From Rhodococcus sp. IEGM 1409 (GTDB taxonomy: Bacteria > Actinomycetota > Actinomycetes > Mycobacteriales > Mycobacteriaceae), in assembly GCF_030056735.1 (NCBI RefSeq), contig NZ_JASHKN010000017.1:1-64000 (forward strand): 64,000 nt of DNA, given 5' to 3'. A program made the translations under genes and the position numbers. A model generated the notes under the pieces. That model did not search any database. It saw only the letters and a program-made list of their open reading frames with translations, and was not told the DNA's origin. Positions 1 to 64,000 of this stretch are shown here, piece by piece. How positions within the stretch are numbered: position 1 is the stretch's first letter; each line of letters opens with the position of its first letter.

Positions 1-11
1 CCACGATGTCC

Positions 12-44
12 TGACACATATGTGTCCACTACGTCATGACACAT
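12..44. promoter_or_regulatory. Palindromic operator-like sequence at window edge
   Basis: A perfect 14-bp palindrome, GACACATATGTGTC, lies at 13-26, and the half-site TGACACAT recurs at 37-44. Two or three spaced half-sites in a non-coding stretch are typical of a binding site for a MarR- or TetR-type dimer. The site lies downstream of the YceI gene, so it more likely serves a gene to the left of the window. The regulator is not identified. Confidence 0.4.
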
Positions 45-83
45 CACACAACCGCGGGCGGTTGATAAAGGCGCACAGTGCCG

Positions 84-632
84 TTAAGCCTGGAGGCCGG
101 CTTCGATCTCGAGGGTGATCGTGATCTTGTCGCCGACAACTGCTCCGCCGCCTTCGAGGGGCATCTCGATGGAAATGCCGAAGTCCTTGCGGTTGATGAC
201 GGTGGTGGCTTCGAATCCGGCGACGGGGCCCTGGCCCATACCCGGGTTGACGCCGTTGAACTCGAGGTTCAGCTCGACCTCGCGGGTGACGCCGTGGAGC
301 GTGAAGTCGCCGGCGAGGACGAAGTCGCTGCCCTTGGAGCGCACTGCGGTGGACTTGAAGGTTGCCTTCGGGAACTTCTCGACGTCGAAGAAGTCAGCGG
401 ACTTGATGTGGCCGTCGCGCTGCTCGTTCTTGGTGTTGATGGAGTCCACGGAAATCTCGGCCGCGACGGCTGGGGTTCCGTCTTCGGCAACGGTGATCGT
501 TCCCGAGAACTCGTCGAACGTTCCACGAACCTTGGAAACCATGAGGTGGCGAACCGAGAATCCGACGGTGGAGTGGACGGTGTCGATGACCCAGGTTCCG
601 GCGGTCAATGTGGGCAAGGTTGCGGTGGTCAT
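84..632 (-). CDS. YceI family polyisoprenoid-binding protein
   Basis: The 182-residue product matches the YceI family, a lipocalin-like barrel that binds isoprenoid lipids. It opens with the usual TAGTWVIDTVHSTVGF segment and has the conserved SVRHLMVSKVRG stretch about 30 residues in, then the FDVEKFPKATFKST strand near the middle. I chose the ATG at 632 because CCAGGAG sits 5 bases before it. The reading frame is open further upstream only through a TTG with no ribosome-binding site. There is no obvious signal peptide, unlike periplasmic E. coli YceI, so a cytoplasmic location is likely. The gene stands alone downstream of leuA on the same strand. The family is clear; the physiological ligand is not. 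Confidence 0.9.
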   Translation of the reverse strand: MTTATLPTLTAGTWVIDTVHSTVGFSVRHLMVSKVRGTFDEFSGTITVAEDGTPAVAAEISVDSINTKNEQRDGHIKSADFFDVEKFPKATFKSTAVRSKGSDFVLAGDFTLHGVTREVELNLEFNGVNPGMGQGPVAGFEATTVINRKDFGISIEMPLEGGGAVVGDKITITLEIEAGLQA

Positions 633-710
633 GGAAGCTCCTGGAGAAGTAGTTGAATATTCAAGTTCTTGTAGCTTCAACTATGAACCCCGAGAAATCC
701 TTCCGCAAGA

Positions 711-2447
711 TCATGTGAGCTGCATCACAGTGCGTGTGCTTGCGGCATAGACCGCGTGAAGCGCCGACGCTGTCACCGACTGATGCACCGCAATGCCCCA
801 GCGTCCTTCGCCGTTCACCACGCACTCTGCGATGGTGACTGCCGAATTCGCATTCCCGGAAGATTCCGGGTTGCGGGGCAGTGAATGCTGGGTGAGCGAG
901 ACGACCTCGACGGCCGAGCCCTGTTCGGTCAGGATTTTGCTCAATGCCTCGACCGGCCCGGACGCGCTGGCCGCGGCGGTGACCTCGCGCCCGTCACGAT
1001 CGATGGCGACGAACAACTGATCACCGTCGGCGGTGTGTTCCAGCGAGTACCGACGCACTCCTCCGTTGTACCCGTACTCGCGCAGCAGCAGGTTCCACAG
1101 CTGATCGGCCGTCATTTCGGTGCCCGAGTCGTCGGTTTCGAGCTGCACCCGTGAAGCGAAGTCGATCTGCAGGCGCCGGGGGAGTTCGACCCCGTACTCG
1201 GTCTGCACCAGATAAGCGATTCCGCCCTTGCCCGACTGGCTGTTCACGCGAATGACCGCCTGGTAGTCGCGGCCGACGTCGGCGGGGTCGATCGGCAGGT
1301 AGGGGACTGCCCATGGCGCCGATCCCGGATCGATGCCGGCGGCCTCCGCGCTCTTGTAGTGATGGGCGAAGCCCTTCTTGATCGCATCCTGGTGGGTGCC
1401 GGAAAATGCCGTGTACACGAGATCGCCGCCGTACGGGTGGCGCTCGTGGACGGGAATTCTGTTGCAGTACTCCACCGTTCGACGGATTTTGTCGATGTCG
1501 GAGAAGTCGATCTCCGGATCGACGCCTTGTGCGTGCAGATTCAGTCCCAGCGTGACCAGGTCGACGTTGCCCGTGCGCTCGCCGTTTCCGAACAGGCATC
1601 CCTCGACGCGCTGCGCACCGGCCAGTACTGCCAGTTCGGCGCATGCAACCCCGGTGCCGCGGTCGTTGTGCGGGTGGACCGAGAGGATCACCGAATCGCG
1701 TCGGGCCAGGTTCTGGTGCATGTATTCGATCTGATCGGCATAGATGTTGGGTGTGGCGATTTCGACTGTGGCAGGCAGGTTGTGGATGACCGGGCGATCG
1801 GGACTGGCGTCCCAGAGTTCGGTGAGACTGTTGCATACCTGCAGGATGTAGTCGGGTTCGGTGAGGTTGAAGACCTCGGGGGAGAACTCGAATCGCCATC
1901 CGTCGTGTCCTTCGCCGCCGCGAGCCACGTCCTGCGCGGCGCGGAAAATCATCTCGTGCAGCTCTTCTCGCTCCTTGCCGAGAACCACGCTTCGCCATGT
2001 CGGCGCAGTCGCCGTGTACATGTGGACGACCGCGTTCGGCAGTCCCTCGATCGATTGGTACGTCCGCTCGATCAAATCCGTACGCGCGGCGGTGAACACG
2101 ACGATCGTGACGTCGTCGGGAACGAGATCGAATCGAACCAGGTCTCGAACGAAATCGAAATCGGTCTGGCTCGCGGAGGGGTAGCCGACCTCGATTTCCT
2201 TGTAGCCGATCGCCACCATCAGTTCGAACATTCGACGCTTGCGCTCGGGGTCCATCGGTTCCGCGAGCGCTTGGTTGCCGTCACGCAGATCGACAGGCAC
2301 CCACAGGGGCGCCGCGGTCGTGCGGTTGGACGGCCAGGTCCGCTCGAAAGTCGGAATGTCGACGCGATCCCAGGCGGCGCGATAGCGCTCGGACGGCATG
2401 GGTGAGCGCTTCTGGTTGTTCCAGTGGTTGGCGCGGGTTGTACTCAT
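711..2447 (-). CDS. leuA: 2-isopropylmalate synthase
   Basis: This enzyme condenses acetyl-CoA with 2-oxoisovalerate, the first committed step of leucine synthesis. The 578 residues fit the long actinobacterial form. The TIM-barrel active site begins with VDLRDGNQ (residues 52-59, catalytic Arg and metal-binding Asp). HPHNDRGTG supplies metal-binding histidines, and [12 protein letters not shown] is the family signature. The last ~140 residues form the LeuA dimer (allosteric) domain that binds leucine for feedback inhibition. The ATG at 2447 has AGGAG 9 bases upstream. The gene is preceded by a leader peptide with three Leu codons (2516-2560) and a strong hairpin, so expression is probably also controlled by leucyl-tRNA supply. 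It diverges from a GntR regulator. Confidence 0.97.
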
Positions 2448-2472
2448 CTTCGGTTTCTCCTGCGGTCGAGTC

Positions 2473-2517
2473 GAAAGACCGGCATGGCGAAACCCCGCGG
2501 AGGGGTGCCGGTCTTTC
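2473..2517 (-). promoter_or_regulatory. leuA leader hairpin (attenuator)
   Basis: A perfect 12-bp stem pairs 2506-2517 with 2473-2484 on the leuA transcript, with a nested CCCC/GGGG stem inside. The 5' arm begins at the G of the leader peptide stop codon, so a ribosome finishing the leader would sit on it. No U-tract follows, which argues against a simple intrinsic terminator and for translational or Rho-dependent control. The hairpin brings the leader Leu codons close to the leuA ribosome-binding site AGGAG at 2457-2461. Confidence 0.7.
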
Positions 2518-2560
2518 AGGCCCCGCCGCGGCAGTCGAGAAGGAGTGCTCCTGTAGCCAT
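2516..2560 (-). CDS. leuA leader peptide (14 codons, three Leu in a row)
   Basis: A short ORF encodes [14 protein letters not shown] and ends in TGA. Three consecutive leucine codons (CTC CTT CTC, 2545-2537) are what a leucine-sensing leader needs. The ATG lies exactly 7 bases after a TAGTGT -10 element, so the mRNA probably starts at or next to the ATG and the peptide is translated leaderless. The CTCCT within the Leu codons (2545-2541) is complementary to the leuA Shine-Dalgarno AGGAG (2461-2457). Stalling at Leu codons could therefore free the leuA start. Leader-peptide control of leuA has been predicted in other actinobacteria; this instance is inferred from sequence only. Confidence 0.75.
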
Positions 2561-2567
2561 GCGGGCT

Positions 2568-2596
2568 ACACTAGAACGAAATCACTTATCAGACAA
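2568..2596 (-). promoter_or_regulatory. Predicted leuA promoter
   Basis: On the minus strand, TTGTCT (2596-2591) and TAGTGT (2573-2568) are separated by 17 bases, a standard sigma-70-type spacing. A start about 7 bases after the -10 would fall on the ATG of the leader peptide. The -10 overlaps a TACACT on the opposite strand (2567-2572) that could serve the divergent GntR gene, so the two promoters may compete. Confidence 0.55.
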
Positions 2597-2610
2597 CCTG
2601 AGGAGTTCAC

Positions 2611-3291
2611 GTGTCACCGATCGTCGAGCGTCGGCTGCTCACCGACCAGGCCGCGGAGTTGCTGCGAGCGCGGATCGTGAGTGGTGAATGGGAAGTCGGC
2701 GCCAAACTTCCAGGTGAAACCACTCTTGCTGCGCAGTTGGGTATCGGGCGGTCCACCATCAGGGAAGCGGTGCGGACCCTCGCGGGCCTCGGCATGGTCG
2801 AATCGCGACAGGGAGCCGGCGTTTTTCTCCGGAGTACGACGCCGCCGGATCAGTGGCCCCGAGTGCTCGAGGCCGAGGCGATTCTTCACGTCGTCGAGGT
2901 GCGGAACGCGGTCGAGATCGAAGCAGCTCGTCTTGCGGCGCAGCGCCGCGATGCCGTTGACGTCGCGGCTCTGAGGCAAGCGTTGGACGGTAGAACTGCT
3001 GCCGCCCATTCCGGGGACGCAGCCTTCGTCGACGCCGACATCGCTGTCCACCGGGCGGTGGTGGATGCGGCACACAATCCCGTGCTGTCGGAACTTTTCG
3101 AGACCTTTGTGCCGCGTCTACGGGCCGCGTTGATCGAGTTGATCGCGGTTCTGGATCTGCATCCACACAGTCAGCCGGACGCGGACGAGCATCGAATGTT
3201 GGTGGACGCCATCGAAGCCGGCGACGCGGAGGCAGCGGTACGGATCAGTCGGGCACACCTCGACGACATGGCGGCAGCGTTGCGACGCTAG
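2611..3291 (+). CDS. GntR/FadR family transcriptional regulator
   Basis: The 226-residue regulator has an N-terminal winged-helix domain (LRARIVSGEWEVGAKLPGE, then STIREAVRTLAGLGMVESRQGAGVFL at about residues 50-75) and an all-helical C-terminal FCD ligand domain. The latter keeps Asp/His metal-binding-type positions (DADIAVHRAVVDAAHNPV and EHRMLVDAIEAGD). FCD regulators usually repress and are released by small organic acids. The GTG start is preceded by GAGGAG at good spacing. It diverges from leuA across 50 bases, so it may act on leuA or itself, but its ligand cannot be told from sequence. Its TAG stop overlaps the stop of the convergent gene in the shared tetranucleotide CTAG. Confidence 0.92.
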   Translation: MSPIVERRLLTDQAAELLRARIVSGEWEVGAKLPGETTLAAQLGIGRSTIREAVRTLAGLGMVESRQGAGVFLRSTTPPDQWPRVLEAEAILHVVEVRNAVEIEAARLAAQRRDAVDVAALRQALDGRTAAAHSGDAAFVDADIAVHRAVVDAAHNPVLSELFETFVPRLRAALIELIAVLDLHPHSQPDADEHRMLVDAIEAGDAEAAVRISRAHLDDMAAALRR

Positions 3292-4394
3292 ACGCCGGGT
3301 TGCTCTCGACGTTCGAATTCGAGGTCCATCTCGAGATCTTCGTGGTGAGTGGCGCGGAAAGTGATCAAGAAGACGATCCAACCGACGACAGCGACCATAA
3401 CGAGGCTGACCATTCGATACACAAGCCACGCCGCAATGGCCTGCGCTCCACTGGCACCGGCGATTGTCAGCGCGGTGACCAGAGCGGTGTCCACATAGCC
3501 CAGCCCGCCGGGAACCAGCGGAATGCTGCCGACTGCTTTGGCGGCGGTAAAGGCAATCAGGAGCCCCGCGAACGAAGGCTCCGCGCCTACCGCCCAACAT
3601 GCGAATCCCAAACAAGCGACATCGGCGACGCGATGGATTGCCGACCACCCGAATGCGATGACCGAGTCGGTGCGGCTGAGTTCGACCGAATCCAGTTGCT
3701 TCAGGATCTCGGACCAGCGTCGCATCCCGTGGCTGAGCGGATTCTTGCGAATTCGGTTGTAGCGGGCCAGGACTCGATGTCCGATTTGCTCGATACTGCC
3801 GGGGTTCTGGGCTATGTATCGCAACGCCAGGAACAGTGCTGCCATGCCGATGATCGAGATCGTGAGCGTTATGGGGCTGACCTTGGAGCCGAATGCAAAC
3901 GCGCCCGTGGTACCCAGCAGTGCCAGAGTGACAGCGGCGATCACTCCACACACAGCCAACTGCCAGGACGCGACAACTGGTGTAGCGCCCCACTTTCGAG
4001 TCTGCTTGTACGTGAACGCGGTGGAGAAGACTTGGCCAGCGGGCAACGTCAGCGCCATCGCCGTACTGGCGTAGATGACCGAGAGGTTCTTGACGTGACC
4101 GACAACCACACCGGCGGCATTGAGAAGACGTTGCTGCACCGACGCGTAACCGCTGAGTGAAATGAGTTGCGCCGCGACGCACGCGGCAACCCAACCCCAA
4201 TGGATTTCGGTCAGGACCCGCCAGGCCTCACTCAGCCTGGGCCAGAGAATTGCGCCTTCCACTACCAGGAGTGCGATCAGAGCCACCCCGAGCAGCCACT
4301 TCAGCCACCAGAAGCGCCCTCTGGCCCGACTGGTCTCGGCCACGGGCGGGCGTGGTCGTCTCAGTCGCCGTGGGGTCTTTCCAGGCTGAGCCAT
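3288..4394 (-). CDS. Lysylphosphatidylglycerol synthase-like integral membrane protein (UPF0104 type)
   Basis: The 368-residue protein has a basic proline/arginine N-terminus followed by about eight membrane segments. It resembles the flippase-like membrane domain of MprF without the catalytic aminoacyl-transfer domain. Typical motifs are SLSGYASVQQRLLNAAG near residue 80, TAMALTLPAGQVFSTAFTYKQTRKWGA near 125, and KAVGSIPLVPGGLGYVDTALV near 285. Members of this family are thought to move lipids or glycolipids across the membrane; the substrate here is unknown. It precedes the adenylate cyclase stop by 9 bases on the same strand, so the two may be co-transcribed. The end overlaps the GntR gene by 4 bases. 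Confidence 0.85.
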   Translation of the reverse strand: MAQPGKTPRRLRRPRPPVAETSRARGRFWWLKWLLGVALIALLVVEGAILWPRLSEAWRVLTEIHWGWVAACVAAQLISLSGYASVQQRLLNAAGVVVGHVKNLSVIYASTAMALTLPAGQVFSTAFTYKQTRKWGATPVVASWQLAVCGVIAAVTLALLGTTGAFAFGSKVSPITLTISIIGMAALFLALRYIAQNPGSIEQIGHRVLARYNRIRKNPLSHGMRRWSEILKQLDSVELSRTDSVIAFGWSAIHRVADVACLGFACWAVGAEPSFAGLLIAFTAAKAVGSIPLVPGGLGYVDTALVTALTIAGASGAQAIAAWLVYRMVSLVMVAVVGWIVFLITFRATHHEDLEMDLEFERREQPGV

Positions 4395-4403
4395 CGACTC
4401 ACC

Positions 4404-5939
4404 CTAACCAATTTGATCCGGATCGACCTCTGGATACTTTTCGGGCCACGCCAGATGCGTCAGTCGTCGGCGTCCACGCAGTTGAACTTGCTCGCCGAGT
4501 TCCCACTCGGCCTGTTCCTCTTCGTCGGCAAAGTACAGTGCGCTCGTCGACGCCAGCACCCGGCTGGGCCGAAGCTTCGCGAGCTCGGTGAGCCGCGACG
4601 CTTCGTTGACCGGATCGCCGATCACGGTGTACTCGAAACGTTCGGCAGCACCGATGTTGCCCGCGACCGCGAGCCCCGCACTCACGCCGATACCGACGTC
4701 GAGGCCGGTGATGTCGTTGAGCTTGAACCGCAGCTCGCGAGCTGCCGCGAGGGCTGCCGTCGGAGCGTCGGGTCGATCGAGTGGTGCACCGAAGATGGCG
4801 AGCGCCGCATCTCCCATGAACTTGTTGACAAAACCGTGATGGCGATCGATGACGTCGACGACCACACGGAAAAACTCGTTGAGCAGTTCGACCACTTCAC
4901 CCGGCGGGCGCTCGGCCGCGGCACCGGTGGATCCGACCATGTCGACGAACAGAACTGCCACGAATCGAGTTTCGCCGCCCAGCTCGGTACCGAACTTCAA
5001 CGCGCGCCGGGCCACGTCCTCGCCGACGTGCTGACCGAACAGCTCACGCAGCAGGCGACGCTCGTCGGACTCTTTCATCATGCGGTTGAAGCCGACCTGC
5101 AGCCGGCCGATCTCACTGCCGTCGAACACCTCGACGCGTACGTCGGTGGCGCCGCGCTGCACTCGCTCGATGGCGCGTCGCAGTTGGCGGATGGGATCGG
5201 AGATCTGAGTAGCCGTCAGCATCGACAGCGCAAAGGCCTGCACGATCGCCATGATCGAGATGAGCAGGATCGCCCACGCGAGTGAGTCGGGGGAGAATTC
5301 GAGATCCGTCGTGAGCTGCGTCGAGCACAGCAAGATGATGCCTGCGACGGGCATCAGCGTGCCGAGACCCCAGGTCATCGCCAGCCGGGTGCCGACGCCC
5401 GGCGCCATGGTCCGATCGAATTCGCCCTCGCTCAAGGCCTGGGCGGCGACCGGACGCAAAATGCGCTCACCGAGCATGTAGGTGAACCCGAAGGTCGTGG
5501 TCGCGGCCATGCACACCGTCACGATCACCGCGATCGCGAGTCCGGGCATCTCGGTGATGGTCAGGAACACGAAGATGATGCCGCCCAAGATCCACAGCAC
5601 CAGGTGAACGATGGCCTGGCGAAGAGGCGCGTGGAGTGCGGCCATCTGCTCGGACCTCGTCGGCGGACCCCCGCGCAGCCGCCAACGGATGACCGACTTC
5701 AACATCATGGCCGCCGCAGTGAGACTGACGGCACCGGCGAATGCCAGGTACACACCGAAGATCGCGAAGTTGCGGACACGGTCGGCAACAATCGCGTCGG
5801 ACTCCTGGATCGGCACGCCGTATCGCACGAAGGCGAAGACCAGTACCGCGCCGATCAGGTTGGCCGCGAGCATGGAAAGCATATAGAGGGGCCACCGGCT
5901 GCGGATGGTCACCGCTATTGCTCTGTATGAGGCCCGCAC
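4404..5939 (-). CDS. Membrane-bound class III adenylate/guanylate cyclase
   Basis: The product has about six membrane helices, a HAMP segment (ISDPIRQLRRAIERVQRG...GSEIGRLQVGFNRMM) and a C-terminal class III cyclase domain, the same layout as the mycobacterial Rv1318c-Rv1320c/Rv3645 group. Catalytic features look complete: FVDMVGST with the first metal Asp, NKFMGDAALAIFG with the substrate Lys and second metal Asp, and GDPVNEASRL with the transition-state Asn and Arg. It should make cAMP from ATP at the inner membrane face, with HAMP relaying a membrane signal. The start is uncertain. GTG 5939 just before the first helix is given; the frame is open to 6113, but that extension looks non-coding and would overlap the divergent gene. 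Confidence 0.9.
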   Translation of the reverse strand: MRASYRAIAVTIRSRWPLYMLSMLAANLIGAVLVFAFVRYGVPIQESDAIVADRVRNFAIFGVYLAFAGAVSLTAAAMMLKSVIRWRLRGGPPTRSEQMAALHAPLRQAIVHLVLWILGGIIFVFLTITEMPGLAIAVIVTVCMAATTTFGFTYMLGERILRPVAAQALSEGEFDRTMAPGVGTRLAMTWGLGTLMPVAGIILLCSTQLTTDLEFSPDSLAWAILLISIMAIVQAFALSMLTATQISDPIRQLRRAIERVQRGATDVRVEVFDGSEIGRLQVGFNRMMKESDERRLLRELFGQHVGEDVARRALKFGTELGGETRFVAVLFVDMVGSTGAAAERPPGEVVELLNEFFRVVVDVIDRHHGFVNKFMGDAALAIFGAPLDRPDAPTAALAAARELRFKLNDITGLDVGIGVSAGLAVAGNIGAAERFEYTVIGDPVNEASRLTELAKLRPSRVLASTSALYFADEEEQAEWELGEQVQLRGRRRLTHLAWPEKYPEVDPDQIG

Positions 5940-6035
5940 AGGGTTCAATTTAGCTGGCAGAGGTCGAAGTGTTGGTACGCGCGTCCGATTATTCGTCCGC
6001 TCACCTGTGTCGGCCGGGCCGGTTAGGCTCGCGAT

Positions 6036-7253
6036 GTGAACGCAAACAGGGGGCGTGCGGAGCGAGCTTCGAGGATGAACAAACCCATATCCGCCGACGC
6101 TCGGGCAGTGCATCCGGGTGTACGCATCGCGGCGGAATGGTCGTGGCGCCTCATTGTGATCTTCGCCGGACTGTTGGTTCTCGGGTATGTCGTTCTACGT
6201 CTCGAAACCGTGCTCATCCCAGTGGGGCTGGCTCTGTTGGCATCGGCTCTGTTGATTCCGGTGGTTGATCGGCTACAGGTGTGGGGAGTTCCTCGCTCGG
6301 CAGCCGTCATCGTCGTGTTGCTTGGCTCTATCGGGCTGGTCGCGGGAATCATGACGTTTGTCGTCGAGCAGTTCATCGACGGGTTGCCGCAGCTCACCGA
6401 CCAGTTCACGGCCAGCGTCACGCAGATTCAGAACTGGCTCACCAGCGGACCGTTGCACTTCAGTGAGGATCAGATCCGCCAGGCGGGTGATTCGGTCGTC
6501 AAGTCGGTGCAATCCAATCGTGAGTCTCTGACCAGCGGCGCCTTGACCACGGCGACAGTCATCGGCGAGATCTTCACCGGGGCTTTGCTGACGCTGTTCA
6601 CTCTCATCTTCTTCCTCTACGGCGGTGATCAGATCTGGCAGTTCGTCACCCGGATCGTGCCCACCGATGCTCGTCGTCGCGTGCGGATCGCCGGTTCTGC
6701 GGGGTTCGGGTCGCTGATCGGCTACGTGCGGGCCACGGTCGCGGTTGCCGCCGCCGACGCGATCGGTATCGGTGCCGGCCTGGCGATTCTCGGGGTGCCG
6801 CTCGCCCTGCCGCTGGCGTCGTTGGTATTCATCGGCGCGTTCATCCCGATCATCGGTGCATTTCTGACCGGTTTTCTCGCTGTGCTGGTCGCGCTGGTCA
6901 CGAAGGGTTTTCTGACCTCTCTGATCGTTCTCGGCATCATCATCGGTGTCATGCAGCTCGAAGCGCACGTGATGCAACCGCTGTTGCTGGGTCGCGCCGT
7001 CCGCCTGCATCCGCTGGCAGTCGTTCTCGCCATCACGACGGGCATCGTCCTCGCCGGAATCGTCGGGGGGCTCTTGGCTGTTCCGATCGTCGCAGTCCTC
7101 AACACCGCTATTCGGTCCCTCCTCGCCGACGACCCGGACACCGCGTACGCGGAACTTCACGTCGAGGACCCGGAGACTCCGCTGTTCCCCGCCGAGCCCG
7201 ACGAGCCGCGCGCCGAGCCTCGGGTCGTGAACCCCACTCCTCCCGATGACTGA
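6036..7253 (+). CDS. AI-2E family transporter (PerM/TqsA-like permease)
   Basis: The 405-residue membrane protein has the AI-2E transporter architecture. A helical pair lies at the N-terminus (LIVIFAGLLVLGYVVLRLETVLIP), followed by a soluble helical insert (QFIDGLPQLTDQFTASVTQ) and a C-terminal block with the hallmark GVPLALPLASLVFIGAFIP and MQLEAHVMQPLLLGRAV segments. The mycobacterial counterpart next to mmpL3 is Rv0205. The transported substrate is not established. The GTG at 6036 lies 6 bases after a TAGGCT -10-like element, so translation may be leaderless; ATG 6075 is an alternative. The stop overlaps the next gene by 8 bases, placing it first in an operon with the two-component genes. 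Confidence 0.9.
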   Translation: MNANRGRAERASRMNKPISADARAVHPGVRIAAEWSWRLIVIFAGLLVLGYVVLRLETVLIPVGLALLASALLIPVVDRLQVWGVPRSAAVIVVLLGSIGLVAGIMTFVVEQFIDGLPQLTDQFTASVTQIQNWLTSGPLHFSEDQIRQAGDSVVKSVQSNRESLTSGALTTATVIGEIFTGALLTLFTLIFFLYGGDQIWQFVTRIVPTDARRRVRIAGSAGFGSLIGYVRATVAVAAADAIGIGAGLAILGVPLALPLASLVFIGAFIPIIGAFLTGFLAVLVALVTKGFLTSLIVLGIIIGVMQLEAHVMQPLLLGRAVRLHPLAVVLAITTGIVLAGIVGGLLAVPIVAVLNTAIRSLLADDPDTAYAELHVEDPETPLFPAEPDEPRAEPRVVNPTPPDD

Positions 7254-8469
7254 GCCCACCCGCCGTCGCCGGCTGCACTATCAGCCCACCGTTCGCGAGG
7301 CGTCGGGCATCGACACCGACCCGGATGCCCCGCTGTGGCGGGCGGCGCAGGCATTTCGCCTCGTCACGCTGGTGTACGCGATCAGCTACCAGTTCGCTTC
7401 GGCATCCGACTACACCAACACTCGGCTCAGCTGGTTCTTCGTCGCTCTGATGGCGGTGTGGTCCGGGGTTTCGGCACTGCTGCTCGGGACCTCGGGTGCC
7501 TTGTTCGGTAAGAAGCTGCCGAGGTACCAGGTGGTGATTGCCGATCAGGTGGTCGTCATCTTGCTGATGGCATCGACGAGGCTGGTATCCGATCACGAGT
7601 GGTATCAGAATCACCAGACGCTACCCACCACGCTGTGGGCCACCAACGCCGTCATCTCCGCGGCAATTCTCGGCGGGCCGTGGCTCGGTATGGCGTCCGG
7701 AGTTGTCATCTCGGCGGCCAGCGCGATCATCCGCGACCAGGTCAACCTGGATCTCTGGCGCGATGCGACGGCTCCCGTGCTCGTATCGGTCGGTCTGGCG
7801 TTGGGCTTGGCCACCACTACTGCTCGGCGCTCGCATCGACAACTCGAACAAGCCGTCCGTCTGGCGGCGGCTACCGAAGAGCGCGAACGCTTGGCACGCG
7901 AAGTACACGACGGCGTTCTGCAGGTGCTCGCGATGGTGCGCCGGCGAGGAGCGGCACTCGGCGGCGAGGCAGCTGAACTGGCTGCTCTGGCAGGAGAGCA
8001 GGAGGTCGCGTTGAGAATGCTGATTTCCGAGCAGGTTTCGGGTGCCGCGGCAGACGTCGGCGGACAGACAGTGGATCTGTGTCCGCTGTTGACCACGCAG
8101 GCAAGCACATCGGTGTCGGTGTCGACGCCCGCGCACCCCGTCGTGATCGAGCGCGATCGAGCCATCGAACTGGCTGCCATCGTCGACAACGCCCTGTCCA
8201 ATGTCGGGCTTCACGCCGGACCTACGGCGAAGGCATACGTGTTGCTCGAAGATCTGCCGGACGAAGTGATCGTCAGCGTCCGCGACGACGGCGTCGGAAT
8301 ACCCGAGGGGCGCTTGGCACAGGCTGAGGCCGAAGGCCGCATGGGAGTATCGAAGTCCATTCTGGGCCGAGTGCAGGTGCTCGGCGGAACTGCGGTCCTG
8401 CAAACTGGGCCGGGGGAGGGCACCGAATGGGAGATCAACGTTCCGAAGGGGAAGAGTGAGCGTGGCTGA
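7246..8469 (+). CDS. Sensor histidine kinase (NarL/LiaS type, MacS-like)
   Basis: The 407-residue kinase has four or five N-terminal membrane helices (residues about 40-190), then a HisKA_3 dimerisation helix with phosphoacceptor His221 in LAREVHDGVLQV. The HATPase_c domain has its N-box at AIVDNALSNVGLH and its G1 box at VRDDGVGIPEG. The domain order matches the actinobacterial kinases paired with NarL-type regulators. It should sense an envelope or membrane signal and phosphorylate the next gene's product. Its ATG overlaps the permease stop, and its own stop overlaps the regulator start by 14 bases, so the three are translationally coupled. Confidence 0.93.
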   Translation: MTEPTRRRRLHYQPTVREASGIDTDPDAPLWRAAQAFRLVTLVYAISYQFASASDYTNTRLSWFFVALMAVWSGVSALLLGTSGALFGKKLPRYQVVIADQVVVILLMASTRLVSDHEWYQNHQTLPTTLWATNAVISAAILGGPWLGMASGVVISAASAIIRDQVNLDLWRDATAPVLVSVGLALGLATTTARRSHRQLEQAVRLAAATEERERLAREVHDGVLQVLAMVRRRGAALGGEAAELAALAGEQEVALRMLISEQVSGAAADVGGQTVDLCPLLTTQASTSVSVSTPAHPVVIERDRAIELAAIVDNALSNVGLHAGPTAKAYVLLEDLPDEVIVSVRDDGVGIPEGRLAQAEAEGRMGVSKSILGRVQVLGGTAVLQTGPGEGTEWEINVPKGKSERG

Positions 8470-9130
8470 CGAACAGGGCGAGAATCCGGTGACGGTGATG
8501 GTCGTCGACGATCACCCGATGTGGCGCGACGGCGTCTCCCGAGACCTCGAGGCCGCCGGCTTCACGGTGAGTGCGACGGCGGAGGGTGTCGAGAGTGCAC
8601 GCCGCCGCGCCGCCGCCGTGCAACCCGCCGTAGTTCTGATGGACATGAACCTGCCGGACGGAAACGGCGCCGACGCCACCACCGCGGTGCTCGAGGTTTC
8701 GCCGAAGAGCAAGGTACTGGTGCTTTCGGCCTCCGCTGAGCGTGACGACGTCCTCGACGCGGTCAAAGCCGGAGCGTCGGGCTACCTGGTCAAGAGTGCT
8801 TCGGTGGCGGAACTGCTCGAGGCCGTGCGAGCGACTTTCGACGGACAAGCCGTCTTCACACCCGGCCTCGCCGGATTGGTGCTCGGTGAGTATCGCCGTA
8901 TGTCGACGGCACCGGCCGACGATCGCGCACCAGAGCTGCCTCGGCTCACCGACCGTGAGACTGAAGTGCTCCGTCTCGTCGCCAAGGGGCTGAGCGCAAA
9001 ACAGATCGCCACGAGGCTCTCGCTCAGCCACCGGACCGTCGAAAACCACGTCCAGGCGACGCTGCGGAAACTTCAGTTGGCCAATCGCGTCGAACTCACG
9101 CGATACGCAATAGAGCAAGGTCTCGAATAA
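8456..9130 (+). CDS. NarL/LuxR-family response regulator
   Basis: The 224-residue protein has an N-terminal receiver domain (acidic pocket Asp18-Asp19, phosphoacceptor Asp63 in LMDMNLPDGNGAD, conserved Lys in GYLVKSAS). The C-terminal LuxR helix-turn-helix starts at LTDRETEVLRLVAKGLSAKQIA and continues through LSHRTVENHVQATLRKL. It is the partner of the overlapping kinase. Downstream is a DUF1707 protein resembling LiaF, so the set looks like a LiaFSR-type envelope-stress module. The start is GTG 8456; a second in-frame GTG follows 6 bases later. Confidence 0.95.
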   Translation: MSVADEQGENPVTVMVVDDHPMWRDGVSRDLEAAGFTVSATAEGVESARRRAAAVQPAVVLMDMNLPDGNGADATTAVLEVSPKSKVLVLSASAERDDVLDAVKAGASGYLVKSASVAELLEAVRATFDGQAVFTPGLAGLVLGEYRRMSTAPADDRAPELPRLTDRETEVLRLVAKGLSAKQIATRLSLSHRTVENHVQATLRKLQLANRVELTRYAIEQGLE

Positions 9131-9147
9131 CGTTTATCCTGGAAGTC

Positions 9148-9876
9148 ATGGAGGCCAGGAATCTACGCGTATCCGATGCCGAACGAGAGCACGTCGGCGA
9201 GCTGCTGCAGAAAGCTGTCGGTCAAGGGATGCTCTCGCTCGGTGAGTTCACCGAGCGCATGGACACGGCCTTGGCCGCAAAGACGCGAGGTGAGCTCAAC
9301 TCGGTTCTCACGGATCTTCCGGGTATCACACTGATCTCCGACTACGACCCGCCCGCGTATCCCAATGCGGGTCAGCCGATGTACCAGGGTCAGCCCTACC
9401 CGGCGCCGACCTACCAACCCCAGCCGCATCAGCCGCCGCCGGCTCACCCGAGCCAGCCCTACCGCGCTCCGGTCGGGGCTCCGGTTGTCGGTGCCTACGG
9501 CGCGGCAAATGCTGCGGTGATCCGCGGACGAATGGCGACGGTGACGCGGAACGGCGCATGGATCGTTCCTCCGGCCGTCGTGGTGGACACCAGAATGTCC
9601 AGTGTGACTATCGATTTCACGCGTGCAGTGATGCAGACGCAGGTGGTGAACATCTCGATCGACGACTACGCCAGTTCGATTTCACTGATCGTTCCTGAAG
9701 GGGCGACGGTGGACATGAACGGTGTCGAGGCAGTAGGGGGAAGCGCGTCCAACAAGGTTCGCTCCGGTCCGCAGATGGGGCCGCTGCACCTGGTGGTTCA
9801 CGGCAAGGTGCGATTCGGCAGTGTCACCGCGAAGCATCCCTTCGGTACCACGATCCGAAAGATGTTCGGCTCCTGA
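9148..9876 (+). CDS. DUF1707 domain protein with LiaF-like C-terminus
   Basis: Residues 3-52 form a DUF1707 domain (RVSDAEREHVGELLQKAV...GEFTERMDTALAAKTRGEL), a short helical module common in actinobacteria. A proline/tyrosine/glutamine-rich linker (about 70-115) follows. The C-terminal half is a beta-rich domain like the LiaF/DUF2154 'cell-wall-active antibiotic response' fold (MSSVTIDFTRAVM, IVPEGATVDMNGVEAVGGS). No membrane segment is present. It follows the response regulator by 17 bases and is probably the accessory or output component of that two-component system; its biochemical role is unknown. Confidence 0.85.
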   Translation: MEARNLRVSDAEREHVGELLQKAVGQGMLSLGEFTERMDTALAAKTRGELNSVLTDLPGITLISDYDPPAYPNAGQPMYQGQPYPAPTYQPQPHQPPPAHPSQPYRAPVGAPVVGAYGAANAAVIRGRMATVTRNGAWIVPPAVVVDTRMSSVTIDFTRAVMQTQVVNISIDDYASSISLIVPEGATVDMNGVEAVGGSASNKVRSGPQMGPLHLVVHGKVRFGSVTAKHPFGTTIRKMFGS

Positions 9877-9880
9877 CCTT

Positions 9881-10089
9881 TCAGTGATATGCGCGCATGC
9901 GGACGCGAGAGCCACCCGGTAGCGGAGCCGGCAATCCGACCTTGTCGAATCCGCAGTTGAGAGCAAACGCAAAACCCTCGAGCGAGAACATCGCGTACGA
10001 GAACTTGAGGCCGAGTGAGAGCGTGTAGTTACCGTGCGCGATCGTTCCGCCGAGCGGTGACTCCTTCGCGCGATCCACTCCGCTTCACA
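9881..10089 (-). pseudogene. Decayed MaoC-family (R)-enoyl-CoA hydratase fragment
   Basis: On the minus strand, GGTIAHGNYTLSL and NCGFDKVGLPAPLPGGSRVR match the hotdog core of MaoC/NodN-type hydratases, which normally read GTIAHGYLTLSL and NYGLNKVRFPAPVPVGSRVR. The expected upstream EWI motif is present at 10072-10080 but in a different frame. The C-terminal third is missing: the frame stops right after the SRVR motif. This is best read as a frameshifted and doubly truncated remnant, not a working gene. It fills most of the 371-base gap between the DUF1707 and DUF2339 genes. Confidence 0.7.
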
Positions 10090-10145
10090 TTTCGGGTCGG
10101 CTTCTGTCCGAACGATTGCGAAACGCAGCACCTCGGCGATAGTGC

Positions 10146-10174
10146 GCTGTCAGTCGAAGGTGCTGTCAGTCGAA
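10146..10174. repeat. 13-base direct repeat upstream of DUF2339 gene
   Basis: GCTGTCAGTCGAA occurs at 10146-10158 and again at 10162-10174, with a 16-base period, about 75 bases before the next start codon. It could be a regulator site or a simple duplication. Nothing else is recognisable between the MaoC remnant and the gene. Confidence 0.4.
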
Positions 10175-10247
10175 TACGAGAAGCCCCCACGCTGATCGAG
10201 TAGTACTACTCATCTGATCGGTTCGGCCAAACAGCAAGCTCATATCC

Positions 10248-12116
10248 ATGACTACACCGAGCTCTCCCGCCGTCGATCCGCGACTGGTGACAGCCCTCTC
10301 GGCCGAGTGCGACAGCATCGGCCGACAGTTGCGTCACATGGGCCAGAACCTGTCGATACTGCAGACTCAGCTGGCCTCGACCACCGTGCCTGCGCCCGCG
10401 CCGGTAGTTCCGGCTCCGGTAGCTTCTGTTCCCGTAGTTCCCATAGTTCCGGTACAGCCGATGCAGCCGGTCCGTCCTCAGCAGAGCGTGCCCGCGTGGC
10501 AGCCGCCGACGTATCCGGTTGCCGCACCTCGTCAACCCTGGTGGCAACGCGACGGCGTCATCAGTCGACTCCTGGCCGCGGCAGGTGTTGCCGTCACTCT
10601 GATCGGCGTCGTGATGCTGCTGGTACTTGCAGCGCAGGCCGGACTCTTCGGACCGCCGCTGCGGGTGCTCGGTGGTGCACTACTTTCCGGCGCCTTGGTA
10701 TTTGCCGGGGTGCGGGTCCACGGACGCCCAGGCGGCACAGTGGGGGCAATTGCCCTGGCTGCCACCGGTTTCGCGGGGATGTACCTCGACGTGGTCGCAG
10801 CCTCCGTTCTCTACGGTTGGGTGACGACACCGCTCGCGGTGGTGATTGCCTTCGGAATTGCCGCCGCCGGCGTTGCCCTCGCCGTGAAATGGGATTCCGA
10901 ATCGCTGGCGCTCATGATCGTTCTCGGCGCAGCGGTGCTGGCTCCCGTACTGACGTCGGGAATATCGTTGACCCTCATCGGTTTCCTGTTCGCGATCCAA
11001 TCGGCGACGTTCTCCGCCCAGCTCGGTCGTGACTGGAAGTACCTGGGCATGGCGCGAACCGTACCGGTGGTTCTCGCACTGCTCGTAGCGATAGCGTCGG
11101 AGTCTATCTTCAGCGAATCCGGTAACAGTGCAGTGCAATTGGTGATCAGTGCCGGCGTGGTTGCAATCGTGGGGGCCGGCTGCGCGATGGCCGTGCAGTG
11201 GACGGGTTCGCCCTCTCGCGACGGAGTTGCAGGGGCATGGTCCACCGCTACCTTTGTTGTCTCGACCCTTCCGCTGATGAGTGTCGGGGCCGTGCTCGGG
11301 CGCACCGAATCCGCAGTACTGTACGGAATTGTTGCGGTACTACTGCTTTCCGCCGGAGCGTCGGCAAAGCCTTTGCCGACGCAACTGCGATTCGGACTGG
11401 GTGCAACGGGCGCCCTCGCATTGTTGCTGTGCTGCTTCTCCGGGGCGACGGAATCTCTGATCGTGCCGCTCATCCTCACGGTCGGCATGATCTTCCTCGG
11501 AATCTCGCTGTATGCGGGTTCGCGCTTCGTCTTCGCTCTCGGAACCGCCTTTGTGGCAATCGGATCGATCGGATACCTCACGACGGTTCCGCCGGAAGCG
11601 TTGACGACCGCCCGTGCCGCATCCATGCAACTCGGTGCGATCACGGCACTCTCGAGTCTGACGGCGATAGGCGCCCTGGTGATGCTGGTGTGGGCGATTC
11701 ACCGACTGAAGTTGATCGCCGATTCCAACGCAGCGGTCTTGTGGGCAGCCGCAGGGTTTGGTGTCCTCTACGCAGTGACGTGCGCGCTCGTCTCATCCGG
11801 CGTCGAAATCTTCGACAGTGCAACAGGATTCGTTGTCGGACACAGCGTCGCGACCATCGTCTGGATGCTTGCCGCCACGTCAGCGCTGGTACTCGGTTTG
11901 AACAACCGCCAGCACGCTCGCGTCTTGCTCGGAGCCGGGCTTGCTCTCACCAGCGCGGCAGTGGCCAAGCTGTTCCTCTTCGACTTGGCCACACTCAGTG
12001 GGCTGGTGCGCAGCGTCGCCTTCCTGGTGGTGGGCTTGCTGCTCCTGCTGGTCGGGACACGCTATGCACGAGCCTTCGCCAAGCAGGAGCAGGTCAGCTC
12101 CGCTTCCACATCATGA
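10248..12116 (+). CDS. DUF2339 multi-pass membrane protein
   Basis: The 622-residue protein starts with a short coiled-coil-like helix (LSAECDSIGRQLRHMGQNLSILQTQL), then a Pro/Val-rich linker (about 45-95). About sixteen or more hydrophobic helices fill the rest. This matches DUF2339 membrane proteins, which have no assigned function. The region before the first helix (WWQRDGVISRLLAAAGVAVTLIGVVMLL) is characteristic. The ATG at 10248 lacks a strong ribosome-binding site. It stands alone on the plus strand and converges on mmpL3 with only one base between the stop codons. Confidence 0.85.
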   Translation: MTTPSSPAVDPRLVTALSAECDSIGRQLRHMGQNLSILQTQLASTTVPAPAPVVPAPVASVPVVPIVPVQPMQPVRPQQSVPAWQPPTYPVAAPRQPWWQRDGVISRLLAAAGVAVTLIGVVMLLVLAAQAGLFGPPLRVLGGALLSGALVFAGVRVHGRPGGTVGAIALAATGFAGMYLDVVAASVLYGWVTTPLAVVIAFGIAAAGVALAVKWDSESLALMIVLGAAVLAPVLTSGISLTLIGFLFAIQSATFSAQLGRDWKYLGMARTVPVVLALLVAIASESIFSESGNSAVQLVISAGVVAIVGAGCAMAVQWTGSPSRDGVAGAWSTATFVVSTLPLMSVGAVLGRTESAVLYGIVAVLLLSAGASAKPLPTQLRFGLGATGALALLLCCFSGATESLIVPLILTVGMIFLGISLYAGSRFVFALGTAFVAIGSIGYLTTVPPEALTTARAASMQLGAITALSSLTAIGALVMLVWAIHRLKLIADSNAAVLWAAAGFGVLYAVTCALVSSGVEIFDSATGFVVGHSVATIVWMLAATSALVLGLNNRQHARVLLGAGLALTSAAVAKLFLFDLATLSGLVRSVAFLVVGLLLLLVGTRYARAFAKQEQVSSASTS

Positions 12117-12117
12117 G

Positions 12118-15003
12118 TCAGCTTCGTTTTTGGCGCGCGATGAGTTCGCTGACACTGATGGCGCCTGCGTCGTCAGGCCGATGCCTGCCGGTGGCGTTGT
12201 CGTCGCCGTCAGGGGTGGCGTCCGAAACTCGGGGCTCGTTGGTACGACGCTCCGGAGTGATCGGTGGAGGCGGCGACTGGGGGGTCGCCTCCACCGAGGT
12301 CGGGGCCGAACCGTTTGTTGTAGAGCCATTCCGGCTCGAGCCGTTGGTACCTGAACCGTTGGTACCTGAACCGCTGCCAGCCGAACCGTTCGTACGCGAA
12401 GGCGTCCGGACCACCGGCAGCGGCCGTGAGGCCGGGGGAGCCTGTTCCCGGGCCCGCAGGTCCGACAACCAGCTTTCGATGGGACGCTCGGCCGGCGCAG
12501 CCGGCGCGGGGTTCCTTCGCTTGTCGGTGGTATTCGGTTGCGGTCGGTACGAAGGATTGGGGACCGGTGCCTCGATCAAGTTCTGGGGCGCGCTGGCTGC
12601 ACTTCCGATATCAAGACGACGTCGCGGTGCCGGCTTCTCCGCGGCAGGTGTATCCGTGTTCGGTGCCTTCACCGCCATTTCGCTGAGCGGAATGGGCTCG
12701 GTGAGAGGATCGGGAACACGAGGTCCGCTTTCCGGCTGTGCGGCCGGGGCAGGGGGCGGTATGACCCGCGAGGCCGCTTCGATCTTGCGGGGCTGACCCG
12801 GTCCGGCGATCGCACCGACAGGCGCGATCTGTGGGACGTTCGCGAGTACCAATTCGTTGTCGAGGATCGGCTCACCCAGCCCGATCTTCTGCTGGATCCG
12901 CTTCATCCAGGCCGGAGCCCACCAGCAGTCGTCGCCGAGCAGTTTCATGGTTGCGGGGACCAGGAACATTCGGATCAGCGTGGCGTCGATGATCAGCGCG
13001 GAGATCATGCCGTAGGAGATGTACTTCATCATCACCAGATCGGACAGGCCGAATGCACCGGTGACCACAATCAGGATCAGTGCGGCAGCGGTGATGATCC
13101 GGCCGGTATGTGCCGTGCCGATTCGGATGGATTCGGTAGTACTTGCCCCCTGCGCTCGCGCTTCGACCATGCGGGAGAGCAGGAACACTTCGTAGTCGGT
13201 CGACAGGCCGTAGACGATCGCGATGATCAACACCAGGACGGGAGACATGATCGGTCCCGGTGTGAAGTTCAACAGACCTGAACCGTGCCCGTCGATGAAG
13301 ATCCAGGTCAGGATTCCGAGCGTAGAACCCAGTCCGAGCGCGCTCATCAACGCAGCCTTGATGGGCAGGACAAGCGAACCGAACGTCAAGAACATCAGCA
13401 GGGTCGTCAGCAGGATGACGGATACGACCATCAGCGGCAGACGATCGAGCAATGCGTCGACGCTGTCCTGCTCGATGGCCGGAGTACCGCCGACCAGCAC
13501 AGTTGTGCCCTCGGGCCAATCCGCGGATCGCAGATAGTCGATGGTGGGACGTGCCTCGTTGCGCTCGGTCAGACCGGCTTTGAGGACGTTGACACCGTCC
13601 TTGGTCGCAACTTCCGGGGTGAACTTCTCGACCAGGCCCGGCGCAGCGTTTGCGGTCTTGGAAATTTGACCGAGAGTGGTGTTGTCGGCGCCCTGGATGA
13701 CCAGTCGGACGGGTTCGGTGCGATTGCCCGGGAAGAGTTCGTCGAACTGCGCCTGCGCGACACGAGTGGGGCTGTCCGGGGGCAGGTACGTCTCGTTGAT
13801 GCCGCCGAACTTGATGCCCGTCAACGGAATGATCATCAACAGGAGCGCCGCGACGATCGGGACCGCAACCTTGAGCGGATGCTGCATGACCCAACGGGTC
13901 AGCTTTCCCCAGAAACCGTTCTCGATTTCCTCGTTGGTCTTGGTCTGGCGAAGTTTCTTGAAGGTCAGCGCGTCGATCCGCTTGCCGAGAATGCCGAGAA
14001 TCGCGGGAAGAATCGTGATGGACGAGATCGCGGCAAGCATGACAGCAGCGATGGCGCCGTAGGCCACCGATTTGAGGAAGCCCTGCGGGAACAACAGCAG
14101 ACCGCCGAGGCTGACGGCAACCATGGTCGCCGAGAACATGACCGTTCTACCTGCCGTCATGACCGTTCGGCGCACTGCGGTCGGGGTGTCGTACCCCTCG
14201 GCTATCTCTTCTCGGAAACGGCTGACGATGAACAGTCCGTAGTCGATCGCGAGACCCAGACCGACCAGAGAGACCACGGGCGCGACAAAGGCGTTGACCT
14301 CGGTGAAGTTGGTGATCAGTCGAATGATGCCGTTGGCGCCGATGACGGTCAGACCGCCGACGATCAACGGGAGGGCAGCGGCCACCACGCCACCGAAGAC
14401 GAAGAACAGCAGGACGCCGACAGCGGGAATCGCGAGCATTTCCATGCGCTTGATGTCGTTGGCCATCGTGTCGTTGAGCGAATTCGCGACAGGTTGCAGG
14501 CCGGCGAGTTGCACGTCGACACCGTCGATGTAGAACCGCGACTCGACGTCGCGGAAGTTGTTGGACACCGCGGTGTCGTTGTCGCCGGCGATCGCGATGC
14601 TGGTGACCGCGTGTTGCTTGGTCTTGTCCGCCAGCGCCGCCACCGAGAGACCGTTGTCGACCTTGAAGTAAGAGCCGTTGATCTTCATGATCTGGTCGGG
14701 GTTGTCGGCGACGAGCCGCTGCAGATTGTCGATGACCTTCGCTTGGAACTCGGGGTCGTCGACGGTCTTGCCCTCCGGCGCTGTGTACAGCGCCAGAACG
14801 TCACCCGTCGTGCTACGTCCGAACGTGCCGTCAGCGAGTTTTGCAGCCTCTACCGATTCCGATCCCGGATCGTCCCAGCCGCTCTGGCTGAGATGATCCT
14901 GCAGGCTCAGGCCGTACGCAGCGAGCCCGAGGAGCCCCGCCACCATGACAGCGATGACGGTGAAGCGGGCTCGATAGACGATGCTTCCCCAGCTGGCGAA
15001 CAC
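12118..15003 (-). CDS. mmpL3: Trehalose monomycolate exporter MmpL3
   Basis: This RND-family transporter flips or exports trehalose monomycolate for mycomembrane assembly and is driven by protons. The 961-residue protein starts MFASWGSIVYRARF, close to mycobacterial MmpL3. Both proton-relay Asp-Tyr pairs are present: Asp254-Tyr255 (GLAIDYGLF) and Asp603-Tyr604 (LSTDYEVF). Two periplasmic domains lie between helices 1-2 and 7-8. The C-terminal ~230 residues are a long cytosolic tail rich in Pro, Gly, Asn and Ser with NGSGT repeats. The GTG start has AGGAG 8 bases upstream. It follows the NYN-domain gene by 10 bases, as mmpL3-Rv0207c-trmB do in M. tuberculosis. Confidence 0.95.
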   Translation of the reverse strand: MFASWGSIVYRARFTVIAVMVAGLLGLAAYGLSLQDHLSQSGWDDPGSESVEAAKLADGTFGRSTTGDVLALYTAPEGKTVDDPEFQAKVIDNLQRLVADNPDQIMKINGSYFKVDNGLSVAALADKTKQHAVTSIAIAGDNDTAVSNNFRDVESRFYIDGVDVQLAGLQPVANSLNDTMANDIKRMEMLAIPAVGVLLFFVFGGVVAAALPLIVGGLTVIGANGIIRLITNFTEVNAFVAPVVSLVGLGLAIDYGLFIVSRFREEIAEGYDTPTAVRRTVMTAGRTVMFSATMVAVSLGGLLLFPQGFLKSVAYGAIAAVMLAAISSITILPAILGILGKRIDALTFKKLRQTKTNEEIENGFWGKLTRWVMQHPLKVAVPIVAALLLMIIPLTGIKFGGINETYLPPDSPTRVAQAQFDELFPGNRTEPVRLVIQGADNTTLGQISKTANAAPGLVEKFTPEVATKDGVNVLKAGLTERNEARPTIDYLRSADWPEGTTVLVGGTPAIEQDSVDALLDRLPLMVVSVILLTTLLMFLTFGSLVLPIKAALMSALGLGSTLGILTWIFIDGHGSGLLNFTPGPIMSPVLVLIIAIVYGLSTDYEVFLLSRMVEARAQGASTTESIRIGTAHTGRIITAAALILIVVTGAFGLSDLVMMKYISYGMISALIIDATLIRMFLVPATMKLLGDDCWWAPAWMKRIQQKIGLGEPILDNELVLANVPQIAPVGAIAGPGQPRKIEAASRVIPPPAPAAQPESGPRVPDPLTEPIPLSEMAVKAPNTDTPAAEKPAPRRRLDIGSAASAPQNLIEAPVPNPSYRPQPNTTDKRRNPAPAAPAERPIESWLSDLRAREQAPPASRPLPVVRTPSRTNGSAGSGSGTNGSGTNGSSRNGSTTNGSAPTSVEATPQSPPPPITPERRTNEPRVSDATPDGDDNATGRHRPDDAGAISVSELIARQKRS
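12341..12370. repeat. 15-base tandem duplication inside mmpL3
   Basis: CCGTTGGTACCTGAA is repeated twice without change. On the coding strand it encodes the GSGTN unit of the low-complexity cytosolic tail of MmpL3. It is a likely site of slippage length variation between strains. Confidence 0.7.
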
Positions 15004-15013
15004 TGATCAACTC

Positions 15014-15721
15014 CTACTCGGCAACACTTTTTCGCCCGATGAGCAGGGCAGAAAGCGGTCGGAACGGCTGCAACCAGGCGCCCTCGTCGGGCAGGGTGTC
15101 CAGGCTTACCCGTGGCAGAGGCTCACGGAAGACACCCGGGATGTCCTCGAGATCGACGAAGTCCAAGATATCGGACGACACAGCCCAGCTGGCGTGTTCA
15201 CGGAACCCGAGAACCTGGACCGGGATGCCGGTTGCTGCGATGTCCTCGAGAGGTTCGCGGAAGGCTTGGCCGTCGGCGGACGCGACCATGATTCCGGCGA
15301 GGCCCTCGCCGTACCGGAGCGCGATGTGCTCGAGCATGTCCGAATCGACATCGCTGTCTTCATCGACCTTCGGCTTGGCGAACACCGCGAAACCCACGTT
15401 ACGCAAGGCTTCGACCCAAGGACGGACGACGTCGGCGCTGCCGGAGGCGATGTTGGTGAAGACCGTCGCTTCGGGCTCGAGCGTGCCACTGTTCTGGGCG
15501 GACAGTTCGGCAGTGCGAGAAAGCAGCCAGCGGCCCAGCGCGTCGAATCGTGGCCGGTAGGCGGCGGTAGGCCGGCCACCGAGGATGGCGCCGAGGCCCA
15601 TGTCGAGATTGGGGGCGTCCCAGACCAGAAGCACCCGCTTGGGGTGGCGGGAGTCACGACCGAAGTCGAGAGGAGATTCCGACGACGCCACGTCGTCGGA
15701 TAGCTGTTCGCTGACGCTCAT
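15014..15721 (-). CDS. NYN-domain (PIN-like) putative ribonuclease, Rv0207c-like
   Basis: The 235-residue protein has a NYN/LabA-type PIN-like fold. It begins with RVLLVWDAPNLDMGLG (acidic Asp35 and Asn38), followed by KPKVDEDSDVDSDMLEH and GIMVASADGQAFREPLEDIAATG, giving the acidic residues expected for a metal-dependent nuclease. The C-terminal 60 residues carry a conserved extension (ASWAVSSDILDFVDLEDIPG). The ATG at 15721 overlaps the trmB TGA in an ATGA, which is why I prefer it to ATG 15739. Lying between trmB and mmpL3, it may act on RNA, but no substrate is known. Confidence 0.85.
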   Translation of the reverse strand: MSVSEQLSDDVASSESPLDFGRDSRHPKRVLLVWDAPNLDMGLGAILGGRPTAAYRPRFDALGRWLLSRTAELSAQNSGTLEPEATVFTNIASGSADVVRPWVEALRNVGFAVFAKPKVDEDSDVDSDMLEHIALRYGEGLAGIMVASADGQAFREPLEDIAATGIPVQVLGFREHASWAVSSDILDFVDLEDIPGVFREPLPRVSLDTLPDEGAWLQPFRPLSALLIGRKSVAE

Positions 15722-16476
15722 GCTCTGATCTTCCCCCATATAAGCTCGGTGATTGCACTTCCGACCTTATGGGCTTTGTCCTCGAACTTGGTGACCGGAC
15801 GCTCGTGGGTCATCGGAGACTCCCAGTCGAGTGCGGTCAGCAGCGGCTCGGCATTACCGGCTTCTTCGATCCATTCTGCGTACTCGGCGTGATCGGTGGC
15901 CACGTGCAGCACTCCGCCAGGCTTGAGGCGGTTGGCGATCAGCGCGAACGTCGGCCCCTGCAGGAGGCGACGCTTGTGGTGGCGGGCTTTGGGCCACGGA
16001 TCCGGGAAGAACACCCGGACGCCCGTCAGGGACTCGGGGGCGACCATGTTCTCGAGTACGTCCATCGCGTCACCGCGCAGTACGCGGACGTTGGGAATCT
16101 CTTCGCGTTCGACCTGTTGCAAAAGCTGTGCGAGCCCCGGGCGGTACACCTCGATCGCGACCAGGTTCACGTGCGGTTCTGCCTTGGCCATTGCGGATGT
16201 CGCGGTGCCGGTACCCGAACCGATCTCGATGATCAGGGGTGCGTCTCGTCCGAACCAGGCGTTCGCGTCGAGCGGTGTGTCCGAGACGTCGGCGCCGATG
16301 AGCGGCCACTGACGGTCCCAAGCCTGCTGCTGTGCGTCGGTCAGCGCACCCCTGCGAGAGCGAAAGCTGGTCACTCTCGGATGGAGACGGGACCCCTTGG
16401 CGTGGTCCGTCTGCCCCGTGTCAGGGGTCTGCGGTGCATGCTGATCGGCTTCGTTCACGAACCCATTGTCACGCAT
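15718..16476 (-). CDS. trmB: tRNA (guanine-N7)-methyltransferase
   Basis: TrmB methylates G46 in the tRNA variable loop using S-adenosylmethionine. The 252-residue protein has motif I LIIEIGSGTGTATSAMAK, an acidic motif II (LVAIEVYRPG), and the TrmB-specific VRVFFPDPWPKARHHKRRL segment with GPTFALIANRLKPGGVLHVATD. An extra ~50-residue polar N-terminus precedes the domain, so GTG 16458 could also be the start. It is the first gene of the trmB-NYN-mmpL3 operon and is coupled to the NYN gene by an ATGA overlap. Confidence 0.95.
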   Translation of the reverse strand: MRDNGFVNEADQHAPQTPDTGQTDHAKGSRLHPRVTSFRSRRGALTDAQQQAWDRQWPLIGADVSDTPLDANAWFGRDAPLIIEIGSGTGTATSAMAKAEPHVNLVAIEVYRPGLAQLLQQVEREEIPNVRVLRGDAMDVLENMVAPESLTGVRVFFPDPWPKARHHKRRLLQGPTFALIANRLKPGGVLHVATDHAEYAEWIEEAGNAEPLLTALDWESPMTHERPVTKFEDKAHKVGSAITELIWGKIRA

Positions 16477-16633
16477 GACCCCCGTTTAGCGCAGACGGGT
16501 CTGAAGTTTGAGTTGAGACTTTCCGCTGAAAGTCCTGAATCCGCCGACTTCGGACAGTCGGCGAAAGGGCGGTGTCACCTGCCGTCCTTGCCGAGAACCT
16601 GACAGAATCGCACCGACACGATGGGGACGTGGG

Positions 16634-17572
16634 GTGGGGATGAACACAGAATTTGCATGCAGTAATTGGTCACGAATGTTGCCCGCAGAATCGCTCGACG
16701 ACGCCTGCGCGGAGCCGATCGACCACCTGCGCGCTTTGGCATACCGGCTGGCGTCGATTGATTCGGGAGCGGCAGAGGCAGTTCACTCCGTGATCGGATC
16801 GCTGACCGCGCCGCTCGAGTTGGTAGTCGCCGGACGAGCCGGGGTGGGGCGGTCGTCGTTGGCGCGGGTCCTGGGGCGCGATCACCGGTTCTCGCGCAGA
16901 GTTGTCGGTGCACCGGTTGTGGTGACCGAGTCGCGGGCGTTCGACGTCCCTGGAACGTCGAACCCTGATCTGGGTCATCGTTGTGTTGTCTACGTGGTGG
17001 TCGACGCGATCCGCGAAGTCGACCGCCGAGCGATCGCCCGAGTCTCGGATCGGGCGGTGGTCGCTGCAAACAAGGCCGACCTGTTCGGACCGCGCTGGGA
17101 CGAGGCACTGGGACGGGCCGCGGAAATCTCGGAGACCGTCGGCGTGCACACGGTTCAGGTGGAGACGCTGACCGGACGCGGCGTCGAAGAGTTGTTCGCG
17201 GCTCTCGGACCCGTCTTGGAGAGGCAGTGGTGGGGCCGGGTCGAGCAGATCGGTCCAGCGCTGACGCGATCTGCCTCGCGCAGCACTGCGGGCAGGGACG
17301 AGATCGAGTTGTATCTGAGTTCGGACTCCGCGGTGTTGTTCGGCGCCGCGGCGGCGATGATGAGCCCCGAAATTCGAGGCCTGCGTCAAGGCGAACCTCC
17401 CGATCCTCGGACCGCTGACGGCGCGGGCACGTGCAGTCGGTGGTGGGGCGAGCTCGTCGACGAGTCGGAAGAGGCTCCACAACAAAGGATCTCACTGATT
17501 CGTCGCGGGTATGTGCGTCGGTGGGCGCAGCTCGGGGGCGATCGCTCCGCTCCGGCGGTGACCGATGAATAG
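16634..17572 (+). CDS. P-loop GTPase-like protein with Lys-to-Arg Walker A (first of a pair)
   Basis: The 312-residue protein keeps most GTPase signatures. G1 reads GRAGVGRSS (residues 67-75), with Arg73 where the catalytic Lys normally sits. G3 is DVPG at 104-107, and G4 is an intact NKAD at 146-149. The fold suggests a dynamin- or Era-like GTPase domain; the rest is helical without clear membrane segments. The next gene overlaps by 8 bases and encodes a related protein with a membrane hairpin, so the two probably form a heteromer. Starts at 16634 (GTG) or 16640 (ATG) are equally plausible. By position it corresponds to the genes between trmB and pckA in mycobacteria. Function unknown. Confidence 0.75.
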   Translation: MGMNTEFACSNWSRMLPAESLDDACAEPIDHLRALAYRLASIDSGAAEAVHSVIGSLTAPLELVVAGRAGVGRSSLARVLGRDHRFSRRVVGAPVVVTESRAFDVPGTSNPDLGHRCVVYVVVDAIREVDRRAIARVSDRAVVAANKADLFGPRWDEALGRAAEISETVGVHTVQVETLTGRGVEELFAALGPVLERQWWGRVEQIGPALTRSASRSTAGRDEIELYLSSDSAVLFGAAAAMMSPEIRGLRQGEPPDPRTADGAGTCSRWWGELVDESEEAPQQRISLIRRGYVRRWAQLGGDRSAPAVTDE

Positions 17573-18905
17573 CGTTTCGGTACTTCCGGATTCGATACTG
17601 CGTGTGGTGCAACGATGGAACCCGTCCTCCGACCCAGGTCGCCTCGTCAGTGGTGAATCATCCAGTGGCACTAGCATTTACGTTGTCGGGCCACAGAGAT
17701 GTGGTCGGGAAGATGTCGTGCAGATGTTCCGTGCTTCGGGCGAGTGTTCGATCGTGACGCGCGAAGCGGACACCGACGTCGTACTTCTGGTCATCGATGC
17801 TGCCAGCGTGATCGGTCGCGAGGATCTTCTTCTGCTCGACGATGCAGCAGAAAGTGGAACGCCGGTGGTGGTGGCGTTGACCCGCGTTGACGTCTACCGA
17901 GACTGGCAGGCTGTGCGCAGACGCGATGCCGAGGTTCTTTCCTCTCACTGCACCGCTTTTGCCCAGGCATCGATCGTTCCGATTGCACCAGGTCAGGAGC
18001 AGACGCTCGTTGCCGTCGTGAGCCAGGCGGCACGCGAGAGGCAGACCGGCGACTCGGATTCCGGCGTCATTGCGCAGACACGCCGGATGATCGAGGTGGA
18101 GATCCGGAATCTGCGTGACAGCGTTCCGGGTGCCGAACTGCGGGCCGAGCGATCACGACTGCTGGCAGACCGTGACGGTCGGCGAGGCGAACGACTGGTG
18201 CAGGTGCGAAGCCGACTGCAACGAGCGCGTGGGGATCTGTCACAACAAATCGCCGAAGCAACCCGGGCGACGGTCGCAGGGGCACGTGCCTGGGTCGACA
18301 CGGCTTCGCGAGCCGAATTGGGCAGCATGCCGTTGCGGTTGCAGTACGAGGTCGACCATCACACCCGGGTTTTCGATGCCGCGATGGCGGCAGCTGTCGA
18401 GGTGGCGGGTGCGACCGGCTACGTGCCTTCCCCACGGATTCCGGAGGACCCGCCGGATCGTCGACGGGGAAATGAGGACCGGGTGACGATTCTCGTCGGC
18501 GCGTCCGCGGGCCTCGGCCTCGGCCGGATCGCGGTGACTCCGCTGGAGATGATTCCGGCATTGGAGTTCGCGAGCATCCCGGTGACGTTGGTTCTGGGCG
18601 GCGTCGCGGCGTGGTGGTTGGCGCGAACTCGCGGGTTGATGGCGGATCGTGCCCACTCGAGGTCGTGGATCGTCGAATCGATGTCGACGGTGCGCGCTCA
18701 GTGGGAGCAGCGGGTACAGGGCGTGCTGCTCGAGGCGGAGGCAGATCTGGGAGCGGCGATCATGGCGGAGAGTCGCGAACAGCTGGCGTCGGCGCAGGCG
18801 CGAATCGTGGAGATCGACGGTGAACTTCGTGAGCTTGCCGCGGCCAGATCGGGTCAGCTGGCGTCGTGTGAGCGCGACCTCGCCGTGTTGAACGCTGCCT
18901 TCTGA
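17565..18905 (+). CDS. Degenerate dynamin-like GTPase with membrane hairpin (second of a pair)
   Basis: The 446-residue protein has a vestigial nucleotide domain: G1 is GPQRCGRED (42-50) without the Lys-Ser/Thr, and G4 is TRVD (106-109). A coiled-coil region (about 180-240, Arg/Glu-rich) follows. Next come two hydrophobic segments around residues 306-355 (VTILVGASAGLGLGRIAVT and IPVTLVLGGVAAWWLA), then another coiled coil to the end. The layout of head, stalk, membrane hairpin and stalk recalls bacterial dynamin-like proteins, which often work as pairs. Nucleotide binding is doubtful here, so it may be the membrane-anchoring partner of the preceding protein. Function is inferred only. Confidence 0.7.
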   Translation: MNSVSVLPDSILRVVQRWNPSSDPGRLVSGESSSGTSIYVVGPQRCGREDVVQMFRASGECSIVTREADTDVVLLVIDAASVIGREDLLLLDDAAESGTPVVVALTRVDVYRDWQAVRRRDAEVLSSHCTAFAQASIVPIAPGQEQTLVAVVSQAARERQTGDSDSGVIAQTRRMIEVEIRNLRDSVPGAELRAERSRLLADRDGRRGERLVQVRSRLQRARGDLSQQIAEATRATVAGARAWVDTASRAELGSMPLRLQYEVDHHTRVFDAAMAAAVEVAGATGYVPSPRIPEDPPDRRRGNEDRVTILVGASAGLGLGRIAVTPLEMIPALEFASIPVTLVLGGVAAWWLARTRGLMADRAHSRSWIVESMSTVRAQWEQRVQGVLLEAEADLGAAIMAESREQLASAQARIVEIDGELRELAAARSGQLASCERDLAVLNAAF

Positions 18906-19035
18906 CGATTCTCGGGCGGGCGGTTGTCCACAGGGCCGCAATTTCGGCCACGCGTGATCGGCGGAGTCTGGTAATACTGAGCGGACGGTTTCGGTAGGGG
19001 TTGCCGAAGCAGCAGTCACTTCCTTTGGGGGATTC

Positions 19036-19380
19036 ATGGATGCATTTCTGATCACGGCCGCGCATGTCGACGGCCATGGCCTCGAGGCCGCACCGCTCGA
19101 TCCTGGGAGTATCGAGCCCGAGAATTTCGGTCCTTCGTCCGGTCCCGTCGACGCAGGCGATCTGAATTTCGAGGCCTTCGACTTGGACGGTGACGGGACG
19201 GTCGACAGCCGCGTCGTCCACTCCGACGACGCCGTCGTGATCGTGTCCGATTTCGATCGTGACGGTAGCGCCGATCGCCTCACGATGATCGAGTCGGACG
19301 GGGACTACTCGGCGTGGGAATGCCGTCGAGACGACGAAGGCTCCCTCGTCTGGCAGAAAATCGATGCCGGCGCGCTGTGA
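19036..19380 (+). CDS. Small acidic protein with DxDxDG calcium-type loops
   Basis: The 114-residue acidic protein contains two EF-hand/dockerin-like loops, DLDGDGTVDS and DFDRDGSADR, each followed by a short strand, and a possible third (ESDGDYSAWE). Such loops usually bind Ca2+. No signal peptide or membrane segment is visible, so it is probably cytoplasmic or exported by a non-classical route. The ATG has GGGGGATTC just before it, and TAATAC about 60 bases upstream could be a -10 element. It is separated from the GTPase pair by 130 bases and may be independent. The family is recognisable among actinobacteria but has no known role. Confidence 0.75.
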   Translation: MDAFLITAAHVDGHGLEAAPLDPGSIEPENFGPSSGPVDAGDLNFEAFDLDGDGTVDSRVVHSDDAVVIVSDFDRDGSADRLTMIESDGDYSAWECRRDDEGSLVWQKIDAGAL

Positions 19381-19509
19381 AAAGCTTCCGTTTATGTGCT
19401 CTGAGCGCCGGGTAGGCACCTGAACACACCAACTGAATCGTTTCTGTGACATTTCTGACCGCACCCGATTACCTGCAGGTGAACAGCCAGCGTTAACCTC
19501 AATACATAG

Positions 19510-19620
19510 GACACCCGGCGTCCGTGAAATCCACGTGAGTGGATGACGCGGCTGGACCCCGTCGAGAGGGGGACACCGGGATCGACTGGTATCGGGGCGC
19601 TGCAGTTCGCATCCGGTGTC
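19510..19620 (+). promoter_or_regulatory. Structured 5' leader of pckG
   Basis: The 277 bases before pckG hold no gene. A candidate promoter lies near 19500 (AATACATAGG). Downstream, an 8-bp stem pairs GACACCGG (19572-19579) with CCGGTGTC (19613-19620), enclosing a smaller imperfect hairpin. A near copy of the 5' arm, GACACCCGG at 19510-19518, could compete for the same 3' arm. Between them ATCCAC-GTGA-GTGGAT forms another hairpin. Alternative pairings of this kind suggest a cis-acting RNA switch or attenuator for gluconeogenic control, but no known riboswitch class is recognised. Confidence 0.4.
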
Positions 19621-19657
19621 ACAAGAACCCGGTTCCGGCTCACCCCAGGAGAGTTTG

Positions 19658-21487
19658 ATGACCTCAGCGACCATTCCCGGTCTCAATGGAACTGACGGCA
19701 CGCCCCCCACGGAGCACAAGGAACTGCTTGCATGGGTGCAAGAGGTTGCCGAACTCACCCAGCCTGATCGCGTCGTCTTCGCAGACGGCTCGGACGAAGA
19801 ATGGGACCGACTGACAACGAAGTTGGTCGAGGCAGGAACCTTCACCCGCCTCAACGACGAGAAGAAGCCGAACTCTTTCCTCGGCAACTCCGATCCGTCC
19901 GATGTGGCGCGAGTCGAATCGCGTACGTACATCTGCTCGAAGGAAGAAATCGACGCAGGTCCCACCAACAACTGGATGGACCCGGCGGAGATGCGCACCC
20001 TCATGGGTGACCTGTACCGCGGTTGCATGCGTGGACGCACCATGTACGTCGTTCCGTTCTGCATGGGCCCCCTCGACGCCGAGGATCCGAAGCTGGGCGT
20101 CGAGCTCACCGATTCCGAGTACGTCGTCGTATCCATGCGCGTCATGACCCGCATGGGCGGCAAGGTTCTCGAGAAGCTCGGCACCGACGGATTCTTCGTC
20201 AAGGCTCTGCACTCGCTCGGCGCTCCGCTGGCCGAGGGCCAGGAAGATGTGGCGTGGCCGTGCAACGACACCAAATACATCACGCACTTCCCCGAGGATC
20301 GTGAGATCTGGAGCTTCGGTTCCGGCTACGGCGGAAATGCTCTCCTGGGTAAGAAGTGCTACTCGCTGCGTATCGCTTCGGCAATGGCGCACGACGAGGG
20401 CTGGTTGGCCGAGCACATGCTCATCCTCAAGCTCATCTCGCCCGAGGACAAGGCCTACTACATCGCGGCGGCATTCCCCTCCGCTTGTGGCAAGACCAAC
20501 CTCGCGATGATCCAGCCGACCATCCCCGGATGGCGCGCCGAGACCCTCGGTGACGACATCGCCTGGATGCGTTTCGGTGAGGACGGACAGCTGTACGCCG
20601 TCAACCCGGAGTTCGGTTTCTTCGGCGTGGCTCCTGGCACCAACTGGTCCTCGAACCCCAACGCCATGCGCACCATCGACCAGGGCAACACGGTCTTCAC
20701 CAACGTCGCTCTGACCGACGACGGTGACGTCTGGTGGGAGGGCCTGGAAGGCGACCCGCAGCACCTGATCGACTGGAAGGGCAACGAGTGGACGCCCGAG
20801 TCGGGCACCCATGCGGCTCATCCCAACTCGCGTTACTGCACCCCGATGTCGCAGTGCCCGATCATGGCTCCCGAGTGGGACGACCCGAAGGGCGTGCCGA
20901 TCTCGGCAATCCTTTTCGGCGGACGTCGCAAGACGACGGTTCCGCTGGTCACCGAGGCTCGCGACTGGCAGCACGGCGTCTTCATGGGTGCAACGGTCGG
21001 CTCCGAGCAGACCGCAGCGGCCGAAGGCCAGGTCGGCACGGTTCGCCGCGATCCGATGGCAATGCTGCCGTTCCTCGGCTACAACGTCGGTGACTACTTC
21101 CAGCACTGGATCGACCTCGGCAAGTCCGCGGACGCGTCCAAGCTCCCCAAGGTCTTCTACGTCAACTGGTTCCGCCGCGGCGACGACGGTCGCTTCCTGT
21201 GGCCAGGCTTCGGCGAGAACTCTCGCGTCCTGAAGTGGATCGTCGAGCGGATCGAGCACAAGGCCGCGGGCATCGACACCCCGATCGGCGTCGTTCCCAC
21301 CGGATCGGCACTCGACATCGAAGGCCTGGACGTGTCGGACGCCGACATCACCGAGGCTCTCGCGGTGAACATCGACGAGTGGAAGGCCGAGATCCCGCTC
21401 ATCGAAGAGTGGTTCGACTTCGTCGGCGAGAAGTTGCCGACCGGCATTCGTGACGAGTTCGAAGCTCTGAAGCAGCGGTTGGCCTGA
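19658..21487 (+). CDS. pckG: Phosphoenolpyruvate carboxykinase (GTP)
   Basis: The enzyme converts oxaloacetate and GTP to phosphoenolpyruvate, linking the TCA cycle to gluconeogenesis. The 609 residues fit the GTP-dependent family. Kinase-1a/P-loop [12 protein letters not shown] carries Cys277 and Lys279. The substrate-binding region [10 protein letters not shown] and the [12 protein letters not shown] motif are present, along with [13 protein letters not shown]. The ATG at 19658 is preceded by CCAGGAGAG; the upstream extension in frame lacks a ribosome-binding site. It corresponds to mycobacterial pckA (Rv0211), which also lies near trmB and mmpL3. A strong hairpin terminator follows. Confidence 0.97.
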
Positions 21488-21513
21488 TAAACCGCCCCCG
21501 TATGTAGTGGCCT

Positions 21514-21553
21514 GATGCCGCATTGGTTCAATTTGATGAACCGATGCGGCATC
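21514..21553 (+). terminator. pckG terminator hairpin
   Basis: A 17-bp stem (21514-21530 with 21537-21553, one T-G wobble, 6-base loop) follows the pckG stop by 26 bases. Only a weak T-rich stretch follows, as is common in high-GC actinobacteria. Confidence 0.75.
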
Positions 21554-21579
21554 GGTCGTCTGTATGCCCTTTGCCTGTA

Positions 21580-21627
21580 GCCGTTAAGCAGTTCAGCCGT
21601 TATGCAGTTTCAGCCGGTAAGAGTTCA
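21580..21627 (+). repeat. Triple imperfect tandem repeat upstream of cysK
   Basis: Three near-identical units of 15-17 bases run head to tail: GCCGTTAAGCAGTTCA (21580-21595), GCCGTTATGCAGTTTCA (21596-21612) and GCCGGTAAGAGTTCA (21613-21627). They end 40 bases before the cysK start, in the likely promoter or leader, and could be a multi-site binding region for a sulfur regulator. Confidence 0.5.
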
Positions 21628-21667
21628 GCGAGCGGGTCGACACACTCGATCCTCAGGAGGACCAGAT

Positions 21668-22603
21668 ATGAGCGGGATCTACAACAACGTGACCGAATTG
21701 GTCGGGCGCACCCCGATCGTGCGGCTCAACCGTCTGACCGAGGGCCTGGACGCACAGGTTGCCGTCAAGCTCGAGTTCTACAACCCGGCCAACAGTGTCA
21801 AGGACCGGATCGGCGTGGCAATCATCGACGCCGCCGAGAAGTCCGGTGCACTCAAGCCCGGTGGCACCATCGTCGAGGGCACCAGCGGTAACACCGGTAT
21901 CGCCCTTGCCATGGTCGGTGCTGCTCGCGGCTACAAGGTCATCCTGACCATGCCGGAGACGATGTCCACCGAGCGTCGCGTCATGCTGCGTGCTTACGGC
22001 GCCGAGATCGTGCTGACCCCGGGCTCCGAGGGCATGGCCGGTGCAGTTGCCAAGGCCAAGGAAATTGTCGAGCAGACCGAGAACGCCGTCTCGGCCAGCC
22101 AGTTCGCGAACCCGGCCAACCCTGCCATCCACGAGGCCACGACGGGCGAAGAGGTCTGGGCCGACACCGACGGCGCCGTCGACATCTTCGTGTCCGGCAT
22201 CGGCACCGGCGGCACCATCACCGGCGTCGGACGCACCCTTCGCAAGTACAAGCCCGAGGTCAAGATCGTCGGTGTCGAGCCCATCGACTCGCCGATCCTC
22301 AACGGTGGCCAGCCCGGCCCCCACAAGATCCAGGGAATCGGCGCGAACTTCGTGCCCGACGTCCTCGATCGTGAGATCTACGACGAGATCATCGACGTCT
22401 CGTTCCCTGATTCCATCGAGGTCGCTCGCGCACTCGGCACCCAGGAAGGCATCCTGGGCGGCATCTCGTCCGGCGCCATCGTATGGGCCGCACTCGAGCT
22501 GGCGAAGCGTCCGGAAAACGCCGGCAAGCTGATCGTGGCTGTCGTGTGCGACTTCGGCGAGCGTTACATCTCCACCCCGCTGTTCGAACACATCCGGGAC
22601 TGA
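21668..22603 (+). CDS. cysK: Cysteine synthase A (O-acetylserine sulfhydrylase)
   Basis: The PLP enzyme replaces the acetyl group of O-acetylserine with sulfide to make cysteine. The 311-residue protein has the PLP lysine Lys45 in NSVKDRIG, the phosphate- and substrate-binding loop GTSGNTG (71-77), the glycine-rich [16 protein letters not shown], and the C-terminal GISSGA serine loop. The ATG at 21668 is preceded by AGGAGGA; the in-frame extension to 21602 runs through promoter repeats. cysE follows after 5 bases, and the two enzymes normally associate in the cysteine synthase complex. Confidence 0.97.
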
Positions 22604-22608
22604 GACCT

Positions 22609-23187
22609 GTGAGTATCCTCGGGACAATTCGCGAGGACCTGCAGGCTGCGCGCGGTCAGGATCCTGCCGCGCGCAGCAATGTGGAGAACGCGCTCGTTTA
22701 TTCAGGGCTGCATGCCATTTGGGCACATCGGGTTGCGCATCGCATGTGGGCCGTCCCTGCGCTACGCGGCCCGGCGCGGGTACTCTCGCAGCTGACCCGC
22801 TTCGTCACCGGCATCGAGATTCACCCCGGTGCCACTATCGGTCGACGGTTCTTCATCGACCACGGCATGGGCGTCGTGATCGGGGAGACGGCTGAGGTCG
22901 GTAACGACGTGATGCTCTATCACGGCGTCACTCTCGGTGGTCGCTCGCTCGCGCAGGTCAAGCGTCACCCGACGCTGGGTGACCGGGTCACGGTCGGTGC
23001 GGGTGCCAAGATCCTCGGGCCCGTCGTCATCGGCGAAGGTAGCGCTATCGGCGCCAATGCCGTTGTCACCAGGGATGTTCCGGCCGAATCCATCGCGACC
23101 GGTATCCCGGCTGTGGCGCGGCCACGGACCACCAAGGAAAAACTGGTGGACCCGAACAGTTACATCGATCCTGCGATGTACATCTGA
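22609..23187 (+). CDS. cysE: Serine O-acetyltransferase
   Basis: The enzyme acetylates serine with acetyl-CoA, supplying O-acetylserine to CysK next door. The 192-residue short form lacks most of the N-terminal helical domain of the E. coli enzyme, as in Bacillus. The C-terminal left-handed beta-helix hexapeptide repeats start at [23 protein letters not shown], including the catalytic Asp-His pair, and run to [14 protein letters not shown]. The GTG at 22609 is chosen because the 42-residue extension overlaps cysK out of frame. The C-terminal tail ends in ...IDPAMYI; terminal isoleucine is the residue that plugs the CysK active site in known complexes. Confidence 0.95.
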
Positions 23188-23206
23188 AGGTTCCCTCTGA
23201 GCTTCT

Positions 23207-23245
23207 TCGATGGCCACCCCTCGTGTAGCGACGGGTGGCCATCGG
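23207..23245. terminator. Bidirectional hairpin between cysE and a convergent gene
   Basis: GATGGCCACCC (23209-23219) pairs perfectly with GGGTGGCCATC (23233-23243), and a C-G and a wobble pair extend the stem outward. The loop is 13 bases. It lies between convergent genes and lacks a long U-tract. Confidence 0.75.
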
Positions 23246-23252
23246 CGTCTGT

Positions 23253-23558
23253 TCAGCCGCGCATCAGGCGCCACCCGAGACGTCGCAGTACGGCGGCCGT
23301 CAGAGCGCCCAGTGCTGCTCCGATCAGGGGATAGCAGGCGAGGACGAGCCAGTGCGGTTCGTCCGATCGGGCATCGAAAGCGATGTTCATCGACGACTCG
23401 TAGTCCCGACTCATCTGGACGCCGCGCAGTGGCACGTACGCACCCTGATAGACGATGGTCTCGTCAGGACTGGTCATCACGTCGATCAGACTGCCCACCA
23501 GGGGAATCCCCCCGACGACAAATCCCAGAACCATCAGTATCACGATCAGTGCGCGCAT
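23253..23558 (-). CDS. Small two-helix membrane protein
   Basis: The 101-residue protein has an N-terminal hydrophobic helix (LIVILMVLGFVVGGIPLVGSL), a polar extracytoplasmic stretch of ~45 residues and a second helix (LVLACYPLIGAALGALTAAVL) with a basic tail. I do not recognise the family. It follows the cation-efflux gene by 28 bases on the same strand, so it may be the last member of that operon. Confidence 0.65.
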   Translation of the reverse strand: MRALIVILMVLGFVVGGIPLVGSLIDVMTSPDETIVYQGAYVPLRGVQMSRDYESSMNIAFDARSDEPHWLVLACYPLIGAALGALTAAVLRRLGWRLMRG

Positions 23559-23586
23559 CGAACGAGCCTATCGCCCGGCCGGAAGT

Positions 23587-24552
23587 TCAGACTGTGATCG
23601 ACGGTTCTTCGGGCGTCGAGAGGGTCAGGATCGCCCGCACGACGCGTGGGCTCTGCTCGAGTGAGCGTTCGAGTTCGCGCAGCGTGTGGGCCACTCGCGA
23701 TTCCGCGTAGTCACCGACCAGATCGACGCTGGCCACCAGGTACACCTGCCGCGGCCCGAGGTATTCCATGCGCAAGAACGTGATTCGGTTGATCTCGGGT
23801 AGTTGGGTGAGGGCTTCGACGGCTGCTGCCCGCAGCGTCGGTGAAGCCTCTTCGCCGACCAGGAATCGGCGGTTGCGATCGATCAGGATGATCGCGATGA
23901 CCCCGAGAAGTATGCCGACGAAGATGGAACCGAGGGCGTCGGGGATAGGCGACCCGGTGATCTGGTGCAGCAGGACACCGACGAACGCGATGACCAAACC
24001 GATAAGTGCCGCAGCGTCTTCGGCGAACACGGCCCGGGTCGTCGGGTCGGACGTGTTGAGTGCCTGGGCCATGACGTCGCGGTTCACGGCCGATGCTTCG
24101 TTTCGGAGTTGTTTGTACGCCTGCCGGAACGAGATGCCTTCGAGGATGAACGAGACGCCGAGGACTGCGTAGGCGACACCGAAGTCGGACGCCGGTTCGG
24201 AATGGAACAGTTCCTGGATGCCGTGGGTGATCGACACACCCGCGCCGAGCGCAAAGAGTCCGAGGGCGGCGAACATCGACCAGATGTACGCTTCGCGGCC
24301 GTAGCCGAGTGGCTGCTGCTGATCTGGAACCCTTTTCGAGCGGCGGTTCGCGATCAGCAACAGCACTTCGTTGCCGGTATCGGCCCAGGAGTGGGTGGCC
24401 TCCGCGACCATCGAGGCAGATCCGGTGACGATGGCGGCCGCGGTCTTGGCCCCAGCGATCAGTGCGTTCGCCGCAAACGCCAGTACGACTGTCGTCGTGC
24501 TCTCGTCGCCGTTTCCCGTCGGCTCGGCCTTAGGTTTGGGTTCGATACTCAC
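23587..24552 (-). CDS. Cation diffusion facilitator family transporter
   Basis: The 321-residue protein has six membrane helices of the CDF fold. The metal-site helix 2 motif is ATHSWADTGNEV (His and Asp four apart), and helix 5 carries FAEDAAALIGLVIAFVGV. A C-terminal cytoplasmic domain of ~100 residues starts after LIDRNRRFLVGEEA. CDF proteins export Zn2+, Mn2+, Fe2+ or Co2+ by proton antiport; this one is nearest the FieF/MMT1-like branch, so the metal is uncertain. The start is GTG 24552, 10 bases after the hydrolase gene ends. Confidence 0.92.
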   Translation of the reverse strand: MSIEPKPKAEPTGNGDESTTTVVLAFAANALIAGAKTAAAIVTGSASMVAEATHSWADTGNEVLLLIANRRSKRVPDQQQPLGYGREAYIWSMFAALGLFALGAGVSITHGIQELFHSEPASDFGVAYAVLGVSFILEGISFRQAYKQLRNEASAVNRDVMAQALNTSDPTTRAVFAEDAAALIGLVIAFVGVLLHQITGSPIPDALGSIFVGILLGVIAIILIDRNRRFLVGEEASPTLRAAAVEALTQLPEINRITFLRMEYLGPRQVYLVASVDLVGDYAESRVAHTLRELERSLEQSPRVVRAILTLSTPEEPSITV

Positions 24553-24562
24553 GAACTTCAGG

Positions 24563-25501
24563 CTAGGCGGGTGGTGACGGTTTCGTGTGGTGACGCTCGG
24601 CGACGGAGCGCAGCAGTGTGGCGACGGCGTCGTGGAACTGCGTCAGTCCCGGCTCTTCGACGGGAAAGTGCCCGCACCCGTCCAGCATCACGAATTCGGT
24701 GGGTGCGTTGATGCGGCGGAGGAACTGCAGGCTCAGTTCGGGTGGCGTCCATCGGTCGTCGGCCGGGTGGGTGAGCAGGACAGGCGTCGTCCGAAACGAT
24801 TCGGGCGCGGTGTGCTCGAACGAGAAGTAGCTGCTGAGGAATCCGAGTGGCACCCGAACGCCGCCACCGCGCGGATCCGTTGCACACAGCGTTGCGAGCT
24901 CCCGATTGCTGCTCATGTTCGCCACGTCGGCGACCCAACGGATGGGTACGCGGATGCGGCCCACCAGCCGATCGGTGCGGCGCATCAGGGGAGCGCCGTA
25001 GATACCCATCGGGCCGAACCGCGCTGCGGCAGCTCTGGCTGACGGATCCGAGGGATCGAGCAGACAGGTAGCGACGACGGCGTCGGCCAGACCGGTCCGC
25101 GCGGCCACCTCGTAGGCCAGCAGACCGCCGATGCTGGCGCCCAACAACACCAGCGGCCGATCATCGGTTGCCTTCTCGGCACGGACGAGATCGCAGAGAA
25201 GGTCGACCCATTGCTCGTACCGGACGCCGGCGGGATCGGCTGCAACGGTGTCGCCGTACAGCGGAAGATCGGGAAAGAGGACTTCGGCGCCGAGTTTCAC
25301 GCCGATCCCGGCAAACGGCCACAACGCGCCCGAGTACCCGCCGGCGCCGTGGATGCCGAGAACCCGAACCGGCGCGTCTGGAACCACCGCCCGTGCGACG
25401 TGGACGGTGTTGCCGTTCCACTCCCACCACGTCGGGGTCGGCGCCGGCATGTGGTCGGTGTACCGGGCGGGCATAAACTTCGAGTAATCGGCGCTGGTCA
25501 C
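24563..25501 (-). CDS. Alpha/beta hydrolase
   Basis: The 312-residue protein has the alpha/beta-hydrolase core. The oxyanion region is GIHGAGGYSGALWPFAG, the nucleophile elbow GASIGG puts Ser in GxSxG, the acidic residue is in LLTHPADDRWTPPE, and the catalytic His is in DGCGHFPVEEPG. It may be an esterase or lipase, but the substrate is unknown. It is divergent from a TetR regulator with 52 bases between, so it could be a target of that regulator, and it precedes the cation-efflux gene. Confidence 0.88.
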   Translation of the reverse strand: MTSADYSKFMPARYTDHMPAPTPTWWEWNGNTVHVARAVVPDAPVRVLGIHGAGGYSGALWPFAGIGVKLGAEVLFPDLPLYGDTVAADPAGVRYEQWVDLLCDLVRAEKATDDRPLVLLGASIGGLLAYEVAARTGLADAVVATCLLDPSDPSARAAAARFGPMGIYGAPLMRRTDRLVGRIRVPIRWVADVANMSSNRELATLCATDPRGGGVRVPLGFLSSYFSFEHTAPESFRTTPVLLTHPADDRWTPPELSLQFLRRINAPTEFVMLDGCGHFPVEEPGLTQFHDAVATLLRSVAERHHTKPSPPA

Positions 25502-25553
25502 CTACACAATTCTCGGTACCGGCGTCGCGGCTGACAACTCGCATCGGAGAACC

Positions 25554-26171
25554 GTGTCGACTCGGCGGAAAAGACCCTCCCAGCAGCGCTCGAGGGCTAC
25601 GTACGACGCGATCCTGGAGGCGGCTACTCGCGTTTTCGCGGCGGAAGGCATGGCGGCGACCACTAACCGGATCGCTGACGAGGCAGGCGTGTCGGTGGGC
25701 TCGCTCTACCAGTATTTCGGCGACAAGTACGAGATCCTCTCGGAGTTGGCGAACCGTCATGTGAGGGCCGCGCGGGAAAGTTTTGCGGTGTGCCTTTCCG
25801 ACATCGTCGAGCGTGAACTCTCCCTCGACGAGGCCGTCAGGATGTTGGTGGAGTGCGCGGTCGAAGTGAACAGTAAGCCGCGACAGTTCTTTCACCTGCT
25901 CTACGATCAGGTTCCGCGTACGCGTGAGCTCATCGAACAGGTCGAAGGAATGAATCGGCAACTGGTACTGGGATTTTCGGACGTACTGCAAAGCCGTGGA
26001 TTCAGTGCGCAGGACGCGTTGTTGACTTCGCGGCTGACCGTGACTGCCGTGGACAGCCAGGTGCATCGGGTTGTGCTGGAATCGGATTCACCCGAAGAAC
26101 TTCGGGTGCGCACGGAAGCCGTCGTGCGGCACGCGAGATCGATGATCGCGTCAGCCGAGAACCTGGCGTAA
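25554..26171 (+). CDS. TetR family transcriptional regulator
   Basis: The 205-residue protein has an N-terminal TetR helix-turn-helix (TYDAILEAATRVFAAEG, then TTNRIADEAGVSVGSLYQYFGDKYEIL, residues ~18-60). A helical ligand-binding C-terminal domain follows, with the TetR_C-type segment VDSQVHRVVLESDSPEEL. The GTG start follows GGAGAACC. It diverges from the alpha/beta hydrolase and probably controls that gene and itself. A strong terminator follows. Confidence 0.93.
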   Translation: MSTRRKRPSQQRSRATYDAILEAATRVFAAEGMAATTNRIADEAGVSVGSLYQYFGDKYEILSELANRHVRAARESFAVCLSDIVERELSLDEAVRMLVECAVEVNSKPRQFFHLLYDQVPRTRELIEQVEGMNRQLVLGFSDVLQSRGFSAQDALLTSRLTVTAVDSQVHRVVLESDSPEELRVRTEAVVRHARSMIASAENLA

Positions 26172-26175
26172 ACCA

Positions 26176-26214
26176 CAGAACCCGCTGCGCGCGAAGTGCG
26201 CTCAGCGGGTTCTG
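26176..26214. terminator. tetR terminator hairpin
   Basis: CAGAACCCGCTG (26176-26187) pairs perfectly with CAGCGGGTTCTG (26203-26214), with GCGC pairing possible inside the loop. A T-rich stretch follows on the plus strand. It probably also ends transcripts arriving from the minus strand, where the 34-codon ORF stops 11 bases away. Confidence 0.85.
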
Positions 26215-26224
26215 TCGTCCTGTC

Positions 26225-26329
26225 TCAGGAGCCGAAGGGAAGGGTTCCCGACGGGATCTGGTATCCACTGCTGCCGACGGAGGCGCTGCCCCAGAGTGCG
26301 AGGAAAGCGTTGATGGCGTTGGTGAGCAT
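26225..26329 (-). CDS. Putative 34-residue micropeptide
   Basis: A short ORF starts at ATG 26329 with AAAGGACATTCAT before it, a strong Shine-Dalgarno at 7-base spacing. The peptide begins MLTNAINAFLALWGS, an amphipathic hydrophobic helix, and continues with a Gly/Ser/Pro tail ending in TLPFGS. It lies 157 bases downstream of the aldehyde dehydrogenase gene on the same strand, after a pair of alternative hairpins. It resembles no family I know. The ribosome-binding site is the main evidence that it is translated. Confidence 0.5.
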   Translation of the reverse strand: MLTNAINAFLALWGSASVGSSGYQIPSGTLPFGS

Positions 26330-26398
26330 ATGAATGTCCTTTGTGAGATGACTGATTCGTTTTCGACGGTACCGGGTGGATCTGTGGATTCGCTGGGA

Positions 26399-26456
26399 GT
26401 TGGCACCCATTTCACGGGGTCGGCACCCGTTCCAGCAGGTCGGAACGGGTGCCAAC
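26399..26456 (-). terminator. Alternative hairpins after the aldehyde dehydrogenase gene
   Basis: GGCACCCGTTCC (26422-26433) pairs perfectly with GGAACGGGTGCC (26442-26453), a 12-bp stem with an 8-base loop. A second copy of the first arm, GTTGGCACCC (26399-26408), is complementary to GGGTGCCAAC (26447-26456), giving a mutually exclusive 10-bp stem. It probably terminates the aldehyde dehydrogenase transcript; the alternative pairing could gate read-through to the micropeptide ORF. Confidence 0.7.
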
Positions 26457-26486
26457 TGTCAGCAAAGGGTGCTCGCCCCGGGTGGG

Positions 26487-27932
<1,446 letters not shown>

Positions 27933-27936
27933 CAAT

Positions 27937-29121
27937 TCATTCCTCGGTGTTGTCGGTCGCCGCGAGGGCATACGCGTCGTCTGCCTGAGCGGTGTCGGTG
28001 AAACTGGTGAATCCGTATTTCTCGTGCGGTCCGATGGCGGCTACCTCGAAAAGACCGGTGCCGGAGTAGGTATTCGCGCCTGCTGCGAAATTGCCTTCCG
28101 TGAGCGTGAAGGACGCGAGGTTGTCGACGGGGGAGAACATGCGTTGGAACGGTTCGATCTCGCGGACCTTGTGGCGCAGTCCCTGCACGACGAGTTCGCC
28201 CTGCCACATTCCGTGACGCCAGTCCTGTTCGAGTCCGTAGCCGGTGCCGATTCCGATGTAGTTGGCCAGCAACAGTTCGCAGGTGACGGTGAGGACGTCA
28301 CCGCCTGGCCGGTGGAAGGTGATGGTTGCTCCGGTGACATCGCGGGTGTCGGGGCAGAATGTCAGCTCGTGTTCGGGCCGGCCGAGCCATTCGTTGTCCC
28401 TGGTTTCGTCCGGCCACACTCGCATGGCTTCTTCGACTATGCGCCTGCCCTGTTCGTCTTCCTGCATGATCACCGAGATGGTGAACTCGTCGAACTGCAT
28501 GACCGCGTAGATCCAGAAGAAGTTCTGGATTCCGTCGACGGCGCGTCTGCCTTGCGGTTCGGCTTCTCCGACCGGACGCACACCCCACGAACGGTCGCGG
28601 TTTCCCCGCCACGTCTTCGGGTCGATCGCGAAGTCCTTCCCGTCGACGGTGAGCGATCCGGTCCAGGTTCCGGTTTGCAGGAAGCGTGAGGTGTCGAACG
28701 TGACTCGTTCGAGTTGGCGACGAAAGTGCTTGGGCTCGAGCGCCGCCGGGATGGTGGCGTCGAAGGTGATGTCGAAGGAGAGATCGTATTCGCTGCCCGG
28801 TTCGAGGACGACGCGGAGCTTCTGCAGTCCTTCCAGCACTTCGATGCGCAAAGGTCCGACGGTGGTGTCGGTACGGTCGGCGCCCAGAGCCTTCGACATA
28901 CGAGCAACGATGTGGTCGTCACCGCGGCGCAGTACCGCGAAGGCATCCATGACGCCGAGGTTGGGGTACTGGCCGAGTCCGACGATGAGGAACACGTCGG
29001 GGGATTCGGTGGGGTAGCAGTTGAAGTAGTAGCGGTCGTAGAAGTTTCGATCCGAGGTGGCTACGTGACGAATCGGTTCGGCGATCTGGTGAACGGGGTA
29101 GTCGTCCATCGGCGACAGCAT
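27937..29121 (-). CDS. Lipocalin-like (AttH/CrtC-type fold) protein
   Basis: The 394-residue protein has no membrane segment. It has two repeated beta-rich halves, with short Trp-rich motifs such as DRSWGVRPVGEAE and EWLGRPEHELTF. This resembles the two-domain lipocalin-like fold of AttH and hydroxyneurosporene synthase relatives, which bind or hydrate hydrophobic molecules. The fold assignment is by resemblance only. It sits between an APH-like kinase (1-base gap) and an aldehyde dehydrogenase (4-base gap), so it probably handles an intermediate in the same lipid-like pathway. ATG 29109 (MDDYPV) is an alternative start. Confidence 0.65.
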   Translation of the reverse strand: MLSPMDDYPVHQIAEPIRHVATSDRNFYDRYYFNCYPTESPDVFLIVGLGQYPNLGVMDAFAVLRRGDDHIVARMSKALGADRTDTTVGPLRIEVLEGLQKLRVVLEPGSEYDLSFDITFDATIPAALEPKHFRRQLERVTFDTSRFLQTGTWTGSLTVDGKDFAIDPKTWRGNRDRSWGVRPVGEAEPQGRRAVDGIQNFFWIYAVMQFDEFTISVIMQEDEQGRRIVEEAMRVWPDETRDNEWLGRPEHELTFCPDTRDVTGATITFHRPGGDVLTVTCELLLANYIGIGTGYGLEQDWRHGMWQGELVVQGLRHKVREIEPFQRMFSPVDNLASFTLTEGNFAAGANTYSGTGLFEVAAIGPHEKYGFTSFTDTAQADDAYALAATDNTEE

Positions 29122-29122
29122 G

Positions 29123-30310
29123 TCAGGTGAGCCTCTCCCAGTAGGTGCCGTCCAGCATGGCGGCCAGCGAAGCGCGGTGCATGATCATGTCGTCAGGGTC
29201 TTCGGGTCGCTGCGACTGTCCGAAAGCTATGGCGCGGGCTTGGATTCGCCACATGATCACCGCCTGGCGAAGTGCAGCGTACGTAACGTAGAACTCCAGA
29301 TCATGTGGGGTGTGGCCGGTGATCTCGGCGTAGGTCTGCGCGAGATCCGGCAGTCTCAGGAAGTCGGGAAGGCCGGGTAGGTTCGCCAGGCCGGCGATGT
29401 CCTCGAAGAACCTGTGCAGGAATGCCATCCAGCCCAGATCCATCTCTCGCGGGCCGAGAGTTGCCATTTCCCAGTCGAGTACGGCTACCGGCGCGAAGTC
29501 CTGGTACATGACGTTGCCGATGCGCGAGTCGCCCCAACAGAGCACGGCCGGCGAATCGTCTGCGGGATTGTTCTCCTCGATCCAGTCGAGGGCACGTTCG
29601 ATGAGCGGTGATCTGATGCCGTCGGAGACCACCCACTCGTAGTACGCGCGCTGCTCGGCGATGTGCGCGGTGAATGCGTCTCGTGCAGTCTGTCCCGAAT
29701 CCGGGAGTCGGAGGAAGTCGAAACGCTCACAAGGCTTGTCGATGGCGTGCAATTGAGCCAGGACGTCGACCGAGTTCTGCTGGAGGGTCTTTCGTTGTTC
29801 GGGGGACGCTTCGGTGACCCACGATCCGAAGTTGTACGGCATGACGTCAGGTGGCACGTCGCCGGAGATGCGTTCCATCACGAAGAACGGCGCACCCAAG
29901 GCGTCCAGGTCGGATTCGGACCAGTACACGGCAGGCACGGGCACGGCGGAGTGCTCGCGCACCTGCGCCATGGTGCGGAACTGGGATTCGAGGTCGTAGG
30001 TCGGGAACACCGGCATGGTCGACTCTGTCGGCGCCACCCGGGCGACCAAGGGATGATGATCGCCGTCCCAGGTGGCGTCGAAGAGAATGGTTTCGCTGGA
30101 CATGCCGTTGGCTGCCGGCAAGGTGACGTCGGCGACGGTCACGGCCGATCCGGGCGGCACCTTTCCCGCCATCCACCGTTCCAGTCGTTCACGGAGGTCT
30201 TCGGTGTCGCGGAGGGAATCACTCGGTCGGGCGACCTGGGCGTGATGCTCGGCTCCTTCTGTCGAAGAAACGGTCGAGGCAACGTCAGATGAGGAAGCGT
30301 CTGGGCTCAC
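29123..30310 (-). CDS. APH/ACAD10-type phosphotransferase
   Basis: The 395-residue protein has the aminoglycoside phosphotransferase-like kinase fold. The ATP-site strand is SSETILFDATWDG, and the catalytic loop LCWGDSRIGNVMY is followed by the metal Asp in AVLDWEMATLGP. The WGD variant in place of HGD is common in the ACAD10-like subgroup, which is linked to phosphorylation of hydroxy-acyl intermediates during lipid breakdown. GTG 30310 is preferred because AAGGAGG lies 5 bases before it; the GTG at 30316 would sit on the ribosome-binding site. It is the first gene of the kinase-lipocalin-aldehyde dehydrogenase operon. Confidence 0.88.
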   Translation of the reverse strand: MSPDASSSDVASTVSSTEGAEHHAQVARPSDSLRDTEDLRERLERWMAGKVPPGSAVTVADVTLPAANGMSSETILFDATWDGDHHPLVARVAPTESTMPVFPTYDLESQFRTMAQVREHSAVPVPAVYWSESDLDALGAPFFVMERISGDVPPDVMPYNFGSWVTEASPEQRKTLQQNSVDVLAQLHAIDKPCERFDFLRLPDSGQTARDAFTAHIAEQRAYYEWVVSDGIRSPLIERALDWIEENNPADDSPAVLCWGDSRIGNVMYQDFAPVAVLDWEMATLGPREMDLGWMAFLHRFFEDIAGLANLPGLPDFLRLPDLAQTYAEITGHTPHDLEFYVTYAALRQAVIMWRIQARAIAFGQSQRPEDPDDMIMHRASLAAMLDGTYWERLT

Positions 30311-30369
30311 GGTCACCTCCTTCCCATAGGTGTCACGCGCAGTGCCCGTAACGGTGTGAGTCAGAACAC

Positions 30370-30383
30370 TAAAACACGTTACA
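30370..30383 (-). promoter_or_regulatory. KstR-consensus operator before the kinase-ALDH operon
   Basis: TAAAACACGTTACA matches the published KstR operator TnnAACnnGTTnnA at every fixed position. It lies 60 bases before the GTG start. On the minus strand it overlaps a TAGTGT -10 candidate, a suitable place for repression. KstR represses sterol-catabolism genes in Rhodococcus and Mycobacterium and is released by a cholesterol-derived CoA ester. The match is direct; KstR control is inferred. Confidence 0.55.
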
Positions 30384-30449
30384 GAAATTAGGAACAGCTG
30401 GCACCCGTTTAGTGGGACTCTCTGCGGATTTATCAGGGAGGAACGCGTG

Positions 30450-31337
30450 TCAGATCGCGGCGGTGAGCGAGAGCAGACCTGCGCCGGTCAGAGTTCCGGC
30501 GCCGCCCAGCTCGGCGGGAACGATCCGGAGCCCTGAGATGAACGACAAACGGGCATGTCGGGCAGCCGCGTCGAGCATCGGTTGCCACAGCGGTGCACCT
30601 GCCTGGGCGAAACCGCCGCCGATCACCGCGAGGTCCACGTCCAGGAGGGCGGCCGTAGAGGCGATGGCACCGCCGAGCGCCGTGCCTGCGCGGCGAAGTG
30701 CGTCCACGGCGATCGCGTCTCCGCTGTGTGCGCTCTCGGCAAGCTGACGGCCGGTGGTGCCCGTCCACCCCTGGTTACGCGCCCATCGCACCGCGGAGGG
30801 GCCACTCGCCACCGTCTCGAGGCAGCCGAGACCGCCGCAGCTACACGGTTCGGAAGAGCCTGGAACTACGAGGTGGCCGATGTGGCCCGCGTTGCCGGTT
30901 CGACCTCGCGCAATCGCGCCGCCGAGAACGATTCCGCCACCGATTCCCGTCGAGACCACCAGGCTCAGGAGATTCGGGGTTCCGCGTCCGGCGCCGTGGT
31001 GGAACTCTGCCAATGCCGCCGCGGCCCCGTCCATGGCGAGGGCGGTTCCAGCGTTGGGAAAGAGGCTGCGGACGCCCGCTACCAGCTCGAATCCCTGTGC
31101 CCACTCGGTGATGTTGATGGGAGCGACGACGCCGGCGACGGTGTCCACGGGCCCGGCGCACGCGATGCCCACACCGTCGACGTCTCGGCCGTCGGAGACT
31201 CGTTCGAGCAGCGCCGCACAGGCTCCCCACGGGTCGGTCTGCGGCGTCGGCACGCTGTCGAACACGGGAACGCGGCCATCCTCTGACACGACGCCGGCAG
31301 CCATCTTGGTGCCACCGATGTCGAGTGCGAGGCGCAT
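30450..31337 (-). CDS. ROK family sugar kinase (glucokinase-like)
   Basis: The 295-residue protein has the ATP-binding LDIGGTKMAAGVV (residues 4-16), the ROK zinc motif CSCGGLGCLETVASG, and the sugar-binding VSTGIGGGIVLGG and PGSSEPC segments. It lacks the helix-turn-helix of ROK repressors, so it is an enzyme. It probably phosphorylates glucose or a similar hexose, but N-acetylmannosamine or other sugars cannot be excluded. The gene follows the methyltransferase by 4 bases and precedes the kinase-lipocalin operon by about 140 bases. Confidence 0.9.
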   Translation of the reverse strand: MRLALDIGGTKMAAGVVSEDGRVPVFDSVPTPQTDPWGACAALLERVSDGRDVDGVGIACAGPVDTVAGVVAPINITEWAQGFELVAGVRSLFPNAGTALAMDGAAAALAEFHHGAGRGTPNLLSLVVSTGIGGGIVLGGAIARGRTGNAGHIGHLVVPGSSEPCSCGGLGCLETVASGPSAVRWARNQGWTGTTGRQLAESAHSGDAIAVDALRRAGTALGGAIASTAALLDVDLAVIGGGFAQAGAPLWQPMLDAAARHARLSFISGLRIVPAELGGAGTLTGAGLLSLTAAI

Positions 31338-31341
31338 GTCG

Positions 31342-32112
31342 CTATCGCTTTTCGAGAACCACGACGAGGTTGCTCACCAGGAACTCCCGTAGGCCGGGGA
31401 CTCGGACCATCCACCACGCCCACGACGGGTGGTAGCGCGGGATCGCGGCGAGCAACGTTCCCTGGCTGGTTCCACGGGCCCAGCGTAAGCCGTCGGTGGC
31501 GCCGACTTTGAACAACGACACCCCGAATTTGTTCTTCGGTTCGCGTCCGGTCTTGCGGAGGTACCGCTTGGCCGCGTACTCGCCGCCCAGCGCATGCCAT
31601 GGCCCGGTTTCGTGGCCGCCGAACGGACCCCACCACAGGGTGTACGAGAGAACCATCAAGCCGCTGGGCTTGGTCACGCGCAGCATCTCCTCCGCCATCA
31701 GCCAGGGCTCGCTGACGTGTTCGGCCACGTTGGAGGAGAAGCAGATGTCCACGGACGAGTCCAGGAACGGCAGAGCCAAACCAGATCCACGCACCGCACC
31801 GCCCACGGTCAGACCCGCTGCATGCATCTCCGACGGATCGGGTTCGACGGGAATATAGCGGGCACCGGCGGCTTGAAAGACCTCCGCAAAATAGCCCGGC
31901 CCGCCGCCCACGTCGAGGACGGTGAGGCCGTCGAGGGATCGTCCGGTCTGACCTTCGTGCAGGTCCGAGATCAATTCGACGGAGTCGCGTGCGAGCGCGC
32001 CGTAGAAGATGTCGGGTGCGGTCTGCTCGTGGCGGAAGTCGCTGAGCAGGCGCAGCGAGCGTTTCAGGGTTGCCCGTCGGCCGAAAGTGCGGGTCACTGC
32101 GGGCTTGGTCAC
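31342..32112 (-). CDS. Class I SAM-dependent methyltransferase, Rv0224c-like
   Basis: The product has motif I VLDVGGGPGYFAEVF, an acidic Glu in RYIPVEPDPSEM, and CFSSNVAEHVSEPWLMAEEMLRV typical of the Methyltransf_11 group. It starts TRTFGRRATLKRSLRLL like its mycobacterial relative. GTG 32112 gives 256 residues and agrees best with the family; the frame is open to GTG 32154. It diverges from a glycosyltransferase, as Rv0224c-Rv0225 do. A role in modifying a lipid or glycan of the envelope is plausible; the substrate is unknown. Confidence 0.85.
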   Translation of the reverse strand: MTKPAVTRTFGRRATLKRSLRLLSDFRHEQTAPDIFYGALARDSVELISDLHEGQTGRSLDGLTVLDVGGGPGYFAEVFQAAGARYIPVEPDPSEMHAAGLTVGGAVRGSGLALPFLDSSVDICFSSNVAEHVSEPWLMAEEMLRVTKPSGLMVLSYTLWWGPFGGHETGPWHALGGEYAAKRYLRKTGREPKNKFGVSLFKVGATDGLRWARGTSQGTLLAAIPRYHPSWAWWMVRVPGLREFLVSNLVVVLEKR

Positions 32113-32285
32113 GGGTAGCAACTTTAGCCACTGGGGCGCCCGGTCCACGAACACCGTCAGGAGCGCGGCAATACGGACGCTCGAACAGTTAGGGTGTTCG
32201 GCAGGGTTACCGGCCGGTCAGGCGGGGCATCCCGCAGGTTCGCCCGAATCGTGGTGGCCACCGACCAACTCAGGGAGTAACGCAC

Positions 32286-33500
32286 GTGCGCGAGGTTCTG
32301 TTGCTCTGCTGGCGCGATACCGGGCATCCCCAGGGCGGTGGAAGCGAGCGTTACCTCGAGCAGGTCGGATCTCAGCTGGCCGAGCGCGGCATCAAGGTGA
32401 CGCTGCGGACGGCGTTGTATCCCGGGGCGCCCGCGTCGGAGGTTCGTGACGGCATCACCATCAGCCGAGCCGGTGGACGTTTCAGCGTGTACCCCCGCGC
32501 TCTGGCTGCCATTGCCGCTGGGCGTCTGGGCTTCGGATCGCTGAAGGGCATTCGCCCCGACGCGGTGATCGACACCCAGAACGGCATCCCCTTCTTCTCG
32601 AAAATCGTGGCGGGTGCGCCGGTCACGCTTCTTGTCCATCACTGCCATCGTGAACAGTGGCCGGTGGCAGGCGAGCTCGTCGGTCGGATCGGCTGGTGGG
32701 TCGAATCGCGATTGTCTCCGCGCACCCATCGGCGTAGTCAGTATCTGACGGTGTCGCTTCCCTCGGCGGAAGAATTGGTGGATCTCGGTGTCGAGCGCGA
32801 ACGAATTGCCGTGGTGCGCAACGGTGCCGATCGGCTACCTGTCGGCGTCGACGCGGGTGGATCGATCACCAGGGCCGAGCGCCCCACCATTTCGGTTCTC
32901 TCACGACTGGTGCCGCACAAGCAGATCGAGGACGCACTCGAAGCCGTCGCAGCGCTGCGGCCGACGCTTCCAGGCATCCAACTCGACGTCATCGGTGGTG
33001 GTTGGTGGGAGCAGAACCTGCGTGATCGTGCCGCCGAGTTGGGGATCGGTGACGCCGTCTCGTTCTACGGTCACGTCGACGAGGTTCGTAAACATGAACT
33101 ACTGGCGCAGTCGTGGATTCATCTCATGCCTTCGCGAAAAGAAGGATGGGGCCTTGCAGTCATCGAGGCTGCGCAGCACGGTGTTCCGACGATCGGCTAC
33201 CGCAGTTCCAAGGGCCTGACCGATTCGATCGTCGACGGAGTGACCGGGCTTCTGGTCGGCGGCGAGCATGCCGGCGACGGTGACATCGCCGATCTGACGC
33301 AGGCTGCCGGCACCCTGCTCCGCGACCACGAACTCCGCACGGTGCTCGGTGAGAAAGCTCGCGTGTGGTCCGGCGAGTTCTCCTGGGAACAGACCGGCAC
33401 CGGAGTGCTCGAAGTGCTGACTGCACACAAGGACGGTCGGTGGGTCTCAGGACTCGCCGCGCCGTGCGAGTCGAATTCGGTTCTGGTTCAGTCCGACTGA
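32286..33500 (+). CDS. GT4-type glycosyltransferase, Rv0225-like
   Basis: The 404-residue protein has the GT-B fold. The N-terminal half carries DTGHPQGGGSERYLEQVG and the His-rich VHHCHREQWPV. The C-terminal nucleotide-sugar site is PSRKEGWGLAVIEAAQHGVPTIGYRSSKGLTDSI, with the E-x7-E motif. No membrane segments are present, so it acts at the inner membrane face on an unknown acceptor. The GTG start has AGGGAG 9 bases before it. The last 54 bases overlap the end of the convergent membrane-protein gene. Confidence 0.9.
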   Translation: MREVLLLCWRDTGHPQGGGSERYLEQVGSQLAERGIKVTLRTALYPGAPASEVRDGITISRAGGRFSVYPRALAAIAAGRLGFGSLKGIRPDAVIDTQNGIPFFSKIVAGAPVTLLVHHCHREQWPVAGELVGRIGWWVESRLSPRTHRRSQYLTVSLPSAEELVDLGVERERIAVVRNGADRLPVGVDAGGSITRAERPTISVLSRLVPHKQIEDALEAVAALRPTLPGIQLDVIGGGWWEQNLRDRAAELGIGDAVSFYGHVDEVRKHELLAQSWIHLMPSRKEGWGLAVIEAAQHGVPTIGYRSSKGLTDSIVDGVTGLLVGGEHAGDGDIADLTQAAGTLLRDHELRTVLGEKARVWSGEFSWEQTGTGVLEVLTAHKDGRWVSGLAAPCESNSVLVQSD

Positions 33501-35186
33501 GATCAGCGCGATCACACCCATCAGTATCCAGGCGAGATGCGCGACTATGACGGCAGTTCGGGCACCGGTCGAGGCTTCCTGCGTGGCAACGTCTCCGGGT
33601 ACTCGGTAGAGCTCGAGATCGTCGTCGGCGAAGACCTGTTCCAATCCGCCGAGTGTGGTTGCGGAGTTGCCGAGCTGACCCGGTGTGCCGCGCTCGATCA
33701 ATACCCATCCGACTCCGAGATCGGCCAACTGCGTAGGACTCCCGCCGGCAAGCAGTAGATCCTCGACCTGAGTTGCGCGGGTTCCCTCGCCGCCGACCGC
33801 ACCACCGGCAACCACCAGTTGGCCGGTCTGCAGAACGTCGAGAGGCAGGAACCGTGGTGCGGGATCGAGTACCGGCGCATCGCCGCTGTAGGGGAAGGCA
33901 CGGAACATCCCGGCGGGAAGCACTGCAACGTCACCGGTTTCGTCTCGCAGTTGCTCGGCCACCGCGGTCCAGGACCCGGGATAGGGCACGGGCTTCAACG
34001 CGCCGCCGACGCCCCACACCAGATCCGGCAGTGCCACGATCGTCACCACGACGGCGGCGATCGACAATGTCGGGCGGGGAACGGAGAATCGATTGCCTGC
34101 CCACATCACCGCGGCGGCGGAAGCGAGTGCGTAGAACGGTACGGCCAGCGCGACCCACTTCTGGGCGTCACGCAGCAGACCGGCGCCGGTGAACACGTCG
34201 ACCGACCATCGACCGACGTCGAGCCCCCACGGGGTGGCGCCCAGGGTTGGGGCCAGCACCGCAAACAGTGCCAGCAGTCCGAGTCCACTGACGACAGGGT
34301 TCCGGCGTCGGCGCCACAGAGCGGGCGCACCGGCGATCACCACGACGAGCAGAAGAAGTGTTCCGACCAACGCGAAGAGTGTTGTGCGCGTAGACGGTAT
34401 CGCTGCCGAGTTCCAGATACCGCCGAGACCGGCGAGGCTGCCGAGCGTCGCGAGTCCGGGTTCCGCTCGGGCGGCAAAGGCGGCGACTCCCGCTGGATCT
34501 GAACCGTCGCCTGCTGCGCCTGATGCGAAGGTGGCGACCAACCATGGTGAAGCGGCGACGAGGAACAGTCCGACAGCGCCGCAGACACGCCGAAGGGCAG
34601 AGTTCCGGCCTCCCGGGGTGGCAACCACCACCAGCGCAGTTGTCAGAGCGAGCAGGGCACCGGTAGGTGTCAGGCCCGCGAATGCCAGTGACGCGGCCAA
34701 CGCCCACCACGATCCGGGCGTGGCTCGGCGAACTCCGATTCCGGCACACACGATCCACGGCAGTGCGGCATATCCGGTCAGCAGGCTCCAATGTCCTTGC
34801 AGCAGGCGCTCGGCCACATACGGGTTCCAGAGCATCACCGTCGAGGCGACGAGTTGTGGACCGAGACCAGCAGTCGGCAGCAGGACGGCGACCATGCGCG
34901 CCGCGCCCCAACCAGCGAGCCAGAGCGCCGCGAGCAGGATGAACTTGACCACCAGTCCGCCGTCGATCACGGTGCTCAACGCTGCGATCAGCGCGTCCTG
35001 GGGAACAGCGCGGGCTGCGGCGTCGGTGAGTCCGAGGGCGGAGTCGGTCAGGTACGAGCGCGGCGTGCTGACGGCGTCGCGCAGCAGGAGGTAGCCAGGG
35101 CCGAGCAGCGGTCCGAGGATCAACAGTGTCAGCGCCAGGCTGTATGCCGCAGGCAGGTAACGGCGGTATCCGGCTTGCACTGTCAT
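33447..35186 (-). CDS. Large multi-pass membrane protein, Rv0226c-like
   Basis: The 579-residue protein has roughly a dozen hydrophobic segments, beginning with YSLALTLLILGPLLGPGYLLL and ending with VAHLAWILMGVIALISVGL before a basic tail. Long extracytoplasmic loops lie between helices, as in GT-C glycosyltransferases and related envelope enzymes, but no clear DxD catalytic motif is identified. The ATG at 35186 lies exactly 7 bases after TATCGT, suggesting a leaderless mRNA. The frame is open 1 kb further upstream but only as an antisense shadow of the flippase gene. Function unknown. Confidence 0.85.
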   Translation of the reverse strand: MTVQAGYRRYLPAAYSLALTLLILGPLLGPGYLLLRDAVSTPRSYLTDSALGLTDAAARAVPQDALIAALSTVIDGGLVVKFILLAALWLAGWGAARMVAVLLPTAGLGPQLVASTVMLWNPYVAERLLQGHWSLLTGYAALPWIVCAGIGVRRATPGSWWALAASLAFAGLTPTGALLALTTALVVVATPGGRNSALRRVCGAVGLFLVAASPWLVATFASGAAGDGSDPAGVAAFAARAEPGLATLGSLAGLGGIWNSAAIPSTRTTLFALVGTLLLLVVVIAGAPALWRRRRNPVVSGLGLLALFAVLAPTLGATPWGLDVGRWSVDVFTGAGLLRDAQKWVALAVPFYALASAAAVMWAGNRFSVPRPTLSIAAVVVTIVALPDLVWGVGGALKPVPYPGSWTAVAEQLRDETGDVAVLPAGMFRAFPYSGDAPVLDPAPRFLPLDVLQTGQLVVAGGAVGGEGTRATQVEDLLLAGGSPTQLADLGVGWVLIERGTPGQLGNSATTLGGLEQVFADDDLELYRVPGDVATQEASTGARTAVIVAHLAWILMGVIALISVGLNQNRIRLARRGES

Positions 35187-35219
35187 GACGCGCACGATAC
35201 GTGGTGCATCATTACTGCC
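35187..35219. promoter_or_regulatory. Compact divergent promoter, both genes apparently leaderless
   Basis: Only 33 bases separate two divergent start codons. On the minus strand TATCGT (35199-35194) is followed by 7 bases and ATG. On the plus strand CATCAT (35207-35212) is followed by 7 bases and ATG. Both fit the spacing of leaderless actinobacterial promoters. Each -35 region would lie inside or beside the opposite gene's start. Confidence 0.5.
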
Positions 35220-36446
35220 ATGCCTCGCCAACCACTCGATCGCGCCGCCGCGGCCGGGGTCGGCATGGTTTTGGTGGGATCGATGACGGCCAATGTCGCG
35301 TCGTACCTGTTGGCATGGTTGGCCAGCCGATGGTTGGGGCCGATCGGCTACGGAGAGTTCGCGAGTCTGCTTGCCGCCCAGTTGGTACTTGCGGTTCCGG
35401 CATTGGCGTTGCAGACGGTGGTGGCCCGCGAGGCGGTGCGTGGCAAGAGCACAGATGCGTTGCGGTCGTTGGGGTATCGATGCACGGCGATCGTCGCCGT
35501 CCTCGCGGTGGCGCTGGCTCCGGCGATGGCGTGGCTGCTCGACACCGGAATCGTGGCGGCGTTCTCGGCATTGGTGACCGCGCCCATGTTGGTTCTGCTG
35601 GCCACGGAACAGGGGTTGTTGCAGGGGCACGGTCGATTCGGCACTCTCAGCGCCGTACTGGCCGGGGCCGGGGTGATGAAAGTCCTTCCGGCAGTGATCG
35701 TTCTGGCATTCGGCGGCGGAGCAGGCGCGGCATTGGTCGCGGGCGCGGCCGGAACTGCGTTGCTGGTGGTGATAGTTCGCGTGGTCGACCGAACCGTCTC
35801 GGTGAGCGAGGACCGGCCGGTGCGGATCGGCGTCGTCTCCGTGCTTGCGGCGTCGCAGGTTCAGCTCGCGCTGATCGCGTTGTCCTCGCTGGACCTGCTG
35901 ATCGTCCGCGTCGTCCTCAGTGAATACGACGCCGGTGTCTACGCGCTCGGCGCCGTCGCGACGAAGGTCGCGTTCTGGCTGCCGCAGGCAGTGGGCGTCG
36001 TGCTGTACCCGAAGATGGCGAACCCGGCGCACTCGGCGCAGGCGGTTCGCTCGGCGTTGGCGGTGCTCGTCGGTATCGGCGCCGTGCTGGTTCTCGGGGC
36101 GGCGGTTGCCGGCCCACTGGTGCCGATGCTCGTGGGCGACGCGTACGCCGCCGTGGCTCCGATGCTGTGGGCCTTCGCTCTGCACGGTGCAGCGCTGGCG
36201 GTACTCCAGGGTGCTTTGCTGTCCGCAATCGCGTCAGAACGCACACGAGTGGCCCTTCTGGCATGGGCAGGGCTGGCTGTGGAGGCGACGGTCATGCTGG
36301 TGTGGGCGAAGACGCCGGGAGAGTTGATCGGTGTCGCCGTCGTGGTTGCGTCGACGACGGCGTTGGCGGTGTCCGTCGCCGCAGTGCGAAGTGCCGACCG
36401 CGCCGGGCCGGCACCTCGCAGCGGCGTCAGTTCTCCAGACGCGTGA
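35220..36446 (+). CDS. Polysaccharide/lipid flippase (MOP superfamily, Wzx-like)
   Basis: The 408-residue protein has about twelve membrane helices in the pattern of Wzx/MATE-type exporters. It opens with SMTANVASYLLAWLASRWLGPIGYGEFASLLA, and the paired helices around VYALGAVATKVAFWLPQAVGVVLYPKMA are typical of oligosaccharide-lipid flippases. It should move a lipid-linked glycan across the inner membrane. It shares a very short divergent promoter with the Rv0226c-like membrane protein, suggesting joint action. I do not recall an equivalent at this position in mycobacteria. The last 20 bases overlap the convergent lipoprotein gene. Confidence 0.82.
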   Translation: MPRQPLDRAAAAGVGMVLVGSMTANVASYLLAWLASRWLGPIGYGEFASLLAAQLVLAVPALALQTVVAREAVRGKSTDALRSLGYRCTAIVAVLAVALAPAMAWLLDTGIVAAFSALVTAPMLVLLATEQGLLQGHGRFGTLSAVLAGAGVMKVLPAVIVLAFGGGAGAALVAGAAGTALLVVIVRVVDRTVSVSEDRPVRIGVVSVLAASQVQLALIALSSLDLLIVRVVLSEYDAGVYALGAVATKVAFWLPQAVGVVLYPKMANPAHSAQAVRSALAVLVGIGAVLVLGAAVAGPLVPMLVGDAYAAVAPMLWAFALHGAALAVLQGALLSAIASERTRVALLAWAGLAVEATVMLVWAKTPGELIGVAVVVASTTALAVSVAAVRSADRAGPAPRSGVSSPDA

Positions 36447-37383
36447 ACAGATCGTCGAAGTAGTCGAGCGTACGCATCGCGGTGTAGACGGATCCATAGT
36501 TGATGTTCCCACCCGTGTAGACGACGTTGTCGCCTTGAACTGCGCGGATACGGTTCCACATCGCGCGGTCGCCGCTGACGGGATCCACGCCGGGAGCGGT
36601 GGTGACGATCATTCCGTCGGCCGAGTCGAGAGCAGTCACCAGATTTTCGGTGGAGATCTCCTTCTGCCCCTCGACCGGCCACTGGAGTTGCACGCCGAGG
36701 TCTTCGGCAACCTGCGTGGAGATGCCCTTGCGGTTGACGCCGTTGACCTTCTGGTTCACGTAGTTCAGCAGCACAACCTGCTTGCTCGCCAAGCTCTGGG
36801 CGTGGCGTTCCTTCAATCCGGCTGCTCTGTCCTCGTACGCTCCGATGACCTGACGGACGTCGGGGTTCTCGGTGCGCCCCAGCCAGCTCGCCAACTGATC
36901 GATGTTCTCGCGCCACGGACGCGTGAAGTCCATCGGAAGCACAGGCGCTGTCTGGCTCAACTGCTGCAGCGGCCACATGTCGGAGGCCTCACCGATGTCG
37001 GTGCAGATGATCAGGTCCGGTTCCAGGGCGAGAATTGCCTCGACGTTGACCGGTGCCTCGAACACCTGCGCCGTGGGATCAGCCGGAACCCACGGCTCGG
37101 CGGCGTCGAAGCTGTAGGCGATGACAGGAAGGCCCATCGCGACGGCTGGTTCGAGGTCGAGTCGGGAGTCGATCGCGACGACGCGCTTCGGGGTGACCGG
37201 AATGTCGTAGGTTCCGAGAGAGGTCGTGACCGTGCGCATCCCGGATGCATCGCCTTCGGTCCCGGCGGATCGTGCGCAACCGGCGGCGAACAGCCCGGAG
37301 AATGCTGCCGTGCCGACCACGAATCTCCGTCGCGTCAGATCGCTGACACAGCTGTGCGACCCCAGAACTGTTGATGCGGGCAT
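36427..37383 (-). CDS. Tat-exported lipoprotein, ABC-type siderophore-binding protein (FecB/FepB-like)
   Basis: The 318-residue protein has a twin-arginine signal (LTRRRFVVGTAAF) followed by lipobox FAAGC near residue 36, so it is a Tat-exported lipoprotein. The mature part is a type III periplasmic-binding fold: TPKRVVAIDSRLDLEPAVAMGLPVIAY, then EAILALEPDLIICTD, and GDRAMWNRIRAVQGDNVVY near the end. It should bind a ferric siderophore, heme or similar chelate. No ABC permease or ATPase is adjacent, so it must work with a distant transporter or have been recruited for another task. GAGGAG precedes the ATG. Confidence 0.9.
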   Translation of the reverse strand: MPASTVLGSHSCVSDLTRRRFVVGTAAFSGLFAAGCARSAGTEGDASGMRTVTTSLGTYDIPVTPKRVVAIDSRLDLEPAVAMGLPVIAYSFDAAEPWVPADPTAQVFEAPVNVEAILALEPDLIICTDIGEASDMWPLQQLSQTAPVLPMDFTRPWRENIDQLASWLGRTENPDVRQVIGAYEDRAAGLKERHAQSLASKQVVLLNYVNQKVNGVNRKGISTQVAEDLGVQLQWPVEGQKEISTENLVTALDSADGMIVTTAPGVDPVSGDRAMWNRIRAVQGDNVVYTGGNINYGSVYTAMRTLDYFDDLFTRLEN

Positions 37384-37508
37384 GTGGCTCCTCGTGCTCG
37401 GGGTGATCTGGACTTCCAGAAAACGCTAAGCCCGTGACTGTGCGGAGGGAACGACCCGTCGCGCCAATCCGTACGCCGATCCGGCAACAACATCCCGAAA
37501 CGCAGCAA

Positions 37509-37536
37509 AGCGCCCCTTCCGTGTGGAAGGGGCGCT
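37509..37536 (-). terminator. Terminator of the DUF3068 gene
   Basis: AGCGCCCCTTCC (37509-37520) pairs perfectly with GGAAGGGGCGCT (37525-37536) around a GTGT loop. On the minus strand it is followed by TTTGCTGCGTTT. It ends the transcript of the DUF3068 gene 17 bases after its stop codon. Confidence 0.88.
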
Positions 37537-37552
37537 CTACTTACTGCCTGAG

Positions 37553-38686
37553 TCAGTCCTTGCGCAGATCCGGACGCGGGATCACCTGAGTGTCGTCCGA
37601 GGTCCAGTCGTGCTCACCCGGAGCCGGCTCGGGCGAGCCGTGGCCGCTGGGATTCTGGTTTGTTCCGCCGTGTGCAGCGCGGGCCGGAGTTCCGCCCTTG
37701 CCGCCGCGAAGGCCGAGGAAGATACCGGCGATCAGCGCGATGACGCCGAGGACACCTGCCACGATCGGGACGGTGCGGCCGAACAGCGAGAGCTTGTCCA
37801 TGCCGTCACGTGCCTGCTGGACCTGGTACTCGATGGTCGCTTCGTCGAAGGGCAGGGTGACCTTGAGAACCTCGACGTCGACGGCATCCTTGTTGCGTCC
37901 GTAGTACTGGTGCAACTGCTCCTGGCCCTTGACGACAACGCCGGTCTTGGGCTCGACCCACAGGTCACGGACGTTGGTGTACCAACGCGTCATCGTGATC
38001 GGAGTAGCGCCACCGGGAACGCCCCAGGTGTCGGCGGGCAGGCTCAGCTTGTTGGTGGGGGAGTTGACGACCTTCGACAGGTCGACGGGATCGATCGTCT
38101 GCTGGAAGTGGTACACCTTCAGACCGTTGATCTCGGTCTCTTCGACGAAGTCGATGTCCTTCGTGGCGCGAGCGTTCAGGTCGAAGTAGGGGTAGCTCTT
38201 CTGTTCCGTGTTGAACGGGAACTTGTACTGCAGACCGTCGCGGGAAACTTCTTCGGCGGGCTGGTCGCTGGAGGTCTGGACGGTTCCGACCGGATCGTTG
38301 GTCGGCATCGAGCTGACGCGATCGAGCGTGACGCGGTCCAGGGTTGCGGTCAGCAGTCCGGTGTCGCCCTGCTTGTCGGTACGACGGACCGTCTGGCCGG
38401 CTTCGACGGTGATGATGTCGGCGTCGGACGGGTCCTGTGTGGTGACGTATCGCTGAGCGACGATCGGCACGTTGGTGTCGACCTGTGCCTTGCCGCCGAG
38501 GAGTGCCGCCGAGTTGAGGACGCTACCGGTACCTGTGGCGACGGTGGTCACCTCGAGGTCGAGTGGCGTCTTCTCCAGCTTGCCTACCGTGTAGGTAGGA
38601 ATGAGGATGGCGATGGCCAAAAGGAAGGCACCGAGGCCCACCAGAATGCAAGGAAGTATCCGGCTCGGCCCTGAGCGTTCCGCCAT
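37553..38686 (-). CDS. DUF3068 membrane-anchored protein, Rv0227c-like
   Basis: The 377-residue protein has one N-terminal helix (CILVGLGAFLLAIAILIPTYTV), a beta-rich extracytoplasmic domain of ~290 residues, a second helix (IVAGVLGVIALIAGIFLGL) and a Gly/Pro-rich cytoplasmic tail. This is the DUF3068 family, found in mycolic-acid bacteria; some members have been named porin-like, but that is not evident from sequence. AGGAG lies 8 bases before the ATG. It diverges from the acyltransferase gene across 216 bases, as Rv0227c and Rv0228 do. Confidence 0.88.
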   Translation of the reverse strand: MAERSGPSRILPCILVGLGAFLLAIAILIPTYTVGKLEKTPLDLEVTTVATGTGSVLNSAALLGGKAQVDTNVPIVAQRYVTTQDPSDADIITVEAGQTVRRTDKQGDTGLLTATLDRVTLDRVSSMPTNDPVGTVQTSSDQPAEEVSRDGLQYKFPFNTEQKSYPYFDLNARATKDIDFVEETEINGLKVYHFQQTIDPVDLSKVVNSPTNKLSLPADTWGVPGGATPITMTRWYTNVRDLWVEPKTGVVVKGQEQLHQYYGRNKDAVDVEVLKVTLPFDEATIEYQVQQARDGMDKLSLFGRTVPIVAGVLGVIALIAGIFLGLRGGKGGTPARAAHGGTNQNPSGHGSPEPAPGEHDWTSDDTQVIPRPDLRKD

Positions 38687-38902
38687 GCTGTGACTCCTAA
38701 CCCGTTAAGTCTTTCGAGGTTCCCCAACCGGCACAATATGAGCTGCGCAGATCGCATGGGGCCCCCGATGGACACCATGTGTGGCAGAACACTAACAGTC
38801 CACTGGCCCGGTTTGTCGCATGAGGGCATGAATTGGCCAGGCATTTTGTTGCGAGTCCCTGGTGGTTTCCCTCAATCGGCCTGGGGTGCACACTTATCCG
38901 TG

Positions 38903-40105
38903 ATGATCAGTTCCACGAATTCCTCTCAGACGGTCCCGCCGCAGGCTCGGGGCTTCGTTCCAGCTTTGGACGGTATGCGTGGACTGGCCGCGCTCGGCGT
39001 CCTCGTCACCCATGTCGCGTTCCAGACAGGTGAAGCGCAGTCCGGTGCGATCGGGCGCGCGTTCGGCCGACTCGACCTCGCCGTAGCGGTGTTCTTTGCT
39101 TTGTCCGGATTTCTGCTGTGGCGCCCCCACGCGGCAAAGGCTCGCGGAATCGGGCAGCCGCAGTCGACCGTCCGATACTGGATCTCCCGCGCGACGCGCA
39201 TTCTGCCCGCGTACTGGGTGGCGGTGGTCCTGATCCTGCTGTTCCTGCCCGGCGCAAGCGGGGGATACCAGGTGTGGCTGGCGAATCTCGGGTTGGCGCA
39301 GGTGTTCGTGCCGCTGACGCTTACCGAGGGGCTCACGCAGATGTGGAGCCTGTCGGTCGAGGTGGCGTTCTATGTTCTGTTGCCACTGTTCGCGTATCTG
39401 ATGGTGCGACTGCGCGGCAGCTCGGCCCGGTTCCGGCTACCGCTTCTGCTCGGGGTGTCGGTCTTGGCCTTGACGTGGGCATTCATTCCGATTCCGACGC
39501 CGGACGCCATCCACCACGACAACTGGCTGCCCGGCTACCTGCCGTGGTTCGGCGTCGGCATGGTCCTGGCCGAGCTGGCAGTGGGCCCGTCGACGTGGGT
39601 GCATCGCCTCGCGCACCGTCGGGTATTCCTGACTTTTGTTGCCTTTGTCGCCTTCGTTCTCTCGTGTACCGATCTGGCCGGGCCCGAAGGTCTGGTGCGG
39701 CCGGAGCCGTGGCAGTACGCGATCAAGATTGCTCTGGGCGCGATCATCAGCTTCTCGTTGATCGCGCCACTGGTTCTGCGCGATCAATCGCAGCATCGGT
39801 TCCTGGCCAGTCCCTTGGCGCTGGCAATTGGACGCTGGTCCTACGGCCTGTTCATCTGGCACCTGGCCGTACTGAACGCTGTGTTCCCCGTGTTCGGCAT
39901 AGTTCCGTTCTCGGGCAGCTTCTTCTACGTCCTGGCCCTCACGGTCGTCCTGAGCGTCGCTGTGGCCTCGGCCAGTTACGCCTTGGTGGAGGAACCGGCG
40001 CGCGTGGCGGTGACGCGGTGGGAGAAGCGTCGCCACATCGGTGAACCGGCAAAGGGTAGTGCGGCCAACCCGGTCACGACCAAGGCGACCAACATCGAGA
40101 ACTGA
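38903..40105 (+). CDS. Acyltransferase 3 family membrane protein, Rv0228-like
   Basis: The 400-residue protein is an acyltransferase_3 (OafA/NodX) member with ten or so membrane helices. Key motifs are PALDGMRGLAALGVLVTH with the catalytic His, AVFFALSGFLLWRPHA, and WSLSVEVAFYVLLPL. It should O-acylate a glycan or lipid carrier from the cytoplasmic side. ATG 38903 is chosen (GTG 38900 also possible); the upstream frame is unlikely to be coding. Its last 130 bases overlap the end of the convergent aftD gene, an unusually long tail-to-tail overlap in which both frames look real. Confidence 0.9.
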   Translation: MISSTNSSQTVPPQARGFVPALDGMRGLAALGVLVTHVAFQTGEAQSGAIGRAFGRLDLAVAVFFALSGFLLWRPHAAKARGIGQPQSTVRYWISRATRILPAYWVAVVLILLFLPGASGGYQVWLANLGLAQVFVPLTLTEGLTQMWSLSVEVAFYVLLPLFAYLMVRLRGSSARFRLPLLLGVSVLALTWAFIPIPTPDAIHHDNWLPGYLPWFGVGMVLAELAVGPSTWVHRLAHRRVFLTFVAFVAFVLSCTDLAGPEGLVRPEPWQYAIKIALGAIISFSLIAPLVLRDQSQHRFLASPLALAIGRWSYGLFIWHLAVLNAVFPVFGIVPFSGSFFYVLALTVVLSVAVASASYALVEEPARVAVTRWEKRRHIGEPAKGSAANPVTTKATNIEN

Positions 40106-43100
40106 ATCGCGAACGAGTCGCCCACGTAGCCGCCCGGTGCCCGCCACGGTCCCGTCGAGAGCAGCGTGATGCCGATCATCGCGGCCACGCCGGCAGTGCC
40201 GACCAGGATTCGTGCGGTTCGAGCCGGGCCGAAGATTCGCAGCGCGGTGAGCCCGAGGATCGAACAGACAACCGCGATCGCCGCTCCCACACCGCCGCCG
40301 ATGACGGTGGCCGCCGCGAGCACGCCCACCCATCCCGCCGCGACGCTGCGCCACGGTCGGGGTGATGTGAGGGGCTTGGGTTCTCGGCGTCCGGGGACAA
40401 AAGCTGCGAACAGCAGCGGGATCAGCAACACGAGTCCGCCGAAGATGCCGAGGCGGTACCAACGGTCACTGGGGAAGTCGATGGTGACGGTTCCCGCGGT
40501 GCCTGCCGGCACGATCCAGCCCTGCTGCCATCCGTTCACGACCACCGGCGTCAGTTCGGAACCGTCCGGCGCTGTAGCGATCCAGCCGATGCTGGTGCTC
40601 TCGGGATTGACGATCAGCTGATCGGTGGACGAGCTCGTGAGGGTGAGTTCCCGGTGATTCGCCGTCCACGCGGTCGATTCGAGTGGCGTATTCCTTTGCG
40701 CGGGTGATGGATCGACAGCCGTCAGGTCGAGGTTGTCGACAGAGAACGCCGGGCCGGGTTCGACGACCACTTCGGGCTGTCCCGCAGGCAGGGGTGCCGA
40801 CGCGTTCGGGCCGCACGCGAGCGCCTCGACCGGTGCGCCGTTCCGTAACTGGGCCGCCGTCGCCGTGATCGAGGTGGGGAACTGCTGTCCGGCAACCGAA
40901 ATGGTCGGGCCGTCGCCACACGGGACGGTGACGGTGCGGTTGTCGAGTGCGTCCGTGTTCTGTACTCCGGAATCGGCGATCGGGGTTCCGTCAGCGCCGA
41001 CGACGCCGACCTCGGCGAGGCCGGTGGGCTGTGCCTGGGCGAAGCCGAGTGCCGTCTGATCGAGGACGGGTTCCCAGTCGGTGACACTCAGGACGATCTT
41101 GTCGGTGACGAAGGGGGAGAGGGAAACTCGACTGGTCTGAGGCGTCTCGTCCTCGAGGTCGGGCAGTTCTCGGACCTGCGGGCCGTTGCCGAGGTTCACC
41201 GCGACGCTGGTCGGCAGCGACGGGAGGGCGCCGAGTCCCCGTGTGATGTCCAGACCGGTGACCAGGGTTGGCTCGGGGAGGGTAAGTGTCAGAGTCGGTT
41301 TCGGGCCGCCAGGTTCGGTGGTGCGCTGCGGCGCCGACCACGTGGTGCGTGCGTCGCCGTCGGTGGCAGCGAAGGCAGCTCCGCGAGTGTCGCCGATGTC
41401 ACTCGAACCCGAAGCCGTGATTCGGCCGGGGACGGAAAGGAGGTCTTCGAGGGCGTTGCCCTGACGCGCGCGGACAGTCAGTTCCGGCGCAACCACGGTG
41501 TTTTCGGGAACCGTGAGTGTGCGCTGGAAACGGCTGGGCTCTTCGGGTATCGCCATGAACGCATTGCTGCATCGCACGCGGTCCGTCGAGTTCGCGCACG
41601 CATTGCGGCCGGGGAACTCCTGGCTCAGATTCCAGGCGTTCACGGATGCGCCTGTCGGCGTACTCGGCAGGACCGTGTCGAAACGGATCGGTACGGTCTT
41701 CGGAGCATTGCGGTCGGAGAAATCTTCGACGGAGAGTTCGCTGATGCCGAACTGTGTTCCTGGCGAACCATTTTCGGTGTGAGTCGCCGTGATGCGCACC
41801 CACGGCGTATTGCCACCCGGGATCGAGACGGTGATGGACTCGCCCGGACGCTCCACCTTCACCGCCGTGCTGCCGTTCGGTGTCGAGACCTCGAGCCATT
41901 TGACGGGGGCGCCGATCGCAGCAGCACTGGTGGTCAGGTGGAGCAGGCCACTGGAAATCGGTGCGTCGAAGTCGATCTGCAACCACTGACCCAGTGCTCG
42001 TTCGATGCCGTTGCTGAACCAACCGGTGGCCGGATCGCCGTCGACCGTCGATGCGGGGCTGCTCGACGGCGAGGTGCCGCCCAGCTGGGTGGCGTCGGAG
42101 GCGGCGCTGGAAACGGTGATCGAAGCGCCGCTCCAGTGGCCTTCCACGAGAGGCGTGTTCGCAACCGGATAGTCGGGCACCAAGTTGTAGGTGCGACGAG
42201 CGTCGTCGGGGGTACGTAGCGCGGAACTGTGGTTGTCGACCTGGCCGAAATCGGTTTCTCGATCGCGTGGGGTGTCGGTGACGGTGACCGAATCGACCGG
42301 CAGTCCCGCAGCTTCGGCGTCGGCCGCCAGGATCATCGGCCCGGTCCCCGGAACCTGCCCGCTTTCGTGAAGGCGCACAGTCGATTCCGGTCCGCCTTGT
42401 ACCCGCGGAACCTGATTCAGGTCGACGGAGTACGGTCCACTGACCGCCGCGGTGCCGTCCGGCGGGGTGACCTCGAAGATCTCGATGGCCGGGTAACCGG
42501 GGCGTAGATCGCTGTCCGCGACCAGGCCTTCGATCGGTTCGGGGCTGTTGTCCTCACCGAAGTGCGCGACTCGCTCGATCCCGGGCGAACCTTCGACCGC
42601 TTGATGCACGAGAATCGGCCTGGCCGAGCGCGACGTCTCGCCGTCGAGGTCGTTGCGCATCACCAGGTAGCGGATGCCCTGCCCCAACAAGGTCTGCGCC
42701 AGGCCGTCCGACGGGCGACCATCGGCAATCAGACGTTGCACCGAATCGAGCGCGCGGATGGCGCCGGGCGGGGTCAGCGGGACCGAATCACGCACTGCCC
42801 ACGGCGTACTCGCCAACGCCTGAAGCGGCTCGTCACGCGTCAGGCCCCAGACCTGGCTGCCGAACGGCGCTCCCGGGACGACCAGGGCACGTTCTGCTTC
42901 CGATCCGGGTGAGGTGTTGTCCTCGAGCCACTGCGCTGCCTCGTTCCAGTACGAGGGGACGTCCGGGTATGCACCGCGGGGAGCGAGTTTTCCCGTCCAG
43001 GCCAAGGCGGTGGAGAGGGTGAGGGCAACGAGGATCAGGCTGGTCAGTGCGACCATCGGTTCGCGCTCGGGATGGATGAACGCGCGTCGCCATCGGGCGA

Positions 43101-44373
43101 GCGGAACCGATCCCGGCAGCGGCACTTTGGCGAGTAGGTGTGCGAGTCCGAGCACGAGCGGCAGACGGACCAACGGCTCGAGCTTGTGGACGTTGCGCAG
43201 CGGAGCGCCCGCCGAGTCGAGGAACAGGCGCACCGACTCCGACACCGGCGAGCTGAGTTCACCGACGTACCCCGCGGCCAGGCCGGTGATACCGACGAAC
43301 AGGATGAGCGTCAGCCTGCCGCGAGCAGGCGTGGACCGCATGCAGAGCCCGGCGAGGCCGGCGGCGGCAACCAGACCGGTGGCGACGACTGCTGCGGGCT
43401 GGGTGACCAGAACGGCGCCGGCAATGCGTTCGGGGGAGACGAACGGGGTCCAACTGTCCGTGCCGCGAAGTATCTCCCCCAGCGACGCCCACTGAGTGGT
43501 GACACCGGCGGACTCGATGTAGTCGAGGAACGGCGGGCTGATCTTGCCGAGCAGCAGGAGCGGGACGATCCACCAGAGAGTGCCGAGGGCCACGAACAGG
43601 GCCCACCAGGCGGTGAACGTCAGCCACATTCGGTTGGGTTTGTGCGAGAGCCACCAGATGATTGCGACAAGGCAGGCTGCGGCGGTGGCGACGGCATTGA
43701 TCGAACCCATGAGCGCGACGGCGAGGGCGGATTGTGCGGCCAACCGCCTCAACCCCCGTGAGCGGTCAGGGAGTCCAGGGACTCCTTTTCCGCGCACAGG
43801 GCCGAAGGCCAAAACCACTGGCAACAACACCCACGGCGCCAACATCATCGGCAGGGTTTCCGAGGAAATCGAGCCGAGCGTAGTGAGTACGCGGGGAGAA
43901 AGTACGAAGGCAACCGCCGCGATGACGCGCGAACTACGGCTGCCGATTCCGAGAGCCTCGGCAACTCGGATGATGCCCCAGAAACCTGCGATCAGGAGCA
44001 GAGCCCACCAGATGCGCTGGGTGATCCATGGTGGAACGTTCGCCAACTCGCCGAGCGCGAAGAACGGCCCGTGCGGAAAGAAGTATCCGTAGGCCTGATT
44101 CTGAACCTGGCCGAGCGGGGCCTGACTACTCCACTGATGCGACGCGCGTTCGAGAAAACCGAACGGATTCTGCGTCAGGTCGTACTTGGTGTCAGCGGTG
44201 ATCAGACCCGGCGATTGCAGAAAAGTGAGAAGAAACGCTACGACGGAGGCGCCGAACAGCCACCGCTTCGACAGGGGCTCTGCCGACGGGGCGGTGTCTA
44301 CCGAAGACACCGCTGCGTCGGCGGAAGAACGGGAACTCGCGAGGCCTGCGCTCTCAGCGGCTGCCGTACTCAA
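39976..44373 (-). CDS. aftD: Alpha-(1->3)-arabinofuranosyltransferase AftD
   Basis: AftD is a GT-C enzyme that adds branching arabinofuranose to arabinogalactan and lipoarabinomannan from decaprenyl-phosphoarabinose. The 1465 residues are close to mycobacterial AftD (~1400). The N-terminal ~450 residues hold about ten membrane helices, and the first loop has SPGLITADTKYDLTQNPFGFLERA with the acidic GT-C site. The large extracytoplasmic region includes carbohydrate-binding-module-like beta domains (ATGWFSNGIERALGQWLQIDFD and GDARTTWSAPQ). A final group of helices closes the protein. The TTG start lies inside the DUF2613 gene end; GTG 44310 is an alternative. Confidence 0.95.
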   Translation of the reverse strand: MSTAAAESAGLASSRSSADAAVSSVDTAPSAEPLSKRWLFGASVVAFLLTFLQSPGLITADTKYDLTQNPFGFLERASHQWSSQAPLGQVQNQAYGYFFPHGPFFALGELANVPPWITQRIWWALLLIAGFWGIIRVAEALGIGSRSSRVIAAVAFVLSPRVLTTLGSISSETLPMMLAPWVLLPVVLAFGPVRGKGVPGLPDRSRGLRRLAAQSALAVALMGSINAVATAAACLVAIIWWLSHKPNRMWLTFTAWWALFVALGTLWWIVPLLLLGKISPPFLDYIESAGVTTQWASLGEILRGTDSWTPFVSPERIAGAVLVTQPAAVVATGLVAAAGLAGLCMRSTPARGRLTLILFVGITGLAAGYVGELSSPVSESVRLFLDSAGAPLRNVHKLEPLVRLPLVLGLAHLLAKVPLPGSVPLARWRRAFIHPEREPMVALTSLILVALTLSTALAWTGKLAPRGAYPDVPSYWNEAAQWLEDNTSPGSEAERALVVPGAPFGSQVWGLTRDEPLQALASTPWAVRDSVPLTPPGAIRALDSVQRLIADGRPSDGLAQTLLGQGIRYLVMRNDLDGETSRSARPILVHQAVEGSPGIERVAHFGEDNSPEPIEGLVADSDLRPGYPAIEIFEVTPPDGTAAVSGPYSVDLNQVPRVQGGPESTVRLHESGQVPGTGPMILAADAEAAGLPVDSVTVTDTPRDRETDFGQVDNHSSALRTPDDARRTYNLVPDYPVANTPLVEGHWSGASITVSSAASDATQLGGTSPSSSPASTVDGDPATGWFSNGIERALGQWLQIDFDAPISSGLLHLTTSAAAIGAPVKWLEVSTPNGSTAVKVERPGESITVSIPGGNTPWVRITATHTENGSPGTQFGISELSVEDFSDRNAPKTVPIRFDTVLPSTPTGASVNAWNLSQEFPGRNACANSTDRVRCSNAFMAIPEEPSRFQRTLTVPENTVVAPELTVRARQGNALEDLLSVPGRITASGSSDIGDTRGAAFAATDGDARTTWSAPQRTTEPGGPKPTLTLTLPEPTLVTGLDITRGLGALPSLPTSVAVNLGNGPQVRELPDLEDETPQTSRVSLSPFVTDKIVLSVTDWEPVLDQTALGFAQAQPTGLAEVGVVGADGTPIADSGVQNTDALDNRTVTVPCGDGPTISVAGQQFPTSITATAAQLRNGAPVEALACGPNASAPLPAGQPEVVVEPGPAFSVDNLDLTAVDPSPAQRNTPLESTAWTANHRELTLTSSSTDQLIVNPESTSIGWIATAPDGSELTPVVVNGWQQGWIVPAGTAGTVTIDFPSDRWYRLGIFGGLVLLIPLLFAAFVPGRREPKPLTSPRPWRSVAAGWVGVLAAATVIGGGVGAAIAVVCSILGLTALRIFGPARTARILVGTAGVAAMIGITLLSTGPWRAPGGYVGDSFAIQFSMLVALVVTGLAALPFAGSPMWRRFSHRVTATRAGSSTKA

Positions 44374-44527
44374 CCTGGTTCAGCACGGAAGAATCTGCGT
44401 TTCCGCTGCGGTCGATCTCGGGACGAGTGTTGTCCGACGCGGCGGCCGTGACACCGAAGATGACGCCGGCACCCAGAACGGCACCGATGACAGCGCTGGC
44501 CACACCGGGGACAAGGAACTTCGTCAT
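44354..44527 (-). CDS. DUF2613 small membrane protein (57 residues), Rv0236A-like
   Basis: A short gene starts at ATG 44527 with GGGAG 7 bases upstream. It encodes MTKFLVPGVASAVIGAVLG, a glycine/alanine-rich helix or uncleaved signal, followed by a polar tail ending in NQVEYGSR. Length (57) and sequence fit DUF2613, whose mycobacterial member also precedes aftD. Its stop lies 17 bases inside the aftD reading frame, so aftD translation is probably coupled to it. It may be a small partner of AftD; no function is known. Confidence 0.88.
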   Translation of the reverse strand: MTKFLVPGVASAVIGAVLGAGVIFGVTAAASDNTRPEIDRSGNADSSVLNQVEYGSR

Positions 44528-44656
44528 CGCGGATCTCCCAATTGGTCGTTAGTCGGTCGTTCGCGGTCGGACGGACTTACCGGCCCGTACGAACTGCTCG
44601 GGTCAAGGTATCACCCGCACTCGAGAATCCGGACGATTACCCTCGTGACGTGCTGG

Positions 44657-45745
44657 TCAGTTGAGGGTTTCCGCACCGAGCGCGGTCAACAGGGTGCGCA
44701 GTTTCGTGGACGTTTCGTCGAGCTCGTCCTGCGGGTCCGACTCGGCGACAATTCCGCCACCCGCGCTGGCCCAGGCATTGAGACCGTCTGCACTGATCTC
44801 GGCGCAACGGATGGCGACCACCCAATCCCCGTCACCGGCATCGTCGCACCATCCCACGGCGCCCCCGTAGAAACGGCGTGGCTCCTCGGTCTCGCGGATG
44901 ACCTTCAGCGCCGCGTCAGTGGGTGTTCCGCACAGCGCCGGCGTCGGATGCAGGGCGATGGCGAGGGCGAGCGCAGTCGTGTCGTCTCGCAGCGTGCCGC
45001 GGATCGGGCTGGCCAAGTGCCAGACCTCGTGGGTATTGGTCAGTTCGGGTATCGCCGGTACCGACAAATCACTGCACATCGGTTGCAGGATCTCGCGGAT
45101 CCACGAGGTCACGAAGGCGTGCTCGGCCAGGTTCTTCGTCGAATGCAGAAGGCTCTCGCCTGCCTCGCGGTCTAGATCGGCGTCGGCGGACCGCTTTGCG
45201 GTCCCGGCCAACGGGCGACATGTCACGACGCGCCCGCGTCGACTCACCAACACCTCGGGTGTTGCGCCGACCAGGCTGTGGCCCTCGAATTCGGCTCCCG
45301 CCGCAGAGAGGTCGACGGCAAAGGTGTTGGCGACGGGATTGAGCGCCGCCATGCGTGCGGCGAGCGCGGTCGGGGAGATCGGGGTCTGCGTCCGAAGCTC
45401 CACAGTGCGAGCCGCGACAACTTTGTCGATCTCTCCGCTGCGGAGGCGTCCGATCAACTTTTCCACTCGACGGAGATGCTCCGACGACGACGGGATCTCT
45501 CGGCCGATCCGGGTCGTGGGCAGTGCCTGGGGATCAACCGGTTGCCACGGCCGGGGCGTGATCGTTGCCTCGGCAGGCTCGTACAACGCCGTTGCGGCAG
45601 CCGGGTCGAAAGGAAGAGCGCCGACGATCAGCTTGGCCGAACCTGCCGACAAAGCGTTGGCGGCTGCAACGGCGCTGTCGAAGCTGCGTCGTACGCCGCG
45701 GGTGACCACGCTGTGATCGGGGCGCGAGAGAACAAAACCGTCCAT
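44657..45745 (-). CDS. Isochorismate synthase
   Basis: The 362-residue protein is a chorismate-utilising enzyme (MenF/EntC/DhbC family) converting chorismate to isochorismate for menaquinone or siderophore synthesis. Motifs include DKVVAARTVEL with the catalytic Lys, VCRPLAGT-type TCRPLAGTAKR, ALHPTPALCGTP, RRFYGGAVGW and SAGGGIVAESDPQDELDET with the Mg2+-binding Glu residues. No dhb/ent or men genes lie nearby, so the branch it feeds is not shown by context. The universal stress gene ends 45 bases upstream. Confidence 0.92.
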   Translation of the reverse strand: MDGFVLSRPDHSVVTRGVRRSFDSAVAAANALSAGSAKLIVGALPFDPAAATALYEPAEATITPRPWQPVDPQALPTTRIGREIPSSSEHLRRVEKLIGRLRSGEIDKVVAARTVELRTQTPISPTALAARMAALNPVANTFAVDLSAAGAEFEGHSLVGATPEVLVSRRGRVVTCRPLAGTAKRSADADLDREAGESLLHSTKNLAEHAFVTSWIREILQPMCSDLSVPAIPELTNTHEVWHLASPIRGTLRDDTTALALAIALHPTPALCGTPTDAALKVIRETEEPRRFYGGAVGWCDDAGDGDWVVAIRCAEISADGLNAWASAGGGIVAESDPQDELDETSTKLRTLLTALGAETLN

Positions 45746-45790
45746 GGTGCTTTCGACACTAGTCGGCCATCGATCAGGAATGCGCGAAGG

Positions 45791-46258
45791 TCACTTACCT
45801 GGAGGGACGATCAACACCGGCCGATGACTGTGACGCAGAACATGATCCGCGACGCTGCTCTGCAGTAGCGACCGCAAACCCGTTGTACCGCGGGTGCCGG
45901 TCACGATGATGTCGACGTCCAATTCGTCTGCGGTTTCGACGATTGCAGACCAGATCGCGGATCGGCACTCGGCGCTTCTACCTTCGACGGTCAGGCCCGC
46001 GGCTTCAGCCAGCGCGACGCCCTCGGCGAGGGTGACTTTGGCGTCGGTGTACGCGATGTCCTCGACGTCGTCGTCGGGAACCCACTCCGGTTGCATCACC
46101 CCGGACAGGCCTGACATGCGAGCGGCCTGGCGAACCATCGGCTCCCAGGCGGTGACGAGAACAGCACGATTGGCGGAGAGGAAACGCCCCGCATAGTTTA
46201 CGGCGCGCTTGGCGTTGTCGGAACCGTCGTACGCGATGAGCATCAGACCTTGTGGCAT
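45791..46258 (-). CDS. Universal stress protein (UspA family)
   Basis: The 155-residue single-domain UspA protein begins LMLIAYDGSDNAKRAVNYAG and has the ATP-binding-type C-terminus VTGTRGTTGLRSLLQSSVADHVLRHSHRPVLIVP, close to the G-x2-G-x9-G-S pattern. It probably binds ATP and acts in stress or dormancy physiology. ATG 46258 is chosen because AGGAGG lies 5 bases before it, rather than GTG 46261. It diverges from the LpqI gene. Confidence 0.92.
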   Translation of the reverse strand: MPQGLMLIAYDGSDNAKRAVNYAGRFLSANRAVLVTAWEPMVRQAARMSGLSGVMQPEWVPDDDVEDIAYTDAKVTLAEGVALAEAAGLTVEGRSAECRSAIWSAIVETADELDVDIIVTGTRGTTGLRSLLQSSVADHVLRHSHRPVLIVPPGK

Positions 46259-46359
46259 CACGACCTCCTCGTCAGCGGGGGAATCGGTTCTCTTCCAGGC
46301 TACCGTCCCGATGTGCCCGTGAGGGAGTGTATGGGTACCGGGTCCGTTACGGTCGAGGT

Positions 46360-47538
46360 ATGCGGATCAAGTTTCTGAAGGCTGCGACGACCATTGCTTT
46401 GTGTGGAGGGTTGGTTGCGGGATGCTCAGGCGAAAACGGGACCGCCGATCCTGTTTCGAGCGCTCCGACCAGCACCACCTCCGAGATCACGTCGACGCCT
46501 GCGGCATCGAGCTCCGTACCCGTCGCCGCGTCGTGCGGTAGCGACCTTCTGGCTTCACTGTCCCTGCGTCAGAAACTTGCCCAGCTGCTCAACGTCGGCG
46601 TCACCGGGACTGACGACGCATTGTCGATCGTGCAGAACGAGGAGATCGGCGGCATCTTCGTCGGAAGTTGGACCGATCAGTCGATGCTCACCAATCGCGA
46701 AGTGCCGCAGGTTGCTTCGGCGTCGAAGTTGCCGTTGATGGTGACGATCGACGAGGAAGGCGGACGGGTTTCGCGCGTCGCGGACATCCTCGGTCCCGAT
46801 CCGTCGGCCAGGGAAACTGCGCAGACCATGACAGTGGAACAGACGTACCAGATGGCGCTCGAGCGTGGACGCGGTTTGAAGGATCTCGGGATCACCGTCA
46901 ACTACGCACCCGACGTCGACGTCAGCAGTCAACCAGACGACTCCGTGATCGGTGACCGCTCGTACTCCGACGACCCCCAGACCGTGGTTGCCTACGCCGG
47001 TGCCTACGCGCAGGGTATGCGCGACGCCGGAATCTTCCCGGTGATCAAGCACTTTCCCGGGCATGGCAGTGCGTCGGGTGACTCGCACCGGGGTGAGGTG
47101 ACGACGCCTCCGCTGCAGGATCTGATCGCATCGGACCTGATTCCCTTCCGTGAACTGTCGGGGACCGGAGTCGGCGTCATGATGGGTCATCTCGAGGTTC
47201 CCGGTCTGACCGAGCCCGGTACGCCTGCCAGTATCAGCCCCGCCGCCGTTTCGTTGCTTCGCGACGGAGTGGGTTACGGCGCAGCGCCGTTCACCGGCCC
47301 GGTATTCACCGACGACCTCAGCGGTATGCAGGCGATCACCGACCGATACGATATTGCCGACGCGGTTCAGGCTGCACTTGCGGCAGGAGTCGATCAGGCA
47401 TTGTGGCTGACCACCGACGACGTGCCGCGGGTTCTCGACCATCTCGAGCAGGCCGTCGCGTCGGGTGCGCTTCCGCAGGCTCGAGTCGATCAGGCTGTCG
47501 TCACGGTTGCCGCGGCCAAAGGTGCCGTGACCTGCTGA
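46360..47538 (+). CDS. lpqI: Beta-N-acetylglucosaminidase lipoprotein, GH3 (LpqI/NagZ-like)
   Basis: The 392-residue glycoside hydrolase family 3 enzyme removes N-acetylglucosamine from muropeptides during peptidoglycan recycling. A signal peptide with lipobox VAGC (Cys near residue 22) makes it an anchored lipoprotein. Catalytic motifs are KHFPGHGSASGDSHRG, with the His general acid-base loop, and VFTDDLSGMQAI, with the Asp nucleophile. The ATG at 46360 is chosen at the signal peptide start. The order LpqI-TetR-HtdX matches M. tuberculosis Rv0237, Rv0238 and Rv0241c. Confidence 0.94.
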   Translation: MRIKFLKAATTIALCGGLVAGCSGENGTADPVSSAPTSTTSEITSTPAASSSVPVAASCGSDLLASLSLRQKLAQLLNVGVTGTDDALSIVQNEEIGGIFVGSWTDQSMLTNREVPQVASASKLPLMVTIDEEGGRVSRVADILGPDPSARETAQTMTVEQTYQMALERGRGLKDLGITVNYAPDVDVSSQPDDSVIGDRSYSDDPQTVVAYAGAYAQGMRDAGIFPVIKHFPGHGSASGDSHRGEVTTPPLQDLIASDLIPFRELSGTGVGVMMGHLEVPGLTEPGTPASISPAAVSLLRDGVGYGAAPFTGPVFTDDLSGMQAITDRYDIADAVQAALAAGVDQALWLTTDDVPRVLDHLEQAVASGALPQARVDQAVVTVAAAKGAVTC

Positions 47539-47562
47539 GTCGAAGGTGCGATTCGACGCACA

Positions 47563-47582
47563 ATCTTACCGTAGAGTAAGAT
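47563..47582. promoter_or_regulatory. TTAC-N6-GTAA operator upstream of tetR
   Basis: ATCTTAC-CGTAGA-GTAAGAT is a perfect 7-bp inverted repeat with a 6-base spacer, ending 28 bases before the tetR start. The same core recurs at 50597-50612 (fabG4/fadA2) and 62564-62577 (fadE5). The TetR protein encoded next to it is the obvious candidate binder. Confidence 0.75.
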
Positions 47583-47610
47583 CGACATTTACCCTGTGGT
47601 TGGAGGAAGC

Positions 47611-48210
47611 ATGGCCGGCGGTACCAAGCGACTGCCACGCGCAGTGCGTGAGCAGCAGATGCTCGACGCAGCTGTGGACGTGTTCTCCGACAGGGGGTTT
47701 CACGAAACTTCGATGGACACCATCGCGGCCAAAGCTGAGATCTCGAAGCCGATGCTGTATCTGTACTACGGCTCGAAGGAAGAGCTGTTCGCCGCGTGCA
47801 TTCATCGTGAAGGACTCCGCTTCCTCGAAGCACTCGCCCCGGCCGGCGCGCCCAACCTGACTCCGCGTGAACAATTGCGTGCCGCTCTCGAGGGATTCCT
47901 CGGGTTCGTGGGCGCGAACCGCAAGTCGTGGATGGTGCTTTATCGTCAGGCCGTCGGGCAGCAGGCTTTTGCGGGAACCGTGCAGTCCAGTCGTGATCGG
48001 TTGATCGAGTTGACCGCGCATCTGCTCGAGTCCAGCACCAAGGATCCTGATGCCGCGCACGATTACGGGATCATCGCCATCGCGCTCGTCGGCGCCGGTG
48101 AGGCAGTAGCCGACCGAGTCGCGGGTGGGGAAATCGAAGTGGATGCCGCAGCGGACCTACTCGAATCCCTCGCGTGGCGCGGTCTGTCGGGCAAGAAGAA
48201 GTCCGAATAG
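47611..48210 (+). CDS. TetR family regulator, Rv0238-like
   Basis: The 199-residue regulator has a TetR helix-turn-helix: EQQMLDAAVDVFSDRGFHETSMDTIAAKAEISKPMLYLYYGSKEELF. Its helical ligand domain includes RKSWMVLYRQAVGQQAF. The ATG at 47611 has GGAGGA just before it; the in-frame GTG at 47596 is less likely. A perfect palindrome lies in its own promoter and related palindromes control the neighbouring fatty-acid genes, so it is probably an autoregulated repressor of htdX-fabG4, fadA2 and fadE5. The ligand may be an acyl-CoA; that is inference. Confidence 0.93.
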   Translation: MAGGTKRLPRAVREQQMLDAAVDVFSDRGFHETSMDTIAAKAEISKPMLYLYYGSKEELFAACIHREGLRFLEALAPAGAPNLTPREQLRAALEGFLGFVGANRKSWMVLYRQAVGQQAFAGTVQSSRDRLIELTAHLLESSTKDPDAAHDYGIIAIALVGAGEAVADRVAGGEIEVDAAADLLESLAWRGLSGKKKSE

Positions 48211-48221
48211 CCCCCCAAAAA

Positions 48222-48285
48222 CCAATCTGAGCGAACGTACCTTTCAGCGCATCCAAGGCGCCGAAAGGTACGTTCGCTCAATTGG
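48222..48285. terminator. Long palindromic element / bidirectional terminator
   Basis: TGAGCGAACGTACCTTTC (48228-48245) pairs perfectly with 48263-48280, an 18-bp stem. CCAAT/ATTGG extends it after a one-base bulge, and GCGC pairs within the loop. It lies between the convergent tetR and htdX genes and would serve as a terminator for both. Translations of similar palindromes look familiar from rhodococcal genomes, so it may belong to a dispersed intergenic repeat family. Only one copy was noticed in this window. Confidence 0.8.
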
Positions 48286-48314
48286 GGTGGGTAGGAAACC
48301 CGACAAAACCTAGG

Positions 48315-49181
48315 TCAGCGCAGCGTCGCAGTGACGTGCGGGTAACCCTTCTTCGGGTGACGCAGCGACAGATCCCAGCCGCCATCGGTGCGGTCGGCGT
48401 AGGCATTCAGCGTCGCCGGCAGCAGGATCGGCTTGCCGAAACGCACGCTGTACGTGACCTTGTCCGCGACGGAACCCTCGACGGTCCGCAGAAGGGCTGC
48501 GGCACTCCACATTCCGTGAGCAATGGTCTTCGGAAAACCGAAAGCCTTGGCGCCCAGAGACGAGACGTGGATCGGATTGCGGTCGCCGGAGACCGCGGCG
48601 TACTTGCTGATCGTGGTCTGGTCGACGCGGATGGTGCTCATCGGCATCGGCGGGACCTCGTCAGCCTTGGGTTCCGGTCCGGGCTGGCCGGACAGCGAGG
48701 TCTTTTGCTGGTTCAGGAAGCTCGAGGTCTGTCGCCAGACAAGTTCCCGTCCCACCCGAATTTCGGTGACCACGTCGATCAGCAGGCCCTTGCGGTGCTC
48801 ACGCAGGTTCTCGGCATGCACCGAGAGGTCCAGCGGTTCGCTGACGGAGATGGGCCGCAGCGATTCGATGACGTTCTCGGCGTGAACGGAACCGACGGCG
48901 GCGAAGGGGAAGTCCTTCGACACCATCAGCTTCATCACCGTCGGGAAGGCCAAGGTGAAGGGATAGGTGATCGGCTGAGTGTCGCCGAACCGCAGTCCGG
49001 TCACGCGGCAGTACGCCGCCAGATTGTCGGTGTCGACCTTCAGTCCGGTGAGGGTGAAGGTCTGCTGTGGCACCGAGCGCGAGTGGGACTTGTTCCACGG
49101 CAACAATCCCAGGACCGCGCGGGAGTAGATGTCGAGGGTCTTCGGCTGCTCGGTGAGCGCGACGGTCTTTGTTGCCATCAT
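48315..49181 (-). CDS. htdX: MaoC-family (3R)-hydroxyacyl-thioester dehydratase HtdX
   Basis: The 288-residue double-hotdog protein resembles mycobacterial HtdX (Rv0241c). The C-terminal MaoC half carries [37 protein letters not shown] with the catalytic Asp/His dyad. The N-terminal half is a degenerate hotdog ([36 protein letters not shown]). It dehydrates (3R)-hydroxyacyl-CoA or ACP in reductive fatty-acid elongation or degradation. Its ATG overlaps the fabG4 stop (ATGA), so the two are co-translated. Confidence 0.93.
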
Positions 49182-50524
49182 GCGCCCAGAAGGCTCTGGC
49201 CACAGACGCGAACGACCTGTCCCGTAACGGCATTGGAGGCCGGGCTTGCGAAGTATGCGACGGTCTCTGCGACGTCGACGGTCTCGCCGCCCTGCAAGAG
49301 CGAGCTCATGCGACGGCCGGCTTCGCGGGTGGCGAAGGGGATGGCTGCGGTCATGGCCGTCTCGATGAAGCCCGGCGCGACGGCGTTGATGGTGATGTTC
49401 TTCTTCGCCAGGACCGGAGCTTCGGCGTGAACGAGGCCGATGACGCCGGCCTTGGAGGTGCCGTAGTTGGTCTGGCCGCGGTTGCCCGCGATGCCGGCGA
49501 TGGAGGAGACGTCGACGACGCGGCCGCCTTCCTTGAGGGCGCCCTTCTCGACGAGGTGCTCGGTGATCTTCTGCGGTGCAAGAAGATTGACGTTCATGAC
49601 CATGTTCCAGCGACCCTCGTCCATGTTGGCGAGGGTCTTGTCGCGGGTGATGCCTGCGTTGTGGACGATGATGTCGGCTCCGCCGTGACGCTCGAGGAGA
49701 TGAGCTGCGAGGACCTCGGCTGCGTCGGCTGCCGTGACGTCGAGGGCGAGGGACGTGCCGCCGACCTTGTTCGCGGTCTCGGACAGTGCTTCGCCGGCGG
49801 CCGGGATGTCAGCGCACACGACGTGCGCGCCGTCGCGGGCAAGCACCTCGGCGATGGTGGCGCCGATGCCGCGGGCTGCGCCGGTGACGACGGCAACCTT
49901 TCCTTCGAGCGGCTTGTCCCAGCTCGCGGGCGCGACGGAATCTTCAGCACCGACGACGATGACCTGGCCGTCAACGAAGGCGGACTTGGCCGAAAGAAGA
50001 AAGCGCAGAGTCGATTCCACGCCGGAAAGTCCAGTGGAAGCCTTGGGGGAGACGTAGACCAGCTGAGCGGTGGAGCCGCGCTTGATCTCCTTGCCGACGC
50101 TGCGGGTGAAGCCTTCGAGGGCGCGCTGTGCGACATGCTCGTCGACGCTCGACGTTTCTTCCGGCGTCGTGCCGAGAACGACGACGCGAGCCGACGGTGC
50201 GAGGTTGCGGATCACGGGCTGGAAGAACTCGAACAGCTGCTCGAGCTCGCTGACCTGAGTGATTCCGGTGGCGTCGAACACGAGTCCGCCGAAGCTGCTG
50301 TCGTGCGCCTGAGCCGCGGGGTAGTCGGAGAGCAGTACGCGCAGTGGTTCTGCGAGCCGACCCTTGCCGCCGATGAGGACTGGTCCGGCGAGTGCTGGTT
50401 CCCCTGCTTTGTAGCGACGCAGGTTCTCGGGCCTGGGCAGGCCGGCCTTCGACGCGATGAATGCGCCGGGGGCGGACGAGAGGAACTGTGAATAGAGGTC
50501 GGGAGCTCCCTTGCTGGCTGCCAC
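49178..50524 (-). CDS. fabG4: High-molecular-weight 3-oxoacyl-reductase FabG4
   Basis: The 448-residue protein is the two-domain FabG of mycolic bacteria (Rv0242c, 454 residues). The first ~200 residues form a degenerate flavodoxin-like domain. The C-terminal SDR domain has [17 protein letters not shown] for cofactor, [15 protein letters not shown], and the [22 protein letters not shown] active site with Ser, Tyr and Lys. It reduces 3-oxoacyl-CoA, with NADH in the characterised homologue. It is followed by overlapping htdX and diverges from fadA2 around a shared palindrome. Confidence 0.95.
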
Positions 50525-50596
50525 GGTCCTACCTTCTGTTGTGTTTCGGGTTGTCTCTCACCGGGCAATCGGAAGAATGCGGCGATAGACAAGTAA

Positions 50597-50612
50597 CTTA
50601 CTACTGAGTAAG
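50597..50612. promoter_or_regulatory. TTAC-N6-GTAA operator between fabG4 and fadA2
   Basis: CTTAC-TACTGA-GTAAG shares its core and 6-base spacing with the tetR operator at 47563. It lies in the 130-base divergent promoter, 72 bases before the fabG4 start and 43 before the fadA2 start, so one bound dimer could repress both genes. Confidence 0.7.
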
Positions 50613-50654
50613 AATAGTCTTCAACAGGTAATCGCACCATCCTTGGAGACGCAA

Positions 50655-52010
50655 GTGACAAGCAAAGCCCGTTCAAATGCAAAGCCCGCCGCACCTCGCA
50701 CTGCACCGGCCGCAGCCGCTGCGAAGTCCGCAGGTCAGCGCCGTCCGGTTGCGATCGTCGGCGGAAATCGCATTCCGTTCGCACGCTCGGACAAGGCGTA
50801 CGCACAGGCGTCCAACCAGGACATGTTCACTGCGACGCTCGACGGTCTGGTGAGCCGATTCAATCTGCAGGGCGAGAAGCTCGGCATGGTCGTCGGCGGT
50901 GCGGTGCTCAAGCACAGCCGTGATTTCAATCTCATTCGCGAGTCCGTTCTCGGCAGCGCGCTGAGCCCGTACACGTCGGCGTACGACCTTCAGCAAGCGT
51001 GTGGCACCGGACTGCAGTCGATCATCGCCGTCGGCGACGCCATTTCGGCCGGCCGCATCGATTCCGGCATCGGTGGCGGCACGGACACCACGTCCGATGC
51101 TCCGATCGGCGTCAACGATCAGGCACGCGAGTTCCTGCTCTCCCTCAACCGCGCGAAGTCCACGGGCGACCGCATCAAGCTGCTCGGCAATGTCCGTGCG
51201 GGCATGCTCGGCCTCGAAATTCCGCGCAACGGCGAGCCCCGCACCGGCAAGTCGATGGGTGACCACGCTGCGATCACCGCCAAGGAATTCGGTGTGAAGC
51301 GCGAGGACCAGGACGAACTTGCCGCTGCCAGCCACAAGAACATGGCAGCTGCCTACGACCGCGGTTTCTTCGACGACCTCGTCACCCCGTTCCTCGGTCT
51401 GACCCGCGACGACAACCTCCGTCCTGGTTCGACCGTCGAGAAGCTGTCGACGCTCAAGCCGGTGTTCGGCACCAAGCTCGGCGATGCGACGATGACTGCC
51501 GGCAACTCGACGCCGCTCACCGACGGTGCTTCGGCAGTGCTCCTCTCCACCGACGAGTGGGCAGCCGAGCGTAATCTTCCGGTTCTGGCGCACCTCGTCG
51601 ATTCCGAAACCGCTGCCGTCGACTACGTCCACGGCAAGGACGGGCTGCTCATGGCTCCCACCTACGCGATCCCGCGTTTGCTGGCCCGCAACGGTCTCAC
51701 CTTGCAGGACTTCGATTACTACGAGATCCACGAAGCCTTCGCTTCGGTGGTTCTCGCAACCCTGCAGGCTTTCGAATCCGACGAGTACTGCAAGGAACGC
51801 CTCGGCCTCGACGGCGCACTGGGCTCGATCGACCGAAGCAAGCTCAATGTCAACGGATCGTCCTTGGCTGCAGGTCACCCGTTCGCGGCAACCGGCGGAC
51901 GTATCGTCGCTTCCCTCGCCAAGATGCTCGCCGAAAAGGGTTCGGGCCGCGGCCTGATCTCGATCTGTGCCGCCGGCGGCCAGGGTGTCACGGCGATTAT
52001 CGAGCGGTAA
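50655..52010 (+). CDS. fadA2: Acetyl-CoA acyltransferase (thiolase) FadA2
   Basis: The 451-residue thiolase cleaves 3-oxoacyl-CoA or condenses acyl-CoAs. The nucleophilic Cys is in DLQQACGTGLQS, the catalytic His in YYEIHEAFASV, and the second Cys in ISICAAGGQGVTA. A Lys/Ala/Pro-rich 30-residue N-terminal extension precedes the domain. GTG 50655 is preferred because GGAG lies suitably upstream; TTG 50643 is the open-frame limit. It is the counterpart of Rv0243, next to fabG4 and htdX, and carries the same palindromic operator. Confidence 0.94.
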   Translation: MTSKARSNAKPAAPRTAPAAAAAKSAGQRRPVAIVGGNRIPFARSDKAYAQASNQDMFTATLDGLVSRFNLQGEKLGMVVGGAVLKHSRDFNLIRESVLGSALSPYTSAYDLQQACGTGLQSIIAVGDAISAGRIDSGIGGGTDTTSDAPIGVNDQAREFLLSLNRAKSTGDRIKLLGNVRAGMLGLEIPRNGEPRTGKSMGDHAAITAKEFGVKREDQDELAAASHKNMAAAYDRGFFDDLVTPFLGLTRDDNLRPGSTVEKLSTLKPVFGTKLGDATMTAGNSTPLTDGASAVLLSTDEWAAERNLPVLAHLVDSETAAVDYVHGKDGLLMAPTYAIPRLLARNGLTLQDFDYYEIHEAFASVVLATLQAFESDEYCKERLGLDGALGSIDRSKLNVNGSSLAAGHPFAATGGRIVASLAKMLAEKGSGRGLISICAAGGQGVTAIIER

Positions 52011-52083
52011 TCGCTCCACAATCTCCCCACGTGCGTGAAAACTGCGCTCACCTGCAGTGATCGGCGCGAGGGGATGCGTAATC

Positions 52084-52116
52084 GGGGATCCGGCCACGAG
52101 GGGTGGCCGGATCCTC
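52084..52116. terminator. fadA2 terminator hairpin
   Basis: GGATCCGGCCAC (52086-52097) pairs perfectly with GTGGCCGGATCC (52103-52114) around GAGGG, with a further wobble and a G-C pair outside. It lies 76 bases after the fadA2 stop. No U-tract follows. Confidence 0.78.
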
Positions 52117-52181
52117 GAACTCTTTGCAAACTTTTTCGCGAAGGCGTGTAACGCTGCAGAATAGCTACCGATATTCATGAC

Positions 52182-52228
52182 AGCCCCGTGTTGCTGCCTG
52201 ACCCCCGACCTGGCAGCAGCGCGGGGCT
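52182..52228 (+). promoter_or_regulatory. Large hairpin upstream of the VanW gene
   Basis: AGCCCCG and TGCTGCC (52182-52198) pair with GGCAGCA and CGGGGCT (52212-52228) around a symmetric internal loop, giving 7+7 bp. It lies about 77 bases before the VanW start and just before an AT-rich TATCCTGTAATGA that could hold a -10 element. It may insulate the gene from read-through or act in its leader; the rest of this 294-base gap shows nothing else. Confidence 0.45.
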
Positions 52229-52304
52229 CTCGTATGTCCGGATATCCTGTAATGAGTTGTCGGTGAGCGCCGCAGCGACGGTTGATGCAGCGAGGAGCCA
52301 ACAG

Positions 52305-54584
52305 GTGAGTGACGAAGAGGGTCCGTCCGTCGAGAAGACGAACAACGAGGACTCGTCCCTCCCAGAGCAGGCGCTCGAGTCGGTCGAAGAGACCGAGTCG
52401 GTCGAGGAACCCCAGACCGCTGAGGACACCGAGCCAGTCGTCGAGGCTGAATCAGTAGAGCTTGAATCAGCAGAGCCTGAACCGGTCGAAGCACCGAAGC
52501 CTGTCGACGAAGACGCAATCGATTCCACAGAAGCGACCGTCGACGAACCAGCGCTGGACGAAGAAGTTGCTTCCACCGAACCAACTGTCGACGAGCTGTC
52601 CGACAACGAACTGACCGACGACGAATCGGCAAACGAAGTCACCACCGTCATCCCCGTCGTCCCGGCCGACGACGCACCGCCGACGGAAGTAGTCGACTCG
52701 GCTCCGGCGACCGAAGCCAGCGACGAGCAGACACAGCAGTTCGAGCCCCCGGCAGTGGTGGTTCCCCCGAAGCCGCCGCGCCCCGAGTTCGTGCAGCAGT
52801 ACGACACCCAGCAATTCGAACCCATCCAGCAGCAGTACGAGCCTGTTGTCCGCGAATCAGAGGTAGTTGCACCCCCGCCACCGCAACAACCAGTGGCGCC
52901 CGCTCCGGCTTCTTCCCGCAAGTGGGTCAAGCCGGCGATAGCGGTCGGCGCCATCTTTGCCGTTGCAGCGATTGCCTACGGGGTGGACATCTTCACGTCG
53001 TCGGGGAAAACACCCCGAGGCACGCAGGTCGCCGGGGTCGACATCGGTGATCTCACGCCCGCCGACGCGGAAACCACGCTGCGCGCCGAACTCGGCCCAA
53101 GACTTGTCGAACCCGTAGCCGTACATGCCGGCGGCGTCGACTCCGAGATCGTTCCCGCGTCTGCGGGTGTAGACGTCGACTGGTCGGCCACGTTGTCCGG
53201 TGTGAACGCTCAGCCCATCAACCCGATCACCCGCATCACGTCGTTCTTCGGCTCTCGCGAGGTTCCGGTCGTGTCGACCGTCGACCAGGGGGCGTTGGAC
53301 GCCTCGATGTCGCAGCTTGCTGCGAACAGCGATCGTGCACCCGTCGAAGGCGCAGTCGTATTCGAGGACGGGAAGGCGACGGGTGTTTCACCCGCAGCCG
53401 GCCAGGCGCTCGAAGCGCAGAAGGCGGGCGCCACGTTCGCCGCGGAGTGGTCTGACGGTGGCATCGTCGATCTTCCGGTCGACGAAGTGCCGGTCACCGT
53501 CACTCAGGCCGGTGTCGATCGCGCACTGCAGGAGATCGCTATTCCGGCCGTCTCGGGTGACGTCGTGGTCAACGGCCGTGACGGCAAGGTCGCGACGCTC
53601 GGCGTCGACCAGATCGCCGAGGTCTTGACCTTCACTCCGGATGCTTCCGGTGGGCTGACCCCGCAGTACAACACGGATGCCGCGATCAAGATTCTGACTC
53701 CGCAGTTGGTGTCGACGGAAGTACAACCCAAGGACGCGTCGTTCACCTTCGCCGGTGGTAAGCCGACGGTTGTGCCTGGTGTTGTCGGTGACCTGATCAA
53801 CTGGCCGGACACGGTCAAGGAACTTCCGGTTCTGCTGGGCAGCACGGCTTCTCGGGCAACCCCTGCCGTGTACGGTCCGGTCCCACCGGCATTGACCACC
53901 GAAGCCGCGGACGCACTCGGCATCAATGAGGTGATCGGCGAATTCACCACCGGTGGTTTCGAATACGCGTCCGGTGTCAACATCGGTCTGGCTGCGTCGG
54001 AGATCGACGGTGCGGTCATCAAGCCCGGAGATACGTTCTCGCTCAACGAATACACCGGTCCGCGCGGTGCCGCTCAGGGATACGTCGAGTCGGGGATCAT
54101 CAACAACGGTCGCCCGGACAAGGCCGTCGGCGGCGGTATCAGTCAGCTTGCGACGACGCTCTACAACGCAACGTACTTCGCAGGCATGGACGACGTTGCA
54201 CATACCGAGCACAGCTACTACATCTCGCGGTACCCCGAGGCTCGTGAGGCGACCATCTTCGACGGTGCGATCGACCTGCAGTTCCGTAATCCGGCGAAGA
54301 CCGGCGTGATGATCGAGACGATTGCGACGTCGTCGAACATCACCGTTCGGATCTGGGGAACCAAAACCGTCGATGTCGCTTCGACGACGGGCCCGCGTAC
54401 GTCGCCGACGTCACCGAACACCGTGACGTTGCCGGAGGGGCCTGGCTGTGTGGCTTCGAGCGGTGCGCCCGGATTCACGGTCAGCGACACTCGCGTGATC
54501 ACCGACCACGCGAGTGGCGCCGAGATTTCCTCGAACACCCGGACCGTCAAGTACGACCCGGTGCCGATCGTGAAGTGCGAGTAG
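52305..54584 (+). CDS. VanW family protein with acidic cytosolic tail and peptidoglycan-binding-type domains
   Basis: The 759-residue protein begins with ~170 residues of acidic repeats (Glu/Ser/Val/Thr) ending in a Pro/Gln-rich linker. One membrane helix follows (KPAIAVGAIFAVAAIAYGVDIF). Outside, two copies of a PG_binding_4-type domain (GVDIGDLTPADAETTLRAEL and a second near residue 380) lead to the VanW domain, with GDTFSLNEYTGPRGAAQGYVES and GGGISQLATTLYNATYFAGMD. VanW proteins are cell-wall associated with unknown activity. GTG 52305 is chosen for the GAGGAG 8 bases upstream. Confidence 0.9.
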   Translation: MSDEEGPSVEKTNNEDSSLPEQALESVEETESVEEPQTAEDTEPVVEAESVELESAEPEPVEAPKPVDEDAIDSTEATVDEPALDEEVASTEPTVDELSDNELTDDESANEVTTVIPVVPADDAPPTEVVDSAPATEASDEQTQQFEPPAVVVPPKPPRPEFVQQYDTQQFEPIQQQYEPVVRESEVVAPPPPQQPVAPAPASSRKWVKPAIAVGAIFAVAAIAYGVDIFTSSGKTPRGTQVAGVDIGDLTPADAETTLRAELGPRLVEPVAVHAGGVDSEIVPASAGVDVDWSATLSGVNAQPINPITRITSFFGSREVPVVSTVDQGALDASMSQLAANSDRAPVEGAVVFEDGKATGVSPAAGQALEAQKAGATFAAEWSDGGIVDLPVDEVPVTVTQAGVDRALQEIAIPAVSGDVVVNGRDGKVATLGVDQIAEVLTFTPDASGGLTPQYNTDAAIKILTPQLVSTEVQPKDASFTFAGGKPTVVPGVVGDLINWPDTVKELPVLLGSTASRATPAVYGPVPPALTTEAADALGINEVIGEFTTGGFEYASGVNIGLAASEIDGAVIKPGDTFSLNEYTGPRGAAQGYVESGIINNGRPDKAVGGGISQLATTLYNATYFAGMDDVAHTEHSYYISRYPEAREATIFDGAIDLQFRNPAKTGVMIETIATSSNITVRIWGTKTVDVASTTGPRTSPTSPNTVTLPEGPGCVASSGAPGFTVSDTRVITDHASGAEISSNTRTVKYDPVPIVKCE

Positions 54585-54588
54585 GGAA

Positions 54589-55572
54589 CTACTTGCCGAC
54601 GAGTGGGCCGAGGGTGCGGCCCGCGAGGTCGACGATGCCTGGCTCTTCGCCGTTGGTGATCAGGTTGATCACGACGCCGTCGATGCCGTGGTCGAGGATG
54701 CGTGTCTGAACCTGCTCGGCGACGTCGTCCGGGCTGCCGACGAAATGACGTTCGGTGGCTTTGGCGACAACGTCTTCCGGCGCTGTGGTGATGTCGAGAC
54801 CACGTTCCGCGAGGAATGTTCGCTGATGCGCGCGAGCCTTGTCGCCGTCCTCGTCGATCATCATGAACGTCAGGAAGCTGGTCTCGAGGGTTGCGGGGTC
54901 GCGGCCGGCTTCGTCGCAGCGCGCCGCAAGTGCTTCCATCTTGCGCGGCAGTTCCGACGGGTCACAGATGATGTTGAGGTGATCCGCGAAGCGAGCGGCG
55001 AGCCCGAACGTCTTCTTCTCGCCGCCGCCGCCGAGCAGGATCGGCAAGTCGTCGCGGACGCGGGGCTCGTTGATGGCGTCGTTGACGTGGTACCACTTGC
55101 CGTCGAAGGTGGGACGCTCACCGCGGAGCATCGGCGCGATGATCTGCAGTGCTTCGTCGAGTTTCTGGAAGCGTTCGGTGAATGTTCCGAACTCGTATCC
55201 GAACGAATTGTGTTCGAGTTCGAACCAACCGGCGCCGATGCCGAGAATGGCCCGACCGCCGCTCACCACGTCGAGGGTGGTGACGGTCTTGGCAAGCATG
55301 GGCGGATTGCGGTAGGTGTTTCCCGTGACCAGTGCAGACAACTGGATGGTCTCGGTGGCCGTCGCCAGCGCGGAGAGCGCCGAGTAGGCCTCGAGCATCG
55401 GGGCGTCCGGCGCTCCGATTCCGGGGAGTTGGTAGAAGTGATCCATCACGAATGCAGTGTCGAAGCCTGCGGCTTCGGCTTCGCGGGCCTGCGCTATGAC
55501 GGTGGGGAAGAGGTCCTTGACCGGACCGCCGTAGCTGAAGTTGGGCATCTGGTATCCGAGGCGAGTGCTCAC
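54589..55572 (-). CDS. LLM-class F420-dependent oxidoreductase
   Basis: The 327-residue protein is a luciferase-like monooxygenase fold enzyme of the F420-dependent group. MPNFSYGG starts the first strand; FVMDHFYQLPGIG, LGIGAGWFELEHNSFGYEFGTF and LLGGGGEKKTFGLAARFAD are typical of mycobacterial F420 enzymes. The substrate is unknown. GTG 55572 lies exactly 7 bases after TAACGT, the spacing of a leaderless start, so I use it instead of the longer frame. The stop is 4 bases from the convergent VanW stop. Confidence 0.9.
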   Translation of the reverse strand: MSTRLGYQMPNFSYGGPVKDLFPTVIAQAREAEAAGFDTAFVMDHFYQLPGIGAPDAPMLEAYSALSALATATETIQLSALVTGNTYRNPPMLAKTVTTLDVVSGGRAILGIGAGWFELEHNSFGYEFGTFTERFQKLDEALQIIAPMLRGERPTFDGKWYHVNDAINEPRVRDDLPILLGGGGEKKTFGLAARFADHLNIICDPSELPRKMEALAARCDEAGRDPATLETSFLTFMMIDEDGDKARAHQRTFLAERGLDITTAPEDVVAKATERHFVGSPDDVAEQVQTRILDHGIDGVVINLITNGEEPGIVDLAGRTLGPLVGK

Positions 55573-55657
55573 CGTTTCGACGTTACTCGCGATCGGTTGA
55601 CCTGGCACGATTTTACCAACTCTATGGATTCCGTTGTGCTGGGCAGACTTCCGCAAT

Positions 55658-56146
55658 TCAGAGAAGTTCTTCGGCCGCTTCGCGACGCTTGGCACGCTGC
55701 TGGTGGTGCTTTACGCCCAGGATGGCGGCTGTGGCGCCGACGAGTGCACCGACTCCAGCGCCGGCCCAGGTCGCGATTCCGTCGCCCGGGCGAGTTACGA
55801 GTTGGGCGACGACGCCGATCAATGCGATCAGATAGACGGATCCAGCCACGAGAGATCGGGGCTGGAGACCCTTCATGCTTGTGTAGACGTCGACGTCGTG
55901 AGCCTGCGCGTAGCGGAGCACCACCATCGAGCAGATAAACCATCCGATGACCAGTCCCAATGAAATCCATGCGCCGGTTCGTCCGGCAACCCACGGAAGA
56001 ACTGCCGCTGCGATCAACGTGATCCAGTAGGCGAATTGGAACCCAACCGCCGAGGCTTCGTTCCAGACGTCGCGCTGACGCTCGTCCTTGTAGAAGTCGT
56101 CGTCCAGATCTCCGACGAACCGCATTGCCTTCATGATGGTGCTCAT
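55658..56146 (-). CDS. Four-helix membrane protein paired with an Xre regulator
   Basis: The 162-residue protein has a charged N-terminus (FVGDLDDDFYKDERQRDVWNEA) and four hydrophobic segments, with the first two at AYWITLIAAAVLPWVAG and ISLGLVIGWFICSMVVL, and a basic C-terminus. I do not recognise a characterised family. Its ATG overlaps the Xre gene stop as ATGA, so the two are translated together. Such small Xre-membrane pairs are common in actinobacteria and may form a regulated membrane sensor. Confidence 0.75.
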   Translation of the reverse strand: MSTIMKAMRFVGDLDDDFYKDERQRDVWNEASAVGFQFAYWITLIAAAVLPWVAGRTGAWISLGLVIGWFICSMVVLRYAQAHDVDVYTSMKGLQPRSLVAGSVYLIALIGVVAQLVTRPGDGIATWAGAGVGALVGATAAILGVKHHQQRAKRREAAEELL

Positions 56147-56388
56147 GCCGTCTCCTCTGGAATTTCTGTGATGAGTTCCGATTCGGGTAGGGGGAAGAGT
56201 GCTTCGACGGTGGCCCCCAGCGCCAGTGCCAGGCGAAGTGCCAGGTAGACGCTCGGTGCGTAGTCGCCGCGTTCGACGGAGACGATGCTCTGTCTGCTCA
56301 CTTGGCCTGCTGTGGCCAGTTGTGCCTGGGTGAGGCCGGCGAGGCGTCGGTGCTCCCGCACGTTGTTGTCGCCAGCCTTTCCAGTCAT
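56143..56388 (-). CDS. Xre-family HTH regulator
   Basis: The 81-residue protein is a single helix-turn-helix domain: NVREHRRLAGLTQAQLA, then VSRQSIVSVERGDYAPSVYLALRLALALG, typical of the Cro/CI family (YozG-like). It is coupled by ATGA to a membrane protein gene. An inverted repeat ACTTG-N11-CAAGT lies 17 bases before its start, so autorepression is likely. It diverges from a nucleotidyltransferase gene. Confidence 0.9.
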   Translation of the reverse strand: MTGKAGDNNVREHRRLAGLTQAQLATAGQVSRQSIVSVERGDYAPSVYLALRLALALGATVEALFPLPESELITEIPEETA

Positions 56389-56404
56389 GGGAAAAGTAAA
56401 GAAT

Positions 56405-56425
56405 ACTTGTCACGCGATGTCAAGT
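56405..56425. promoter_or_regulatory. Candidate Xre operator
   Basis: ACTTG and CAAGT form an inverted repeat separated by 11 bases in the 64-base divergent region between the Xre gene and the nucleotidyltransferase gene. A further TTGTCA follows at 56430. The position suits autoregulation of the Xre pair. Confidence 0.4.
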
Positions 56426-56452
56426 TTGCTTGTCATATGGAAGGCTGACGGT

Positions 56453-57031
56453 ATGCGTGAACGATTTCTCGAGATCGCCCTGGCCAATCCTGTGGTCGCA
56501 ACGATCGTGGATCGGGCGCCGAAGTTGGAGTTGGCTGAGTGGTACCTGACGGCGGGCGGGCTTTTTCACACCGTCTGGAATCACATCGACGGTCGTGACC
56601 CCGGGGCCGGGATCAAGGACTACGACCTCTTCTATTTCGACGCCGACGATCTGAGCTACGAAGCGGAAGATCGCGTAATTCGTTCGGCCGCAGAACTGTT
56701 CGCCGATGTGGATGCCGATATCGAAGTGCGCAATGAAGCCCGCGTGCACCTGTGGTACGAGCAGCATTTCGGGATTCCTGGCGTTCCGTTCACCAGTTGC
56801 CGAGACGCTATCGACCACTTCGCTTCCACAACCTGCTGTTTCGGGATCACCAAGGCATCGGACGGCACCGTGGACGTGTATGCCCCGCACGGGTACGGCG
56901 ATCTTTTCGACATGATCGTCCGCCCCAACCCGGTGCTCGCACCGAGAGAGGTGTACGAGGCCAAGGCGGCACGGTGGCGTAGGGAATGGCCTGCGCTGAC
57001 CGTGGAGCCTTGGCCCGAGAGCTGGACCTAG
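56453..57031 (+). CDS. Nucleotidyltransferase family protein (DUF925/NTP_transf_6)
   Basis: The 192-residue protein matches the NTP_transf_6 family. LTAGGLFHTVWNHIDG is followed by KDYDLFYFDADD with the two active-site Asp residues, then DIEVRNEARVHLWYEQHFG and the C-terminal GYGDLFDMIVRPNP segment. The polymerase-beta-like fold suggests nucleotidyl transfer, but no substrate is known. The ATG at 56453 has GGAAGG 8 bases upstream; the longer frame overlaps the Xre gene and is rejected. The stop shares CTAG with the convergent exporter gene. Confidence 0.87.
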   Translation: MRERFLEIALANPVVATIVDRAPKLELAEWYLTAGGLFHTVWNHIDGRDPGAGIKDYDLFYFDADDLSYEAEDRVIRSAAELFADVDADIEVRNEARVHLWYEQHFGIPGVPFTSCRDAIDHFASTTCCFGITKASDGTVDVYAPHGYGDLFDMIVRPNPVLAPREVYEAKAARWRREWPALTVEPWPESWT

Positions 57032-59040
57032 ACCTCGATCGGTGGATGCAACCTGTCCATGGTCCATTGCCGATTTCGGCGTGCAGCAAGTGAACTGGCG
57101 CCGAGTGAGGCGACGAGAAGGCCACCGAGGACGGCGATCGAGACCCACAGCCTCGAGTCGATACCTCCCACTGTGAGTTGTCGTAGCCCGTTCACCGCGT
57201 AGGTCATCGGGTCGAACGGGTGGATGATCTGGAACGGTTTCGCGGTGGTTTCGACGGGATAGATGCCGCCGGCCGAAACCAGTTGCAGCATCAGGAAGGC
57301 CAGGGTGATCACGCGTCCGACGGATACCCCGAAGACGGCGTTGAATGCCTGGATCAACGCCATGTAGGTAGCAGTGATGAGCATCAGGAACCCGACGGTA
57401 CCGAGGGCGTGCGTGGGGTGCAGGCCGACGGCGAAGTGCACGACCAGGTACATCACGATTACCTGGCAGATGCCGATGAGCAATGCCGGCCAGTACGAGG
57501 CGAGGACTACCCGCAGCGCGCCGAGCCCGTTTGCGATGGGCCGGTTCTGGAGCGGCTTGAGCAGCATCCAGGTGATGATGCCTCCCACGAACAGCGCGAG
57601 AGGCAGGAAGAACGGAGCAAAACCGGTGCCGAAGGTGCTTGCCCGGTTCTCGTAAGTTTCCTGCAGTTCGACCGGGCTGGAGAGGGTTTGAGCGGTTGCG
57701 GTTCGCTGCTGATCGGTCCAACTGGGAATCTGGCCGGCGCCCTCGGTGAGTTTGGTTGCGAGTTCGGAGGATCCGGCACGAAGTTGCTCGGTGCCGTCTG
57801 CAAGTTTGGCCGCACCGTCGGAGAGTTGGACGCTGCCGTCGGTGAGTTGAACCAGTCCACTACTGAGGGTTTGAGCTCCGTCGTTGACTTGTTGACCGCC
57901 GTCACGCAGCTGCACCAGACCGTTGCGGAGTTCACCGCCGCCGTTTGCCGCGGCATTCAGCCCGGCTCGGAAGGTGCTCGACGGATCGTCGAGTTGGTAA
58001 GCGAGTTGTTGTGCACCGCTCTCGAGTTCGCCCAGTTGGCCCATGGTCGCTTCACCGAAACCCTGAGTGCGCAGCATGTCTTGGGCAGGTGCGAGGGCAT
58101 TGGCGATCTGTTGGCTGACGGGATCCGGGTTCAGCCGAAGGCTGGCCACTGCCTGCCCGACCAGCTGTGCGACGTCTGCTTGTGTGTTCCCGAGGACGCT
58201 CAGCTGGTCGACGACCTGGGTGACGCCACCACTGAGTTGGCTTGCGCCGTCGCCCAGTTGGACAGCTCCGAGATCGAGTTGACCCAAACCGTCGGTCAGT
58301 GCGAGGACACCGTCCGTGGCGGTGTTGATACCAGTCGAGAGTTGCGCCGTACCGCCGGCAAGGGTGGCTGCACCGTCACGTGCGGTGACCATGTTGTCGG
58401 CCAGCGTTTTCGAGCCCGACGCCAATTCGCCGGCTCCGGCATTGGCCGTGTTCACTCCGGCCGAGAGCTGGAGCGCTCCGTCGGCAGCCTGCTTCAAACC
58501 TGCACCCGCGTCGGTCAATCCGACCAGAACCGTCTCGACCGACTGCGCGCCGATCTTGTCGCTGACTTGGCTGAGGACCTGCTGGGCGGCATTTTGACCG
58601 ATGATGGTACCGAGATAGTTGTTGACGTCGTTGAAGGTGAACTGCAACTGCGCTTTGTGGGGGTCCTTGGACGTCGGGGAGGCAACGGCCTCGCTGAAAT
58701 TCTCGGGCAGAGTGAGAGAGAAGTAGTACGTGCCGTCCGAAACTCCCTGTGCGGCTTCCTGCTGTGAGACCAGGTGGAGATCGAGCTCACCGGAATCGAG
58801 CAACGCTTGGCTTACCTCGTCGCCCGCGTTGAGTTCCTGCCCCTGGACCATCGCGCCACGGTCGGTGTTGACCAGCGCGACGGGGACTTTGTTCACCTCA
58901 CCGAACGGATTCCAGAAGGCCCACAAGTACATCGCGCCGTACAGGAGCGGCATCAAGATGATGGTGACAAGTGCGATCCTGGGCATCGCGCCGCGGGAGA
59001 ACCGCTTGAGTTCGGTTCCGAGAGACATTCCAGCGAGCAT
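57028..59040 (-). CDS. YhgE/Pip-type ABC-2 membrane exporter
   Basis: The 670-residue protein has one N-terminal helix (ALVTIILMPLLYGAMYLWAFW) and a long extracytoplasmic region with many repeated ~11-residue Leu/Gly/Ala units (GLVQLTDGSVQLSDGAAKLADG), a helical rod typical of YhgE/Pip. About five C-terminal helices (FFLPLALFVGGIITWMLL onwards) form the ABC-2 permease-like part. Relatives include the phage-infection protein Pip and the EsaA/YueB-like rods. The likely partner is the ABC-like ATPase ending 5 bases upstream. The transported substrate is unknown. Confidence 0.9.
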   Translation of the reverse strand: MLAGMSLGTELKRFSRGAMPRIALVTIILMPLLYGAMYLWAFWNPFGEVNKVPVALVNTDRGAMVQGQELNAGDEVSQALLDSGELDLHLVSQQEAAQGVSDGTYYFSLTLPENFSEAVASPTSKDPHKAQLQFTFNDVNNYLGTIIGQNAAQQVLSQVSDKIGAQSVETVLVGLTDAGAGLKQAADGALQLSAGVNTANAGAGELASGSKTLADNMVTARDGAATLAGGTAQLSTGINTATDGVLALTDGLGQLDLGAVQLGDGASQLSGGVTQVVDQLSVLGNTQADVAQLVGQAVASLRLNPDPVSQQIANALAPAQDMLRTQGFGEATMGQLGELESGAQQLAYQLDDPSSTFRAGLNAAANGGGELRNGLVQLRDGGQQVNDGAQTLSSGLVQLTDGSVQLSDGAAKLADGTEQLRAGSSELATKLTEGAGQIPSWTDQQRTATAQTLSSPVELQETYENRASTFGTGFAPFFLPLALFVGGIITWMLLKPLQNRPIANGLGALRVVLASYWPALLIGICQVIVMYLVVHFAVGLHPTHALGTVGFLMLITATYMALIQAFNAVFGVSVGRVITLAFLMLQLVSAGGIYPVETTAKPFQIIHPFDPMTYAVNGLRQLTVGGIDSRLWVSIAVLGGLLVASLGASSLAARRNRQWTMDRLHPPIEV

Positions 59041-59045
59041 CGCGG

Positions 59046-59768
59046 TTACCTCGCCCCTTCTTGGTCGGGATTGGTGACTTCTTGGAGCAAGGTGACGGCA
59101 TCGATGGGTGATCCGTCAGGCAGCGGGTTGACGGTCGACGCGATGATGGTCTGGTAGCTCCCCATCTCGACGAGTCGCTCGACGAGATATGCGCGCTCGG
59201 AGTCACGCCGCACCTGTTCGAGATCGTCGACGACCAGCAGAGCCGGCTTCTTCGTGTTCGCGACCGCGATGCGCAGCAGGGTCGCCTCGAGTTCGCCGAG
59301 GTCGCTGACGTATCGGCCGAGTGCAGGCAACGGATGATCGCCGAATACGGGAGCACACACCGCTTCGAGTTCTCGATCCCCGGCACGTCCGATGAGCTTG
59401 TACCAGGGTGCGTCCCAACGGATCTGCTCGGTGATCAGATCGCGGACGGTGACGGACTCGGCAAGCTCGTCGATGTCCTCGAACCCGGCGATCGAGGCGA
59501 TCTCGAAGATCTCACGGGGACGGGTTCGACCGAAGACGGAGAGCGATCCGGAACTGGCTTTCATTCGCCCGCTGAGTGTCAGAAGTAAGGACGTACGTCC
59601 TGAACCGGCCGAACCTTCGAGGATGGTCACACCGCCCGCACGAATTTCGAGATTGACGTGTCCGAACACCGGCCCCCATGGGCCGTCGAGCGCCAAGTCC
59701 GTGGCAGTCAATGCCAGGTCGGGGGCGTAATCGGGTTGTGCGTGCTCTGGTGCGACCACGATGATCAC
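59046..59768 (-). CDS. ABC-type ATPase-like protein with degenerate nucleotide site
   Basis: The 240-residue protein has the ABC ATPase outline but altered key residues. Walker A is GSAGSGRTS, with Arg in place of Lys. The signature region VSDLGELEATLLRIA replaces LSGGQ-x4-A. Walker B LLVVDDLEQ lacks the usual DE pair, and the switch His is not evident (IIASTVNPL). It may hydrolyse ATP poorly or act only structurally. It is the upstream partner of the YhgE/Pip exporter. Because the fold looks intact and the operon tight, it is probably a maintained variant, not a pseudogene. Confidence 0.85.
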   Translation of the reverse strand: MIIVVAPEHAQPDYAPDLALTATDLALDGPWGPVFGHVNLEIRAGGVTILEGSAGSGRTSLLLTLSGRMKASSGSLSVFGRTRPREIFEIASIAGFEDIDELAESVTVRDLITEQIRWDAPWYKLIGRAGDRELEAVCAPVFGDHPLPALGRYVSDLGELEATLLRIAVANTKKPALLVVDDLEQVRRDSERAYLVERLVEMGSYQTIIASTVNPLPDGSPIDAVTLLQEVTNPDQEGAR

Positions 59769-59873
59769 CTGTCTGTTGATCTACTCGGCCTTCGAAAGAA
59801 CCGAGTGCTGGTTCAGTGGACGTTCGTGCTCACCCAATCACATCGTCAAGGGGCGAGCGGTCCCACGAATGGG

Positions 59874-59888
59874 ATGTGTCGGACACAT
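59874..59888. promoter_or_regulatory. Perfect palindrome ATGTGTC-G-GACACAT
   Basis: A 7-bp inverted repeat with a single-base centre lies in the 180-base divergent region between the ABC ATPase gene and the lipoprotein gene. The half-site is the same as in the palindrome at the left edge of the window, though with a different centre. Probably an operator; the regulator is unknown. Confidence 0.45.
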
Positions 59889-59948
59889 TCGGGAACTTGG
59901 AGACCGAACGGTATGTATTCTGTTGGAAACGGAATGAGGGGAATAGAG

Positions 59949-60581
59949 GTGCCGGTTCGTAGACGCGGTATGTGCGTGTTGCTTGTCATGGCCGCCCTGT
60001 CGGTTGTCTCCTGCGCCGGTGAGCGCGAGTCGCCCCCGTTCGTGTCCAGCGAGAGGCTTTTCGAGTTCACCGGTCGCAATGTCGGACCGTTGACGTTGCC
60101 GCCCTTGCCTTCCGAAGGGCCCGAGTCCGAAGCAGCGCCCTATGGAGCGATCACCCTGACCGGTGGGTGGACCGGCGCAGCCAGTGTCTCGCTGCCCGGA
60201 TCCGTCACGTGTTTCGAGCACAACTGGGCGGATTCGCTGCCTGCCGGGCACCGTCAGTGGGCCTACGAGGTGCACACCAGTTCCTTCTACGAATACGACG
60301 GCGGCGGCGAATATCCGGGACGTGATTTCCAGTTGCAGGTCTACGTGAACGAAAAACCGGAACTGGGTCAGCACGGGGCGGCGATCATGAAGTTCTCGGA
60401 TCAGAGCGGACAGTTCGTCTCCTTCGGCGGCGTCGACGACAAGTCCATCGAAATAGTCAGTTCTCCAGATCGCAGGCGTGTGGCGCTTTCCCTGGCGGGA
60501 ACGGCGGCACGACCCGGCGAACAACCGACGAGTTCCGTACTGTCCGCGCAGATCAGTTGTCCGGCTGTCGAGCGCAGATGA
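59949..60581 (+). CDS. Putative lipoprotein
   Basis: The 210-residue protein has a basic start (VRRRG), a hydrophobic segment and lipobox LSVVSC with the acylated Cys near residue 21. The mature part is a beta-rich domain with two Cys residues (SVTCFEHNW and AQISCPAV), which could form a disulfide. I do not recognise the family. GTG 59949 follows GGGGAAT; ATG 59934 and ATG 59913 are alternatives. It diverges from the degenerate ABC ATPase. Confidence 0.75.
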   Translation: MPVRRRGMCVLLVMAALSVVSCAGERESPPFVSSERLFEFTGRNVGPLTLPPLPSEGPESEAAPYGAITLTGGWTGAASVSLPGSVTCFEHNWADSLPAGHRQWAYEVHTSSFYEYDGGGEYPGRDFQLQVYVNEKPELGQHGAAIMKFSDQSGQFVSFGGVDDKSIEIVSSPDRRRVALSLAGTAARPGEQPTSSVLSAQISCPAVERR

Positions 60582-60608
60582 TCGCAGACGACATCGAGCG
60601 CTGACAAC

Positions 60609-60649
60609 AAAAATGCCGGCCCCGAAACATTCTCGGGACCGGCACTTTT
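60609..60649. terminator. Bidirectional intrinsic terminator
   Basis: TGCCGGCCCCGA (60614-60625) pairs with TCGGGACCGGCA (60633-60644) with one mismatch. AAAAA precedes and CTTTT follows, giving U-tracts on both strands. It ends both the lipoprotein and the fadE5 transcripts. Confidence 0.9.
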
Positions 60650-60666
60650 CATGAATCAGGAACGAA

Positions 60667-62502
60667 TCAGAATGCTGCTTCGTCGATCTCCATGATGTCG
60701 TTCTCGGTGTTCGCGACGATCTCACGCGAAGCGGTGAGCTCCGGCAGGACGTTCTTGGCGAAGAAGGACGCGATGGCGACCTTGCCCTCGTAGAAGCTCT
60801 TGTCCTTGTCGGAAGCGCCGTTGTCGAGTGCTGCGAGAGCGATCTCGGACTGACGGAGCAGCTGCCAGCCGATGAGCAGGTCGCCGACGGACATCAGGAA
60901 GCGGACGGAGCCGAGGCCGACCTTGTACAGCTCGGTGGGCTGCTCCTGAGCTCCCATGAGGAAGCCGGTGAGCGTGGCGGCCATGGCCTGGACGTCTTCG
61001 AGTGCGGTGGCGAGCAGTGCGCGCTCCGCCTTCAGACGGCCGTTGCCGGCTTCGCTGTCGATGAAGGTCTTGATCTGTCCGGCAACGTGAGCGAGCGCGA
61101 CGCCGCGGTCACGGGCGATCTTGCGGAAGAAGAAGTCCTGAGCCTGGATGGCCGTGGTGCCTTCGTACAGCGAGTCGATCTTGGAGTCGCGGATGTACTG
61201 CTCGATCGGGTAGTCCTGCAGGAAGCCGGAGCCGCCGAGGGTCTGCAGGCTGTCCGTCAGGTACTGGTACGCACGCTCGGAGCCGACGCCCTTGACGATC
61301 GGGAGCAGCAGGTCGTTGACGCGGAACGCGGTGTCCTTGTCTGCGCCCGAGACATGTTGGGCGACAACCTCGTCCTGGTGCGCTGCGGTGTAGAGGTATA
61401 CCGCACGCAGGCCTTCGGCGTATGCCTTCTGCATTGCCAGGCTGCGACGCACGTCGGGGTGATGCGTGATGCTGACGCGCGGTGCCGCCTTGTTGGTCAT
61501 CTGGGTCAGGTCGGCACCCTGCACACGCTGCTTGGCGTAGTCCAGTGCGTTGAGGTAACCGGTCGAGAGGGTGGAGATCGCCTTGGTGCCCACCATCATT
61601 CGAGCGTGCTCGATGACGTCGAACATCTGCGCGATGCCGTTGTGGACGTCGCCGACCAACCAGCCCTGTGCGGGGACGCCGTGGCCACCGAAGGTGAGCT
61701 CACAGGTGGTGGACGCTTTGAGACCCATCTTGTGCTCGACGTTGGTGACGAAAACGCCGTTGCGCTCGCCGAGGGTTTCGGTCTCGAAGTCGAAGTGAGT
61801 CTTCGGGACGAAGAACAGGCTCAGGCCCTTGGTGCCGGGTCCGGCGCCTTCGGGGCGTGCGAGAACCAGGTGGAAGATGTTTTCGAACAGGTCATCCGAG
61901 GTTGCGGACGTGATGAAGCGCTTGACGCCTTCGATGTGCCAGGAGCCGTCGTCCTGCTTGATGGCCTTGGTGCGGCCTGCGCCGACGTCGGATCCGGCGT
62001 CGGGCTCGGTGAGGACCATGGTGGCACCCCATCCGCGTTCGACGGCGGTGGCGGCCCACTTCTTCTGCTCTTCGGTGCCGTTGTGGAACAGCACGTCGGC
62101 AAACGAGGGTCCGGCCTGGTACATGAATGCTGCGGGCTGAGAGCCGAGGAGCATTTCAGAGATTGCCCACACGACGGAGCGGGGAACCGGTACGCCACCG
62201 ATTTCTTCGCTCAGGCCCATCCGGTACCACTCGGCGTCCCACATCGACTTGAAGGACTTCTTGAAGGACTCCGGGAGCGTCGCCTCGTGGGTCTCCGGAT
62301 CGAAGACAGGCGGCTTGCGGTCGGTGTCTGCGAACGCCTCGGCAAGAGGGCCCTCGGCCAGACGCGCGACCTCGGCCAGCATGTTGCGGACGGTGTCGGC
62401 GTCCAGGTCGCCCCAAGCGCCTTCGCTCAGCGGCTTTTCCAGTCCGAGAACCTCGAAGAGGTTGAACTCCAGGTCCCGAACGTTGCTCTTGTAATGGCCC
62501 AT
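60667..62502 (-). CDS. fadE5: Acyl-CoA dehydrogenase FadE5
   Basis: The 611-residue FAD enzyme introduces the 2,3 double bond into acyl-CoA in beta-oxidation. Length equals mycobacterial FadE5. The N-terminal helical domain is followed by [21 protein letters not shown], then [11 protein letters not shown] and [40 protein letters not shown] with the catalytic Glu region near the end. A C-terminal extension of ~130 residues is typical of the large ACAD subgroup. ATG 62502 follows GGGAGAA. The promoter carries the same palindrome as tetR and fabG4/fadA2, so it probably belongs to that regulon. Confidence 0.95.
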
Positions 62503-62563
62503 GTCTTCTGCTTCTCCCAGTGAGGTGGTGCGGTCCAGCACTCCTAGTACCGCCCGAAGTTTA

Positions 62564-62592
62564 TTACTCGTCGGTAACTTAATACATGTTAC
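62564..62592. promoter_or_regulatory. TTAC-N6-GTAA operator upstream of fadE5
   Basis: TTAC-TCGTCG-GTAA (62564-62577) has the same core and spacing as the operators at 47563 and 50597. It overlaps a second inverted repeat, GTAAC-N9-GTTAC (62574-62592). The site ends 62 bases before the fadE5 ATG, in the expected -35 area. Confidence 0.65.
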
Positions 62593-63224
62593 TAGCCGTT
62601 CTTTGCATTGCCAACACCGGATTTGCGTCCGATGACAAGCGCGTCGATCGCGATTCCCGTTTCGGTGTGCCTGTGGGGATTTCCGGCGATCTCGAACTTG
62701 AGCTTTCCGCGGAACTCTTGCATCAATTCTTCTGGTGTGTAAAGGATTTCGGGATCTTGCGGTCCGCCGACGCCGTAGTCGATATTGCTTCGGTCGTGAC
62801 CCAAAATCATGAGGATTCCGTCAGGTTTCAGAGAATTTATGGCACGGTTCACAACCAGGGTGCGTTGTGGTGCGGGCAGATGAAGGTAAAGAAGCAGTGC
62901 CAAGTCGTAGTCATGCCCGTTTCCGGGGGCGTAGTCCGTGGCGGTGACGTCTCCACATCGGTAGTCGAGCCGGTCGAGGACCGATCGGGGTGAGCGGGCC
63001 GCGATCGTGCGAGCTTTCTCGATCGCCACGGCCGAGTAGTCGATGCCGGTGACCTCCCAACCGCGGGTTGCGAGCCACAACGCGTTACGGCCCTCGCCAC
63101 ACGCCAGGTCCAGTGCCTGGCCGTGGGGGAGGGCCGTTGCGTATTCCACCAGTAGTTCGTTGGGAGGAGCGCCCCAGACGAGCTCGGATTCTTCGTACTT
63201 CTTGTCCCAGGCGGCCGCATCCAT
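62592..63224 (-). CDS. Class I SAM-dependent methyltransferase
   Basis: The 210-residue protein has motif [17 protein letters not shown], motif [17 protein letters not shown] and [14 protein letters not shown], a pattern of the TehB/thiopurine-methyltransferase-like group. [20 protein letters not shown] at the start is typical of the family. Possible roles include detoxifying tellurite, thiols or small molecules; the substrate is not known. ATG 63224 is chosen from the family N-terminus; GTG 63245, directly after the upstream stop, would add 7 residues. Confidence 0.88.
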
Positions 63225-63245
63225 AGATGACGACGGTAGTGGCAC

Positions 63246-64000
63246 TCAGTTCTTGCGGACACCGTCCATCGGGTTCTTGCGCAGGGCGGCGCGAGTCGGG
63301 ATCGCGATGGAGACAAACCCGAGAACAGCGGTCACGGCGACGATGGAACCGTAGATCACCGGTGAGATCGCCGGGATCGGCTGCCCGGACACCGCCACGG
63401 CGATGCCCATCAGCGGCGGCAGGGCGATCAGCGATCCGACCACGACGGCGATTCCCACCACCATCAACGATTCGATGCGCATCATCGCTCGGACCTGCTT
63501 CGTTCGCGAACCCACCAGCTGCAGGAGCGCGAACTCGCGGGAACGCTCGGCCGTGGCGGCGACCAGAGTGTTCACGACGGCGACGGCCAGATAACCGAGC
63601 AGGACGAGGACGGCGAGGATGCTGACCCACGACTGCATACGCCGCTGATCTTCGCCTGCGGCCCCGAACTGGTCCTGGTTCATCGCGGCGATCGACGGGA
63701 AGGACTGCAACGACTGCTGAACTTCAGCCGACCGTCCGGGTTCGGCAGTAACCAGAACGGTGTCGATCAGGGCGTCGGTGGAGTGCTGACGCAAAGTCTC
63801 GATCGGCATGGTCACGTCCCCGAATCCGAGGCCGCGACCGTATTTTGCGACGACCATCGGATGCACCAGTGTTCCGTCACCCAGATAGAGGTCGACGCGC
63901 TGGCCAACCTTGGCCCCGAGTGTGAAGGCGCCGTCTTCGCTCACGGCAAGGGTATCGCCGGTCAGAGCGCTCAGGTCGCCTTCGGTCACCGCGAGATCGA
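63246..64000 (-). CDS. FtsX-like ABC transporter permease (C-terminal part)
   Basis: The gene enters from the right edge without a start. The visible ~250 residues comprise part of an extracytoplasmic domain (AFTLGAKVGQRVDLYLGDGT), then three helices of an FtsX domain (WVSILAVLVLLGYLAVAVVNTLV, MVVGIAVVVGSLIALPPLMGIAV, VIYGSIVAVTAVLGFVSIAIPTR), ending in MDGVRKN. The coupling motif EFALLQLVGSRTKQVRAMMRIE is typical of MacB/LolE-type permeases. It should work with an ATPase encoded beyond the window. Confidence 0.88.
   Translation of the reverse strand, partial: DLAVTEGDLSALTGDTLAVSEDGAFTLGAKVGQRVDLYLGDGTLVHPMVVAKYGRGLGFGDVTMPIETLRQHSTDALIDTVLVTAEPGRSAEVQQSLQSFPSIAAMNQDQFGAAGEDQRRMQSWVSILAVLVLLGYLAVAVVNTLVAATAERSREFALLQLVGSRTKQVRAMMRIESLMVVGIAVVVGSLIALPPLMGIAVAVSGQPIPAISPVIYGSIVAVTAVLGFVSIAIPTRAALRKNPMDGVRKN

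Follow-up and report, generated by a model that had tools for sequence, protein, structure and literature searches.

Do the tetR-type regulator gene, the divergent fabG4-htdX/fadA2 genes and fadE5 of this locus answer to one palindrome, and which protein reads it? In the window, the whole stretch of 64 kb that was analysed, TTACNNNNNNGTAA is matched exactly three times, at 47566-47579, 50598-50611 and 62564-62577, upstream of tetR, fabG4-htdX/fadA2 and fadE5, respectively. The expected number of copies in the window is 0.05 and three copies were reached in 0 of 100 shuffles, which bears out the preliminary description, where TTAC-N6-GTAA had been reported for the three promoters with well under one chance copy. 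The 14-bp core of ATCTTACCGTAGAGTAAGAT ends 31 bp before the ATG of tetR (47611). CTTACTACTGAGTAAG lies inside the 118-bp gap between the start of fabG4 (50524, minus strand) and the first start codon of the fadA2 frame (50643); fadA2 starts either there or at 50655, the choice of the gene caller. TTACTCGTCGGTAA is located 61 bp upstream of the fadE5 start at 62502 (minus strand), the one that matches the FadE5 structures from residue 1; the gene caller chose 62541. The name htdX is presumed from the position of the gene.

Table 1. Genes and putative operators of the locus, with positions in the window.
Feature	Position	Strand	Basis or remark
TetR-family regulator, FdmR-like, 199 aa, TetR_N + TetR_C_46	47611..48210	+	domain models; full-length match to PDB 3f1b
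htdX-like MaoC-domain dehydratase	48315..49181	-	PF01575
fabG4-like 3-oxoacyl reductase	49178..50524	-	PDB 5vp5, named FabG4
fadA2-like acetyl-CoA C-acyltransferase	50643..52010	+	NF006740, 774 bits vs cut-off 539
fadE5-like acyl-CoA dehydrogenase, 611 aa	60667..62502	-	residues 1-611 align to 1-611 of 6kse, named FadE5
Palindrome ATCTTACCGTAGAGTAAGAT, 20 bp, C-flanked flavour	47563..47582	.	presumed autoregulatory operator, tetR promoter
Putative operator CTTACTACTGAGTAAG, C-flanked flavour	50597..50612	.	divergent fabG4/fadA2 promoter
Putative operator TTACTCGTCGGTAA, G-flanked group	62564..62577	.	fadE5 promoter

In mycobacteria the corresponding gene order is Rv0238 / Rv0241c-Rv0244c, and matches of the gene products place tetR, htdX, fabG4, fadA2 and fadE5 in one neighbourhood here as well. 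Based on this neighbourhood and the identity of the neighbours, the regulator most likely represents the Rhodococcus form of FdmR (Rv0238 in mycobacteria), although tetR and fadE5 lie 12.5 kb from each other here, separated by unrelated genes. A further likeness to FdmR, obtained here from sequence alone, is the candidate operator at the regulator's own promoter and at fadE5. The protein matches PF00440 (63 bits) and PF21943 (97 bits), and PDB 3f1b, a TetR-like transcriptional regulator, is a close full-length homologue (379 bits). Among 93 distinct orthologues the mean modal frequency is 0.94 for residues 43-56, the recognition helix region, and 0.75 for the ligand domain. FadR of Bacillus and PsrA, repressors of fatty-acid breakdown that are released by acyl-CoA and share the logic proposed here, gave only weak model matches (FadR 38 bits, cut-off 200; PsrA 35 bits, cut-off 300). 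The regulator also stays below the FasR equivalog cut-off (91.7 bits vs 330), and a separate FasR orthologue is present in the same genome (C22:346767). FasR (Rv3208), for which 6o6n, 6o6o and 6o6p are presumably the structures, is a paralogue with TetR_C_46 also found in its orthologue, but with only about 30% identity to the window TetR. It likewise has a long-chain acyl-CoA ligand, and its helix-turn-helix and core half-site are related to those considered here. FasR is reported as an activator of fas-acpS acting via three inverted repeats (PMC7382501). MadR was rejected as reader of the operator, as its consensus, TCTGTGxxxxxxxGT (PMC8872791), differs.

According to papers citing Dong 2021, FdmR is a long-chain acyl-CoA-responsive repressor of fatty-acid degradation genes (PMC12403877) and a key regulator of fadE5 (PMC9262360). 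Since FdmR has been reported as an acyl-CoA-responsive repressor controlling fadE5, the core idea of an FdmR switch is known. The present analysis contributes the consensus, the two operator flavours and the ETF/EtfD targets, and the split of the flanks is a new detail. Among the matches listed in a search of titles and abstract starts, which covers neither the FdmR paper nor many other journals, none dealt with the regulator in Rhodococcus and none with a common fadE5/etfB/etfD operator.

A genome-wide scan, as proposed in the preliminary description, gave a weak result for the broad pattern TTAC-N6-GTAA (26 copies vs 19 for the reversed-pattern control), whereas TTACY-N4-RGTAA, with Y and R required next to the arms, is found in 22 copies vs 2 controls. 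With a match at E<=1e-30 as criterion, the TetR is present in 136 of 151 family genomes. These carry 1589 refined sites vs 192 controls, and sites exceed controls in 135 of them and are equal in one. The 15 genomes without the TetR contain 46 sites vs 50 controls, with more sites than controls in 6. The excess persists in three of the 15, namely G007 (4:0), G037 (6:1) and G014 (11:3). G014 was dropped as a case of TetR absence because this genome is only 66% complete and therefore says nothing on the matter.

The motif was also followed at orthologous promoters, where its absence had been named beforehand as the result that would speak against a regulon. For this 80 of 221 loci were kept as named loci (Rhodococcus, Rhodococcoides, Prescottella, Antrihabitans, Skermania, Nocardia, Gordonia and Williamsia; none was recognised as Mycobacterium), and the motif is largely retained there. 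TTACY-N4-RGTAA is exact in the fabG4/fadA2 promoter of all 80 and in 65 of 74 tetR promoters (one mismatch in 8, two in 1); for fadE5, 18 of 27 testable loci have an exact copy and the remaining 9 a single mismatch. The fabG4/fadA2 operator is likewise exact in 18/18 of the L148-L167 loci that hold both genes. In our own tally of the tetR promoters of L119-L167, TTAC-N6-GTAA is exact in 38 of 49, 9 have one mismatch and 2 (L155 and L166) show no site within one mismatch. The tetR-promoter site is kept across genera, in G003 even with tetR 82 kb away from fabG4/fadA2. Three further groups, g11, g2 and g25, were considered as Mycobacterium and rejected: their FabG4 pieces reach 504-568 bits over about 410 residues against the FabG4 structures, which we take to be mycobacterial, and these scores are too low, so they are not of the structures' genus.

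Further sites of the own genome lie upstream of enoyl-CoA hydratases (L005, L011), a secretory lipase (L006), an AMP-ligase (L008), a reductase-type SDR protein (L014), an FAD oxidoreductase followed by a fatty-acid desaturase (L015), an acyl-CoA dehydrogenase (L016), ETF (L017), a thiolase (L021) and an EtfD-type CCG/Fer4 protein (L023). Others are found near genes without obvious lipid role (L009, AlkZ-like; L012, PepX-type and pseudouridine synthase; L024, response regulator) or adjoin genes of unknown role (L010); the L026 site falls within a called gene and the L019 site has no called target. When eight genomes were compared, nine target clusters had sites in five to seven of them. What is observed is where the sites lie, how well they are conserved, that they occur together with the TetR and what kind of genes they precede, and these patterns in the DNA support a lipid-catabolism regulon that would be marked by one core operator.

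It is quite probable that an FdmR-type TetR binds TTACY-N4-RGTAA, represses the lipid-catabolism promoters and is released by long-chain acyl-CoA. The dimer would prefer C outside the left and G outside the right arm, and would occupy its own promoter, the divergent fabG4-htdX/fadA2 promoter and the wider lipid-catabolism set. Where the start codon follows 7-10 bp past the operator, the right arm and the next bases would form a TAANNT -10 box, and as the operator overlaps this box the dimer, once bound, would stand in the way of RNA polymerase. Release of the TetR would follow when its C-terminal domain, TetR_C_46, takes up a long-chain acyl-CoA. We infer binding, repression and ligand, and equally that fadE5 stands under FdmR rather than under, or in common with, a second regulator. 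Support for the -10 overlap is limited to eight one-sided sites, those with a called start 7-10 bp away (T in 8/8, by eye). As reason for the conserved outer A/T it was rejected: among 60 one-sided sites, with 33 divergent ones left out, the T of GTAANNT occurs in 40 on the gene side and its mirror in 33 on the far side. This near symmetry indicates that the outer A/T is mostly the operator's own part.

The sites come in two flavours that have the 14-bp core in common and differ in the flank, mostly C at tetR and fabG4/fadA2 and mostly G at fadE5, etfB, etfD and thiolase. The 64 half-sites of tetR, fabG4/fadA2, L016, L014 and L013 (DUF4442) have C in 58, G in 3 and A in 3, whereas the 42 of the second set have G in 31, A in 6 and C in 5, the two gene sets having been grouped only after the flanks had been seen; other recurrent targets such as L008 and L015 fit neither clearly. 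In gene orientation the base 5' of TTAC is C in 53/55 distinct tetR and 40/40 fadA2 sites and G in 12/14 fadE5 sites, with T on the gene-near side of 12/14 fadE5 sites. TTACTCGTCGGTAA has A and C as outside flanks, with G on the gene-distal strand, and was therefore placed in the G-flanked group.

Genus g8 has no FdmR-type TetR match at E<=1e-30, its best matches being FasR orthologues. Nine of its ten sites are nevertheless upstream of fadE5, etfD, etfB and fadE orthologues, and these nine keep the G flank at the same targets (15/18 half-sites), whereas its fabG4/fadA2 gap has drifted to AGCTACT-N4-AGTAGCT. Ten TetR queries (E<=1e-4) against 141 kb of g8 detected TetR genes in L278 and L286 only, and a TetR that might read the changed site was not found in the 95 kb around fabG4 (L279-L284). 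The regulon claimed in the preliminary description is supported in part, by the core operator, the co-occurrence with the TetR (1589 vs 192), the conserved promoters and the match to FdmR. That there is one TetR palindrome is not fully supported, because the fadE5 flank differs and the TetR-less g8 keeps the fadE5 sites. "One TetR, one palindrome" is thus probably too simple, and the flanks suggest an operator in two versions, for which there may be two readers related to each other, the second possibly FasR.

One reading, tenable but tentative, is that two acyl-CoA-sensing TetR paralogues share the core TACY-N4-RGTA, FdmR acting on the C-flanked set and FasR or another TetR on the G-flanked one. 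It agrees with the flank split, in the half-sites as in the named loci, and with the retention of G-flanked sites in g8 beside a drifted fabG4/fadA2 site. Against it stand the grouping made after seeing the flanks, the poorly fitting L008 and L015, the T on the gene-near side of fadE5 sites and the fadE5 regulation reported for FdmR (PMC9262360). For FasR as the second reader the evidence is likewise divided. Overlapping copies of the form TACY-N4-RGTATACY-N4-RGT are present in 3/9 fas 5' regions (L262, L266, L268) and single near-copies in 2/9 (L261, L269), but in 4/9 (G003, G002 and the two g8 genomes) no such site occurs, save for a match on the start codon of G007. The fasR promoter, scored with L176, L177 and L030 left out, has a site with two mismatches in the own genome and one with a single mismatch in G007, but none in G037. 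The FasR crystal oligo contains ACTCGCCAGTA (PMC7382501), but deviates from the consensus in at least three positions, of which one lies past the oligo end, and FasR is reported there as an activator.

Held with the same reserve is the reading that FdmR alone reads both flavours, the flanks being promoter elements or tuning affinity, and that g8 swapped FdmR for a diverged TetR. The reported control of fadE5 by FdmR (PMC9262360), the common 14-bp core and the slightly commoner gene-side T of GTAANNT argue for it. However, the two flavours changed independently in g8, contrary to what a single reader would lead one to expect. Palindromes arising by chance, or some generic feature of promoters or terminators, would suit the broad-pattern count and the L011 copy, which sits in a longer inverted repeat, but are most improbable in view of the refined count, the lack of an overall excess in TetR-less genomes and the conservation across genera, which already contradicts chance.

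As a rather more speculative generalisation, TTACY-N4-RGTAA may be an operator code common to two acyl-CoA-sensing TetR paralogues of mycolic-acid actinobacteria, FdmR on C-flanked sites and a second one, with FasR as first candidate, on a G-flanked fadE5/thiolase/ETF/EtfD block that would persist where FdmR is lost. If this is true, the fadE5-type dehydrogenase and the electron exit through ETF and the EtfD membrane oxidoreductase would be switched together. Genus g8 offers a natural experiment in which two regulators might be told apart. The analysis carries a fat-breakdown switch known from mycobacteria over to many genera of the family and provides an operator, with a list of targets, that can be tested. 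Many acyl-CoA dehydrogenases depend on EtfD and EtfBA, which PMC8593149 describes as a point of vulnerability in the beta-oxidation of M. tuberculosis. If fadE5, etfB and etfD share one operator, this would tell how the EtfD/EtfBA block is regulated.

The window holds three copies of the palindrome TTACNNNNNNGTAA against an expectation of 0.05 in the pattern scan, and 0 of 100 shuffles of the window reached three matches. The three palindromes reported in the preliminary description are thus real, and their promoter placement was borne out, with one copy upstream of tetR, one in the fabG4/fadA2 gap and one upstream of fadE5. In the whole genome of this strain the broad pattern TTAC-N6-GTAA is only mildly enriched (26 copies vs. 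19 of the reversed-pattern control), while the refined pattern TTACY-N4-RGTAA has 22 copies vs. 2.

The operator is conserved across loci. In the set of named loci, the best 80 of 221 found, TTACY-N4-RGTAA is exact in the fabG4/fadA2 gap of all 80. At the tetR promoter, where 6 of the 80 loci have no tetR match, it is exact in 65/74, with one mismatch in 8 and two in 1. Upstream of fadE5 it is exact in 18/27 and has one mismatch in 9/27, 11 other loci being dropped as their ends lie too close to the gene. With one locus per genus (L148-L167, 20 genera), TTAC-N6-GTAA at tetR is exact in 16/20, has one mismatch in 2/20 and is missing in 2/20; in the fabG4/fadA2 gap it is exact in all 18 loci with both genes. 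In genome G003, 82 kb lie between tetR and fabG4/fadA2, and a site is present at each (L149, L198).

The regulator combines the domains TetR_N and TetR_C_46. Its entire length aligns with PDB 3f1b, and 6o6p and 6o6n, structures of M. tuberculosis FasR, come next. An assignment as FasR was rejected, since the score of 91.7 bits is far under the FasR equivalog cut-off of 330; a distinct FasR orthologue is encoded elsewhere in the genome. The neighbours of tetR encode FabG4, a MaoC dehydratase, a thiolase and FadE5, whose residues 1-611 align to 6kse, an entry named FadE5. In mycobacteria the corresponding genes lie close together in the order of Rv0238-Rv0244c. Among the best 80 of 221 loci the closest named sequences, of Rhodococcus sp. 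P-2, R. erythropolis and R. qingshengii, are 99-100% identical in FabG4. In TetR orthologues (93 distinct sequences out of 123) the mean modal frequency is higher in the recognition-helix region (0.94) than in the ligand domain (0.75).

The convergent tetR and htdX are separated by an 18-bp perfect inverted repeat, TGAGCGAACGTACCTTTC, without a T-run, perhaps a two-way terminator; both arms recur in the loci L039-L041 and L119-L121, a single exact arm in L042 and L097. Directly downstream of fadA2 a 798-aa protein is encoded, with a weak VanW-type match at residues 597-728 and without an operator in the broad-pattern scan of the window.

Table: Operator sites, targets and accompanying features
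Feature	Stretch	Position	Description
tetR site	window	47566	core ends 31 bp 5' of the tetR ATG
fabG4/fadA2 site	window	50598	within the 118-bp divergent gap
fadE5 site	window	62564	61 bp 5' of fadE5
Inverted repeat	window	48228-48280	between tetR and htdX
798-aa protein	window	52188-54584	downstream of fadA2
Target	L005, L011		enoyl-CoA hydratase
Target	L006		secretory lipase; site also overlaps end of preceding called gene
Target	L007		malic enzyme
Target	L008		AMP-ligase
Target	L013		DUF4442
Target	L014		NAD_binding_4/SDR reductase
Target	L015		FAD oxidoreductase, then fatty-acid desaturase
Target	L016		acyl-CoA dehydrogenase; histidine kinase divergent
Target	L017		ETF; methyltransferase divergent
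Target	L021		thiolase
Target	L023		EtfD-like CCG/Fer4 protein
Target	L025		AurF
Inverted repeat	L011	2493-2522	contains operator copy
Second TetR	L208	1298-1999 (-)	genome G025
Tandem sites	L244, L249	1501-1529 (both)	g8 etfD orthologues
Tandem sites	L240	1994-2022	G030 fadE5 orthologue
Gap palindromes	L279	10937-10972	g8 fabG4/fadA2, tandem, starts 22-23 bp apart
Gap palindromes	L280	9044-9080	g8 fabG4/fadA2, tandem, one copy half-changed, starts 22-23 bp apart

Beyond the three copies in the window, the genome holds 23 broad-pattern sites in 22 stretches (L005-L026, two in L009), in which genes were called with a simple codon model and targets typed by Pfam matches. A called gene start lies within 350 bp of 20 of the 22 refined sites; the site in L019 has none within this distance and that in L026 is intragenic. 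The targets in L009, L010, L012 and L024 have no obvious lipid role or are of unknown type. Background on EtfD is given in PMC8593149. The L011 copy lies near the enoyl-CoA hydratase start within a 30-bp inverted repeat with 12-bp perfect arms, and may be structural and not an operator.

Site contexts were compared in seven other genomes, covering all sites of G010, G003 and G025, 12/13 of G022, 20/21 of G023, 8/16 of G030 and 2/15 of G029. The clusters tetR, fadE5, L014, L016, fadA2, fabG4, L013, L017 and L023 recur in 5-7 of the eight genomes, and many further targets were seen in just one or two of them. Malate synthase lies downstream of one G023 site. The second TetR of G025 (233 aa, matching FdmR at about 35%) has an exact TTACY-N4-RGTAA 1 bp upstream of its called start. 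Starts of the tandem sites upstream of etfD and fadE5 orthologues are 15 bp apart.

This TetR, scored at E<=1e-30, is present in 136 of 151 family genomes. These carry 1589 sites vs. 192 reversed-pattern sites, with sites exceeding the control in 135 and equalling it in the remaining one. The 15 genomes without it carry 46 sites vs. 50, with an excess in 6/15. Genus g3 accounts for 10 of these 15 (15 sites against 34) and has smaller genomes, so that the contrast is partly one of lineage. The site excess persists in three of the 15: G007 (4:0), G037 (6:1) and G014 (11:3; genome 66% complete).

Alignment of 60 one-sided sites extended the operator to about ANSTTACY-N4-RGTAASNT, with two flank flavours. 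At tetR, fabG4/fadA2, L016, L014 and L013 orthologues the base outside TTAC is C in 58/64 half-sites (G 3, A 3), whereas at etfB, etfD, fadE5 and thiolase it is G in 31/42 (A 6, C 5), a contrast (Fisher 8e-17) between sets picked post hoc, after the data were seen and with the remaining targets excluded. Among the best 80 of 221 loci, the gene-distal flank agrees with this split: it is C in 53/55 distinct tetR and 40/40 fadA2 sites, and G in 12/14 fadE5 sites, whose gene-near flank is T in 12/14.

In genus g8 (G007 and G037) no FdmR orthologue was found at E<=1e-30; the top-scoring proteins are instead orthologues of FasR, which share 55-57% identity with the FasR of our strain. Nine of ten g8 sites lie upstream of fadE5, etfD, etfB and L016-dehydrogenase orthologues, and the retrieved stretch of the L014 orthologue has no site at <=2 mismatches. 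The genus retains fabG4 and fadA2, with AGCTACT-N4-AGTAGCT in the gap, twice in G007 and once plus one half-changed copy in G037. Since the fadE5/etf sites were kept while fabG4/fadA2 changed, the flavours changed independently, which suggests, from sequence comparison, two readers.

For the second flavour FasR is the first candidate. Near-copies are overlapping in 3/9 fas 5' regions and single in 2/9; the overlapping ones (L262, L266, L268; 3 of 9 genomes) read TACY-N4-RGTATACY-N4-RGT and are perhaps a FasR site. The fasR promoters of our strain and G007 carry near-copies as well, and ACTCGCCAGTA is shared with the FasR crystal oligo (PMC7382501). However, 4/9 fas 5' regions, including both of g8, lack a near-copy, save that one match falls on the start codon of fas in G007; the G037 fasR promoter has none, and FasR is known to activate fas-acpS.

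The sequences themselves show the operator sites, how well these are kept, that they go together with the TetR, and what kinds of gene they precede; which protein reads the fadE5-type sites is a matter of inference. At the operator, a TetR dimer would bind and occlude the promoter; repression and the acyl-CoA response would be as published for FdmR. FdmR (Rv0238) is reported to repress genes for the degradation and modification of fatty acids and to respond to long-chain acyl-CoA (PMC12403877). It is further described as a key regulator of fadE5, in work with an M. marinum mutant (PMC9262360), as kept in all mycobacteria analysed (PMC4482099), and as a regulatory mechanism that channels fatty acids into lipid anabolism instead of catabolism (PMC10501769). 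The initial proposal of a TetR-repressed, acyl-CoA-released fatty-acid regulon is thus, going by these papers, already established for mycobacteria via FdmR, and this Rhodococcus adds a new case of that kind.
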